Shown here: positions 1 to 64,000 of the stretch, piece by piece
Layout: the number at the start of each line of letters is the position of its first letter
How positions within the stretch are numbered: the first letter of the stretch is position 1
Source: Sipunculus nudus
Taxonomy: Eukaryota; Annelida; Sipuncula; Golfingiida; Sipunculidae
DNA length: 64,000 nt
Assembly: GCA_026874595.1 (NCBI GenBank)
Contig: CM049310.1
Location: 3,596,001 to 3,660,000, forward strand
Direction of reading: 5' to 3'
Notes under the pieces: generated by a model
What the model saw: only the letters and a program-made list of their open reading frames with translations
Databases searched by the model: none
Told to the model about the DNA's origin: nothing
Translations under genes and position numbers: made by a program

Positions 1-575
1 TGGTATACAATTAAATTTTGATTATTGCATAAAATTCGGGGATGGTAGCACCTGCTATTCCTGAGAAATTATGGGTTTATGTACAGATGACCAATGACCC
101 CCGTACAAAAAAGGTCAATGCAGGTGGCGCCACCAAAACATGAATTTCATATATGACTCATGTGACCAACACTGGCATAAAATTTGGTGATGATAGCTCT
201 GGCTGTTTCTGAGATTGTCATTTAAGTATGCTTTTTTGGACAGATCACTAAGTTCAACTTCCTGTAACTCGGCAAAAATTCACCGAACCATTCAAACAAA
301 CTTGAGAGAGATGTTATAAAAGATGATTTCTGTGAAATATTGAACAATTTGGCTTGACCGTTTTGGAGGAGAAGATTTTTAAAGTTTTTTTTAGCTTTTT
401 CTCTGTAAAATCTAAGACAAGGCCTACAGGCCTAATGCGAACCTGTGCAAAGTTTTGGAGTATGAATGGAGGTTTAAAATTTAATATTGATCCTTTTAAG
501 TCCTGCAAATACCTTAGTCATTATGATTTCAGCAAAATGGACATTTCAGACCTGCAAGTTTTAGACTAGGACATT
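1..575 (+). repeat. Repeat family B copy (partial)
   Basis: Matches 1.8-3.2 kb and 45.3-46.3 kb: AGGTCAATGCAGGTGGCGCC, TGACTCATGTGACCAACA, TGTAACTCGGC and AAACTTGAGAGAGAT in the same order. It has a perfect palindrome at 123-134 and no coding capacity. Confidence 0.75.
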
Positions 576-580
576 TTAAA

Positions 581-1341
581 ACTAGAATATGGGTAGTCGA
601 CAAGCGACTATGTGTATCATCAGAAATTAGAGTGGGACGGGTGAAGTGAGGCATGGATTAAGTGGCAAGGGGAATAGAGTGAGGTGTGTTGCATATTAGC
701 ATGGATGTCTGCAGTGTAAACGTGAATGTGGGTGGTGCCACCTGTCATAAAATCGAGAAAATTGTCCAGGATGTATAAACCTGCAAAATTTCAGGTGGAT
801 AAGTCAAACCACTGCTGAGATATGAGTGATTTTATCCCAAGGCAGATGAACAGATGGACGGTGTTCATAATTGGTTGCAGGTGGCGCCACCAGTTTTGCT
901 TATGATGAAAAGCTAAGTGAGATCTATACACAAGCAAAATTTTGGCCGAATCAGTCAAACAGTTCCCGAGATATGAGCTTGGATGTCTGTAGAATAAACG
1001 TGAATGTAGGTGGCGCCACCTGTCATAAATCAAGAAAGCTGTCCAGGATGTATAAACCTGCAAAATTTCAGGTGGATAAGTCAAACCACTGCTGAGATAT
1101 GAGTGATTTTATCCCAAGGCAGATGAACAGATGGATGCTGTGCAAAAATGGTTGCAGGTGGCGTGACCATTTTGAGTGTATGTTATAAAGCTTTCCAAGG
1201 GCTACATTTGTGCAAAATTTTTAGCCTGATCGGTCTAATGGTTCCGGAGATATGCGGGTTTATGTGTGGAAACAGACGCACAAATGGACGATGGGCAGCG
1301 AGGAAAGGTCAGAGGTCAACCAAAAATGAGGGCGCAGCAGT
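581..1341 (+). mobile_element. Repeat family A copy (3'-truncated)
   Basis: Starts with the AACTAGAATATGGGTAGTCG terminus shared with the copies at 5.7, 8.6 and 51.8 kb. Two and a half internal units follow, each carrying the GGTGGCGCCACC palindrome or a variant (perfect at 880-891 and 1009-1020). The right TIR is absent. Confidence 0.75.
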
Positions 1342-1799
1342 TCACATGTGACCTGATGATAAACCTGATTCGCTTAAATGCAATCCAAGTTTTTTCAAAC
1401 AGTTGAAAGATATAGTTCCAATAATCTGGGAATTCTGCATCTAAACATTGTGTCTAGACATCTAGACGCTGTGTCTAGACGTCTAGACACATTGTCTAGA
1501 CATCCCCCCGAGCCAGGTCAGTTGCAATGGTGATGTCTGGACCCCACCTGTTTGTACTGAGTGACCTCTTGACTTGGCTGCTGAAACTCAGCATTTTGTC
1601 AAATCTGTTTTCAAATACAGAAAGCCTTTTTAAATTGGCTACAATGCTTTTTTAAAACTGTATTTACCCAATCTATTCTTATAAAACTGGCAGAACCTTA
1701 CCATAGAATAATTCTTGTAAAGTTTAAACCAATCAGCTTAACAGTTTCATCATAAATCAGTGTATAAGCTAGAAGAGTTTAAAATTACATTTTCGCTTG

Positions 1800-3225
1800 T
1801 AAAAAACACATCAGTGTAGGTGGCGCCACCAATACCTCAAAATCTGATATGACATATGTGACAAACATTGGTATAAAATTTGGTGATTATAGCTCTAGCC
1901 ATTTCTGAGATTTTAATTTTAGTGTGCTTTTTTGGACAGATGACTAAGTTCAACCTCCTGTAACTCGGCCAAAAATCTCTGAACTGGAACCATTCGAACA
2001 AACTTGAGAGAGATTTTTCCAGTGATCATTTCTGTGAAATATTGGACAATTTGGCTGGACACTTTCAGAGAAGAAGATTTTTAAAGGTTTTTAAGCTTTT
2101 TCTCAATAAATCTAAATTAATGCAGATACCCATTAATAAGCTCCAGGGCACCAAGTTTCACATGTGACTAATTCTTACATGTAATTTGGAGCTGCTAGCT
2201 CCAATGGTTTCTGACTTACAGTCATGAACGGTGGAAAGCCATCCCTGGATGGCGGACGGCTGACGACGGATGGACAACGTTGCGCCATCGCATAAGCTCA
2301 CAGGTTCGCTAAAAAAAGGTCAATGTAGATGGCAACACAAAATCTGCAACTTCAAATATGAGTCATGTGACCAACATTTGCACAATATTTGGTAATGCTA
2401 GCTTCTGTCATTTCTGAGATTACTATGTCAGTATGCTTACTTGGCCAAATGACTGTTCAAATTTGTGTAACTCCACTAAAATTCATCAAATGCAAACCAT
2501 TTGAACAAACTTGAGAGGGCTTGCCTCTGGGATCATTTTTGCAAAATATTGAACAATTTGGCTGGATCGTTTACAAGAAGAAGACTTTTTAAAGGTTTTT
2601 CAGCTTTTTCCCTATAAAATCTAAGTAAATGCAGATAGCAAAAAAATAAGCTAAATCCCACAATAATTGATATGTGAATTATCTTGAATAATTAAATCTT
2701 GGGATGGCTGCTCCTGCCATTCCTGAGAAATTATGGGATAATGTACAGATGACCAATGACCCCCGTACAAAAAGGTCAATGCAGGTGGCACCACCAATAA
2801 CTGAATTTCATATATGACTCATGTGACCAACACTGGCATAAAATTTGGTGATGATAGCTTTGGCCGTTTCTGAGACTGTCATTTTAGTGTGCTTTTTTGG
2901 ACAGATGACTAAGTTCAACTTCCTGTAACTCGGCCAAAATTTACCAAACTTGAACCATTCAAACAAACTTGAGAGAGATGGTATAAAAGATTATTTCTGT
3001 GAAATATTGAACAATTTGGCTTGACCATTTCAGAGGAGAAGGTTTTTAAAGTTTTTTTACCTTTTTCTCTATAAAATCTAAGAAAATGCAAAGTTTTTCA
3101 GATGGCTAATTTTTTGCATTAAATTTCATGATGCTAGCTCCAGTCATTTTCAAAATAGTTTGGGTTAACGTACAGACGGCGGACGCCGCCACACCATCGT
3201 ATTAGCTCACAGGTTCGCTAGAAAT
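1800..3225 (+). repeat. Repeat family B, three tandem-like units
   Basis: Units begin near 1,815, 2,320 and 2,770. Two carry the 3' tail CATCG.ATAAGCTCACAGGTTCGCT (ends 2,312 and 3,222). There is a perfect palindrome at 1,819-1,830, and the other units have decayed forms. More diverged material of the same kind continues at 3,530-4,080. Confidence 0.75.
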
Positions 3226-3529
3226 TACTACAGATGCATATTGAATGCAAAATTATAATACAGATACATCTCACTGATGGTAAAATCTTGAATTAAGTTG
3301 AGTATGGATTATTCATTATCCATGTACAGCCGTCTTTATATACCCAAAGAGAGCTGTATACCTGTGATTGTAAACACTGCTGGCATGAGGAATATCTAAA
3401 ATCATAAATCTACATTTTTAAAAAGCTTTTAAAAAACATTCTTGTCAATATTAACCATAGATAACCTGAAATCTAAATGTCTAGAGGCATAATGTAATGG
3501 ATGCTGATAAACTGGTGCCAGTCTAGATG

Positions 3530-4085
3530 TATCTGCTTCACACAGCTAACATATATGGTAAAATGACTCAATTCAATCTTTATAATTCAGCCAAAATTCA
3601 TTCTTTGGAACCATAAAAGATAATTATTATACGAATTATTCAGGGGATTATTCTTTTAAAATATTAAACAAATTTGCCTCAGTGGCATCAGTCAAAAAAC
3701 GTTTTACAGGTTTATAACTCATATGGGAAAATACAGCAAAATGGCTAAGTTAAGCTTCTCATAACTCAGCCAAAAATCACTGAACCAAAACCATTTGAAC
3801 AAACTTGAATTATCAACATCTAAGGATAATTAATGTGTGAAATTTAAGGATTTGGCCCAATGGTTTTTGAGAAGAAGATCTTTGTAGCCACTTAGCTAAA
3901 ATAGGATGTTGTGGTATATGACTAAATTCAGCTTCCCATAACTCAGCCAAAAGTCACTGAACTGAGACCATTTGAACAAACTTCAGAAAGCACTACCCTA
4001 GGATCATTTCTGTGCGATATTAAAACAATTTGGCCATATGGTTTCAGAGAAAAAGTTTTTTGTAGCCGTCAGTATGATACGGGCA
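3530..4085 (+). repeat. Degenerate repeat family B material
   Basis: Retains CATAACTCAGCCAAAA, ACCATTTGAACAAACTT and TTTGAGAAGAAGATC blocks in family order, but the palindrome is lost. Confidence 0.55.
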
Positions 4086-4261
4086 CTGATTTATCAAAGG
4101 CCGTGCCACCACTAGGCCTGACACCGCGGCACAATAGGCGCTCAATAGAATTAATGGGCTTATTATCTCTTAGTTGCAATAAGCGTACGACTGACACTCA
4201 AGGCCTGGCAGGGCTTTTGACAGTTGGTACTCAAGTCTGTAACCTCCTTGTGCAGACTAAT

Positions 4262-4805
4262 GGCACCACCTATATTCTTTTTCAATTTTTATTGCATTTT
4301 TTTCTCTATTTTTGAGACCTTCAGATGTAGCAGTAAGTCTGTTAACAGTGGACTTATTGTAACTGTCAGACCTAGAAAGCTCTAACTATATATTCAGGGA
4401 GGTCAAGAGTGCCAAAAAATCTTCAGCAGTCCCCATGGAAACCTGAAATTAGGTCATGGTGACCTATATTACTGGCCAAAATCATTTTAAGCACCCAGAA
4501 AGTAAGAAATGGTACAAAACTTTTCAATTGGACCTAGAATCTTCTTCTTTGACATCCAGGAATGTCCTTCATAAATGTGCATGGTCATTTTTAGCTCGGC
4601 TGACTGCACACAAGAAGGCTAGATTTCATTGGAATGGCTGGACATATTATCATGAAACTTTTTCTTCTTGTTGTTTTGAAGAACTTTTATTGCTACAGTT
4701 GAATGAGGATGACACCAACAAAGTTTGGCATTCAGATGATAAAAGTCCTTTTGTGAATGTCTTCCTAGTCAGCATAGGGTTATGACCCATGGGTCGCTTG
4801 TTATG
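4262..4805 (-). repeat. Repeat family C remnant, reverse orientation
   Basis: The minus strand carries AAGGTCTCAAAAATAGAGAA and the family's CCATGGGGAC block. At 4,592 the terminus TAGCTCGGCTGACTG appears, and at 4,784-4,797 TGACCCATGGGTCG. The open frame at 4,456-4,785 is repeat sequence, not a gene. Confidence 0.55.
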
Positions 4806-4966
4806 ATGCAATTCACTTCTTGTCTCCATATATGCAAGTAAAAATAAAATAAATTCCCCATCTAGTTACTCAGCCTTGTAATCAGAAAAAGACCTTTTAT
4901 TTGGCCTTACAATAGCAATTTTACTTTAAACAGCATTTATAATTGACAGATAACATGGTCACTTAC

Positions 4967-5081
4967 TGTTGTCTGCAATGACTAGCAATTCCTTTGACTG
5001 TCTGTTCTTTGTTCTGGAATCCTTGGAAAATAGCATACTCCTTACTTACAAAAACATAATCAGCCTTGTCCTGGAGTTCCC
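4967..5081 (-). CDS. KHK: KHK exon 7
   Basis: Acceptor is a long T tract ending in CAG, donor CA|GTAAGT. It encodes [16 protein letters not shown] then [18 protein letters not shown], matching vertebrate YGDVVFVSKDVAKHLGFQ. It ends in phase 2, so at least one more exon must lie left of the window. Confidence 0.92.
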
Positions 5082-8000
5082 CTGAAAAAAAAAAATCAGA
5101 TCAAATAAAACTCACTGTGTTGAGCTCAGTTAATAAAATAACCTGTTTTTTTATTATATTTATAATTTAAAAAAAAAAAATTGTCTGTGCAACTGTGGCT
5201 CATGGGTAGAGCACAGGATTAAAAGCTGGGAGATTCTTAGTTTTGGACTCAGCTGAGGCAGTGAGATTTTTCACAGTCAACCCTCACCCAGGGTGAGTGA
5301 TCTGCAGGCTTAATGGGAAGGCCGTGCCAAACAGCCATGTATACTCACAAACAATTGTGCCTATCAGGGGTTACTCAGTGGTGTGACCCAGGGATGGGGA
5401 TAAATACACGCCAGTAGTCACCGGGCCTGGTTGACTCCAGGATATAAATGAGAGGAAGCATGTGATACTGCCCTGTCATGTAGTCCTAAACCAGATTGGA
5501 ATTATGCAGATGTACATATATGTAGTTAAGTTAGCATTAAAAATTGAGGTGGGTACCTCCATCAAAATATATGAGAAAAAATAACCTGTTTTTTTTAAGT
5601 TAAATTATTACCAAATAACACGCACCTGGTAAAACCTTGGATAAGTAAAATCTATTTTGTGAGACCCTTTGACTTAAACACAACATAATTGTATCCGCCA
5701 AAACAAAGTTTTGCGGATACTATGTTTTTGACCGGGTTCCGCCGCCGCCGCCATCGCCGCCATGTTCGTTTCCAGAGAACCCCTCTGAGACTACTGGACG
5801 GATTTTTCCGAAACTTACACCAATTATTGGGTCAAATGTTAACTGGTGCCTAACCAACTGGCCTTGACCTCTGACCTTTCCTCTCTGCCCAGCGTCCGTT
5901 TGTGTGTCTGTTTCCACACATAAACCTACATATCTCGGGAACTGTTTGATTGATCAGGAAAAAAATTTTGTACAAATGTAGCCCTTGGATAGCTTTATAA
6001 CATCCACAAAAAATGATGGCGCTACCTGCAACCATGTTTGCACAGTGTCCATCTGTTCGTCTGTCTTGGGTTAAAATCACTCATATCTCTGCAGTGGTTT
6101 GACTAATTCACCTGAAATTTTGCATGCGTATACATCCTAGATACCTTTTTGATTTTATGACAGTTGGGGTCACCTACATTCACGTTCACGCTGCAGACAT
6201 CCAAGCTCATATCTCGGGAACCGTTTGACCAATCAGGAAAAAAATATTTACACCAATGTAGCCCTTGGATAGCTTTATAGCGTACACAAAAATGATGGCG
6301 CCACCTGCAGCCATTTTTGCACAGTGTCCATCTGTTTGTCTGCCTTGGGTTAAAATCACTCATATCTCTGCAGTGGTTTGACCAAATTACCTGAAATTCG
6401 GCATGTGTATACATCCTGGATAGCTTTCTTGATTTTATGACAGGTGGCGCCAGCTTCATTTATGTTCATGCTGCAGACATTACCGGTAATGCTTATATCT
6501 CTGGACTCCTTTTGACCAATCAGGGAAAGAATTTTACACAAATGTAGCCCTTGGATATCTTTATAACAAACACAAAAATGGTGGTGCCACCTGCAGCCAT
6601 TTTTGCACAGCGTCCATCTGTTTGTTTGCTGTGGGATGAAATCACTCATATTTCTGCAGTGGTTTGACTTTTCCACCTGAAATTTTGCATGTGCATACAT
6701 CTTGGAGAGTTTTTCGTTCCAATATCAGGTGGCACCAATACAGTCATGTTTACGTGGCAGACATCCATTTTAATATGTAACACATGTAACTCTATTTCCC
6801 CTTGCCACTCTATCCATGCCTCACTTCACCCGTCCCACTCTGATTTTGGCGGATACACGTAGTCGCTTGTCAACTACCCGTATTCTAGTTTTACTGTAGT
6901 TTCACTGAATGGCAATATTTTTTTAATGTTTTAGTATTGTACAAATAAAATATAATGATATGTAACACTAATAGTGGACACTGGTTAGTTCTTTATAATA
7001 ATAAAGACCTGCAAACACATTTTGTTGCAACACCTTTCACAGCAATCTACAAGTGTTGACATTTATTTATTCAGGTACCATTTAAAATTAAAAATATAAG
7101 ACTATCTATTACAATAGGAGCTAAATAGTTAAATAATGAATCCTAACTTGGCCACTGACCCAGGTTTTGCCTTGTTTTCTCTAGCTCAACTGATGTTTGT
7201 ATTCTCTCATATTCAGGCACTGTCTTGTTGTACTGGTCTACCTCCGCCAACATCTGTTTGATCTCATCAGTGGTCGGCCTGCCCTGAAGTATAATGACAT
7301 TAAATTGTACTGCCTTGAAAATACATGCTTTATATCTACCTACACAACTTATGCAGCAGAAGAAGCGTGTTTTCATATGATGAAAATTTCCTGTTTAGAC
7401 ACAATATATCAAAGTAGGCTGCTGTTTAATTATTTGGATCTCCAACCTCTATACAGATGGTACTAGGTATTAGCAGTAGTAGTTGTAGTTTATTATTATT
7501 GTGACATGTACATCATATTTTAACATCCAATCGATATACATACATATTCTAATGTGTACCCAGCCCTCCTGGACTTTTATGTCACCAATTACTTTACCTG
7601 TTAAAATATAGGTTGAAATAACATATATACAGGGAAATTATCATATAAAACCGGATGTGCCTTCTTTATCTAAATAATGTGTTAGTGTGAATGTTCCATT
7701 GGTCACTAATATAACAAGCCATTATTTCGAATTTGTTTTCAATTAAGTATATGAATATTTCTCCATCATTTAAGTGAATAAATTCTAGATTCCTGTAGTT
7801 TATAGCACCATACAACTCTTTCCTCCTTTTTTGAGTAAACAGTGCATTGACAGATAAAATGAACCTCATCCTATACTATTTTACTGTCACAAAGTTCACA
7901 TCTATAGTCTTTCTTCTATTTTCATTTTTCTATACAGCCCTGTCTATGATACCCTAATGTTCTTGAAACACCCAGTTTCTATTTTTAAACATATTATTCC

Positions 8001-11000
8001 ACTCCTTAGTTCAGTTGTGATGGTACAGTACAGATTCAATGCGTATCTCTTCTCACTGCCATTACCAACCCAGTGTACTCAAGCGGGTTGGCACTTGCAC
8101 AAGATCACATTAAAACACGGGTATGTGACGATAGATAATTTTGAGGATAGTTTATTGGTCAAGGCATTTTACTCCATACTGCAATACAGGTGACTGAGTA
8201 CCCTTACCCTACCCTACAGGGAGAGATCAGATATTGCTTTATGTTGTAATATAATAGATCCCTTTGACACCTCCGCACAAAAGAAAAATGGCTTCTCCCC
8301 TGGTCCATGTCCCATCTTTCCACATAGCTTTGTGGGATTTGGTCCAGTAATTTAATTCAGTATTGATTATAAACAAACCAACAAACAAACATGAGTGAAA
8401 ACATAACCTTCTACAAGGAAGTTAGATATAATAACAAGTGACCCATGGGTCATGACGCTCAGCTGACTGGGAAGAGATTCACAAAAGGAAATTTTATCAT
8501 CAGATGGTAGATACCCATTCAACTGAAGCATCAAACAGAGTAACCAACAGGCCAAGATTTAGTCTGTATTTATATATCTGAAAAATAGAGAAAAAATGTG
8601 TAAACTTTAAAAACTAGAATACGGGTAGCCGACAAGTGACTACGTGTATCTGCCAAAATCAGAGTGGAACGGGTGAAGTGAGGCATGGATTGAGTGGAAA
8701 GGGGAAACAGAGTGAGGTATGTTGCATATTAGCATGGATGTCTGCAGCCTAAATGTGTATGTAGGTTGTGCAACCTACCACAAATCCAGAAAGCTGTCCA
8801 AGTTGAATACATATGCAAAATTTTAGGCAGAAAAGTCAAACCACTACATAGATATGAGTGATTTTAGCCCACGGCAGACAAACAGACAGACGCTGTGCAA
8901 AAATGGTTGCAGTTTTGTGTATGATTAAGACCTATGTGAGATCTAAACACAAGCACAATTTTGGCCCAATCGGTCAAATGGTTCCTGAGATATTAGCTTG
9001 GAAGTGGGCAGCGTTAACTAGAATGTAGGTGGCGCCACCAGTCATAAAATCAAGAAAGCTATCCAGGATGTATAAACCTGCAAAATTTTAGGCAGTTATG
9101 TCAAACCACTACAGAGAAATGAGTGATTTTAGGCCACGGCAGACAAACAGACAGACGCTGTGCAAAATGTGCAAAAATGGTTGCAGGTGGCCCCTCCAGT
9201 TTTGTGTATGATAAAGACCTATGTGAGATCTATACACATGCAAAATTTTGGCCCAAGCATTCAAACGGTTCCTGAGATATGAGCTTGGATGTCATCAGCG
9301 TGAACGTGAATGTAGGTGGTGCCACCTGTCATAAAATCAAGAAAGCTATCCAGGATGTATAAAACTGCAAAATTTTAGGCAGATATGTCAAACCACTTCC
9401 AAGATATGAGTGACATTATCGCACGGCAGACTAACAGACAGACGCTGTGCAAAAATAGTTGCAGGTGGCGCCACCAGTTTAGCGTATGATAAAGAGCTAT
9501 GTTAGATCTATACACATGCAAAATTTTGGCCCGATCGGTCAAACGGTTCCCGAAATATGAGCTTGGATGTCATCAGCGTGAATGAGAATGTAGGTGGCGC
9601 CACCTGTCATAAAATCAAGAAAGCTATCCAGGATGTATAAGCATGCCGAATTTCAGGTGAATTAGTCAATTCAATGCAGAGATATGAGTGATTTTAACCA
9701 AAGCCAGATGAACAGATGGACACTGTGCAAACATGGTTACAGGTGGCGCCACCATTTTTTGTGTATGTTATAGAGCTATCCAAGGGCTACATTAGTATAA
9801 ATTTTATTTCCTGATCAGTCAAACGGTTCCCGAGATATGAGCTTGGAAAGCTCATAAAATCAAGTCCCAGAGGAGCTCTCTGGAAACGAAAGCGGCAACG
9901 GCGGAGGAACCCGGTCAAAAACATAGTATCCACAAAACTTTATTTCGGCGGGTACAAAAATACAGGTGGCTCCACCAGTCTGCAGAAACTAATAAAAACA
10001 CTTACAAACATCAATATCCATGCAAAGAATCATGGTGATCTCCCCATTAGTTGTTCAGATACTTCAGCTTTTGTATCAAATTGTCCATTATTCTGAGGGA
10101 TACTTCCGAGTCCTATAGCTTGAAGGATATGGGTAACAGAGACCTAATTTTAAGTTTCCACAGGCACTTTTCATGGGCCTCCTTGCATGACAAGAATGAA
10201 GATTCTAGGTCCAGTTGTTGCGATTTGTACCCTGTTGACAGATAACCACATCTTTAAAGGTATCATAAAAAGAGAAAAAAAATCGTAAAAATTTGAAAAA
10301 AATAGAGGTGGCGCACCCAGTCTGCAGAAACTGATGGAACAGGTCATGATCAATATGTATGCCGAAAATCATGACCATCAGTGTTGTAGTTATTGAGATA
10401 CTGCAGTTTTTGTATCAAATTTTCCATTATTCTGGGGGGTAATTTGGAGCCATACAGCTTAAAGAATATGGGTAACAGAGTCCTAATTTCAGGTTTCCAT
10501 GGAGACTTTTCATGGGTCTCCCTGTGTGTCAACAATGAAGATTCTAGGTCCAGTTTTAATGATTTGTGCCCTGTTAACAGATGTTCATAACTTTAAAGGT
10601 CTCAAAAATAGAGAAAAAATTCGTAAAAAAACCCGAACAAATACAGGTGGTGCCACCAGTCTGCAGAAACTGATGAAACACTCCATGATCAATATCCATG
10701 AAAAAAATTATGGTGATCTCTGCATTAGTTGTTCAGATACTTCAGCTTTTGTATCAAATTTTCCATTATTCTGAGCTGTACTTTGGAGTGCCATAGCTCA
10801 AAGGATATGGGTAACAGAGACCTAATTTCAGGTGTCCATGGAGACTTATCATGGGTCTCCCTGTGTGTCAACAATGAAGATTCTAGGTCCAGTCCTTACG
10901 ATTTGTACCCTGTTGACAGATAACTACATCCTGAAAGGTCTCAAAAAAAGAGAATAAAAAATTGTGAAAATTTGAAAAAATACAGGTGGCACCACCAGTC

Positions 11001-14000
11001 TGCAGGTACTGATGAAACACCTCTTGATCAATATGTATGCCAAAAATCATGACCATCAGTGTTGTAGTTATTGAGATGTTGCAGTTTGTTTTTATCAAAT
11101 TTTCCATTATTCTGGGGGGTTATTGGGAGCCCCCCATAGCTCAAAGGATATGGGTAACAGAGACCTTATTTCAGGTTTCCATGGAGACTTTTTATGGACC
11201 TCTCAGTGTGTCGAGAATGAAGATTCTAGGTCCAGTCTTTATGATTTGTGCCCTGTTAACAGCTGTTCACATTTTTAAATTCGTAAAAAATCGAAAAATT
11301 CAGGTGGCGCCACCAGTCTGCAGGAAGTGATGGAACATCTCATGATCAATAAGTATGCCAAAAATCATGACCATCAGTCAAGTAGTTAATGAGATATTGA
11401 AGTTTTTGTATGAATTTTTTTACTTTTCTGGGGGGTACTTTGGGGCCCCATAGCTCGAAGGATATGGGTAACAGAGATCTAATTTATGGTTTCCATGGAG
11501 ACTTTTAATAGGTTTCTCAGTGTGTCGAGAATGAAGATTCCAGGTCCAGCAGTTACGATTTGTGCCACGTTAACAGATGACAGCATCTTTAAACGTCTCA
11601 AAAATTGAAGAAAAAATTGTAAAAAAATTGAAAAATACAGGTGGCACCACCAGTCTGCAGGAACTTATGGAACATCTCATGATCAATATGTATGCCAAAA
11701 ACCATGACCGTCAGTGTTGTAGTTATTGAGATATTGAAGTTTTTGTATGAAATTTTTTACTATTCTGGGGGGTACTTTGGGACCCCATAGCTCAAAGGAT
11801 ATGGGTAACAGAGACCTAATTTCTGGTTTCCAAAGAGATTTTTCATGGACCTCTCAGTGTATCAGTATTAAGATTCTAGGTCCAGTCTTTAAGATTTGTG
11901 CCCTGTTAACAGATGTTCACATTTTTAAAGGTCTCAAAAACAGAGAAAAAAATTTGTAAAAAATAAAAAAATACAGGTGGCGCCACCAGTCTGCAGGAAG
12001 TGATGGAACATCTCATGATCAATATGTATGCCAAAAATCATGACCATCAGTCAAGTAGTTAATGAGATATTGAAGTTTTTGTATGAAATTTTTGACTTTT
12101 CAGGGGGGTACTTTGGGGCCCCATAGCTCGAAGGATATGGGTAACAGAGACCTAATTTCTGGTTTCCAAGGAGATTTTTCATGGACCTCTCAGAATCCCA
12201 AGTTACAAGGTTCTAGGTTCAGCGGTTACTATTTGTGCCTGGTTAACTGACGGACAGACGGACAGACGGACGATGGACAAAGAGTGATCGCTATAGCTCA
12301 GATGACTTTCAGTCAGCTGAGCTAAAAATATTGTAAGATAATACAAAATATTATAAAGAAAATACAGAATACATTTGCTTGACAGAGAAACAAGATGAAA
12401 TAGACAAGTAACTAGGACAGAGAAACAAGATGAAATAGACAAGTAACTAGGACAGAGAAACAAGATGAAATAGACAAGTAACTAGGACAGAGAAACAAGA
12501 TGAAATAGACAAGTAACTATGACAGAGAAACAAGATGAACTAGACAAGTAACCAGGACAGAGAAACAAGATGATGTAGACAAGTAACTAGGACAGAGAAA
12601 CAAGATGAAATAGACAAGTAACTAGGACAGAGAAACAAGATGAAATAGACCAGTAACTATGGATGAAATAGACAAGTAACTAGGACAGAGAAACAAGATG
12701 AAATAGACAAGTAACTAGGACAGAGAAACAAGATGAAATAGACAAGTAACTAGGACAGAGAAACAAGATGAAATAGACAAGTAACTAGGACAGAGAAACA
12801 AGATGAAATAGACAAGTAACTAGGACAGAGAAACAAGATGAAAGAGACAAGTAACCAGGACAGAGAAACAAGATGAAGTAGACAAGTAACCAGGACAGAG
12901 AAACAAGATGAAGTAGACAAGTAACTAGGACAGAGAAACAAGATGAAATAGACCAGTAACTAGGACAGAGAAACAAGATGAAATAGACCAGTAACTAGGA
13001 CAGAGAAACAAGATGAAATAGACAAGTAACTAGGACAGAGAAACAAGATGAAATAGACAAGTAACTATGACAGAGAAACAAGATGAAATAGACAAGTAAC
13101 CAGAACAGAGAAACAAGATGAAATAGACAAGTAACCAGGACAGAGAAACAAGATGAAATAGACAAGTAACTAGGACAGAGAAACAAGATGAAATAGACAA
13201 GTAACTAGGACAGAGAAACAAGATGAATTAGACAAGTAACTAGGACAGAGAAACAAGATGAAATAGACCAGTAACTAGGACAGAGAAACAAGATGAAATA
13301 GACCAGTAACTAGGACAGAGAAACAAGATGAAATAGACCAGTAACTAGGACAGAGAAACAAGATGAAATAGACCAGTAACTAGGACAGAGAAACAAGATG
13401 AAATAGACAAGTAAATAGGACAGAGAAACAAGATGAAATAGACAAGTAACTAGGACAGAGAAACAAGATGAAATAGACCAGTAACTAGGAAAGAGAAACA
13501 AGATGAAATAGACCAGTAACTAGGACAGAGAAACAAGATGAAATAGACAAGTAACTAGGACAGAGAAACAAGATGAAATAGACAAGTAACTAGGACAGAG
13601 AAACAAGATGAAATAGACCGGTAACTAGGACAGAGAAACAAGATGAAATAGACCAGTAACTAGAACAGAGAAACGAGATGAAATAAACCAGTAACTAGGA
13701 CAGAGAAACGAGATGAAATAGACCAGTAACTAGGACTGAGAAACGAGATGAAATAGACCAGTAACTAGGACAGAGAAACGAGATGAAATAGACCAGTAAC
13801 TAGGACAGACAAACAAGATGAAATAGACCAGTAACTAGGACAGAGAAACAAGATGAAAGAGACAAGTAACTAGGACAGAGAAACAAGATGAAATAGACAA
13901 GCTACTGAGCTGAGCTAAAAATATTGTAAGATAATACAAAATATTATAAAGAAAATACAGAATACATTTGCTTGACAGAGAAACAAGATGAAATAGACAA

Positions 14001-17000
14001 GTAACTAGGACAGAGAAACAAGATGAAATAGACAAGTAACTAGGACAGAGAAACAAGATGAAATAGACAAGTAACTAGGACAGAGAAACAAGATGAAATA
14101 GACCAGTAACTAGGACAGAGAAACGAGATGAAATAGACCAGTAACTAGGACAGAGAAACGAGATGAAATAGACCAGTAACTAGGACAGACAAACAAGATG
14201 AAATAGACCAGTAACTAGGACAGAGAAACAAGATGAAAGAGACCAGTAACTAGGACAGAGAAACAAGATGAAAGAGACAAGTAACTAGGACAGAGAAACA
14301 AGATGAACTAGACCAGTAACTAGGAAAGAGAAACAAGATGAAATAGACCAGTAACTAGGACAGAGAAACAAGATGAAATAGACCAGTAACTAGGACAGAG
14401 AAACAAGATGAAATAGACCAGTAACTAGGACAGAGAAACAAGATGAAATAGACAAGTAACTAGGACAGAGAAACAAGATGAAATAGACCAGTAACTAGGA
14501 CAGAGAAACAAGATGAAATAGACCAGTAACTAGAACAGAGAAACAAGATGAAATAGACCAGTAACTAGGACAGAGAAACAAGATGAAATAGACCAGTAAC
14601 TAGGACAGAGAAACAAGATGAAATAGACAAGTAACTAGGACAGAGAAACAAGATGAAATAGACCAGTAACTAGGACAGAGAAACAAGATGAAATAGACCA
14701 GTAACTAGAACAGAGAAACAAGATGAAATAAACCAGTAACTAGGACAGAGAAACGAGATGAAATAGACCAGTAACTAGGACAGAGAAACGAGATGAAATA
14801 GACCAGTAACTAGGACAGAGAAACGAGATGAAATAGACCAGTAACTAGGACAGAGAAACGAGATGAAATAGACCAGTAACTAGGACAGAGAAACGAGATG
14901 AAATAGACCAGTAACTAGGACAGACAAACAAGATGAAATAGACCAGTAACTAGGACAGAGAAACAAGATGAAAGAGACCAGTAACTAGGACAGAGAAACA
15001 AGATGAAAGAGACAAGTAACTAGGACAGAGAAACAAGATGAACTAGACCAGTAACTAGGAAAGAGAAACAAGATGAAATAGACCAGTAACTAGGATAGAG
15101 AAACAAGATGAAATAGACCAGTAACTAGGACAGAGAAACAAGATGAAATAGACCAGTAACTAGGACAGGGAAACAAGATGAAATAGACAAGTAACTAGGA
15201 CAGAGAAACAAGATGAAATAGACAAACAAGATGAAATAGACCAGTAACTAGGACAGAGAAACAAGATGAAATAGACCAGTAACTAGGACAGAGAAACAAG
15301 ATGAAATAGACAAGCTACTGAGCTGAGCTAAAAATATTGTAAGATAATACAAAATATTATAAAGAAAATACAGAATACATTTGCTTGACAGAGAAACAAG
15401 ATGAAATAGACAAGTAACTAGGACAGAGAAACAAGATGAAATAGACAAGTAACTAGGACAGAGAAACAAGATGAAATAGACAAGTAACTAGGACAGAGAA
15501 ACAAGATGAAATAGACAAACAAGATGATATAGACAAGTAACTAGGACAGAGAAACAAGATGAAGTAGACAAGTAACTAGAAGAGAGAAACAAGATGAAAT
15601 AGACAAGTAACTAGGACAGAGAAACAAGATGAAATAGACAAGTAACTAGGACAGAGAACAAGATGAAATAGACAAGTAACTAGGACAGAGGAACAAGATG
15701 AAATAGACAAGTAACTAGGACAGAGAAACAAGATGAAATAGACAAGTAACTGGGACAGAGAAACAAGATGAAATAGATAAGTAACTAGGACAGAGAAACA
15801 AGATGAAGTAGACAAGTAACTATGACAGAGGTAAAACTGGTACCTCAAAGTGAATCCACTTGTAACTTCTTGATTTGAGATCAATGGATATTCTGAAATC
15901 TTCTGCTGTTAATTCAGGTAAACTTCTGGAAATAATAGGACATATTTTAACAAATTTGTGGCTGATCAAGCATTGTTAAAATGTTAATCCCAAAAAAACA
16001 CTGGATGCTCATTGTTCACTAATACCAAGTTATGATATTAAGCGGATATGCCTCTGTTAGTTACCAGATCTAAAGGTTAAAGCATTTATAGGTGAGAATA
16101 CTTTGCTTGAACTCTTCAAGGGCATTAATATATAAGGGAAAATAATGGTGACATATCAAAAACAGGATAATTTTTAAATGGAGGGCTTCATACAAACACA
16201 ACTTTGTTGGCAGACTGAGAACATTTCATAAATTATAAGATAATACTTTGGTTACATCACTTTCCACATTTTATATGTTGATCAAAGGCCTATCATCATC
16301 TCTCTGAGTGGAGAATTCAGGATTGTCTTCAAAAACGTTTTGTAAAAGAGCCCTGAATGGCAAAACATGGCTTTGGTCAGGTAGGATTAATACCTGACCT
16401 CCTTAGGTACTTGAGATTCATGTTCAAGCTGAACGTCTTAATTGCCAGAGACCAGTTAAAAAGAACAGATGCACTTCATGGAGGACTTTTAGTTCTCCTG
16501 TCATTTTATGTCACCTTGTAAGCTTACCCACAACCTCTTCAATATTATAGTTCTTAAGTATTCCTGCTATCTTTCATTGTTCTTTCAACTGTATATAGAC
16601 ATGAATTTTTTTGTTGTTTACTCACTAAGCGGCAGTGACTGGCTCACTTTGAGAAGTAGTGAACTTGGCCAGCATTCTGATGTGGCTATTGTTCACATTT
16701 ATATATACACTTTATATACAAACAATCTTTATATACAAACAATCCTTTTATACAAACAATCTTTATATACAAACAACCTTTATATACAAACAATCTTTAT
16801 ATACAAACAATCTGTGTTAAGTATATAGACCAACTTGTTTGTATGGAGCAGTGTCCGGGAACCATTTTGCTGGTTTATGATGGCCACAGACATGGGACAG
16901 CTGGTGTTCTGGTGGTAGATACAATGGTCTATGCTGATGTTGTGATGTTTAAATTCATTCTGGAGAAACCTTTATCAAACGAATGAACTTTTAAATTTAA

Positions 17001-20000
17001 CAGTAACTGAGGAATCACATATACTAAAACAAACATTTTCAATAGCTTAGCTCATCCACCTTTAAACACTGAACTTTGTAATTACATCTCCTAGGTGAAA
17101 AGACAGGCTTTATCATTGATTAGTGTTACACCAATTAATCAGTTAAAATGATGATTGGTTGTTGCCTTTCATCTCTCATTATCATTTCAATTGGTTGCCT
17201 ATAATCCATCACAAATGGTTATGATTACACAAGCTGAGAAGTCAATATTATCATATAACATAAAACATATACCGTATATTGATAATACTGAAATAACACA
17301 CTACTTGTGGATGAAAGATATAAACCTACCCTAACTCATGACTCTGTGCCAGAGTCCCAAAGAACTCACAGGGCTGCCCCAGTGCTGCAAGGACTGTACA
17401 GCTGTTTGAAGCATTGCCACCTCTCTGCCAGCGCTGGTCAATACATCTGAACAAGTAATTAAAGTCTGATGTACACATAGTACATGTATAACTTTATTTT
17501 TTACAAATACACAAGGTCTCAAATTTATACACGCTGCCTTATATATATTCACACTTTTAATCACTAATACTGTTATCAAAATGTACAAAAAAGTAATACA
17601 TCAAAAACGCTTTTAGTAGAAATAGAGATTAAATTTTCTATTGTTTTCTCCAAGTTAAGCAAATGTATTATAAATTCCTATAATATGATCACATAACAGC
17701 ATATATTCTGTATATTCCTTTCAGAAAAACCTTTTTGGTTGTTTCGGTGTTTTTGTACAAAAGGTGAAGCTAGGGCTGCAGGTATAGTTAGGTCACAGGT
17801 ATAGTTAGGTCACAGGTATAGTTAGGTCACAGGTATAGTTAGGTCACAGGTATAGTTAGGTCACAGGTATAGTTAGGTCACAGGTATAGTTAGGTCACAG
17901 GTATAGTTAGGTCACAGGTATAGTTAGGTCACAGGTATAGTTAGGTCACAGGTATAGTTAGGTCACAGGTATAGTTAGGGTCACAGGTGTAGTTAGGGTC
18001 ACAGTTGTAGTTAGGGTCACAGGTGTAGGTTTAGTAAACCTTTTCCATGTGCCTTTGTTGTGTGATGGGAGGATTCCTTCCAGATCCCAGACTTTGTCCT
18101 GGTTTGATTGGCTGGTACACATGTGACATCATAGACTGAATTTTAACAACAACCTGGCCTGAATTTTAAAAACAACTCAGATCTAGTAATGCATGTTGCA
18201 TTTATTCTCTGCTGAAAATTTGGGACTGACAGAGGCAGAGATACTATGCTTTAACTGAGATCTAGAATTTTTAGTCACAGGGGATTTCCCAGTATGTGAT
18301 GTCACTGCTGAGTTGACAGTGCTCATAGATGTGCCGATAGTTTTTTAACAAATCACACAACCTCATGTTTTTGGTGCAAAAATAGATAGAAAAAATGTTT
18401 TTCCTCCAGGAATTGGGCTTATTTTATGTAAAATCTATATTAATATTCTTTTCATAGGCAATTATGTTATATGATAATATAATGAGATTTGGAATACGTT
18501 TGCTTGACCTGAACAGGTGTAGTACTGAAGGGTCACGTGTACTACACAGGTGTAGTTATGGCTCAGGAGTAGTTGGGGCACATTTGTAGTTTGGGTCACA
18601 GGTGTAATTTAGTTAACATGCAGTTAAGGTCACATGTGTAATTAGGGCTAAGGTGCTGTCATGGTCACCAGTGTAGTAAGGGTCACAGGTGTACTAAGGT
18701 TGCTTAGTTCACAGGTGTAGTCAAGGCACAGGTGTTGTCAAGGCATATAGGTGTTGTTAAGTTCACAAGTGTAGTCATGGCACAGGTGTAGTCAAGGCAT
18801 ATAGGTGTTGTTCAGTTCACAAGTGTAGTCATGGCACAGGTGTAGTCAAGGCATATAGGTGTTGTTAAGTTCACAAGTGTAGTCATGGCACAGGTGTAGT
18901 CATGGCACAGGTGTAGTCAAGGTATATAGGTGTTGTTAAGTTCACAAGTGTAGTCATGGCACAGGTGTAGTCAAGGCATATAGGTGTGGTTAAGTTCACA
19001 GGTGTAGTCACGGCACAGGTGTAGTCAAGGCATATAGGTGTTGTTAAGTTCACAGGTGTAGTCACGGCACAGGTGTAGTCAAGGCATATAGGTGTTGTTA
19101 AGTTCACAGGTGTAGTCACGGCACAGGTGTGGTCAAGGCATATAGGTGTTGTTAAGTTCACAGGTGTAGTCACGGCACAGGTGTAGTCAAGGCATATAGG
19201 TGTTGTTAAGTTCACAGGTGTAGTCATGGCACAGGTGTAGTCAAGGCATATAGGTGTTGTTAAGTTCACAGGTGTAGTCACAGCACAGGTGTAGTCAAGG
19301 CATATAGGTGTTGTTAAGTTCACAGGTGTAGTCACGGCACAGGTGTAGTCAAGGCATATAGGTGTTGTTAAGTTCACAGGTGTAGTCACGGCACAGGTGT
19401 AGTCAAGGCATATAGGTGTTGTTAAGTTCACAGGTGTAGTCACGGCACAGGTGTAGTCAAGGCATATAGGTGTTGTTAAGTTTACAGGTGTTGTCACGGC
19501 ACAGGTGTAGTCAAGGCATATAGGTGTTGTTAAGTTCACAGGTGTAGTCACGGCACAGGTGTAGTCAAGGCATATAGGTGTTGTTAAGTTCACAGGTGTA
19601 GTCACGGCACAGGTGTAGTCAAGGCATATAGGTGTTGTTAAGTTCACAGGTGTAGTCACGGCACAGGTGTAGTCAAGGCATATAGGTGTTGTTAAGTTCA
19701 CAGGTGTAGTCACGGCACAGGTGTAGTCAAGGCATACAGGTGTTGTTAAGTTCACAGGTGTAGTCACAGCACAGGTGTAGTCAAGGCATACAGGTGTTGT
19801 TAAGTTCACAAGTGTAGTCATGGCACAGGTGTAGTCAAGGCATATAGGTGTTGTTAAGTTCACAAGTGTAGTCACGGCACAGGTGTAGTCAAGGCATATA
19901 GGTGTTGTTAAGTTCACAAGTGTAGTCATGGCACAGGTGTAGTCAAGGCATATAGGTGTTGTTAAGTTCACAAGTGTAGTCATGGCACAGGTGTAGTCAA

Positions 20001-21891
20001 GGCATATAGGTGTTGTTAAGTTCACAGGTGTAGTCATGGCACAGGTGTAGTCAAGGCATATAGGTGTTGTTAAGTTCACAAGTGTAGTCATGGCACAGGT
20101 GTAGTCAAGGCATATAGGTGTTGTTAAGTTCACAAGTGTAGTCATGGCACAGGTGTAGTCAAGGCATATAGGTGTTGTTAAGTTCACAAGTGTAGTCATG
20201 GCACAGGTGTAGTCAAGGCATATAGGTGTTGTTAAGTTCACAGGTGTAGTCATGGCACAGGTGTAGTCAAGGCATATAGGTGTTGTTAAGTTCAAAGGTG
20301 TAGTCAAGGCACAGGTGTAGTCAAGGTCACAGGTATGGTTAAGGTTGGCTTCCTCAGGTTTTAAGAAAAGCTGCTTTCACTAAAGATTAAAGTTAATGGA
20401 CAAAACTGCCACTTTAAGATAGTCAGTAGCCATGCATAGGAAAAACCATTATGTTAATAAAACAGCATTCTAATATGCAATCATTCAGAAATAATGAATT
20501 CTTGACAACAACTCACCATAGATTTAAAATCTAGATGGGAAAACACTGGAAAATTCTCAAATGGAAAATGTTCTGGTCCCAATGCAGTAGACAGAATATT
20601 TGGAAGTATAATTATATGCAGTGTTACCATGTGAATCGCTGCAAATAAATGAAGTTGAACTGTAATGTTAAAACTTACCTTGCATCTGTGTCTTCCTTGG
20701 GGTATTCATCACATACCCAGATAGTGTCAATACAAACCAAACCTACACACAAAATGCTTTTGGGAGAATTTTCTGAAAAATAAAATACATTTAAAATACA
20801 GGGATACATGTTGATATCTTCCATTCAAAATATCCTGAATAACTAGCTGATAAATGTTGTACCACAATTAGTCAGGTGAATTAATTACCACCGAAGATAA
20901 AATTAATACTTATGCACATTTGATCAGGAGTTTTAGTGTCCATAAAACAGCATAGTTGCAATGGAAATGCATTTGTAAAAGAAAAAAATTTATTTTAATA
21001 AAATTATATTGTATACAACTATACATGTATGCCACATAAATATAAATAATATATTGGTTCTATGATGAATGTTGGAGCTGCAAAGGTAGAAATCAAATTG
21101 CTCAATTGATGTGCATAGGATTACCGTTGGACAGGAAGTGAAAGCAGGTTCTATGGTTGGGCCTATATCACTCTTTTTTTCTGTGTTTAAGTACTGATAA
21201 TTGTTTTTTTTAATAATTGTCTTTAATGTAAAAAGAATAACCCATGTTGAGTGATATAAATGTAACATGGGGTGCTTTAAGACCATTGTCACTATACTGA
21301 TTAAATATATATGCATCTCAAAGGTAAGCCCAATAACATTTATTAACACTTGTGTTTTATTTTTATATATAGTTCATCAGCGTTATCCTATAGAGCCGCT
21401 GTAAATGAATATCTATCCTAAAAATCCCTTAATATCTGTTCCATCTAACATCAAAGGGATTGGTAACTCATAGGGGGAGTGGAAATAAGCATCCCTCATT
21501 TCCACTCCCTTGTGGAGTGGAAATAAGCACTTCCTTAAAGTTAACATAATATTTGTGTATAATCTGATACCACTACAATGGCATGGTAATTATCGCCTGT
21601 GACGTATATATAACAATGGCACTCCAACTGAGCTTATCTGCTGACACTGAGTGACTGACAGGTTCTATCGTTCATGTAAGTTGTATGTCATTTGTTAGCT
21701 CTCTGTGCACTGTATGAAGGCGAAGATGCATTTTAATTGCTATTTTAAAACAGGAGAGTAAAGCAGTTTGAAAAAGACAACATGACATGCAGGTTGAAGC
21801 AACTGTTCACCGTCTCGTTGTGAGAAGGCTGAACCACATGTGGGGTTTGTTTACAGCACGAGAGAAGCTTACCCCGTGTGGATGTGGCCAT
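4967..21891 (-). CDS. KHK: Ketohexokinase (fructokinase) gene, seven exons, 3' end off the window
   Basis: Reconstructed by splicing minus-strand exons 21891-21873, 20772-20679, 17446-17330, 16969-16835, 15925-15844, 7283-7160 and 5081-4967. All intron phases agree (1,2,2,2,0,1, then open in phase 2), giving 228 residues from Met. KHK phosphorylates fructose to fructose-1-phosphate in the cytosol (PfkB/ribokinase family). The family signature GGNASNS (about residues 47-53, sugar binding) follows the RWQR motif. [23 protein letters not shown] and DYVFVSKE also match vertebrate KHK order. Vertebrate KHK is about 298 aa, so roughly 70-75 residues are missing, including the GAGD catalytic/anion-hole motif. 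I searched 1-4,966 on the minus strand and saw no such exon. Identification is by recalled family similarity, not a database search. Introns 2, 3, 4 and 5 carry large repeats. Confidence 0.93.
5181..5580 (+). mobile_element. tRNA-derived SINE in KHK intron 6
   Basis: A poly-A run precedes a tRNA-like head. The A box is TGGCTCATGGGTAGAGCA (5,195-5,212) and the B box is decayed (GTTTTGGACTC, about 5,241). A non-tRNA body follows. The left poly-A may belong to a neighbouring insertion. Confidence 0.55.
5690..6893 (-). mobile_element. Repeat family A, complete copy with terminal inverted repeats
   Basis: Bounded by GTATCCGCCAAAAC (from 5,694) and TTTTGGCGGATAC (about 6,845-6,857), with 36 bp beyond on the right (AACTACCCGTATTCTAGTTT). 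The interior is tandem ~310-bp dimers with imperfect versions of the palindrome. There is no coding capacity, so it is a non-autonomous DNA element. It lies in KHK intron 6. Confidence 0.75.
7160..7283 (-). CDS. KHK: KHK exon 6
   Basis: Acceptor CTTCAG, donor CTGG|GTCAGT. It encodes [20 protein letters not shown] then [12 protein letters not shown], matching the KHK helix and SVEVEKPR strand. It is in phase with exon 5 (0) and exon 7 (1). Reading straight through would hit a stop 4 codons past the donor. Confidence 0.92.
7660..7965 (-). mobile_element. LINE ORF2 C-terminal fragment in KHK intron 5
   Basis: The minus strand, with a frameshift or stop near 7,870, reads [25 protein letters not shown]. 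This is the CxxC...HFxxxCxxF...R pattern at the end of many non-LTR retrotransposon proteins. The rest of the element is absent. Confidence 0.5.
8430..8550 (+). repeat. Repeat family C 5' end fragment
   Basis: AAGTGACCCATGGGTCATGA then CGCTCAGCTGACTGG, the same 5' terminus as at 42.8 kb. The rest is not recognisable. Confidence 0.5.
8612..9960 (+). mobile_element. Repeat family A copy, near full length
   Basis: AACTAGAATACGGGTAGCCG at the left and TATTTCGGCGGGTAC (a decayed TIR) at the right, about 1.35 kb. Perfect palindromes occur at 9028, 9464, 9593 and 9742. It lies in KHK intron 5 and runs directly into the family C block. Confidence 0.75.
9961..12330 (+). repeat. Repeat family C, seven tandem ~330-bp units
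   Basis: Each unit starts with AGGTGGCnCCACCAGTCTGC (perfect palindrome at 11,303 and 11,976). Each includes TTCCATTATTCTGGGGGGT, AAGGATATGGGTAACAGAG and TTCTAGGTCCAG. The block ends with GCTATAGCTCAGATGACTTT and AGTCAGCTGAGCTAAAA, the family's 3' terminus. Confidence 0.85.
12372..15829. repeat. 35-bp minisatellite in KHK intron 5
   Basis: Tandem copies (nearly 100) of a 35-bp unit containing AACTAGGACAGAGAAACAAG. The main variation is at GACAAG/GACCAG and AAACAAG/AAACGAG. The array is interrupted at about 13,905-13,978 and 15,315-15,392 by copies of a roughly 75-bp unique segment that also flanks the left edge. The 63-102 aa reading frames in it are periodicity artefacts. Confidence 0.97.
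15844..15925 (-). CDS. KHK: KHK exon 5
   Basis: Acceptor ATTTCCAG, donor GAG|GTACCA. It encodes [10 protein letters not shown] and then SYKWIHFE, matching vertebrate SLPDVSATDF and KWIHIE. The donor lies about 14 bp from the edge of the 35-bp minisatellite. Confidence 0.93.
15926..16690. other. KHK intron 4, no recognisable feature
   Basis: Ordinary AT-rich intron. Nothing on either strand reads as an exon beyond short chance frames. Confidence 0.6.
16697..16815. repeat. Short 17-bp array beside KHK exon 4
   Basis: Seven near-copies of ATATACAAACAATCTTT, ending about 20 bp from the exon 4 donor. Confidence 0.85.
16835..16969 (-). CDS. KHK: KHK exon 4
   Basis: Encodes [16 protein letters not shown] through [17 protein letters not shown], matching the KHK segment that in vertebrates comes from mutually exclusive exons 3A/3C. 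The acceptor is GATAAAG. The donor AA|GTTGGT departs from consensus but is the only one giving phase 2 into exon 5. No second copy of this exon was seen between exons 3 and 5. Confidence 0.88.
17330..17446 (-). CDS. KHK: KHK exon 3 (GGNASN sugar-binding motif)
   Basis: Acceptor TTGTTCAG, donor GG|GTAGGT. It encodes [20 protein letters not shown] and on to [25 protein letters not shown] is nearly identical to the vertebrate KHK motif. The longer reading frame on the same strand (starting at 17,588) is a shadow that uses the wrong frame through this exon. Confidence 0.95.
17778..18028. repeat. 17-bp minisatellite in KHK intron 2
   Basis: About 14 copies of AGGTATAGTTAGGTCAC, degenerating to AGGTGTAGTTAGGGTCAC at the right end. 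The subunit is clearly related to the 18-bp subunits of the 54-bp array at 18.5-20.3 kb. Confidence 0.95.
18500..20345. repeat. 54-bp higher-order minisatellite in KHK intron 2
   Basis: About 26 regular copies between 18,880 and 20,310, each of three 18-bp subunits (CAGGTGTAGTCAAGGCAT, ATAGGTGTTGTTAAGTTC, ACAGGTGTAGTCACGGCA). Left of 18,880 the subunits are irregular. Because 54 is divisible by three, the minus strand stays open for 474 codons. Confidence 0.96.
20679..20772 (-). CDS. KHK: KHK exon 2
   Basis: Acceptor is a pyrimidine-rich TTTTTTCAG and the donor is AAG|GTAAG. It encodes [17 protein letters not shown] followed by DEYPKED, the beta-strand start of the PfkB fold. This aligns with the vertebrate KHK N-terminus (ILCVGLVVLD..KYPKED). 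Phase is 1 in, 2 out. Confidence 0.93.
20773..21872. other. KHK intron 1 with a 12-bp inverted repeat
   Basis: Mostly featureless. At 21,475-21,530 GGGAGTGGAAAT pairs with ATTTCCACTCCC across an 11-nt loop, and a 16-bp direct copy follows. Confidence 0.6.
21873..21891 (-). CDS. KHK: KHK exon 1 (coding part)
   Basis: Encodes MATSTR plus the first base of the next codon, then donor G|GTAAGC. The ATG has A at -3 and G at +4, a good initiation context. Phase 1 joins exactly to exon 2. It sits in a locally CpG-richer stretch that looks like a promoter-proximal exon. Confidence 0.85.
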
Positions 21892-22450
21892 GTTCACAGG
21901 TCATGTGACTTCGTACACCGGAGTTCCTTCAGGTCTTTCCTACCCACGAACTGTTAAAAAATCTTACAGATTAAAACATTGCTACTGATAAGTATACATA
22001 TGAACTAGAAATATAGGACCTAATGTAGAATTTTAACATTTTTTTAGATCACATATCTAACAATTAAAAGTGTCTGATAAGATGCACTTCAAACAAGCTC
22101 GATTAAAAACTAAGTTTGCCCCCGACACCCATTACGACCCTTAGCGTCATCGATAACGTGCCCGTTTTACCTGCCTTGCAGCTCACGTGATTGCTACACG
22201 ATGCCTTCATCGATATCACCATAGTTGCGCCAAAAAGTGGTTAAAGTGATTTTGGTTATTAATGCGGATTTTTTCTTACAATCCCGTCCCAAAGACATGG
22301 AATCTAATCAGTCATTTTGTACAGAAGATTCGTGAAAAATCAAATATATCTTCGCGAAGAGTGGAAATACATATGGCAGTACCAAAACCTTTCACGTTTC
22401 ATAACAAAGTTTAACCTATGCACGCACAGACTTCGGAACGAGGGGGCGAG
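21892..22450 (-). promoter_or_regulatory. Putative KHK promoter region
   Basis: This stretch upstream of the KHK start is richer in CG dinucleotides than its surroundings. It holds a palindromic E-box CACGTG at 22,184-22,189 and two ATCGAT cores (22,149-22,155 and 22,209-22,216) resembling the insect DREF/BEAF site. A TCATGTGAC E-box variant lies just 5' of the ATG. The role is inferred from position and motifs only; no TSS can be read. Confidence 0.4.
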
Positions 22451-22649
22451 GATTAAAAAAAAGTCTGAATGATGTGTCCACAGTCAGTGTGTTAAGTGCT
22501 TTCATGGCAGCCAGAAAAAAAATAAAGATATCCGACTTAATCTTTATATAATCTCTGGATTCCACCTATATTATATATATGACTCAATAAGGTATGTAAA
22601 CATATATTTTGTTCCTATATAAATGGACCTTTTGGCTTTATAACGGATT

Positions 22650-22712
22650 TATTAAGTTTTAGCTCCGCTGACTGCAAGTCGTCTGAGCTATATATATATA
22701 GCTATGATCCTG
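22650..22712 (+). repeat. Family C terminal inverted repeat relic
   Basis: TTTTAGCTCCGCTGACTGCA and GTCGTCTGAGCTATA form the family C terminus (reverse orientation) with no body beyond it. Confidence 0.4.
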
Positions 22713-22910
22713 AAGCTGTCCTAATTAAGTCCGTTTTCTTGTCTTGCCGTCTATCCTGACGTGCTGAAGAGGCAGTAACTCATTAAAGCAAACAGGGAGT
22801 CTTGGCTTTGAAACCTATGAAGCTCAGCTATGAAGCTTCTGATTATAAATCGGGGGTGGGGGGGGGGGGGTGGGTGGGGGGGGTGGTTCTTATTTATATA
22901 TTGTTTTCTA

Positions 22911-22912
<2 letters not shown>

Positions 22913-22966
<54 letters not shown>
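22913..22966. repeat. (TA)n microsatellite
   Basis: About 26 dinucleotides, preceded at 22,853-22,885 by a G-rich run. Reading frames through it are artefacts. Confidence 0.98.
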
Positions 22967-22968
<2 letters not shown>

Positions 22969-23699
22969 CAATTGCTTACCAAAATTGCTGAAAAGTTTAT
23001 TATGACTGGCTGCAAATTAACTTGAATGGCAGTGTAAATTTTGAAGTACATATGTACCGTGGGCAATGGAATACAAAACTTGGAGCAAAATAATTTGAGA
23101 TTATTTTGAATTTTTGTCACAGAGGATGCTTGATTGGTTATTTTTATGATATGTCATTATAATATATAAGACATAATATATATTTTTATTACTTCTTACA
23201 ATTAAAAAAAGTGATTTAAATCATACTAGCTCTGTGCTATGCGCAAGTAGATCTAACTGTATTGCCTTGTGTATTTCCATGTGTATAAAATACGAAAGAT
23301 TTGTATGACATAAACCTGATTCGGCACTGGTTTAAAAATATAGTGCTTCCATTTGACTATCTTAGAATGGTCATAAAACAGAAGTCATTAATTATCTTCA
23401 CCTCAAAACAGAATGTAAAACATTTAAACACATTAGCCCTTAATGTGGGGGATTCATTGGTCCCTTAATTCAAAAGCCCAAGTTAGGAAGCTTATAATTG
23501 GTGTTGTGTTTGATAATACCCTGAATATGGAAAACAAGGGCATTCAATATGCAGATCAGATTACACACAAGTACGTAAGATTAGTTAGTGAATGAATAAG
23601 CTTATTTATCATATAGTGTCGTGTGCAATAATACAAGAAGAAATGTAATAAATTTCTGCTTATATTACCCAAACCTCGCATGGGTTTATATATGACTGT

Positions 23700-24000
23700 C
23701 AGTACTCTAGTTGATAATGGTAGTACAGGCGTACAAAAAATTCTTTCTAATCTCTAATGAATTGGCTACAAAGTCACTGATTTCTTTAACACAGTTTTGA
23801 AACAGTTATATAAATTGCCTTTTAGGAGATAATCCTAAGAACTTGGTTTGACTGTTAGGAATAGATTTGTATAGTTCCTCTCTAATTTCATCATATTTTG
23901 GACATCTAATACTTATAAAAGGAATTCGCTCCACCTTTGTCCTCAATTTTAATGTTCTCTGACACCACATTGCGTATGACACTGTGCCAAACCTCACTTT
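23700..24000 (-). mobile_element. LINE ORF2 C-terminal fragment
   Basis: The minus strand gives VERIPFISIRCPKYDEIREE and LYKSIPNSQTKFLGLSPKRQ, resembling the region after the reverse transcriptase domain of non-LTR elements (HFLF.CP.Y...R). It is a relic with no upstream RT. Confidence 0.5.
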
Positions 24001-24417
24001 AAAGGTTATGATCCCCGCTGTGACATAGGCGATATGAGAATAAATAAATTTTAATGTACATATAATTTTGTGTGATTTTTTCGTTTTTACTGACTTGCAC
24101 GGAGGTTAGACCGAGCACAGCCGAACTGTTTTCGGAAATGACCGGAATGCGTGCACCGTGGTCACTCAGCCTGAACACACGATTAAAGACTATTGTTCAT
24201 ATGAATTACGTCACATAGGGATTTCCCCAGAATTATAACGTGTTAATCAGTATATGTCACGAGGAAAACCGTTTTCCGCCTGAAAGCATCGATTTAAATA
24301 ATTGTGAATATTGGAAACATTTGTCTGTCATTCACTGGTGAGTGGTCTGCCCATGCAATACATGTATTTGTTACGATTCAGGCGGCTGGTTTTCTGTCTT
24401 TTCCTGCCACTTTCACA

Positions 24418-24419
<2 letters not shown>

Positions 24420-24476
<57 letters not shown>
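24420..24476. repeat. (TA)n microsatellite
   Basis: About 28 uninterrupted TA units. Confidence 0.98.
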
Positions 24477-24479
<3 letters not shown>

Positions 24480-25889
24480 TTATTTATAAATATATACATT
24501 TATAAATCATACATGAATATTATATCACATATATAAACATCGTTTTTATCCGCAACTGCGACCGCATAAAAGGAATCGGCCTTGCCGCATATACCGCTTG
24601 AAAGGAATCGTAGCTTTGGGCCTACATTTGACCCAGGTTCTCACCTACGTGCGTGGTCAAAGTGAAAAACACATGCATGTTCCTCGTTTTATAAAATTGA
24701 GGGTTCAACCCAGGAGGACTAATGACAAAACCTAATTCAAGTTCCCAATTTCAGGAACAGGAGTGGGGTGGGGTGGAGTGGTGGCGGGGGTTTCAGGCCT
24801 CAAAATTTGTCTGATATGATGAAAAAAGAATACGGTGGCTGAAAATGGGATACGGACCCTCTGCATGCATGGAGTCCCGTTGGGTCCGCCTCTGCTACTT
24901 ACGAGGTATACATATTTGGGTTTCTTTCTTCAGGAACAGTGTCTTTGCCTCTTTCATGTGTTCCTCACATCAACCTAATCTTTATACGTCCAACGATAGA
25001 ATCCAGTTGAGTAAAATATCATCGAAAACCTGAATGCCCTCGCGTCTCATTCCGCTTTGCAATATAAACACCATCACTGACCAGGTCTTCAAAGTAAACA
25101 TACCGGGGTATGAATTTCTTGTCACGAGCACAACGCCACAAAATTAATGTAAAAATAATAAATACATTTCTTATTGAGAAAGTATTCCACTGAAAACCTA
25201 TATTTTCTTTTAACTTTTAGAATAAAAAAATGAGCAAATTAATATTCGACATCTCAGTTAATATATCTCCCCAACCCCAGTAAAAAAGCCCGGTATACCG
25301 GTTTATCAGCTAGTAAGCATATAAAATGGATTTCGTCTTCAACTGAATTGTCCTAACATATTGTGCATATCTTTCCTCGGGTTTAAATTTTCTAAATTTA
25401 CCTTTGATTGCATCTCGAATATTTTTGATCGTCCAAACTTCAATTTCTAACGGTAAGATTCCACACCTAAGCTGTGCCATTAGGGATCTCTTTTCCCACG
25501 TTAAATATCGAATGACATAAGGTTCAGTACAGAGTGAAGATATGAGTTATGCGTATGTTCTTATAGTTTTTTGCTTAATTTCATTTCTTCTAGCCACTTA
25601 GATTCGTTTCAACAGGACAATTTAACCCCTCAGCAACAATATGTGTCCATTCGCTACGTCTAAAATGACCTCTAATTTAGCTGATCAATTGTTATATCGT
25701 AACTACTGGTCCCAGGTGAAAATGTGTTCTACAATCCTTTCTTCGTCCATTAATATGAGCTTTTAATATTTTCATCTGGCGCCTTTCCAAACTGGAGTTA
25801 GTATTAGTTGTTACCTGAATAACAATGTCACAAAGTCGCTTGTAACTGGACTATCTCCAATAAACTATAGCCACCCTCTTTTGTATTGG

Positions 25890-26557
25890 TTGACTAGTTT
25901 TTAGTAGTATTACACTGGCTCCCTGTACGTTACAGAATAAAATATACAAACTATCGGTACATATTTATAATGCCATGAATGACCAGTCACCAAAATTTAT
26001 TAGAGACATGTTAGAAGTCTACAGGCTATATAAATCAGTAATGTTTAACATTGGTAAAACAAAAAACACGGACCAAAGTCTATGGAAGGTTTTTTAGTTA
26101 TTGCTGTAACAGAGCTGTGGAATAAACTTCCTAGCAGCATTACAGAAGCAAAAACATTTTCTAATTTCAAGACATTACTTTAAACCTATGTCCAAGCTTC
26201 AGTTTGAACTTATAATTGTACATACACATTACCTGCAATGATTCATAGTTATACACAAGTGAATTTATATTTCTTTTTAACGTTTGTGACCTTTTAACTC
26301 TATCAGTATCAGTCTTTGAATTTCTTACTTTTATTATTCTCTCTTGTCTTCTCGAAGATTTTTTTTAATATCTTAGTATTTTTAATGTTTAGTCAGTTTA
26401 TATTGTAAGAGATTTAGTTGTAGTGTAATTTGTATTTTGACAATCACCTATATAGGCTTTATGTTTATTATTTTATAAGAAATGTAAATTGTAAAACACT
26501 TATTAACATTTGTGGGGTGAAAAGGGCTATATAAATATGGTATTATAATAATAATAC
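25890..26557 (+). mobile_element. LINE 3' end (CR1/L2-like reverse transcriptase tail), degraded
   Basis: Frameshifted translation gives LHWLPVRYRIKY-like, YNAMNDQSPKFIRDMLEVYR and ELWNKLPSSITEAKTFSNFK, the characteristic end of non-LTR ORF2. It is followed by GGGCTATATAAATATGGTATT and a TAATAA-rich tail. The ORF is broken by frameshifts and stops. It ends about 300 bp before the ABT1 start. Confidence 0.75.
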
Positions 26558-26785
26558 GTTGCTGTGCTACGCTTATTCCTATGAGGACCACATTGGATAT
26601 ATAAATGTTTTAACAGTACTTTTGTGTGTTATCCTTGGTAACTTTTATGTGTATTTCCGTCGTTTGTACATACCTAAGAATTTACCTAATAAAATCAATC
26701 TGTCAAAGTTTCCACTTGTTGCTCTAAATGAGGTGCGCGAGGTGATTCAAATTCGTGCCGAAGCGGAGGCAGTAGTCTTCCCTCA

Positions 26786-26801
26786 CAGCGCCACCGCGTG
26801 G
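26786..26801 (-). promoter_or_regulatory. CTCF-like site upstream of ABT1
   Basis: The minus strand reads CCACGCGGTGGCGCTG, close to the bilaterian CTCF consensus CCRCNNGGNGGCRS. It lies 54 bp upstream of the ABT1 start codon, in sequence I do not recognise as repeat. Function is inferred from the motif only. Confidence 0.45.
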
Positions 26802-26854
26802 AATTTTTATGAACCCAATTTACTCTTGGTTATCCAGCACATGGCGAAATCAAC

Positions 26855-27101
26855 ATGGCAGCTTCCAGTGAAGAAAACATGGAACACAACGAGGATTATT
26901 CAGACACCGAGATGACAATAGAGGAGAGTGAGACAGTGACACCAACAAACCCGAAAAAGAAAGGGAAAAAGAAAGTACCAGTTGCCGGTGTGGTATACCT
27001 CAGCAGAATCCCAGCGTGTATGAACGTGAAGAAAATCCGGGAAGTCTTTGGCCAGTATGGGGAAGTGGGTCGAGTGTTCTTACAACCCGACACCAAAACT
27101 G
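26855..27101 (+). CDS. ABT1: ABT1 exon 1
   Basis: Starts at the ATG with A at -3 and G at +4. It encodes 82 residues plus one base and ends at ACTG|GTAAGA. The apparent extension to 27,211 in the same frame is intron read-through. Confidence 0.92.
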
Positions 27102-29069
27102 GTAAGAAATATTCCCAGTTATCACTGGTTATCATAACGTTAGAAACAAATTATAGGAAGGTAAACGGAAGGGGTCTAGATTTGACAAAGTGTTTTTGTA
27201 ACTTAGTCTGAAAGAGGAACTAGAAAATCAGGAGCCACTATAGAACGCGGGCTTCGCTTGTTTTGAGGAACATATAAATAAAATTGTCACCTCTCATTCC
27301 CTATTTTAACTCCTACTTTTCCCTGTAGATGTCCCTACACTCGACTCTTCTAACATAAACAACTACTAAGCATCAGAAGTCGCCTGAATCGGGAATCGAA
27401 CCTACGATCTCTGGACTAGGAGCCCTACACGCTACTAAGTGAGCCGTGAAGACGAGATACCAGCAGGAACAAGTTTTATTCATTTATATCTGCGATTGAA
27501 GAGGCATCTATCGCAAAAATGGGAAACCATTTACTATTTTAACAGGAAAATTAAGCTTTAGGTGGGGGCTCCGCCCCCACACCCCCCTTCAGACGGGGAA
27601 CCCAGGTTCCCCGGACCCATCCTCCTCTAATATAATAAACTCCAGCTATGAGCAAAATTAAATACGGGAATTCTGAGGAAAATTATATATATCGGCCTTT
27701 TCAAGGAAACAATTCATTATGCGACACCCGTTTTACTGGCGGTAGGCTGAAGCCCGGTTTCTATAGTTCTGCCGAAAATCAGAATTCTGAGGAATGCAAG
27801 CCTGTCAGCTCTGGTGGGGGGGGGGGGGGGGCACTGTGGGATGCTCCTTTAACCGTGTTTGCATTCATCATTCGGTTCATATTCCCAGGTTTATTCGTGC
27901 ATAAGTGACTATGGTCACTAAACATTTGTAAATATTCCGTTATGACGTTCCTGAATCCAGATCATCAGCCTAATGCACACCAAGATCAAATTGATTCTTC
28001 ATTGACCTTTTCTTAAAATTCCCTGAAAATTTCATGAGAATCTGTTGAGTTATTTTTTTAACAAACACTTGAAACAGATGAATGGGGATGAACACGTAAC
28101 TTCTGGAGGAGGCAATTAAATGAAAGTCTCCCTTGTTGGAATATTATGGAAACATTTAATGTACTTTGTAGGTTATAATTTCATCAGTTTTACTATCTGT
28201 TCATTAGACTATGTTAAGGTAAATCTGACTGATTAAAAAAATAAAATGTAAAACTAAAATACCTGACATGAATTCAGATAATGATACTGGAATTGGTGAT
28301 TAATCAGGTAAAAGTTACCACAGATGTTGTATATAAATCGGGTCAATCCTGAGTGTTCAGTTATTTACGTGGCTTGCAGCACAACTTATTTCAATATTTG
28401 GTTTAATGGATTTCGTTAGGAAATGATGACCACCAAATTGTTTCAACTAAATTCTAAATTTTAGTTACTATGGCTTTTCATTCAGTGCAAATTGAATAAT
28501 AGTAAGAATGCATTTTATTTTACTTTGTTATCTTAAATGTACATATTTTCATTTCAGAGAAATCTGGAAAAAGTAAGAAGAATCGAAGGTTCACAGAAGG
28601 CTGGGTGGAGTTCTTGGATAAAAGAATTGCTAAAAAAGTGGCAGTCTCACTGAATAACAAGCAGGTTGGAGGAAAGAGGAGAAGTCCTTGGTATGAGGAA
28701 CTCTGGAACATAAAGTATCTGAACAGGTTCAAATGGGGTCATTTAAATGAGAGACTGGCGTATGAGAAAGCAGTTCATAAGCAGAGATTAAGGACAGAAA
28801 TCGCTCAGGTGAAGCGAGAAACAAACTTCTTCATACAGAATGTGGAAAAGAATAAAATCATGAAACGGTTAGAAAAGAAAAAGAAAGCTCCAGCAGAAAT
28901 GGATACAAGGGAGTGGACTTATCAGCAAAACCAACCAAGGGGCCAAGATAAGGAAAAGGGTCCAAAAGGAGGCCCTAAAGGCTCGCATATAAAGGTCGCT
29001 GTCAGTGCTTCATTTCTCAAAACCATATTTTCTGGTGGTGTTGCAGACCAAAATGAAGATGCAAGCTGA
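26855..29069 (+). CDS. ABT1: ABT1/ESF2-like RNA-binding ribosome biogenesis factor, two exons
   Basis: Exons 26855-27101 and 28558-29069 join in phase 1 (ACT G|GTAAG ... TTTCAG|AG) to give 252 aa. The acidic N-terminus (residues 1-30) is followed by a Lys stretch (33-40). An RRM runs from about 45 to 130: VVYLSRIP at 46-53, GQYGEVGRVFLQ at 66-77, FTEGWVEF in exon 2. The hallmark RRSPWYEELWNIKYLNRFKW and KRETNFF segments match human ABT1 and yeast Esf2. The family acts in the nucleolus in 18S rRNA/small-subunit processing; ABT1 was also reported as a TBP-binding activator. An AATAAA lies 90 bp past the stop, so the gene appears complete. The homology call is from memory of the family. Confidence 0.93.
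27340..27475 (-). mobile_element. tRNA-derived SINE head in ABT1 intron
   Basis: The minus strand reads GGCTCACTTAGTAGCGTG, then GGCTCCTAGTCCAGAGATC and GGTTCGATTCC. This is a near-perfect A box/anticodon arm/B box arrangement resembling tRNA-Arg(CCT), but with a shortened D arm and imperfect acceptor stem. It is therefore a SINE head, not a functional tRNA. Confidence 0.6.
28558..29069 (+). CDS. ABT1: ABT1 exon 2
   Basis: Begins after TTTCATTTCAG and ends at TGA (29,067-29,069). It encodes the second half of the RRM and the basic C-terminal region, with a run of Lys and charged residues (KRLEKKKKAP). Confidence 0.93.
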
Positions 29070-29158
29070 TGAAAATATTTTGTTCAATTTTTCATCTTAA
29101 TCACCTGGACAAAAGTCCAATTCATTTTCATTTTCTGGACCATAGTACCAATGATACA

Positions 29159-29164
29159 AATAAA
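29159..29164 (+). terminator. ABT1 polyadenylation signal
   Basis: AATAAA, 90 bp beyond the ABT1 stop codon. Confidence 0.7.
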
Positions 29165-29169
29165 CCATC

Positions 29170-30689
29170 AACATTTGAAACTTTGTTTGTTTGGTTTGCT
29201 CAGATTGACTGATTAACAAATCCTATATCTAGAAAATACTAACTTGTTATCAAGACAGGCTGGTGAAATCTCCATGGAAACAAAATATTAAGTTATAAAT
29301 TGTTGGGCAGTTTGCACATTTTATCCTTTGTACATGCAAATGTGAGAATAGTCAATTAACAGGGTTTCTGCAGGTTTTTAAAAATGTGGAAAGCCATGTA
29401 ATTTAAAACATCAAGGCCCTGAAAGTCTGAGAAATTTTGATTCACCCACAGGTCCTGGAAATTTTGCATGCACAGTTAAATTTGTCATTAAGAAGGTAGA
29501 ATAAATGTACACATTTCTTGTATGCTTAACAGGCCTTGCACACTGCAAAATGTTGCCATACATGTGTGCAAGTCTGTTGATTGAAACATAACCATGTGTC
29601 TCACATTTGCATATCCACAAAGCCAAGGTTGAAAATGTCATGAATCACAACTGACTATGACTTTTTGTGACTGGTTTCAGCGGTTTTGCACCTTGAGCCA
29701 AACAAATTTCCAGGAGTATTCAAGAACTTTCTGGGACAGTCATATTGGTTGTGTGGAACTTGCTAGTAGTAAGGATTCATGTCTCGTTACAATCATATAT
29801 TTGTGATATGTTATCAGAAAGACAAAGTTAAAATTGACTGATTTTTAACCCAAATTTGGCAGTCTTGTTTTGAGGGTGAAGTTGATTATTTATCTTCTTG
29901 TGTGATGTTACTCAAGTCTAAAAATGTTCATGTTAGGAAAGTTGGAAGACTACACAAGATGTCGCAAAACAGTCACCTTAGTTAGGAATGCAACTTGCTT
30001 ATCATTGGAACACACTTTGAATAAACCCCTACCCCCTCTTGTATAATAGACCTGCACATGGATTGGATTGGAGCCATGTACAGATACGAATGGTTCAATA
30101 TGAGAAGCATTGAGGCAACTAGACTGGTGCTGCCATCTGTCAAATGGAATATATGAAACATTTCATAGTTTCTTAAGGCCCACTTGAAAATAGGAAACTG
30201 GTTTCAGTTTAGGAAAGATCAGTTCTGTATGGTTTCTCCTTGTATTTATAAGTGTACAGTTTTGGTTTTAATAGAAAAATTATGATGACATAAATTATTA
30301 AATATAATTGAATTAATGATGAGAATATTATCAAAAGTTAAGGGTTATGCCTGGACACTTTGAGACCAAGTGAGAGCATTATTAAATTGTGACTGGCCAA
30401 TTTATATTGCAATTATGATGAAAATAGACTGTTTCTCTGTGTCCTATGACATATTCATGTGTCAGAAGATGTGCACACAGGATACGTGCTTCTCAGCTTT
30501 AGCAATACAGAGGTCAGCTCCCTAGGCAGCGAAAATCTTGCGCTTCTAAAGAAGCTACTGAATTTGAGATATAGGTAGTACGCCTAAAGGTAAAGAGCTA
30601 AGTGAAGAGAGTGATACAGGGTTTAAGTAGTAAATATTGAATTCAAAACACTTTCGAAAGATTGTTTATACCTCAATCATTGCTAATTA
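29170..30689. other. Intergenic, no recognisable feature
   Basis: AT-rich, with only short frames. The stretch 29,360-29,480 has a repeat-like look (GTTTCTGCAGGTTTTTAAAA), but I could not match it to another copy in the window. Confidence 0.5.
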
Positions 30690-31900
30690 GTCCCCCGCTG
30701 TAAGAGGGAGGACTACTTAAATGGACAGCTTCCTTCTGGCTGTCGTTCAGTCCGGCAGTCTGTCGGTCCGTCACGCCCCATTCTTTTACCACATTTCTCT
30801 AAGACCCTTTCTGCTTTCATCACCAAATTTTACACACTCAGCACATGACTGACATTGGATTATCACTGCAGGTGGCGTCACCTCTGTTTAATGACTTTCT
30901 GTGCTCGAAAATGGTCTTTTTCACTTTTGTTCAGACAAGTCGGTTAATAAGAACACTTTAGCCTTCAAATCATATGCAAGGATTCCTTGGAAATCATTGT
31001 ATACTATATCCAACAGAATTATTTTCAGACTGATGTTTCCACAAAGTTCAAATTTTGGTGATCACGAAATTTGCTGATTTCTCTTCAGTCCGTCCATCCC
31101 GCCCATTCTTCAACTACATTTGAATTTCTCTAAGAACCTTGCTGCTCTTTTCAACAAATTTCAGCACGACTCACATTAGATTATCACCTGCAGGTGGCGC
31201 CAACTTTGTTTACTGACTTTCTGTGCTCCAAAATGGTCCTATTCATGTTCGTTCACATAAGTCCGTAAATAAGAACAATTTAGCATTCAAATCATATGCA
31301 AGGATTCCTTGGAGCTATTTGAATTCAATGAATACTATATTGAATAGAATTATTTCCACACTGTTTCCACTGGTGTTCAAATTTTGGTGATTGCAAAATT
31401 CTCTGATTTCCCTTCAGTGTGTCCATCCCCCTTTTCTTTTACCACATTTCTCTAGGACCTTTGCTGCTCTCTTCACCAAATTTTACACATTTACTCAGCA
31501 CATGACTGACATGTGATTATCAACTGCAGCTGGCACCACCTCTGTTTAACGACTTTCTGTGCTCCAAAATGTTTTCTGTTTTAGTTTCCCTTAGAAAAGT
31601 CAGTAAATTAGAACACTAGCCTTGAAATCATATGCAAGGATTCCTTAGGCTAATTGAATTCAATGAATATTTTATTGAAAAGAATTATTAGATATATTGA
31701 TCGCATACATAAGACAGGTGGCGCCACTGATATTCATTTTGCAAGCCTGCTCTTCTTGTTTAGTTGCATTAATATTTAATTGAAAAGAATTATTAGATAA
31801 ATTGATCGCATACATAAGACAGGTGGCGCCACTGATATTCATTTTGCAAGCCTGCTCTTCTTGTTTAGTTGCATTCATTACATAAGACAGCTAAATCCAT
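30690..31900 (+). repeat. Repeat family D, tandem ~320-bp units
   Basis: Three units share TCTCTAAGACC, CACCAAATTT, CTTTCTGTGCTCCAAAATGG, TAAGTCCGTAAATAAGAACA and CAAATCATATGCAAGGATTC. Each has a palindrome relative (TGCAGGTGGCGTCACC, TGCAGGTGGCGCCAAC, TGCAGCTGGCACCACC). It ends in a 105-bp direct duplication at 31,674-31,875, each half with AGGTGGCGCCA. Confidence 0.7.
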
Positions 31901-32879
31901 CCCTGGAGGTGTTTTTGCAGTTTAGCCAAAACCAGTGTCTGTTTCGCTTTCTTTAAGTGAATGGTTTCAAGGAAGCAAGTAAAACCAGTTTCTAATTTTA
32001 GAGCCTGCCCTTATTCTGTCCAGCTTTGAATGGTGGAGTATCAATCCAATAATCAGAAGAGATTCCAGAGGAGGGGATCCAGGGGGTCCCCCCTTTCAAT
32101 CATCGCAACCTTATTTTAAGGGTTTCAGACAATTTTTGCGGCCTTGATCCATCCTTTTTTGGACCTGGAACTTTTTTTAGGCTTTGTTATTAGGAATGAA
32201 AGCAAATTCAAGATCTTGTATAATATGGTAAGAAAACAAGACACTTAAGAGATTCACATTTTTATTACACAGACAAAAAGATATTGTGAAAAATAAATAA
32301 ACCCACACAGGTATGACAAATGTCTTGAGACTAAATGAATGAGAAATTAATTATCATAATTTATGGTGGGGTGATCATGACACGCAAGTGTTGCAACTCT
32401 AAAATCATATGTTGGGTCAACGTATTTCCTTCTATGCAACCCTTTTGTTAACCATACAGTGATGTGATATGATTGGCTACTGGAAGTGTGATGGTCCTGG
32501 ATAAATATTTAAACCTGCTAACATTTATTTTCCCATAATAATAACATACATATGATGTAAATTCTGAACATTTTCTGTGCTACAGAGATATTTATGAATC
32601 ACCAGAAGTTTTATTTATCATATTTATTGCTGATCACATTAAGAATTTTTACTCTCTCCACTGAGATTCCTGCCCAGATTCTAATTATAATCAATTAGTC
32701 ACACTTAATTCATCCTACAAACTGGAATCATCTGTGTTCAACTTAATGAAAACTCATTGAAGAACTGCCCCTAGGAATAACTGACTAAACTGCCATCTAG
32801 AGAATTGTGATGAACCTACAAACTTAAAACATTTAGACCCATCCAAATTAAAAAAAAAAATACAATTGCGCATATTTTT

Positions 32880-34730
32880 CACAGCATGATCTCATGTAAT
32901 GCAGGGTGCTACTGAAATGACTTTCTGTGACCACAGTTTGTCTTAAAATCATGGAAACAGGAAAACACCATTCAGAATTTTATTATTCATTAGTCATATA
33001 GACATGTCCCTTTCAGTTCAAAATGGTTTGACCTTGAACATTTGGGGATAATTATAAAAAAAAAAGGTCACAGATCCGCAAGAGCAAGGTCCTGAGTTTA
33101 ACTAGACAGACATATCCTGTCTAAGGGTGAGACGGGTGTATGACTGAATACACAATTATCTAGAGTGAAACTCTGACCATTTTTTTTCTCTCACTAACAT
33201 GCTATTTTCAGTTGTTCCCTGTGCTGGTATTTTCCTATTATACCTGTGCTGGTATTACTGTGTATTGTGACCCCTGACATGGAATTTATGTTTTAACCAA
33301 AGTCTGTTTATTTAATTGTTGATTTCTGTGCAAATCTCAGGTTTACCAAGCAACTTCTTAGCATTGTCTATTACTCTTCTCTTACCTAAATACATCACAA
33401 CCAAATTTCCAAGAAACTTTTAAGCTAGGAGGTGTTGATTCAGTTTAAGCTAAGAGGTAAGGGGGTTGATTCAGTTTAAGCTAGGAGATGTGGAGGTTGA
33501 TCAAGTTTAAGCTAGGAGATGTGGAGGTTGATTCAGTTTAAGCTAGGAGATGTAGGGGTTGATTCAGTGTAAGCTAGGAGGTGTGGGGGTTGATTCAGTG
33601 TAAGCTAGGAGGTGTGGGGGTTGATTCAGTTTAAGCTAGGAGATGTGGGGGTTGATTCAGTGTAAGCTAGGAGGTGTGGGGGTTGATTCAGTGTAAGCAA
33701 GGAGGTGTGGGGGTTGATTCAGTGTAAGCTAGGAGGTGTGGGGGTTGATTCAGTGTAAGCTAGGAGGTGTGGGGGTTGATTCAGTGTAAGCTAGGAGGTG
33801 TGGGGGTTGATTCAGTGTAAGCTAGGAGGTGTGGGGGTTGATTCAGTGTAAGCTAGGAGGTGTGGGGGTTGATTCAGTGTAAGCTAGGAGGTGTGGGGGT
33901 TGATTCAGTTTAAGCTAGGAGATGTGGGGGTTGATTCAGTGTAAGCTAGGAGGTGTGGGGGTTGATTCAGTGTAAGCTAGGAGGTGTGGGGGTTGATTCA
34001 GTTTAAGCTAGGAGATGTGGAAGTTGATTCAGTGTAAGCTAGGAGGTGTGGGGTTGAGTCAGTTTAAGCTAAGAGGTGTGGGGGTTGATTCAGTTATAGC
34101 TAAGAGATATTGGGTTTGATTCAGTTTAGGCTAGGAGATGTGGAGGTTGATTCAGTGTAAGCTAGGAGATGTGGAAGTTGATTCAGTTTAAGCTTGGAGT
34201 CATGGGGGTTGATTCAGTTTAAGCTAGGAGATGTGGGATTGATTCAGTTTAAGCTAGAAGGTGTGGGGTAGATTCAGAATGCTTTTTGCTCATGAATGAT
34301 CTCATTTAATGCAGACTACAGCCAATTAAAGTATTGAGTTATGGGTCTCATTTTATCTGGAAATCATTCAATCTGGACTAGCAGGTACATGAGTTTGACT
34401 TTCAAATCTTAATTTGCAGCCTGTCCATTTCCATCCTAAATGGTTTGACCTTCAGAGTAAAACTTTTCCATTAGGTCACAGATCAACAGTGAACAGGGGT
34501 TGAGCTGACCTGGTCATACAGACATTTATTTTTCTGTCAAAGGATTAGACATGTGACCACCTGGATTTTGTTCACCTTGTACTGTGGGACAGTTAATCAT
34601 CTACTTCATCCAGGTGTGCCAGGTATCGTTTATTCCTCTACCTCAGTAACATTTCTATACAAACCTCAGGTTAACAAAGCAACCTCATACCAAGTATTGT
34701 CTATCTGTGTCTGACCTTATGCAGGGTCAT
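32880..34730. repeat. Diverged segmental duplication flanking the 31-bp array
   Basis: 32,880-33,420 and 34,280-34,730 share, in order, ATGATCTCAT.TAATGCAG, AAATGGTTTGACCTT, AGGTCACAGATC, and AAACCTCAGGTTAAC.AAGCAAC versus a close variant. The minisatellite sits between the two copies. Confidence 0.6.
33420..34275. repeat. 31-bp minisatellite
   Basis: About 27 copies of a 31-bp unit around TTGATTCAGTGTAAGCTAGG with GGTGTGGGGG. The central copies are almost identical and the outer ones diverged (AGATGTGG, TTTAAGC), the usual pattern of array growth from the middle. Confidence 0.95.
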
Positions 34731-35764
34731 TATCAATCAAGTACAATGTTCATGGTGAAGCCCCATAACTCTTTGCATATTCAGCTAACCCCGTACAGTT
34801 TCACGGTCTGCTGGTTATACTAAATGGTTGTCCTGGTGCAGGGGTTTCCAGGGGTTTGGTTTTAAAAGGGGTGACTTCCCTGTTGTTGTTCCACCCTGAT
34901 CAAGGAGAGTTCAAGGTGGCATCCCTGGCTAACACCTCTTCATTAATAATCAATCCAAAAATTGTCTTAAATTGAAATTTTACCATTTAAATATCTATTC
35001 AGTTTAAACCTAGATTGTTCTCTCCTCTGGTCTATGTATTGATGAAATTGTCATTATATCTTTTTATTATATGATATTTGATATCATTAAGAAAATATTT
35101 TTGTATTTAAAATCACCTTAAAAACCATGTAAGATGAACCACTTTTACTTTGTGAATAGATGAAATTAATAAGTTTATTCCAATAAAATACACTTGCCAT
35201 TAAAATGAACCCTGTACCAGGTCTCAAATTATATAAACTCTGGAGTCTAATGTGCATTTAAAATAACTCTTGGACTTATTTTAAATGGATTTTTTTTTGG
35301 CCAGGGAGGCTATATCCAGGGAAGGAGTTAATTATGTGCAAACAATTGGAGAATAAAACAAATTTATACAACTCTTTAAGTTAGAAATAGCATTTTCCAG
35401 TTTTACTAAAAGTGGCAGTCAGTATAAAAGTATTAAAATCCAGCCAGACAGATGTACACATCTTAATCAGAAGCACGTGCAGTGTTATTCTGTATGCTGT
35501 TTGACCACAATATTGTACAAACAAATGACCCTTCAGTCTGCACTTCAAAATTTCTAAAATAACTCTTGCTCATCACATCACACTAATTTCTAGAAGATAA
35601 GTATCCAAAGACCAATATTTCTGATTTTTCATTATACAAACAATTTAGTATTTACTAATCTAATGTCAGATATTCTACATTCCTACATTCCAGAAGCTGA
35701 AAAAAAGTCTCCTCACATAACATTTTATTGCTGTATTTTATGGCAATTGTTACGAAGACAAATT

Positions 35765-35860
35765 GCTCAGGGGAAAATTCTGGGCCGATCCAGGATTCGA
35801 ACCCATGTTGGTGGCACACATGTCCGGCATTCCAATCGCTTCGCCAGAAAAGCAAGCTTC
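35765..35860 (-). mobile_element. tRNA-derived SINE head
   Basis: The minus strand has TGGCGAAGCGATTGGAATGC (A-box region) and a perfect B box GGTTCGAATCC. The acceptor stem does not pair, which argues for a SINE relic rather than a tRNA gene. Confidence 0.5.
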
Positions 35861-36959
35861 ACTAGTGAGACAGTTTGGTCCGTTTTTATGTCACCCCATA
35901 ACACAATAGCCATACTAAAACTGCATGTAGCTATGTTCTACAATATTTTCATTTAAAACATCCTTTAACAATTGTTCCTAAACACATATAATGGCAAGCA
36001 TTAATGTTTAAACCAAGTTTGAATCTCACCCTTAAATCTTCTCCCTGTTAGTGTACCATGCGCTGAATCACATGCTGTTGTCACAAACTGAGTATTATAT
36101 ATATATAAAAGTAATTTAAAAAAAAACATTTGACAGCTGAAGCTCTGTTTTGCATGTTCTCAATGTATTTTGTAATTTATAAAAAAAATAACCAATTTAA
36201 AAATCTTGACCCTAAAGCTTTTTATACCAATGATTATATACACATTGCAGCTTGTTTTTCTAGAGAGCTCATTACTCTAAACTAAATTTCAAATTTTTAA
36301 TACTTCTTACCTTGCATCAAACCATCTGTAAATATATGTTATACTCCTTTTGCTACCAGATTTTTTCAGGACAGTGACCTAAAACTTTCTTATTCAAGTT
36401 ATCAGAGCTTGGTGAATTTAAAGAAGTATAATTGATCAGATCTTTAATGTAAGGTGACATGAATCTTGCTGAGCCATAATTTGATATGCTCTGATTAAAA
36501 GGTCTGTGATACCCAAACTGAACTCCACAGGAGTCAACAACATAGCAGACATAGATTATTATAAGCTTAATTTTATATTATCAAGCACAAGGTCCCAAAG
36601 ACAGAGTGAACATAAGACCCCTGATTTCATTTATAAATGAATTTAAACTAAAACACAGCTGGTGTCCCTGAGCCATAGCACCAACTGAGATTTAATATAC
36701 ACAACGCTTCATTTAAATTACCAAGAACTACTCAATGAGCCAAATGACTTACCAGTATTCAACATTAAAATACCAACTGCCATCTGCATGTACAGATTTT
36801 GCATCACATAACAGATAATACATTTTTATATGAAAAGGGACTATCAGCTGTATTTTTTCTGTGCTCTGTAATAGCCTGATCAGAATGGTTGAAAGTGGAT
36901 GGGACATTATGATAATTGAGGCTTGTGTCTGGAAAACATCCTGTGTTAACACAGATCAT

Positions 36960-39560
36960 TGGTGTTTGAATAACACAACTTATAGACACCTGGACATTAC
37001 AAGTCCAATTGTAACACTGGCCACAGGTACCTTGTTAACACAGATCATGGGTGGCATGTTAAAGGCCCTTGACAAAGCAGGCAACAAACTTGTGTCAGAC
37101 ACCTGTGTAAAACGAGGTCCATGTTCACATGAGTCTCAGGTATCACAATGCATGCTGCATTACCTGGTTAGTACAGGTCAGAAGTGGGTGGTACCTAGTT
37201 AGCATAAGTCAGAAGTCAGTGGTACCTGGTAAGCCCAGGTTAGAAGTCAGTGGTACCTGGTTAGCCCAGGTTAGAAGTCAGTAGTACTTGGTAAGCCCAG
37301 GTCAGAAGTCAGAGGTACCTGGTCAGAAGTCAGAGAGGTACCAGGTTAGCACAGGTCAGAAGTCAGTGGTACCTGGTGAGCCCAGGTCAGAAGTTAGTGG
37401 TACCTGGTTAGCCCAGGTCAGAAGTCAGAGAGGTACCTGGTTAGCCCAGGTCAGGAGTCAGTGGTACCTGGTTAGCCCAGGTCAGAAGTTAGTGGTTCCT
37501 GGTTAGCCCAGGTCAGAAGTCAGTTGTACCTGGTTAGCCCAGGTCAGAAGTCAGTTGTCCCTGGTTAGCCCAGGTAAGAAGTCAGAGGTACCTGGTTAGC
37601 CCAGGTAAGAAGTCAGTGGTACCTGGTTAGCCCAGTTCAGAAGTCAGTGGTACCTGGTTAGCCCAGGTCAGAAGTCAGTGTTACCTAGTTAGCCCAGGTA
37701 AGAAGTCAGTGGTACCTGGTTAGCCCAGTTCAGAAGTCAGTTGTACCTGGTTAGCCCAGGTCAGAAGTTAGTAGTACCTGGTTAGCCCAGGTCAGAAGTC
37801 AGTGGTACTAGGTTCGCCCAGGTCAGAAGTACTTTGTTAACACTGATCAGAGGTTAAATTTACTTGGTTAACACTGGTCAGAGGAATCATTTATTACAGA
37901 GGTCACAGGTTCCTTTTTAATGATCATACACACCTGGTTTACACAGGCCAGAATTCCATGTCAATACACTTCATTGGTCACTTGTTCCCTGTTATCACAT
38001 ATTACAAGCACCTGGTTATCACAGGCCGCTCACTCTCTGTTAACATGTCACAGGTACGTAGTCTAGATAACATATGCGATTAAATCTATGTAACCACATG
38101 TCACAGGTACTTGGTTATCACAGGTAGCTTTTTCTTAGCTGTAAACACATGACACAGGCACCTGATCAAAAGGGGTCACTTGTTTCCTGTGAACACATGT
38201 CACAGACATCTGGTTAACACAGGTAACTTGTTTCCTGTTAACACATGTCACAGGCACCTGGTTAACAGGGGTAACTTGTTCCCTGTGAACACATGTCACA
38301 GGCATTTGGTTAATATAGGTAACTTGTTTCCTGTTAACACATGTCACAAACATCTGGTTAACACGGGTAACTTGTTCCCTGTTAATACGTCACAGGCACC
38401 TGGTAAACACGAGACACTTCTTCCTCTGTAACACGTGTAACAGGCAAATAGTAAACATGGGTCACTTTTCCCCTGTTAACACGTCACAGACACTTAGTTA
38501 ACACAGGTCACATCTTCCCTTTTAACAATAACACATGTCACAGGCACCTGGTTAACCTGTTTACACGTGTCACAGGCACCTGGTTAACCTGTTTACCTGT
38601 GTCACAGGCACCTGGTTAACCTGTTTACACATGTCACAGGCACCTGGTTAACCTGTTTACACGTGTCACAGGCACCTGGTTAACCTGTTTACACGTGTCA
38701 CAGGCACCTGGCTAACCTGTTTACACATGTCACAGGCACCTGGTTAACCTGTTTACACGTGTCACAGGCACCTGGTTAACCTGTTTACCTGTGTCACAGG
38801 CACCTGGTTAACCTGTTTACACATGTCACAGGCACCTGGTTAACCTGTTTACACGTGTCACAGGCACCTGGTTAACCTGTTTACACGTGTCACAGGCACC
38901 TAGCTAACCTGTTTACACATGTCACAGGCACCTGGTTAACCTGTTTACACATGTCACAGGCACCTGGTTAACCTGTTTACATGTGTCACAGGCACCTGGT
39001 TAACCTGTTTACACATGTCACAGGCACTTGGTTAACTTGTTTACATGTGTCACAGGCACCTGGTTAACCTGTTCACACGTGTCACAGGCACCTGGCTAAC
39101 CTGTTCACACATGTCACAGGCACCTGGTTAACCTGTTTACACATGTCACAGGCACCTGGTTAACCTGTTTACATGTGTCACAGGCACCTGGTTAACCTGT
39201 TTACACATGTCACAGGCACCTGGTTAACATGTTTACACGTGTCACAGGCACCTGGTTAACCTGTTCACACGTGTCACAGGCACCTGGCTAACCTGTTTAC
39301 ACATGTCACAGGCACCTGGTTAACCTGTTTACACGTGTCACAGGCACCTGGCTAACACAGATCACTTGTTCACTGTTAACACATCACAGCCTTTGAGTTA
39401 ACACAGTTCTGATGTTGCATGTTAACACATATTACAGGTTAACACACACCAGACGTGATAACACCTGCACTATGTTAGCTGTAGCATTTCACAAACTATA
39501 CCCATGTTCACACAAATCCAAATCTAAGGCACCAACTTAAAACAGGTGACAGGCACCTGT
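36960..39560. repeat. Compound minisatellite downstream of the Dve terminal exon
   Basis: Contains a 31-bp array (37,160-37,835; core GGTACCTGGTTAGCCCAGG), a degenerate middle with about 59-bp spacing (37,840-38,530), and a 32-bp array (38,540-39,360; core CACCTGGTTAACCTGTTTAC). Both share CAGG..CCTGGTTA, so they probably descend from one monomer. The block lies immediately 3' of the Dve stop codon and may be transcribed as 3' UTR. Confidence 0.9.
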
Positions 39561-39569
39561 TCATGCAGG

Positions 39570-39979
39570 TCACAAGGGCTTAGATGTGAGGGGTGTCAAA
39601 GCTACTGGCAAAATATGTGGATTGTTAACACCAGCTACAGATGCATTGTTTACACAAGTCACAGGTGTTGGTTCACTAACATTAGGTTGTGGATTATTAT
39701 TACTGAGCACAGGTCTGCTGGTAGGTTGGTCTGGTTCATCTGATGGTTTATCCTTAACTCGTCTCTCTTTTTGTCTCTCGTTCTTCCACCATATTTTTAG
39801 CTTTGACAAGGTGACCTTCTGCCCTCCCCTCCTTGCTGGTCCCTTGTTAAGTTCATCCACAAACATATCCATCTGTTCTCGAGATGGGTTATTCATGACC
39901 TTGAACCATTCTCTCATCTTTGGAATTTCTAGATCAGGGTGAAATTTAAGACGCATGTTGCTGGCTGGTTTACTTGTCA
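39570..39979 (-). CDS. dve: Dve-like terminal exon with second atypical K50 homeodomain (b)
   Basis: Acceptor TTGTTTACAG, phase 1, 135 residues to TGA at 39,570. The homeodomain spans about residues 8-74 (MRLKFHPDLEIPKM ... LKIWWKNERQKERR), with an insert (NKGPARRGGQK) between helices 2 and 3 and Lys at position 50. WWKN replaces the usual WFQN. The last ~30 residues (PVTCVNNASVAGVNN onward) resemble the translation of the adjacent minisatellite on the same strand, suggesting repeat-derived coding sequence. Confidence 0.87.
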
Positions 39980-42900
39980 CTGTAAACAAAATATCGATGA
40001 ACATTAGAGATGTTTTGATTAACTGATTATATGAATGATTGGCCTCATGCCATAACTGCTTAAATTGGTTGTATTTCTGTGTAACTTCTGATCACTGACC
40101 TTGACCTTTCAGTGTTCTATACAGTTGGATGGAACAAAGTGTATGCATTCTCTTCATTTTCACATGACTTAGAAGTTACATGAAATAATCAATTCATTAA
40201 CAGATCATTGGACACTTTTCTCTTTCAGTCACCAAAAAGGGTTAAACACTGATTCCTAACCCTACACAAGGGACCAATGGGTCACGGTGCTCAGCTGAAT
40301 GTGACAGGCGAGGCTGTAGGGACAAGACATGGCTGATCTGGAGGTTCAAAATGTAAATACATTAAAGCCTCAGAAAAACTTCAATAACTAGAATAATTTT
40401 TAAGCTTTTACTTTCAAATTTCATAATTTAACAGATTAAATCTATCCAGATTATCCTGAAGTATGAAATTAAATTTTTAATAGAAACACAGACGTATTTA
40501 TTTTTTCTAAAAATATATTTTTTGAATTTGCAAATCAATAAATATATGAAAATAACACTTGATTCAGGAGTGGAAAAGTTGTATACATTGGATCGGAAAC
40601 AGCAATCGGTTAAAAAATGAAAGTAATGCAACATATCTGGTTGGGTTGGGGGGGGGCAGGGGTTGGGGGGCGGGTGGAAGAGGGGGGGGCGGGGGTTGTG
40701 GGGGGGGGGGTGGAGGTTGGTGGGGGGTGGAGGGCAGGGCAGGGTTGCCACAAGTTTACCCGGACAAGGCTGTAGGGACCAGAAATGGCTGGTCTGGAGA
40801 TTCAAAATGTAAATTCATTATAGCCTCAGAAAAACTTCCGGCAATAACTAGAATAATTTTAAGCTTTTACCTTTAAATTTCAGAATTTAACAGATTAAAC
40901 CTATATATATACCGACTGTGAATAGTAAATCAAATGTTCTTACAAGAAAAAAACGTGCCATGGTCAAACTTGGGCAAAAGCTTTAACACTTTTTCTCTTA
41001 AGTGACCAAATATCTTTCCTGATTTTTTACAAAGTCCATTTATGTTTGGGCCCATAACTTTTTTAAATTATATAATACTGACTTAATTTCTGGAATGTAC
41101 ATAGGAACTTTATAGAGGAATATTTATGGTAAATATGAAAAAAACCAGATGAGTGGTTTGATATAAGGCAGTCCTGAAGTGTGAAAATAGATTTTTAATA
41201 AAAAATTGAGGTTTTTCCTTAATATCTCGAAGGAACAAAGTCCTATTTACCCAATTTTCCGCATGGTAGAAAATTTTGGGGACATTTAACTGTATGCGGA
41301 ATTTCAGATTCGTAGGTCCAATGGTGTCTTAAGTGCCAGTTTTAAGGACAGACATCGGACGGACGGACCGACAGACGGATGATGGACAACTGACCTAGGC
41401 TATAGCTCAGATGACTTATAGTCAGCTGAGCTATAAATAATATATTGAATATCATGTCTGATGTGTTTTACACAGTTCCACCAACCCCTGTCCATCTGTT
41501 ATTTTGTGATCATTTTCTGAAAAGGTTAAATTTTTTATTATAGTTTGACAGAAAACTGTACATGGGAGAGACTACAAATTACGTACCGTACATTGAAATT
41601 TGATAATTTAATTGCAGATTTATATTTAACTTCTTTTTTGACTCCTTTAATCAGTTAGATGATATATCAACCATTTTATTTTTTTACTGTTTGCACTTCT
41701 TGAAGACTTTTTATACTATTCTATCCAATCAGTGTTTTTTTTAGTGCTGAATAGAACAGACACAAATGAAATCCTTAGGGAGTTGTGCAGTTACAAAAAA
41801 TATTCAGACAAGTGCATTATGGGAAAACATTGGGTACTGATAACTAACCATTATGCTGCTGTTTGTACTTCATATACCACAAACCAAACTCTCTACACTT
41901 CATCATCCCGATCTTCCCCAGACTGGCCTTGGAATTGGCAATGTATGAGATCATAGGCTGAAATAGAATATAAATGTATGTCACTCAATTAAAAAATTTA
42001 GTGTTCATTAATATGAAAGGACCTCCAACTCTAATGTTTATATAGAATAAGGGAAAAAAAGGAGAATTAAGTATTAACAGAAGCCCCAAACTTCCAGCCT
42101 AAGAGAGTACCGAGAAAATTGTGTTTTAATCCTTAATTGACTTGTTTGTCATATACTTCTGAGTTCCTTTACTTATCATTGTTAAATACCTCAAAATATT
42201 AAAATTCTCTGCTTTTAGGTACTATGCATGGTCAAGTCAAATATGTGAGCAGATAAAAACAACATGTATGGAAACACCTGTGACATTCCAGCATCAACCT
42301 AGCTTGGCTGGCCTTGGTGTCACCAGGAACTGTTAATGTGATTCATATGAATATGAATAATTTGGTTATTATGCACACATAATAGATCCAAAATCCAAAA
42401 AGGGAAACAACAATAACAAGAGTAAACCAGAAACCACTCTACCAAAGCATAATTAAGTTACCAATGTTGTTGATCCATCCGACAATATGACAGCTGACAT
42501 ATCCCATAACTGCTCCTTGACCAATGGCCCACCCTTCCAGAAAATTCCGCTGAATTTAACAGTGCATGATTGATAAAGATCTGCACCATAATTTAATCAA
42601 TCTACCAAAAATGTAATCACTTCCTCCTTCATGGCTGGTGGCGACATCTTCAAAAATTTCATTGAAATTCACTTTTTTTAGAACATTGCAAGGAAAAACA
42701 CAAAGACAATAACAAATAGACTGACAAACAGAGGTGAATGTATGATTACATTGTCACTAGATATATTGACAGAGTAAATAAGAGCAAAATAAGAAACCTT
42801 TTAAAACAAGTGACCCATGGGTTATGATGCTCAGCTGATTAATAAATTTACGAATATATTAACCTATGATTTACTAAGTTTCAGGAAATTTCGATTGAAA

Positions 42901-43207
42901 CCACAGGAGAGAAATAGACCTCCCTTGGTACTCAGTTTTAAGTTTCCATTTTCAATGGTTACAATTTGTGCCATGCTAACAGACAGAAAGATGACCAGAC
43001 AGAAGGAGGATGGACAAAGGGTGATCACTTAAGCTTAGTATGACTGAGTCAACTGAGCTAAAAGGTTATGTACCTGTGAGAGTGGACACAAACGAGCTAG
43101 CTGGACTTGGCTCATCTCCTGAAGTAACGCCATCACCGCAGTCCGTACAGCAGTGTCATCCCACACAAAGTACGAATGCTCGTCCCTGAGGACACAGCAG
43201 CATATAG

Positions 43208-43238
<31 letters not shown>

Positions 43239-46200
43239 GAATAAAACTCATCAATTTAATTACATATAACAGTTTTGATATTACGGTATTTAAAAGCTTA
43301 ATTCTAACTAGGGACCCATGGGTCTCAATGCTCAGCTGATTTTGTTTATGGGGATATTTTAATGAGCTTTTTCAAAATGTGGGTGCTGTGACTTTGACCT
43401 TGTGACTCAAAATCCATAAGTTTCTTCTGCTATCGGCAGGTGAGCAATGTGTGGAAGATGGAAGATTTGGGATGAAATGTTTGATTTATGATACATCCAC
43501 AATCTTTTTATAGATATGGGGCCCATGACCTTCACCTTTGGACTTGTGACCCGAAATCAAAATGATTCATACATTAGTAGTGGGCCATTAATATATAAAA
43601 TTTGAATTTAGTCTTCGGAAAAATGAAAAAAAAAACAAGTCATGGTCAATAAACATATGAGGTTTCAGGGCATTGGTGAAACAATAGATGAGAATCTGAC
43701 ACCTTGCTATATTTTGGTAGTCTTCAGATAATATGAAAAAAATAAGTGAAAAATTTAAAAAATACAGCTGGTGCCACCACTCTTCCAAAAGTAAAGAAAC
43801 TAGTCATGATCAATATTCAAGGCAAGATTCATTGCAATCCATGCATTAATTATTGAGATACAGGAGAATTTTTTTATCAAATTTTAATTATTCTGGGGTG
43901 CCCAAGCAGGTCCCATAAGTCAGAGAATATAGGTCGCAGTGACCTAATTTAAGGTTTCCAAGGAGATTTTTCAAGGAACACCCTGGATGTTAAGTAAGAG
44001 GTTTCTAGGTCTAATGGTCATGATTTGTGCCCTAGTAACACTCCGATGGACAGACAGACAGACAGATTTTAAGATGGACAACAGATAAAGAGTGATCGCT
44101 ATAGCTTAGATGACTTTCAGTTAGCTGAGCTAAGAATATATTATAAAAGTACATGTATAATACAAGGCATGAAGATGGCACATTAAACTCTTACCCATAT
44201 GAATACCGTCATAATTAATAACATATATGAACAACACTTATCATTTGTTTAAGTGCTACTAATATGAGAAAGGAAAAAAAAACATTTTTGTTTTGTTTCA
44301 ATAAGAATGTTTTAAAACAAAGCCTACAGGCCTATCACAAACTTGTGCATGGGATATACAAGAGGTATAATGCTTCCATGTTGGACCGTTACTTTTCAAG
44401 TACATATGTGACATGTATATGTACAATGCAACTTTCACAAGTACTTAGCATATTGAACCCAATTCCAAGCAACAATAACACATACATCACTGCTCAAATA
44501 CTGGCATGGATGCACACAATAAAATAATTGTAGGTGGCTCCACGAGTCTCGGGTATGAGAAAGCCATCAAATATGTATGGACATGCAAAACTTTAGGCCT
44601 TGACCTGTTGCCTAATCTGATACAGTTGGCAGTCTGCAAAAGCTATAAATTGATCCAGACTGACCTTTGGCCTGTTGCCAAATCTGAAATAGTTTGAAAT
44701 ATGCAAAGCTATTTATAGATAAAGATACAATCTTGACCTGTTGGTAAATCTGTTTACACATACTGAAAGACTTCTGCAAAAAAAAAATGTTTTTTTTTTT
44801 TCAAGCTGACATATTCATAAGATTTTTTATCAAAATGTTTAGAATAATAACAGATGCCTATTGAAAGCAAAAGATACAGATATATTTTATTCATGGATTT
44901 ATCTTACACCTAAGCTGGATAAGGACACCAAATATTTGTGTTGCCTTTTTTTTTTATCAAAATGTTTAGCTTTGCTTACCAAAGTATCTCTCAGTCTTTT
45001 CATTGTTTAAAGGCCCAATTATTCTGCCAAAATCATTTAGGTAAACTTGAACAAAGGCCACCTAAGAATAATTTTTGTTAAATGTCACAAAAGTTGTAAA
45101 AACAGTTTTGCAGAAGGAAACTATAGCAGCCCTCAGTTTGAAATAGGCATACTAATGGCCACAAGACCAACTTCAGCTTTCTTTGACTCTACCAAAAATC
45201 AATGTACCCAATCTTTTCTTATACAATTAAAAGAACCCTACCAAAGAATAATTCTTGTGAAAAATTAAACCATTCAGCTAGACAGTTCCACCAGAATAAA
45301 TTTATAAGCTGAAAAAGGCTAAAATTACAAGGTTTTTGCTCGTAAAAAATAGGTTTATGTAGGTGGTGCCAAAACACTGCAATTTCAAATACAAGTCATG
45401 TGACCATCATTTGCAAAAAACTTGGTAATGCAAGCTCCTGTTGTTTCTGAGATTGTTATGTTAGTAGGCTTACTTGCCCAAATGACAAAGTACAAATTCC
45501 TGTAAATCGGCCAAAATTCATCAAACCCAAACCTATTGAACAAACTTGAAAGAGCCACCTCCGGGATCATTTCTATGAAATATTGAACAATATAGCGAAT
45601 ATATGATTTTAGAGAAGAAGATTTTCAAAGATTATCAAGCTTTTTCCCCGTAAAATGTAAGTTGATGCAGGTTGCGCCACAAAACACTCAATCCCACAAC
45701 ATTTGATATCGTATGTGACAGTTTTTTGCATAAAATTTTGGGATGCTAGGTCCCGCTATTCCTGAGAAATTATGGGTTTATGTACTGATGGCTGAAGACC
45801 ACCATACAAAAATGGCTGATGCAGGTGGCACCACCAATACTTCAATTTCAAATATGACTCATGTGACCAACATTTGCATAAAATTTTGTGATGAGAGCTC
45901 CAGCTGTTTCTGTTTCATACTGTAATTTCAGTATGCTTTTTTGAAGAAATGACTGTTCAGCTTCCTGTAACTCAGCCAAAAATCACCAAACTGGAACCAT
46001 TCGAACAAATTTGAGAAAGATTAATTCAGGGATTATTTCTGTGAATTATTGAAAAATTTTGCTGGATAATTTTGGAGAAGAAGACTTTTAAAGTTTTTTT
46101 AGCTTTTTCCCTAAAAGTCTAAGTTAATGCAGATAGCAAAAAAATAAGCAAAATTCCAAAGTTTTTTGGATAACTGATTTTTTGCATAACATTTGGTGAT

Positions 46201-47077
46201 GCAAGCTCTGCCGTTTTTGAGACAGAATAGGTTTATTTAAATGTACAGACAATGGATGACGCCACACCATCCAATAAGCTCACAGGTTCACTTAAAATAA
46301 GAGCTAGAATATAAACCATTGCCAAAATGGCTCCTGTAATAGTAGATATGATATTTATGAGTATTTTAATCTATACAATGCGTGTTTGTATTTATACACC
46401 TTCTTGCAATTTAAGAGGTTAATTAGTTCAGCTTGGTAAAATACTAATATTATTGATAATAATATGGTATTATATGGTATACAACCAAAAGTATTAATTT
46501 GCTGTGTTGGTAATAATGTAGTAATATATGGTATAAAACCAAAAGTGCTTGCTGTGATTGTAATATAAAGTTTAACTATGAATTTATTGTGGCAGTGGAA
46601 GTAATAAGTTCCTTTAACTTGTTAAACAGGCTCAGCAATTATTACAACAATACCTCGATCCTACAATCAAACTACTACATATGTTATACATGTAATTACA
46701 GGGATATATTTCAATATATGACATGGGTGCTGTAAGAAAGATATAATGAGAATTATATAGCTACCATTAAGTGATTTGTAAAAATCAAGTAAAAATACAA
46801 AACATTCATCCAGATCTTACTTGGTTTGTACCAGGTCCTATTAAATCATGCAGTGTATGTCATCAAAAGACTGATGGTCTTGACCAGTGAAAGATCAAAT
46901 TCTAATGGTTATTTTATTGCTGTAAATGACAAATGCACTGATGCGAAGCAATGATAAGCAGTGTGCTGCTAATGTTCATTTGCATTACATGCAATGTTTA
47001 ACTTAGGGGACAATTACATTAATATTTAACATAAATCATGCTGCCCTGGAAAGGTTATGATCAGTCTCTCCTAATCT

Positions 47078-47118
<41 letters not shown>

Positions 47119-50100
47119 TCCTTGAATTTGAACAATCATTCCATGTTAAGGTACATAAAACACAACATACAGATAGTACATGGATTTCAGATAATTATTG
47201 TATTTACTGTCAGTACTTGCACTTGGAATGTTTATATAAAGGTGGTACCAATAAACATAATATAAAGTTTTTTTAAATACTCTGGTTTTACAAACATAAA
47301 CTAAACAACATACTTTAAAATTCCATTATAAGTACTATCATTATATCTTTCAAACTCCTTTTTCTGTTCACTTTTCAAATGGGATCAAAAGTTTCTCATG
47401 AAATATATCAGAAAAAATATGATGAAATAGGAACCGAGGATATCAAAATATTAAACCTACTAAATGTACAACCACCTTAGGAACAGGAATCATCATTGAG
47501 GGATAAATATTACAATGATTACCATTCTTATGACATATATTAACCTGTATGTTTTGTCTGCTTATCTGTGGATGATAGTAATCTGCCAGTAATAGGAGAG
47601 TGTCCCAATAGGAGATGTGTCTTTAAACTCAGGTTTTTCTGTGCATGTATTGAATCTGTAATATGTCACTAAACTTGAGTCATATTAATATATTTTGATT
47701 TTCCACAAGTGTAGGAGCTATGTATGTTAAATGTTTCTATTTCTCCTATATACTAATAAATGGGATCACAAGTGATCAATTACATATTTGGAATTATCCA
47801 AAAACATAGTAAAACAGGACCTGCATTGATGCGTTGACAGTACATAGGAACAATTTATAAAACCATCATGCAACATTGAATCATCATTTAGGGAAGCTTA
47901 AACGGACAGATATTACGCTGATCACCATACTTATGGTAACTCATGCATGGTGTATAAAGCACATAGACAAAAAAACATGAAGTACAGCGTCACCCACAAA
48001 CACTCCCAGATTCATTAACGCCAATCTTCCTTGCATCATACCTGGCTTAGAAAAGCTTACCACTTTGAATCCGTAATCAGACATGCGTGTAAACACGCAC
48101 AAAGTGAAGGTGGGAGACTTACTGATAAAACCAACTAAATGACTACTGATATGGAATCAGAAGCTTTATAGTTCAGACCGCCAGCCAGGTGGGCGATATA
48201 TTAAAATGATTCATAAAGATTATCCAGATTGTATCATGTGCCTATTACCAAATGAAAGGGACATAAACACTGATACTGTCTTATCCAAGAAACTCACCAC
48301 AAGGAAAAAAGAAAAGCCTTTGTGTTTGGTACATTCCATGCACTGTGTAGAGATGAATCACAAATGCTTTTGGCTAGATCTGAAAGTTCATACTTAGCCC
48401 AGCAACACTGTATAAGGTTACATCAGGAAATATAAATGCAGGTCAATAATTCTTTGTTTGAATACTTGTCTAACTAAAACTCAATTATAGTTAAGTTTTA
48501 TAACACTGATCAAGGCAATTAAAGTGATCTCAAAAAGGGGATGCATTTCAAGATAAGTATGTTTTTATTTTATTCAATCACACCTGTCAACAAGATTTTT
48601 TTTTCTATATTTATTATTCAAATCTATTAAGTTATGAAATTCACAACAGACAGCAGCTATAACAAAAAGGCCTCATTTTTGGTAAATAACAAATCTGCAT
48701 TGAAATATTAATGGGGTTTGTCCTGACCCATGTTTCAACCCTCCACAAAGATTTATGCAAAGCTTTCAGTAGCTTTTACATAATCCTGCTAACTATTGTA
48801 TAGACCTTAACAAACAAACACAGTTGAAGACTGAACCTTCATGGCATAGGTAACAAGAATCATTCTATTTCTTAAAATTTAATATGAGGGATATAAGAGT
48901 AACTGGTGTTGTGGTAATTTTAATTACCTCAACTTTAATAACTGAATGAACAGCACCTATTAATATATCCTTACAGGAGGAGCTGAAAAGAGGGCAGGTA
49001 GCTACAAAGGGAACAGTGCTATTTTCAAGGCCTTAAAATTATAAGTTTTAAATTTAAGTAATTTCAATGTCTTCCAAGAACCCTGGATATTTGTTTGGAG
49101 GCATTTACAATTACAGCCCAATAAAATGGAGTCACTATAAGTAGGCAGACTTTGGAATTTGTCCAATCAACCTCAAGCACTATTTTCATTATGTAACCAT
49201 TTATAAAACCATAATATCAGTCCAGTCATGAACTAGATCTGGTCCCTAATAAACCTGAAACTTTATGTAATCAACCTCAAAGTAATACTCAAACCTTCTC
49301 CATGCATGCATGGATACTTTTTTAAAAAAATTTAATGCTTGATGCATACAATGAAAGAAGATTTTTTAATAAGTTTATATTATCCTGCCATTCCAATAAA
49401 GATTTAATCTTTTTTGAGCAATTGTGATCTGAAGAAGCACATCTTGTGAATGTCCTTTTTCACCTTAACTAAAGGCAGTGACACCTTGTGGCAAATATAT
49501 GAACTATATCATGAAATGTATGTCATACTATATTTTATTAGAATAAAACTGATGTAAACAAACTAACATAAGGTTCTACACAGAACATATACAGTTACTT
49601 TAGTGATAAACAAAGATGCAGTCTATACAACAAACTTGAACTGACATCATGCATTCATTCTCTTTGTTTGTGCTGTCACAAATACTTAAAATCTCTCATT
49701 TTATTATTTATTTTTCTCTCTTGTTGTTTCTCTCTCACAGTTGCAATAATACCATCTACTTTTTACTTAACTCCCAGAGAAGGTTATGCTCTCATCTGTG
49801 TCTGTTTATTTGTTTGTTTGTCTGTTTGTCAGCCAGATTTCACAAGCACAATTGAATTGCCTGCCAAGAAACTTAATCAATGTATGGGATATGGGGTCCA
49901 GATTGGTCAATTAAATTTGGTGAAGGTCTAGATAAAGGGTAGATACACTGTGAAGGTTTGTTTTGCCTTGGCAGAGGTATGCGCTCTACTGAGCCCCCCC
50001 CCCCCCCCCATCCCTCCAGTGTCTGTATTGAGCATGAACACACACACATACACACCTTACTATATATAACCATTAGAGTACTAGGTCCCCCTCTCTTCCA

Positions 50101-53100
50101 AAGCCTCACACTTTGAGTCTGTAATGAGCATGAACACATATACACACACTCTACCTTATTATATATAACCAATATAATACTAGCGCCCCCCCCCCCTCCT
50201 CCCATATATTAGGATTGTTTTGGCTTGGCAGACTCTACTGAGCACCAGCCATCCCCCTACCCCTCATCCCTCAAAAGCTGTGTTGAGCATGAATGAACAC
50301 ACACACACCACCTTTCTTTATGTAACCAGCCATGCCCCCTTCATCCCTCGAGTGTTTGTATTGAGCATGAACCCACACACACATACACACACTCCACCTT
50401 ATTATATACAAGGAACCCATGGGTCCAGCTCTCAGCTGTTAATTATGATCATAAAATATGATTTGGAAGAAGTGGAAGACAAATGTTTGTTTTGTGTGGT
50501 AAAATATAAGCTGATTTATGAGGATGATGGCGTTTAACTCAAGTTATGTAAAGATTTGGATAACATCCTTGGAGAGGGAAGAGGGCTGATGTCTTTAAAT
50601 TATTTACATTTGGAAAAGGAGTGCTATTGTCACACAGGTTTTGACTTGGCCTAATAACTTTATCTACATTGCAGCAAAAGTATTTGAAAAAAATGTCCAC
50701 TATAAGTCATGTTAATTATCATGCTTTATACAAAGGAGATAACTGTAATACAATAATTACAGGTTACCTATACCCAAGAGTAGCACTAGCACAAATGATA
50801 AAAGAGTTTAACTATTTATTAAAAATAAATTGCAACTATTGGGCCAAACATAATTTTAATTAAAAAATACTAATAGTATCATCTGAAAAGATATTTTAAA
50901 ATAATATAATTGAAATGACTATAAAAAATAATATTATAAATGTATTCATAATACATTCATGGATACATTTTAAAGGTATTTGCACTTGCATTCAAAAACT
51001 TTCTTTTTACCTGTATTAGTATTTGTATTCATTTTGATGATGGAACTATTGAATATTTGTATTCATATTCAAATACAATTATAAAGTATTAACTCAATGT
51101 CTCTTATTTATACAATTTCAGTCAAATGGAACTATTGAGATTCCAGGATATACATATTTCACAAATTTAAATAATAATCAAAAGAACCTAGTTTTACTGC
51201 ACTAATTTATAGGGGCACAATCACCTATAAAGCATGTTGAGTAAATATGAAAAATAGCTTCTCCCATTTGAAATAAATTAAAAATATAAAATATTACCCT
51301 GCAACCGTTTGCTTACTCCTGCAAACGAATGTTAAAAAAAGTGGACAGGGCGCAATCCCAGGTGTAAACATAAACACAGCACGTGCATCACCGGGCCACA
51401 ATATGTGTCAAATCAGGAGATTCCCTGACTGACCAGATAAAAAATATGATACATGTTCCTGCTGGCTGAAACATCGCATATTCTGGCTCACAATCGGACT
51501 TCCGGTCATGGGTCCTTGTTAAGGTTAACATACACATGGACTGTGTTTACCAACTTGCAGAGCAATAACAAGGTGTTTAACAGCCGTATGCGAGGTACTG
51601 AGACTGTGTGCTTGGATGGATTTGCTGGTAAACTTTTCTATGAAGCAAAACTTTACTGCTAGTGTGAAACAGTAGGCAAAATATTGCTCCTGATTATGTC
51701 CCTTTAAAAAAAAACTATTATATTAACCTTTGTATACTGTCACATCACTGTCTACACACTAAACATAGCAAGACACTTATGACAACTAGAATACGGGTAG
51801 TCTACAAGTGACTATGTGTGTCCCCCAATACCAGAGTGGGATAGATGAAGTGAGGCATGGAATGAGTTGCAAGGGGAAATAGAGAGAGGTGTGTTGAATA
51901 TTAGCATCGACGTCTGCAGCCTGAATGTGAATGTAGGTGGCCCCATCTGCCACAAAATCGAGAAAGCTATCCAAGATGTATATACATGCAAAATATTAGG
52001 CAGATAAGTCAAACCAATGCCGAGATATGAGTGTTTTATCCCATGGCAGACAAACAGACGGTAGCTGTGCAAAAATGGTTGCAGGTGGCGCCACCAGTTT
52101 TGCATATGATAAAGAGCTATATGATCTATATACATGCAAAATTTCATGAGGATACATCACACAGGTCCTTAGATAAAAGCCTGGATGTCTGCAGCCTGAA
52201 CATAAAAGTAGGTTGCGCAACCTGCCACAAGATCGAGAAAGCTACCCAAGATGTATATACATGCAAAATTTTAGGCAGGTAAGTTTAACCACTGCCGAGA
52301 TATGAGTGATTTTATGCCATGGCAGACAAACAGATGAACGCTGTGCAAAAATGGTTGCAGGTGGGGCCATCAGTTTTGTGTATAATAAAAAGCTATGTGA
52401 GATCAATACACATGCAAAATTTCAGAAGGATACATATAAGCCTGGATATCTGCAGCCTGAATGGAATGTATGTGGTGCCACCTGTCATAACCTGAGTTGG
52501 GCATGTTAAATTTTATTAACTGAAACAAAGGAATCAGTACTATAAATTTTGATTATTTACCTAGTATCATGTAACAGCTGAAACAGCCACGAGTCTAAAT
52601 ATTGACATATTTAATGAACACATGTCTGAGTAATATTTAAAATTTTTGAGATATTTCAATTTTTGTTTAAATTTTGTAATAAATATAAACCAACAAATTA
52701 AAAACCTGGAAAAGACCTGGAAATTTTTATTAATTTTATATAATCAACTGCATCCTTGTCTATCATTGATTTGCTTCATATAATCCCTAATAGTAAATAA
52801 TTTTATTTAATTATTTATTTTACATTTTCATGATTGAAATGAAAAATACCCAATGGTGACTGCATGGTGTCATTTGGAATACATTTTTTCGGCCATCCAT
52901 GGAAGATCCATAAAACATCAGTAATTGCAAGGTAATTCCCTGTTACTCCTTAACCATGAAATTCCTTTTCTATCCATTTTTCTTAAAGCTGTTTTTATAA
53001 ACCAATATATTTTTTTTTAATTAATGTTTATTGTTATGTTTTTGACCATAACAACTACTGTAGGATATCCGGACGGAGGTTGGACAGTTAGATCCTGGTG

Positions 53101-56100
53101 AAGCCAACCAAGAGCTGGCTGGCTGCAGATTATGCCTCACTTCAAGCATACATGATTGGCCTGAAAGGTCAACAAGAGGACATATAGAGGGGTTTCAATA
53201 TAGCCTAGGTGTGACATGGTCTCATAAAAACTTTATTTAAAGCAACAGTTTTGGTCAATTCCTTTAAAATTTCAGAATTTATGTCAGCATGACATGAAAA
53301 TTGAATCAACAGTGCTTACAGGGGGGAAAATGTGCCATGGCCAGCACTGGGAAACATTTAAGGTACTGGTTTTGTATTTATGCAAATAACTTATAAAAAT
53401 TTGTAATATTCAGATCTAATTTTGGGTATACTATTGAATCTTGATTAAATGAAGTTATATCCCTGAAAAAGTCTCTACCTTCAGCAATATTTATGTTAAG
53501 TGAGTAAATATATTTCCTGATTTTTTACAAGGTACATTATGTACAGGCCCATTACTTCATCAAATTACATAATACTGACCTAATTTTTGGTATGTACATA
53601 GGAAATGTATAGAAGAATAAGCATTTTAAAAATGATCAAAAACAGAAACAGTGGTTTTGATATTAGGCAGTCTTGAACTGTAACAATGGGTTTTTAATGG
53701 AAAAAGGAGGTTTTTCCTTAATATCTTAAAGGAACAAAGTCCTAGTGACCCAATTTTAGGAATGGTAGGAGATTTTGGGGACATCTAACCATATGCAAAA
53801 TTTTGGATTCGTAGGTCCACGGTTTCAAAACATGCCCTGTTAAAGGCACTACGGTCGGACAACGGGCGAAGGACCATGACTATAGCTCAGATGACTTATA
53901 ATCATCTGAGCTAATAACAATTATAATACTAGCCCCCCTCCCCCTCCCCCTCCCCCCCCCAGCCTGACATTTTGAGTCTGTATTGGTAATGAACACATAC
54001 ACACATGCAGACTGTTTACTCAGTAGACAATGTCAGCAAAACCACATTCATAAAGTTATATAATGATAACAAGATATGCATGTCTGCAGATTTCTGTGTT
54101 TGTCATGACATGATTAGGTGGGTCAAGTAACAATACTAATGGCATCTAAGCACATACTACAGATTACTGCCATTCATGTTGGCATTCTGCTTTCTCTTTT
54201 TACAGCTAAGCATGCAAACCCATCATTAATTACAATCACCAAGTCCTCCGTAAACACCACTGCTCACACACATTATTTCCATGCTATATTTAGTATAGCA
54301 AAAACATTACAGGACTTTTTAATGATTAAACAGGCTACTCTACTATGCTTCTGGGTTTCTTTTTCCATTTTGATAAAAACTAAATAAGTGCTTTACATAA
54401 GATCATCAGTGTTACCAGTTCTACATTCAACCCAACCTGACATCAAATGTTAATATGCTACTTTAAAAAGAATTAAAAGAAAAAACCACAACTGGTGAGA
54501 ACTTGTTTAGGCATGGGTTTAGGTAAAAATTTACTAACATAAAAAGCTGTCACAAAATGCTTGAGATCTAAGAAATAATCCCTTCACCCAACCTCTTTTG
54601 GCCCCAGAACTCCACTGGCCAAATAATGAATGGGTGTGGTATGTCTGTGAGTAGATTGCAAGTAATCTGTTGTTTACACACACAGAAGCACCTCAGGAAC
54701 AGCTATGTCATGGCTCATACAAACACACTTGAAAATGACTAATGGCCGTTAACACTGCTTAACAACCATATCATTCATATAAAGGTTTAAGCATCTATTT
54801 TTAAAATGCTTTCACAGTGTGATAATAATGTGGCTAAGTCACCTAACATCATTAATTATTTGTCTTGTAAAGTATTAAAGCTGAAATGTTAAATCAATGA
54901 GACAAATTAAATCATCCTGAAATTAGATAAATGTTCAATTTGTCTTATACTGAATTTTAAATCTGGCAAATTTACTAAATGAAGAGTCAAGAAATTAACC
55001 AAGAAAACATAAACCAAGATCTAAGCAGGCTCAGGTGGCAAGATTAAATACACCTGGACTGTACGTTGGAAGAGAAGCAGGGTAAAACCGATTTAGATAT
55101 TGCCTTAAGTATATGATTGTTGAAGTAAAAGGAAAAATCTTTTATTCATTCAAGCATGGCTGAAACCTAATATAGTGAGGGAGACCCATGAGACAGACCT
55201 TCCAGGTAAAATAGAAGTCAACCCTAGCCATAATTTGCAGCCCCTCTCATATTAGATATGTAGAAGTAAATATGATTTTTTTTCAATCTGAAAATCAACT
55301 TAGCATGACCAAAACTTGGTCAGGTGAGGTAAAAAGCTAAAATATGTAATATGCCATGTAAATGTTAAGGTTATATAACAATTTTTTTTTTAAAGATTTT
55401 GCTTCACACATGATAAGTTGTATAATAGACAGATGGATATACAGTTGGAACCGCTCACCATAACCCCACTCTGCTGAATGAAATGAATCATGAAATCTCA
55501 CAAGACATGATTTAAACATTACATCACAAGTAACTTCTGTCACACAACAGTGCTGTGTTTTATGTGATGCAATCAAATAAGGCAACAACTCTGATTTATC
55601 AAGGTAAGATAATTAATAAAATCTTACATATTACAGGTTGGATATAACACACATTCTGTAACCTTTATTTTATCTCACACTATCATTTTATAGGTGTGAC
55701 AACGATGCCTCATCATTCGTTTATCATACATGAGGATAGAATGTAATGCTTAAAAAATGACCAAAACACAATGTTATATAATATGTAACCACTATTTTAT
55801 AAAGCAATATTATGATAGGTATGACTTGTATATCTCACAATGGTGGCTCAATATTGGGTACTTCTGGTCAATTCATTCCATGACTATCGTTACACTCTTC
55901 TGAACTGGAGATAAATAAAATCTTTAGTGGCTAGAGATGCAAAGATCGTGGCCTTCATAAATAAATCATTCACTGGTGATTCCAGTGATATGTTAATCGC
56001 CAGTTCTCCCAAGACATACAAAAGAATCACCTGTAAATCACAGCCAATCTCATGGTTATACTTATAGATACATCAGAGAAAGCTACCGTGCAGTACCGTG

Positions 56101-59100
56101 CTTATCCCAGGCTGTTAGGGGGTGGTTACAGGTACTCTTTGGTACATGAAGGTCAGGTCATGGACAACTGGGTCAAGCCAAGAGACAAATGGTGACGTGT
56201 TGGGGAGGCTGAACGGACAGCGTTCTCCCTGGTGGTTACTTGTCATAGTGATAGGGTAGATACATTGAATCAGATCTACTGAGAATGTCCCCGAGGCTTA
56301 CACTTCATTTTAGCATCAATGGTATCATTTAATGTTTGAAGTCCACTGTTAGCTAGGGCCATGTTCAGAAATTCTAAAGTGGACAGTGACAGAGCAGGGA
56401 TGTTGGGGATGGGTGGAGGGAACAACGGATAAAGTTAAGAGGAATTTTTTTACAACTTGAGACAAGAGATTAACAAAGAAAGAGAAAGTTAACACAGTCC
56501 AAGTGCAGTCTAAGGCACCAGCATTAAAAGTGAAAAGATCTCATTTGGAGACTTGTAAAAGAAAGGTTTTATACAAGGTTCATGTGCCCCTCAAACAATT
56601 TAGGTAAACAAAACCCCACTCCATCTTTGCCAAAGAAAAAAGAGAATTGTGAAGAAGTATTTATAAGTAATCCAGCTCAGAATAAAGAGTCAATGGAACT
56701 GTTGATGTAAAAGTGTGGGGTCCATGTCATGCACATGGTATTCCCAGACAATAAAGGCATACCCCTCTAAAATAGGCCCCCTTCTTCTGAAGCATATATT
56801 AACACCTAACAAGGCCAAGCCCACATAACCAAATTGTGGGAAACAATTTGTGTATTACATTAGAAGATAAGAAATGCTGTACTTCAAAAGTTATAGGGTT
56901 AACAAAAATCCTATGTTTTTTGCAGAAAAGCAGGGCCAATGTCACCAGACTTCAAACATGTTGGAGATCTGGTGGAAACAATCTGTGTCACATTTTAAGA
57001 CAAAAGATAAGGTACTTCAAAAGTTATGGGGTTCACAAAAAATCTTCAGATCTGAACTTCACTGTGAAGGTCACAGATTTTTAAACTCTTTTGACAACTT
57101 ATCATCTGACATCATTCATTTTGATTATCAGAAAGATATATCTATCCACTTCAAAAACAATATTTTTTTGTTTGTTTTTCACCAAATATGGAAATATTAA
57201 AAGTCAAGGCCACTCTCATAATAAAGATCATGACCCTAATTTACATAAACTTCATGCATGTGCATCATATGAAAGAAATCTGTCCATTAGTTTTTTACTT
57301 ATAATGCTCACAGTACTGTCAAGTGGCTATGATGGGGTATTAAAAACCGCTAAAATAAGAAAAGGATAATAGGTGGTGGTACATGACAATACTATCCAAG
57401 ATCTTCGGTCAACTTGATTTGGATCAATCCATGCAAGCTTTGAGATATTTAAGAATATGTGTGATATTGTCCCTGACTTTGTGTGGGGATACAATTAATT
57501 ACAATGCCTGCTGACTTCTTTAGTGATTAAGACTCTTACTCAACTATTCCCTTTATGTAAACAGTTGGAGAGCTTTCAGATAATTTGCACTCTTGTATAC
57601 AGAAAAAGTGAGGAAATCATCTGAGGCTCAATTAATAGTATCACTTGAAGTTCAGTTGCAGTGATTGATTCGGGAACTGGGAAAGGGGTGGCAGCGTTGA
57701 CAGTGGGTAGTGATGGGTTAAAATGGATCGTAACCTTACTTGAGTCTGAACTTTGGAAGTCAATGCACTTTGAAACAAAGTCCTGGATTCATACCAATTC
57801 AGAGAAATCACTGACAGGTTTGATAGAACACAGTGGAACATCCCAATTAAGGACAAACAGGTGGGCCCGAGGTTTTATTCCCAAACAGAGAAGCAACTAT
57901 ATTAGAAAGGCTATATGGACCCAAATTTACCTTCATATCATCACCTAATGTTTGTCAGAAAGCGATGCTCATAATATAGAGGTGTCTGTATTAAAAAGTT
58001 TAACTGGTTATAAATGCATTCACAGTGTACTTCTCACATTATCACTTTGTGTCTGTAATACAGGGGTGCCCATAAGAGGGAGGTGTCTGGCGAGGGGGTG
58101 GGGTGGGGGGGGGGGGCTTCCCTGTGTTTTGCGTAAGCCCTTAATGTTTCCCCCTGATGCCTAGACAACAGACCCATTCTAGTCTGTATACAGAGAACCT
58201 GAAAGCAGTTTTGAGAACTTCATAAGATTACACATATAATTTACAGCTGCAAGGCTAATTAAGGCATTATGTACTGATATTTAGTCTGAGGCATCACTGA
58301 GCAGTGCACACTTGGAGTTCAGATCTTGCTCAGGGTTTTCATATGAAAACACACCAGCCCTTGCTCAAAGCCCAAAAGGAACCATACTTAATTGTGAGCA
58401 TGCAGACAAGAACAAACAAATGCAAAAGATATGTTCAAAATAGTTTATTAATAATGTGAGTTGGAATGTGTCTAGCAAAGTACATTATAATATGCCCTTC
58501 ACCGTATCATTAAACTCCTTGTTTGTCTCAGACAACAATATATACAAAATATATAGATCTTCTAACAAACCATCTGAGATCTGTTCACCACTACAAAACA
58601 GGGAGGGAGGGATCTCTCTGTTCCCATGACTGGCTGGCAGAGTATGAGCACGAGTGATTATAATAATAAATTGAACAGTGAATGACAGTCCCGCTAAAAT
58701 GCAGTAAGTCCTACAGTATTGTGATGATGTGAACACATTTTCCGTGATAACCCGCTACCATAAAGATTGTATAAATACAAACTTATCAAACCAGCACCAT
58801 GCAAACCCCAGCTATGTATGGGGATAAACATAATATATATATATATATATATTTATATATATTCTAAACATATATATATATATATACCTATGTTACCTGT
58901 GGATTTATTACTGTGATTTTTAATGTTCTTGATTACACACTGAATCCAGCTGACTGGAAGAATTGTAGGAATGTATGATTTTATTTTAAATACAGTGAAT
59001 TGTCATTAAGTGTTGAGTTTTTTTGTGTGAAGAGGTTAATCATTAAGTTAATCACCTGTAATCTATAAACTTCTCATTTAAGTCTGTTGTTTGTGTTTTA

Positions 59101-59157
59101 TGCATGTACAGGATAACCCACACAAATAAAAGTAATAACCTTATTTGTAAATCCACA

Positions 59158-59198
<41 letters not shown>

Positions 59199-62100
59199 GC
59201 TGAACTACTACTTATCAAGACCTCTCAAGATCACTTATAAAAGGCCATAACATCTATACATCAGGTAAAGTGTTCTAATATCAAGCTGTAATAGGATTCC
59301 ACTTGTTATGCAAATATGCATAGATTATAAATAAATTATTATACCAAAATTATGTTGGCAGTATTTCTGTGGTGCATTGCCTTCTTAAATAATGAAAAAC
59401 AAATGCAATCCCAAACACCAGTTTTTGTATTTGCATGAATCATGTAAGTGAAATGCCACATAATAATAAAATATAATATTATATTGATTATAGCCACCAT
59501 AATGTTGAGCAGGTTTTATTTATGTTCTGTGTTGTATATGGACATTACACTATCTGCAATGCCTCATGTTTAGGTGAAAATCAAACTACAGCATAAGCAA
59601 GACCATACATTATAGAACATAAACCATTTGTAAATTTAAACGTTTTGTTTTGTTTGTAAATGTGTCACTATGCACATGAAATTGGCAGTGGAAACCATGT
59701 CAGTGCTGCATTAACATTCAAACTCACATTAACAAAACTTGTCAATCACATTTCGATGAAAGCTTCTGGTATTTAAAGATGCAACAGATCATCAAAATGA
59801 CTTTTAGCTTACTACAATTTACACACAGTTCACTATTTTTTGCAAGTGGCAGGTGCACAAAATGAGTTACAAGCTTGCCAAAAGCTGCTTGAGGAGAATC
59901 ACCAGTTTGGGACTCAAACTGGTTTTACATGGCCAGCAGGTGCACAATATATTATGATGTTCATGGTTTGAGATAGAAATCAGGGAAAGCTTGTGATTTT
60001 GTAAGCCATTGTCATACAAATGTATTATATCTTAAATCTGAACAGCCTTTCAACATAAAGTTTAGAGAAGTATATGCAGGTAATTTGTAAGCCACTGTGA
60101 TGCACACAATGATAATTCTTGACATGTCAAACACAGGATGCTTATCTGTAAGTATCAGCTAAAACTATTACCTGAGCTGTTTGACTTTCCCCTGGTTGAT
60201 ATCATCTTATCTGGTGTGGCTACATTTAACAGAGTACTTTACAAAGAGATTTCACAGTGGTTTAAAGAAATGGCCTCAACATTCATGACAAAGCCATGAA
60301 TGTTCAACAACTGCCCTTGACTGATTCTAATTTTGGATATACAAGCTACCAGAGCAGATGTATAAAAATAAGTTTGATATAATGTGAATTACATAACTTT
60401 GGAAGTGTCAAAAAATTTGAACCCTGGTTATATCATCACATGAATTTCACCATGGACATGTGTACTTCTGTTTAAAATCTTTGAAGTGCTGCACATGTAA
60501 CTTGGTCCAAATCCCACTGGTCAGAGACTAAAATCTGTATTTTAGATGCTGATTTAAGAGCCTTGTTTTATATTTGTGTGACTATGCATACATACACTTA
60601 AAAACGGCCTTTACTAATATAATCATGATATCAGTTCTATACACTAGATTCAGTATCAAAGCATGATGTGGCATCCCATTTAATTTATGTTCTTAGGAAA
60701 ATTATGTTAAAGCTTAACTCTACATATGCCATCAAAATATTCTGATGAACTGTAATGACTGTAATGTTATGGCTAGAACAGCATAGCACTTATTTAATTG
60801 TAATTCTGGCCCTGTGTGTAAGTAGCACCAGTACTGCACCACTGTTTAATATAATCTGGCCCTGGTTTAACAAAGCCTTGTATGTTAACATAGCCTTGTA
60901 TTTATTAACATAGCCTTACTTAACTACTAATCTATATTACCTACTCAGATTCTTAACTATATGCACTAGCTCAGATCTCAACTCCCAGTATTTATATAGT
61001 GGTCGCAATATTCCCATATACATAATTAAATAATAATTAAAGCACCATATATGTAACCATGTGTGTGTGTGTTAGAATGTCTAAACCCCACCTATCATGA
61101 AATCAACTACTCTTTCATCATGTGCAACCTACCAGGTTTAGCACTACAAATTCTGTACCATACAGAATCACTATACAATGGAACTATTGTTGGTTATTTT
61201 TCTTTTCAAACAGCACAGATTTATATCTAAAATTTATCTGCAATCTGCTGTCATTTGAAAAGAGAATAAATCTATATAAAATAAAATTCTCAATTGGGGA
61301 TCGGTTAATTTTCACACCACACACTTCATGATCAGACAAATATACTTTAAATCAACATATACCTCCCTTAAACAAAATGAAGTATTTAAACATTGTGTTA
61401 TGCAGATTACCATAAGTTATCACCTTTAAACAAGGTACTGTTACAGTCAGATCTAACTGATGTCAGCATTGTACCTTTTAAGTGGGATATATCAGCATAA
61501 CACCACAATGATCACTACATCATCTCACAGCCACTTAACAGACATGGGGTAATAGTAATAGTAATAGAACATCTGTAATAGACCCCATGTCTGCCACTTA
61601 ATCTGTCACTTTCTTCAGTGTCCATCACGTGGTACATTAAATAATTAAACCATTGTAAATCATTATTTATAACAATTCTTTGAACAATTCATCAATGCCA
61701 CAAAAATATCTTAACTTTCATATAATTACACCGGGTGACATATTTTGTGATTTTCAAGAATTAAGGATTAATGCTGTTTACCCTGGGTATGTATAAAGCC
61801 ATGTATAATTGCTGTAGTGAGACTGTGAAGGCTTGAAGCCTACAACATGGATAAGCATAAAGTCTACCCATACCAGTATGTATTTACATGCTGTTAGTGC
61901 AGTGCAATAGTCTAAGTCAGCATACTGCAAGTGATTGCAGTGCATCTGTGAGGACTGCCTGCAGTGTAACAGTGAGGACACTGCAAGTGCATGTAATGTG
62001 ACCCTAAGGTCACTGCCATTGCATGCAGTGTAACATTAGGGAAACTGCACATGGATGCAGTTCAGCAATTAAGATACTGTAACATCCCCACCAGTTATAA

Positions 62101-64000
62101 TTGAAGTTCTGTGTGGAATGTGCATTATTCAGCTGTGTAATGCCTAACTTATACCTTTGGTGGGATAATAGCTAAATATGTACACCCTAAAGCCATCAGA
62201 GTTCAACATTTTTCTGTCAAACTTGTGTCATAGTAAAGCTTCTCCAGTCAACACAAAAAAAAAACAGCACAGAATAAATTATTTCTGGAGCAGACACCCA
62301 CATGTAAACTTGTTTGCATAAATTAATGACAGAAAACAACATATCCCTTACAACAAAAAAACAAACATACTACAGTAACAGCACCCCTAGGAATATCCCT
62401 CTTTGATTCAGTGCATGATCCAGTCATGTGACTTATGCTCACAGGTCATGTGACTAACATGTGACCAACTAACCTCTATCCCTATGAGGTCCCTAAGCTC
62501 TCCTCACTTTAACTACTTTGGGTGTTCCTGGCCCATTTTCAGCCATTTTACATAACCTTGCCTTTCCAGGAGAGGCCATTCTTGACTACTAACACGTTCA
62601 TGGAAAGGATGACTTTAAGGTAGAACATTTCATCTGATTATACATGTACATCTGGTCAGTTCTACATCATTAAATGGCACAGTTGAAGAAAAAAAAAATG
62701 GGCATGCACCAGACCATATGGCTCAAAATACAGTTTATATTAAGTTTGGATAAGCTGAAGGTCATCCCAAGGTCAAGGTCACTGGAAATGTCAAGAATAT
62801 CAGGAAACCAGCCTTTAACTTAAAATTGTTGCAGGTGAAAGTGAGCTCTGTTTGGGTGTGTTAATTACTGTCCTATACTAAGAACCCCATCTAGCAACTG
62901 ATGGCCCTTGATTCAACAGGTGCTGTTGAAACAACCTGTCTCTCTGGGATAGTCATGATTTCAGCTCAGGTGCCTTCATACTCAAGTCCATAGATGATAT
63001 GTCCATGCTTTTGTGGTTAGGATGCAAGTCAAGGGGTGTGTCTAGCCGCATCCTTTTGACCTTTGCACGATGATTTTTAAACCAGAGCTGCACATTTTTG
63101 GGCTCAAGTTTGGGGAATCGTTGGCGATATTCCCGCTGGTTCAAGTCCTCACAGAATTTTTCGATCATGAATGATGAAGGGTGTGTGTCTTCTTGGAACC
63201 ATTTTTCCAGCAGTGGGATCTCTGTGAGGGGGTCAATGAATACTCGGCTTCGTTTCTTACGAATCATTAACTCTTCTTGCGACAACCCCATCTCTTGTTT
63301 CACCGATGACATTGGACTCAACTGCAGCTTCTCACGAATGGCTTCTGCACTGAGTGACCCCAGTATTGGATGATACGAGTGGAGACCAGCTGGAGGTTTA
63401 AAGTTCATATTTAACTGTTGTTGGATGGCACTTCCGAACAACGGACTCTGATGAGATGGGCTGTACCCAATTGGTGAGGAACGCTCACTGACCCGGCTGC
63501 TGGGCAACCCAGACTGGCTGTCAGAGTCCGGTTTAAGCGACAAAGCTTGTGGATCAAGCTCCCCCTCTTCTTTTTCGTCACACAGCATTGCGGTCCGTTC
63601 AGAACTCGTGGACTGAGCAGCAGGTGATGAGGGGACCTGGGAGCCATTTTGTTCTGCCGATTCCTTCAAAGGTGTGGCAGCTTTTTCCTGGGCCAGTGAC
63701 GCTTCCTGACCTAATTTTTCAAATGATGGGAAAACATTGCTGGGGTTTTCAGGTGATGGTGTAAACAATGAACCATCGTTTTTAGGACTTTTTATGCTCA
63801 GATCAGTGGGTTGTGGATGATGCATGGGATCTGTAACTATATACACAGCATTTTTATTTGGCAATTCTGGTACCTGGTCCGCTGTGGCAGGACTAAGACG
63901 CTCCTCTTGGCTTTCGTCAAGATCTCCATTGGACAGTTCTGATGTCATGTCTGTGCTCCGGTTTGCCTGGGCTTTACGTAAAGCAGCACGGGCGTTTTTA
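39570..64000 (-). CDS. dve: Defective proventriculus/SATB-family (CMP) homeobox locus, one gene or two adjacent genes
   Basis: Minus-strand exons in order: 64000-62982 (homeodomain a), candidate 56373-56280, 43185-43074 and 41957-41849 (CUTL domain), 39979-39570 (homeodomain b and stop). Both homeodomains have about ten extra residues between helices 2 and 3 and Lys at position 50, as known for Drosophila Dve. The CUTL exons match vertebrate SATB1/2 (CPLSQ.MIS, KC.EFG.WY). Family members are nuclear transcription factors. All exon phases are compatible with a single transcript, but SATB proteins have CUTL before the homeodomain, so two tandem genes are also possible. No ULD exon was recognised. 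The 5' end is off the window. Confidence 0.75.
40265..41435 (+). mobile_element. Repeat family C-related element with internal G-rich tract
   Basis: CCAATGGGTCACGGTGCTCAGCTGA at the left; GCTATAGCTCAGATGACTTA and AGTCAGCTGAGCTA at the right. The interior is different from other copies and includes a direct duplication around a poly-G region. Confidence 0.55.
41849..41957 (-). CDS. dve: Dve/SATB CUTL-domain exon, second half
   Basis: Acceptor CTATTTCAG, donor AATG|GTTAGT. It encodes PMISYIANSKASLGK, then MMKCREFGLWYMKYKQ. This matches SATB1 SMISSIVNS and KCQEFGRWYKHFKK. Phase is 0 in, 1 out, which joins exactly to the homeodomain-b exon. Confidence 0.87.
42806..43062 (+). mobile_element. Short repeat family C element next to CUTL exon
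   Basis: Starts AAGTGACCCATGGGTTATGA with GCTCAGCTGA and ends GTCAACTGAGCTAAAA. It is about 255 bp and non-coding. Its right end lies about 11 bp from the splice donor of the exon at 43,074. Confidence 0.65.
43074..43185 (-). CDS. dve: Dve/SATB CUTL-domain exon, first half
   Basis: Acceptor GTCCTCAG, donor CACAG|GTACAT. It encodes DEHSYFVWDDTAVRTAVMAL, then LQEMSQ and ARLCPLSQ. SATB1 has TVRNALKDLLKDMNQ and CPLSQ at the equivalent place. Phase is 2 in, 0 out. A family C transposon copy ends about 11 bp downstream of the donor. Confidence 0.88.
43205..43240. repeat. (TA)n microsatellite next to CUTL exon
   Basis: About 13 TA units beginning some 20 bp upstream of the acceptor of the exon at 43,185. 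Confidence 0.9.
43311..44135 (+). mobile_element. Repeat family C element
   Basis: Begins GGGACCCATGGGTCTCAATG with GCTCAGCTGA and ends AGTTAGCTGAGCTAA. The ends are inverted (GCTCAGCTGA / TCAGCTGAGC). One internal unit has a decayed palindrome (CAGCTGGTGCCACCAC). Non-coding. Confidence 0.65.
45270..46300 (+). repeat. Repeat family B, two units
   Basis: Same block order as at 1.8-3.2 kb, with decayed palindromes (GTAGGTGGTGCCAAAA; GCAGGTGGCACCACCAA) and the 3' tail CCAATAAGCTCACAGGTTCA at about 46,270-46,292. It lies in the long Dve intron. Confidence 0.7.
46301..49700. other. Dve-locus intron, no confident feature
   Basis: AT-rich, apart from the (TC)n tract and an exon-like ATG-to-donor segment at 48,061-48,084 (minus) discussed in the findings. 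Confidence 0.5.
47079..47114. repeat. (TC)n microsatellite
   Basis: About 18 TC units in the long Dve intron. Confidence 0.95.
49985..50430 (+). repeat. Diverged tandem repeat with C tracts
   Basis: Three or four copies of a unit with GTCTGTATTGAGCATGAACA, CA-rich dinucleotides, TTATATATAACCA, and a long C run. A related fragment follows at 53,920-54,010. Confidence 0.7.
51785..52500 (+). mobile_element. Repeat family A copy (3'-truncated)
   Basis: Starts AACTAGAATACGGGTAGTCT. It has internal units with a perfect palindrome at 52,084-52,095 and degenerate ones elsewhere. No right TIR is seen. Confidence 0.7.
53230..53915 (+). repeat. Repeat family C-related 3' fragment
   Basis: Shares TTTTTCCTTAATATCT, GGAACAAAGTCCTA and CTATAGCTCAGATGACTTAT with 41.1-41.4 kb, ending ATCATCTGAGCTAA. 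Confidence 0.6.
54011..56279. other. Dve-locus intron, no confident feature
   Basis: No repeat family or exon recognised. 56,060-56,250 is somewhat GC-richer and could be 3' UTR if the 56.3-kb exon is terminal. AATAAA on the minus strand occurs near 55,663. Confidence 0.4.
56280..56373 (-). CDS. Candidate exon in the Dve locus (unrecognised product)
   Basis: Pyrimidine-rich acceptor (GTCCACTTTAG), then FLNMALANSGLQTLNDTIDA and KMKCKPRGHS. It either ends at donor CA|GTAGAT in phase 2, which fits the CUTL exon at 43,185, or reads into a TAG at 56,276-56,278 as a last exon. Entry phase 1 fits the donor at 62,982. The coding look (open frame, few rare residues) is persuasive, but I do not recognise the sequence. 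Confidence 0.4.
56836..57060 (+). repeat. Two-copy direct repeat
   Basis: GTGG.AAACAAT.TGTGT, AGATAAG and TACTTCAAAAGTTAT.GGGTT recur about 133 bp apart. The overlapping reading frames here are repeat-derived. Confidence 0.6.
58832..59195. repeat. Three (TA)n microsatellites
   Basis: TA runs at about 58,832-58,852, 58,868-58,886 and 59,158-59,195, separated by plain AT-rich sequence. Confidence 0.9.
59196..62952. other. Sequence 3' of the homeodomain-a exon, no confident feature
   Basis: Intron or 3' UTR depending on how the exon at 62,982 ends. The minus strand has AATAAA near 60,900 and 59,520. 61,900-62,060 holds a loose ~50-bp repeat with GCAGTG.AACA cores. Confidence 0.5.
62982..64000 (-). 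CDS. dve: Dve-like exon with atypical K50 homeodomain (a), 5' part off window
   Basis: Open from the window edge; the frame continues upstream of the first Met at 63,948, so that Met need not be the start. Residues below are counted from that Met. PTDLSIK at 47-53 fits the CtBP-binding consensus PxDLSxK. The middle is Ser/Pro-rich and disordered, and VKQE at 216-219 fits a SUMO site. The homeodomain runs from about 230 to 300 (RKKRSRVF ... VQLWFKNHRAK) with a ten-residue insert before helix 3. I end the exon at A|GTATGA (62,982), in phase 1. If unspliced, the frame runs on to a TGA at 62,953-62,955, adding SMKAPELKS, so a short isoform or a final exon is equally possible. Confidence 0.85.

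Follow-up and report, generated by a model that had tools for sequence, protein, structure and literature searches.

Repeated units of several mobile-element families carry a perfect 12-letter palindrome, hereafter P, in the stretch of Sipunculus nudus DNA analysed here (contig CM049310.1, 64,000 nucleotides, hereafter the window). The eleven exact sites listed in an earlier note on this DNA are all present, and two of them extend to a 14-bp perfect palindrome, a version that the note also mentions. Its remark that forms with one or two mismatches are many holds as well: the window has 39 sites at two mismatches or fewer, compared with a mean of 0.45 (maximum 3) in 100 dinucleotide shuffles. 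The sites are as follows:

123..134: exact P, family E
880..891: exact P, family A2 half-unit
1008..1021: P (exact from 1009) extended to the 14-bp perfect palindrome AGGTGGCGCCACCT, family A1 half-unit
1819..1830: exact P, family E
9028..9039: exact P, A1
9464..9475: exact P, A2
9592..9605: P (exact from 9593) extended to the 14-bp perfect palindrome, A1
9742..9753: exact P, A2
11303..11314: exact P, family C
11976..11987: exact P, family C
52084..52095: exact P, A2
8764..8775: symmetric variant GGTTGTGCAACC, with its counterpart GGTTGCGCAACC at 52211-52222
31666..31875, plus strand: 105-bp direct duplication with GGTGGCGCCACT in each copy (31717, 31822), by eye without the Q box described below

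We discarded an argument from compensatory change based on GGTTGYGCAACC (8764, 52211), the sole symmetric double change, found in 2 of 39 units and probably reflecting one event.

The earlier note had proposed a genome-wide count of the 12-mer by repeat family; the count was made for the 1.43-Gb genome as a whole, and divergence by family comes from a sample of 103 units. The genome holds 111,729 exact copies (14 for the reversed control; about 7 expected from base composition) and 218,178 copies at up to one mismatch (control 575). The initial observation is thus right, and bigger than first described: about 112,000 copies in several mobile families make P an unusually clear conserved box in satellite-like monomers.

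Elements that carry P

Among the elements bearing P are a HINE-type Helentron and Helitron-like ones:

582..1319, minus strand: H1, A-type Helitron-like element; 3' end CTAG at 582, A1/A2 units, 5' boundary at about 1319 by eye
5864..6888, plus strand: H2, A-type; 3' end ...CTAG at 6885-6888, modules on the minus strand
8614..9850, minus strand: H3, A-type, 5' truncated, end approximate; lies between both ends of the family C HINE
51786..52490, minus strand: H4, A-type, 5' truncated, end approximate
8439..12323, minus strand: family C HINE; 336-339-bp units with P at 9956-12193
43312..44131, minus strand: probable second family C HINE; left subTIR and inverted repeat at 44103-44131, right-end-like palindrome at 43312-43325 with 2 mismatches, decayed P at 43767
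2295..2310, minus strand: family E left-end-like motif AGCTCACAGGTTCGCT; also at 3204-3219 and, with one change, at 46277-46292
30689..31689, plus strand: family D element; left end AGTCCCCCGCTG...GGACT, GTCY microsatellite at 30758-30769
30871, 31193 and 31529: P-like sites of the three family D units, module on the minus strand

The four A-type copies are alike up to CTAG and diverge beyond it, with a T following the end in all four; they show the CTRR terminus with a 16-20-nt palindrome, here of 19 nt and 11 nt from the 3' end, degenerate in some copies and folding exceptionally in one of the four. They agree in the CTAG end and its palindrome with canonical Helitrons, as outlined by Thomas et al. 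(2014, PMC4067079), and differ from them in having no clear 5' TC, two copies sharing the 5' boundary TTGACC. The family C element has a left subTIR GTCAGCTGAGCT (12312) and an inverted repeat AGCTCAGATGAC (12295), complementary at 11 of 12 positions and spanning 12295-12323, a microsatellite GGACAGACGGACAGACGGAC at 12252-12271 on the plus strand (GTCY on the minus), and, at the right, a palindrome TGACCCATGGGTCA at 8439-8452 with an inverted subTIR at 8456-8467 (11/12). These ends agree with the DINE-1/HINE plan given in PMC4067079. We infer that the palindrome and subTIR at 8439 are the right end of the HINE that begins at 12323, across the nested H3. Families D and E have left-end-like motifs (30689; 2295, 3204 and 46277), with no right ends identified in the window. 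Pfam gave 0 matches for 6 open frames. As PMC4067079 describes them, the terminal palindromes of HINEs and canonical Helitrons are distinct from P, which is internal.

A module common to the families

Contrary to the earlier impression that the families have little else in common, P stands at the start of a two-box module roughly 95 bp long, whose second box is Q (TGCAAAATTT...GAGATATG), in the five families of the window, the support ranging from strong to weak depending on the family pair. A complete example is:

1009..1105, plus strand: A1 module with P, spacer and Q box (TGCAAAATTT and GAGATATG)

Built with P masked, profiles of what lies downstream recover the other families, at offsets mostly 0-3 bases from P. 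When profiles without P were compared with one another, 8 of the 10 family pairs were reached by only 0-2 of 150 block shuffles, C-D (14/150) and A1-D (48/150) being unconvincing. Alignment of single consensuses without P performed less well than profiles, only A1-A2 and E-D beating all 500 shuffles. The module lies on the opposite strand in family D (30871-31529), and a 339-bp satellite found only in the genome sample has the same layout on the minus strand. Across the consensuses of five families, which were picked for holding P, all 13 columns of AGGTGGCGCCACC are invariant; invariant columns elsewhere number 12, and 119 columns are without gaps. Read in module direction, an A directly precedes P in 37 of the 39 window units, and the strict pattern of A plus P followed 34-58 bases further by GCAAAATTT occurs 21,480 times in the genome (control 0). 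Some Q modules have no P (E-type at 2125, 2642, 3064 and 46132), a deletion in an A2 unit near 8911 has removed all 12 bp of the palindrome and one A, and two exact P sites of the sample (locus L025, 4307 and 5230) have no Q by eye; neither box thus requires its partner everywhere. Two P-spacer-box patterns had 0 matches in viral contigs; one match in a genome contig, from a bacterial record, was set aside as chance, its flanks being without the module by eye. In the collection of papers searched, the string GGTGGCGCCACC stands in a single one, which deals with an endochitinase, whereas AGGTGGCGC stands in 120.

The nearest known kind appears to be the bivalve HINE and satellite monomers with two conserved motifs; the likenesses below concern layout and the presence of conserved motifs. 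Cg_HINE elements of Crassostrea gigas, in the sections of Vojvoda Zeljko et al. (2020, PMC7492417) consulted, are non-autonomous Helentrons with a left subTIR and inverted repeat (followed in several by a GTCY-type microsatellite), a right subTIR and palindrome, and a central satellite-like array in fixed orientation relative to the ends. Their monomer clusters CL1, 2, 10, 13 and CL4 have two conserved segments in common, CL4 being otherwise dissimilar. The resemblance thus covers the end plan, the central array and the two segments; Cg_HINE monomers average 140-180 bp according to those sections, versus 129/149 bp for our A half-units and 322-339 bp for families C and D. Similarly, excerpts from Satovic et al. 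(2016, PMC5139131) describe the bivalve satellites BIV160/Cg170 as monomers inside Helitron-type elements with two well-conserved motifs, and, among pearl/DTC84 elements, a conserved DTC84 palindrome close to the repeat junction; satellite monomers in Helitron-type elements and a conserved palindrome are the points of likeness. These "two conserved motifs", long noted in bivalve satellites, may gain a testable function from the P-Q module.

Shared and private changes at P

The families had first been recognised by their P. For the divergence counts, units were located by the downstream part of the module alone, P not being used: 117 matches were obtained, of which 6 could not be assessed, 7 of the remaining 111 had lost P (more than 5 mismatches) and 1 had no flanks, leaving 103 units in 21 clusters. 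One has to keep in mind that the best match within a range of 8 bases was counted as P, which together with the dropping of P-lost modules favours P slightly; that the profile models were trained on window units, the window itself being among the sources; and that units of one array are not independent. The sample comprised 18 loci chosen by a fixed scheme (5.0 Mb on C1-C17, 25 Mb on C1) and not by random draws. It is clumped, since 44 exact P lie in 7 of the 18 loci when about 14 were expected from the genome average; 32 of these 44 fall within A, C and E modules and 12 outside.

Decay of P at the same rate as the rest of its units, which would have counted against the idea of the earlier note, is not what the sample gave. 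Non-CpG divergence from the family consensus is 62/1030 (6.0%) at P versus 1703/12105 (14.1%) in the rest of the 103 units, a ratio of 0.32-0.51 with bootstrap upper bounds of 0.60-0.74 in four families. Changes shared between units are few at P (43/1030; ratio to the rest 0.36, cluster bootstrap 0.25-0.48), a deficit with a Fisher p of about 1e-17 when units are treated as independent, which they are not. Private changes (19/1030) give a ratio of 0.76 (0.46-1.11), which rests on 19 changes and whose interval allows weak constraint; the shared ratio is below the private one in 0.995 of bootstrap replicates. The ratio of distances at P to those in the rest falls from 1.32 to 0.40 with increasing pair distance. 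The earlier proposal of an ancestral core kept by selection thus stands as regards low divergence, with the qualification that the deficit is in shared and not clearly in private changes. As the deficit is mainly in shared changes, the constraint looks like selection on the spreading elements and not like maintenance of sites already in place, and such a split is a way to separate element-level from host-level selection. P copies do decay, CpG transitions making up 45,683 of the 106,449 one-change copies in the genome. Q as a whole is under mild constraint, with shared changes at 261/2865 (9.1%) versus 12.2% in the rest and 4.2% at P.

Within the window alone, P diverges less than average (30/390 versus 629/4430 elsewhere) and is not exceptional, 11-106 of 110-117 windows being conserved at least as well; its divergence in family D is above average. 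The corresponding figure in the sample is 3-10 of 99-105 non-P windows.

Readings of the conserved palindrome

Our preferred reading, to which we give a probability of roughly 0.6, is that of a two-box module in Helitron/Helentron monomers whose P is kept in spreading lineages as a dyad-symmetric protein site. P would be the most constrained part of a module with near-fixed spacing, borne by the tandem monomers of several non-autonomous families that disperse these monomers across the genome. It would be preserved in the source lineages of new copies, landed copies decaying at about the ordinary rate. Likeliest is that a protein binds P on the duplex and thereby aids propagation of the element or array, for example through recruitment of a host DNA-binding protein; CTCF may be one such binder, another dimeric or zinc-finger factor being equally possible. 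The data show the count, the common module and the split between shared and private changes; binding, gain to the element and identity of the binder we infer. A duplex site is favoured because four P sites folded as single-stranded DNA were not exceptional (z from -1.57 to 0.24), for which reason we dropped a hairpin or structured RNA; nothing in the window reached the gathering score of any Rfam family.

That P has no function, being a product of common descent of the monomers and of families having been picked for their P, is in our view very unlikely. This choice and the equally conserved stretches found in the window and in the sample speak for it, but it is already strained by units picked by their downstream part, in which P still has the low ratios given above, and by the cluster bootstrap of shared changes. 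Biased gene conversion could mimic constraint at the source level. A palindrome driving array-length change or template switching as a recombination or replication hot spot, a role reportedly put forward for the palindrome within the Donax element DTC84, seems improbable to us. The A2 unit near 8911 that lost its palindrome and one A would fit, as would an A unit cut shortly past P and fused to a HINE right end (locus L010, near 769); P, however, is loopless and folds weakly, and in the H1 and H2 arrays the 5' terminus falls, by eye, at Q and the 3' terminus about 40 bp away from P. Nor did the authors of PMC5139131 find a significant link between junctions and the conserved motifs of BIV160/Cg170.

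As to the binder, CTCF is a tentative candidate, and a rather doubtful one: P would be a core site readable both ways, and the elements would seed insulator-like or accessibility sites genome-wide. The CTCF core consensus is AGRKGGCGC, with a longer 14-position form, CCASYAGRKGGCRS. P carries the CTCF-like AGGTGGCGC on both strands, the A ahead of P in most window units also speaks for CTCF, and the core is matched at 17 P units and at the two P-like sites 31717 and 31822 (0-1 matches in five simulations). The A at position 2 that the core permits is the commonest of the four G-to-A changes genome-wide (9,525, compared with 5,506, 4,607 and 3,798 at positions 1, 4 and 5). A CTCF ortholog of the species, 56% identical across the fingers, lies at C11:67037578-67038510; its best PDB match is a chain named CTCF (7w1m, E 6e-109), and its contact positions in fingers 3, 4 and 5 equal those of the human sequence that we take as reference. 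Finger 6, however, differs from it at 3 of 4 contacts (finger 7 retains R and D), and CCASYAGRKGGCRS at a threshold of at least 12/14 is not above chance (3 P sites and 9 other window sites, 1-11 in five simulations). The second degenerate position shows T-to-G only a little more often than T-to-A (1,876 versus 1,486), T-to-C (1,013, control 269) being an unfair yardstick as it creates a CpG. CpGs are readily lost in P copies, and the left and right halves of P are equally variable (102 units), whereas one CTCF requires one half. Spreading of CTCF-core sites by mobile repeats, as proposed in the note, is thus compatible with the ortholog's fingers 3-5 and with the core on both strands, but not backed by the longer consensus; its paired, opposed sites are unlikely, since the two 9-bp half-sites overlap at the centre and would hardly be occupied at the same time. 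Mammalian SINEs likewise move a CTCF-like core to many places; binding is measured there, whereas the core here is a predicted site, is palindromic and travels in DNA elements with tandem units. If CTCF does bind P, this genome would offer a test, beyond vertebrates and flies, of how mobile DNA shapes the folding of genomes; outside these two groups such data are scarce according to one review. Helitron/Helentron arrays might even exploit CTCF, one molecule binding the core either way to a chromatin or replication advantage, an unlikely scenario in which more than 100,000 orientation-free cores would form a binding landscape built by mobile elements and a large sink for CTCF. Another factor, either an E2F-like dimer or one of the genome's many C2H2 zinc-finger proteins, seems more improbable still. 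The full E2F palindrome is TTTGGCGCCAAA, which P equals at only 8 of 12 positions, no P site reaching 10, and a site for a repressor of the element would be expected to be lost, not retained, in spreading lineages. P does contain the E2F core TGGCGCCA, its symmetric constraint fits a dimer, and the CTCF query gave 320 matches in the genome, many of those listed being on C16.

Palindrome copies and their carrier elements

The 12-bp CTCF-like palindrome GGTGGCGCCACC (hereafter P) is a genuine feature, strong and present in very many copies. All 11 exact occurrences listed in the earlier note are present, the 14-bp version AGGTGGCGCCACCT was found at 1008 and 9592, and the window holds 39 sites within two mismatches against 0.45 expected (100 shuffles). 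Across the 1,426,538,692 bases of the genome, in which the window is C5:3,596,001-3,660,000, we counted 111,729 exact copies (14 for a reversed-pattern control) and 218,178 copies with at most one change (control 575). Contigs C1 to C17 measure 61-111 Mb each, and C18 and C19 less than 0.1 Mb, so the genome probably has 17 chromosomes. One-change copies are spaced about 10.4 kb apart at C1:3704382-3756281 and about 9.76 kb apart at C1:63712755-63742048, that is, in large tandem units. A search for the 12-mer in open-licence full texts returned an unrelated match only; an earlier description, in a figure, a supplement or elsewhere, may exist.

Carrier elements in the window
582-1319, A-type element
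5864-6888, A-type element
8614-about 9850, A-type element
51786-about 52490, A-type element
8439-12323, family C element; left end with subTIR, inverted repeat and GTCY microsatellite, right end with subTIR and TGACCCATGGGTCA

The four A-type copies share their sequence up to CTAG and diverge beyond it; with a 19-nt palindrome lying 11 nt inside, this 3′ end resembles that of a Helitron. A 5′ TC was not seen. The ends of the family C element fit the plan of HINEs (non-autonomous Helentrons), as described in PMC7492417 and PMC4067079, and an A-type element sits between them. In families D and E, HINE-like ends were found on the left only. By its element ends, the host would probably be placed among the molluscs, most likely the bivalves. 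At the sampled locus L010, near 769, an A-type unit breaks off shortly past P, and a HINE right end (GGACCCATGGGTCAC and subTIR) adjoins it.

The downstream module and the level of constraint

In all five window families (A1 and A2, the half-units of A-type elements, and C, D and E), P is followed about 40-85 bp downstream by a second box, Q; family D has this module on the other strand of the window. In the elements that could be oriented, P-to-Q runs opposite to the element direction. The earlier note saw little else in common between the families, a view that does not hold: with all P-like sites masked, profiles built from one family's downstream sequence match other families at offsets mostly 0-3 bases from the position of P (D to three E units, E 0.002-0.004; C to A2, E 0.006; A2 to E, E 0.02), besides numerous weaker matches both at and away from P, and profile-profile scores without P were reached by only 0-2 of 150 block shuffles in 8 of the 10 family pairs. 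The comparison fails for A1-D (48/150) and C-D (14/150), and single-consensus pairs are weaker than profiles, just A1-A2 and E-D exceeding 500 of 500 shuffles. By eye, a satellite also ties the families together, its minus strand reading P, then the CATGATCAATAT of family C and the GAAATTTG...TTTCTAAGATAT shared with E and A:

G000:C12:5000001-5010000, satellite array of locus L021, 339-bp unit, intact GGTGGCGCCACC and GATGGCGCTAGC variants interspersed in the same array

P is not always paired with Q, which is absent by eye at P sites 4307 and 5230 of locus L025 and at the duplication 31666-31875. Nor is P universal in the family C element type: 40271-41432 (left subTIR and right-end-like palindrome) and the vicinity of 53740-53912 (left subTIR) have no P and nothing better than a faint resemblance to Q (E about 1-6). 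In an A2 unit at about 8900-8918, the 12-bp palindrome plus one A is missing compared with other A2 units and both flanks are kept, a near-exact deletion. Two conserved segments are likewise common to one oyster monomer cluster and four others that are otherwise unlike (PMC7492417), and BIV160/Cg170 have two motifs in common (PMC5139131), a possible parallel to the P/Q module.

The earlier note had proposed comparing the decay of P with that of the rest of its units. Models of the downstream part, trained on window units and run over 18 genome loci and the window, gave 117 matches, 111 of them assessable, with a best P mismatch of 0 in 43, 1 in 33, 2 in 19, 3 in 7 and at least 4 in 9. P departs less from consensus: in 103 aligned units, non-CpG divergence from consensus is 62/1030 (6.0%) in P versus 1703/12105 (14.1%) elsewhere, and CpG sites are changed in 38/206 versus 182/610. 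The P/rest ratios by family are 0.51, 0.40, 0.32 and 0.42 (bootstrap upper bounds 0.60-0.74), and few non-P windows match P in conservation (3/101, 8/99, 3/105 and 10/103). The best conserved of these lie in Q for A1 (GAGATATG and TGCAAAATTT), A2 (TTCCCGAGATAT) and E (AAAATTTGGT and GCCGTTTCTGAG); in C, it is ATGATCAATA. Among the window's own units, which had been selected for containing P, its divergence is below average overall (30/390 vs 629/4430), yet not exceptional.

Separating private changes (one copy) from shared ones (several unit copies) locates this constraint. Private changes number 19/1030 in P, 67/2865 in Q and 225/9172 in the rest, and shared changes 43/1030, 261/2865 and 1123/9172; Q in its entirety is therefore just mildly constrained. 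For P versus the rest, with units that are not independent, the odds ratio is 0.75 (p 0.28) for private and 0.31 (p ~1e-17) for shared changes. Resampling 21 clusters, with P set against all non-P, non-CpG sites, gave ratios of 0.76 (0.46-1.11) and 0.36 (0.25-0.48), respectively, the shared being the lower in 0.995 of resamplings. A split-half comparison, free of bias from binning, shows P/rest ratios falling from close to distant pairs (1.32, 0.95, 0.67, 0.59, 0.49, 0.40). P is therefore kept in spreading lineages, then largely released. Free decay of resident copies fits the genome-wide spectrum, in which CpG transitions make up 45,683 of 106,449 one-change copies. Within the Helitron/Helentron monomers, P is a conserved box whose constraint appears to act on the element as it spreads.

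CTCF as a candidate binder

That CTCF may bind P is a fair and testable hypothesis. The core AGRKGGCGC is read by CTCF fingers 3-7. The best genome match to the CTCF fingers, C11:67037578-67038510 (373 bits at 56% identity, E 4.9e-109; the runner-up has 198 bits), has as its best PDB match a chain named CTCF (7w1m). Compared with the human letters, contact positions are the same in fingers 3, 4 and 5, finger 6 is unlike at 3 of 4, and finger 7 retains R and D. Genome-wide G-to-A counts per position pair of P are 5,506 (1/12), 9,525 (2/11), 4,607 (4/9) and 3,798 (5/8); the surplus at position 2 fits the R of the CTCF core. Position 3 (T-to-G 1,876, T-to-A 1,486, T-to-C 1,013; T-to-C control 269) shows only weak agreement with K. 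The longer consensus, which does no better than chance, speaks against CTCF, and so does the symmetric pattern of changes in the two halves of P: (4,7), (8,9), (3,4), (6,8), (4,3) and, at CpG, (18,18) in 102 units. The two half-sites overlap within P, which would therefore be one orientation-free site and not the pair of opposed insulator-like sites suggested earlier. According to PMC13317027, echinoderm domain boundaries are enriched in CTCF motifs, though to a lesser degree than those of zebrafish and with no preferred orientation, and loop anchors lack such enrichment; according to PMC10658182, the open chromatin of an annelid contains a CTCF motif more often than any other motif, and 3D genome data are scarce for spiralians. 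The CTCF query gave 320 genome matches; among the matches listed, many are on C16, and others on C7, C9 and C11, a large C2H2 zinc-finger gene expansion.

Other repeats and open frames in the window

1470-1491, perfect palindrome of 22 bp, TGTGTCTAGACGTCTAGACACA, within a tandem repeat of 21-bp units
12381-15830, minisatellite, 35-bp unit in about 91-99 copies, with repeated AAAATATTATAAAGAAAATAC segments in between
18545-20345, minisatellite, 54-bp unit in about 27 copies; its minus strand has an open frame of 497 codons
26813-29069, plus strand, two exon-like open frames
33434-34277, minisatellite, 31-bp unit
37161-37893, minisatellite, 31-bp unit
38095-39356, minisatellite, 32/48-bp unit

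The AAAATATTATAAAGAAAATAC segment occurs at 12325, 13918 and 15331. The 497-codon frame is probably open merely through its period, a multiple of three. Of the two exon-like frames, the first has Ribosome biogenesis protein 15 as a PDB match (E 6.4e-5) and resembles ABT1; the second had no match in PDB at 0.001.
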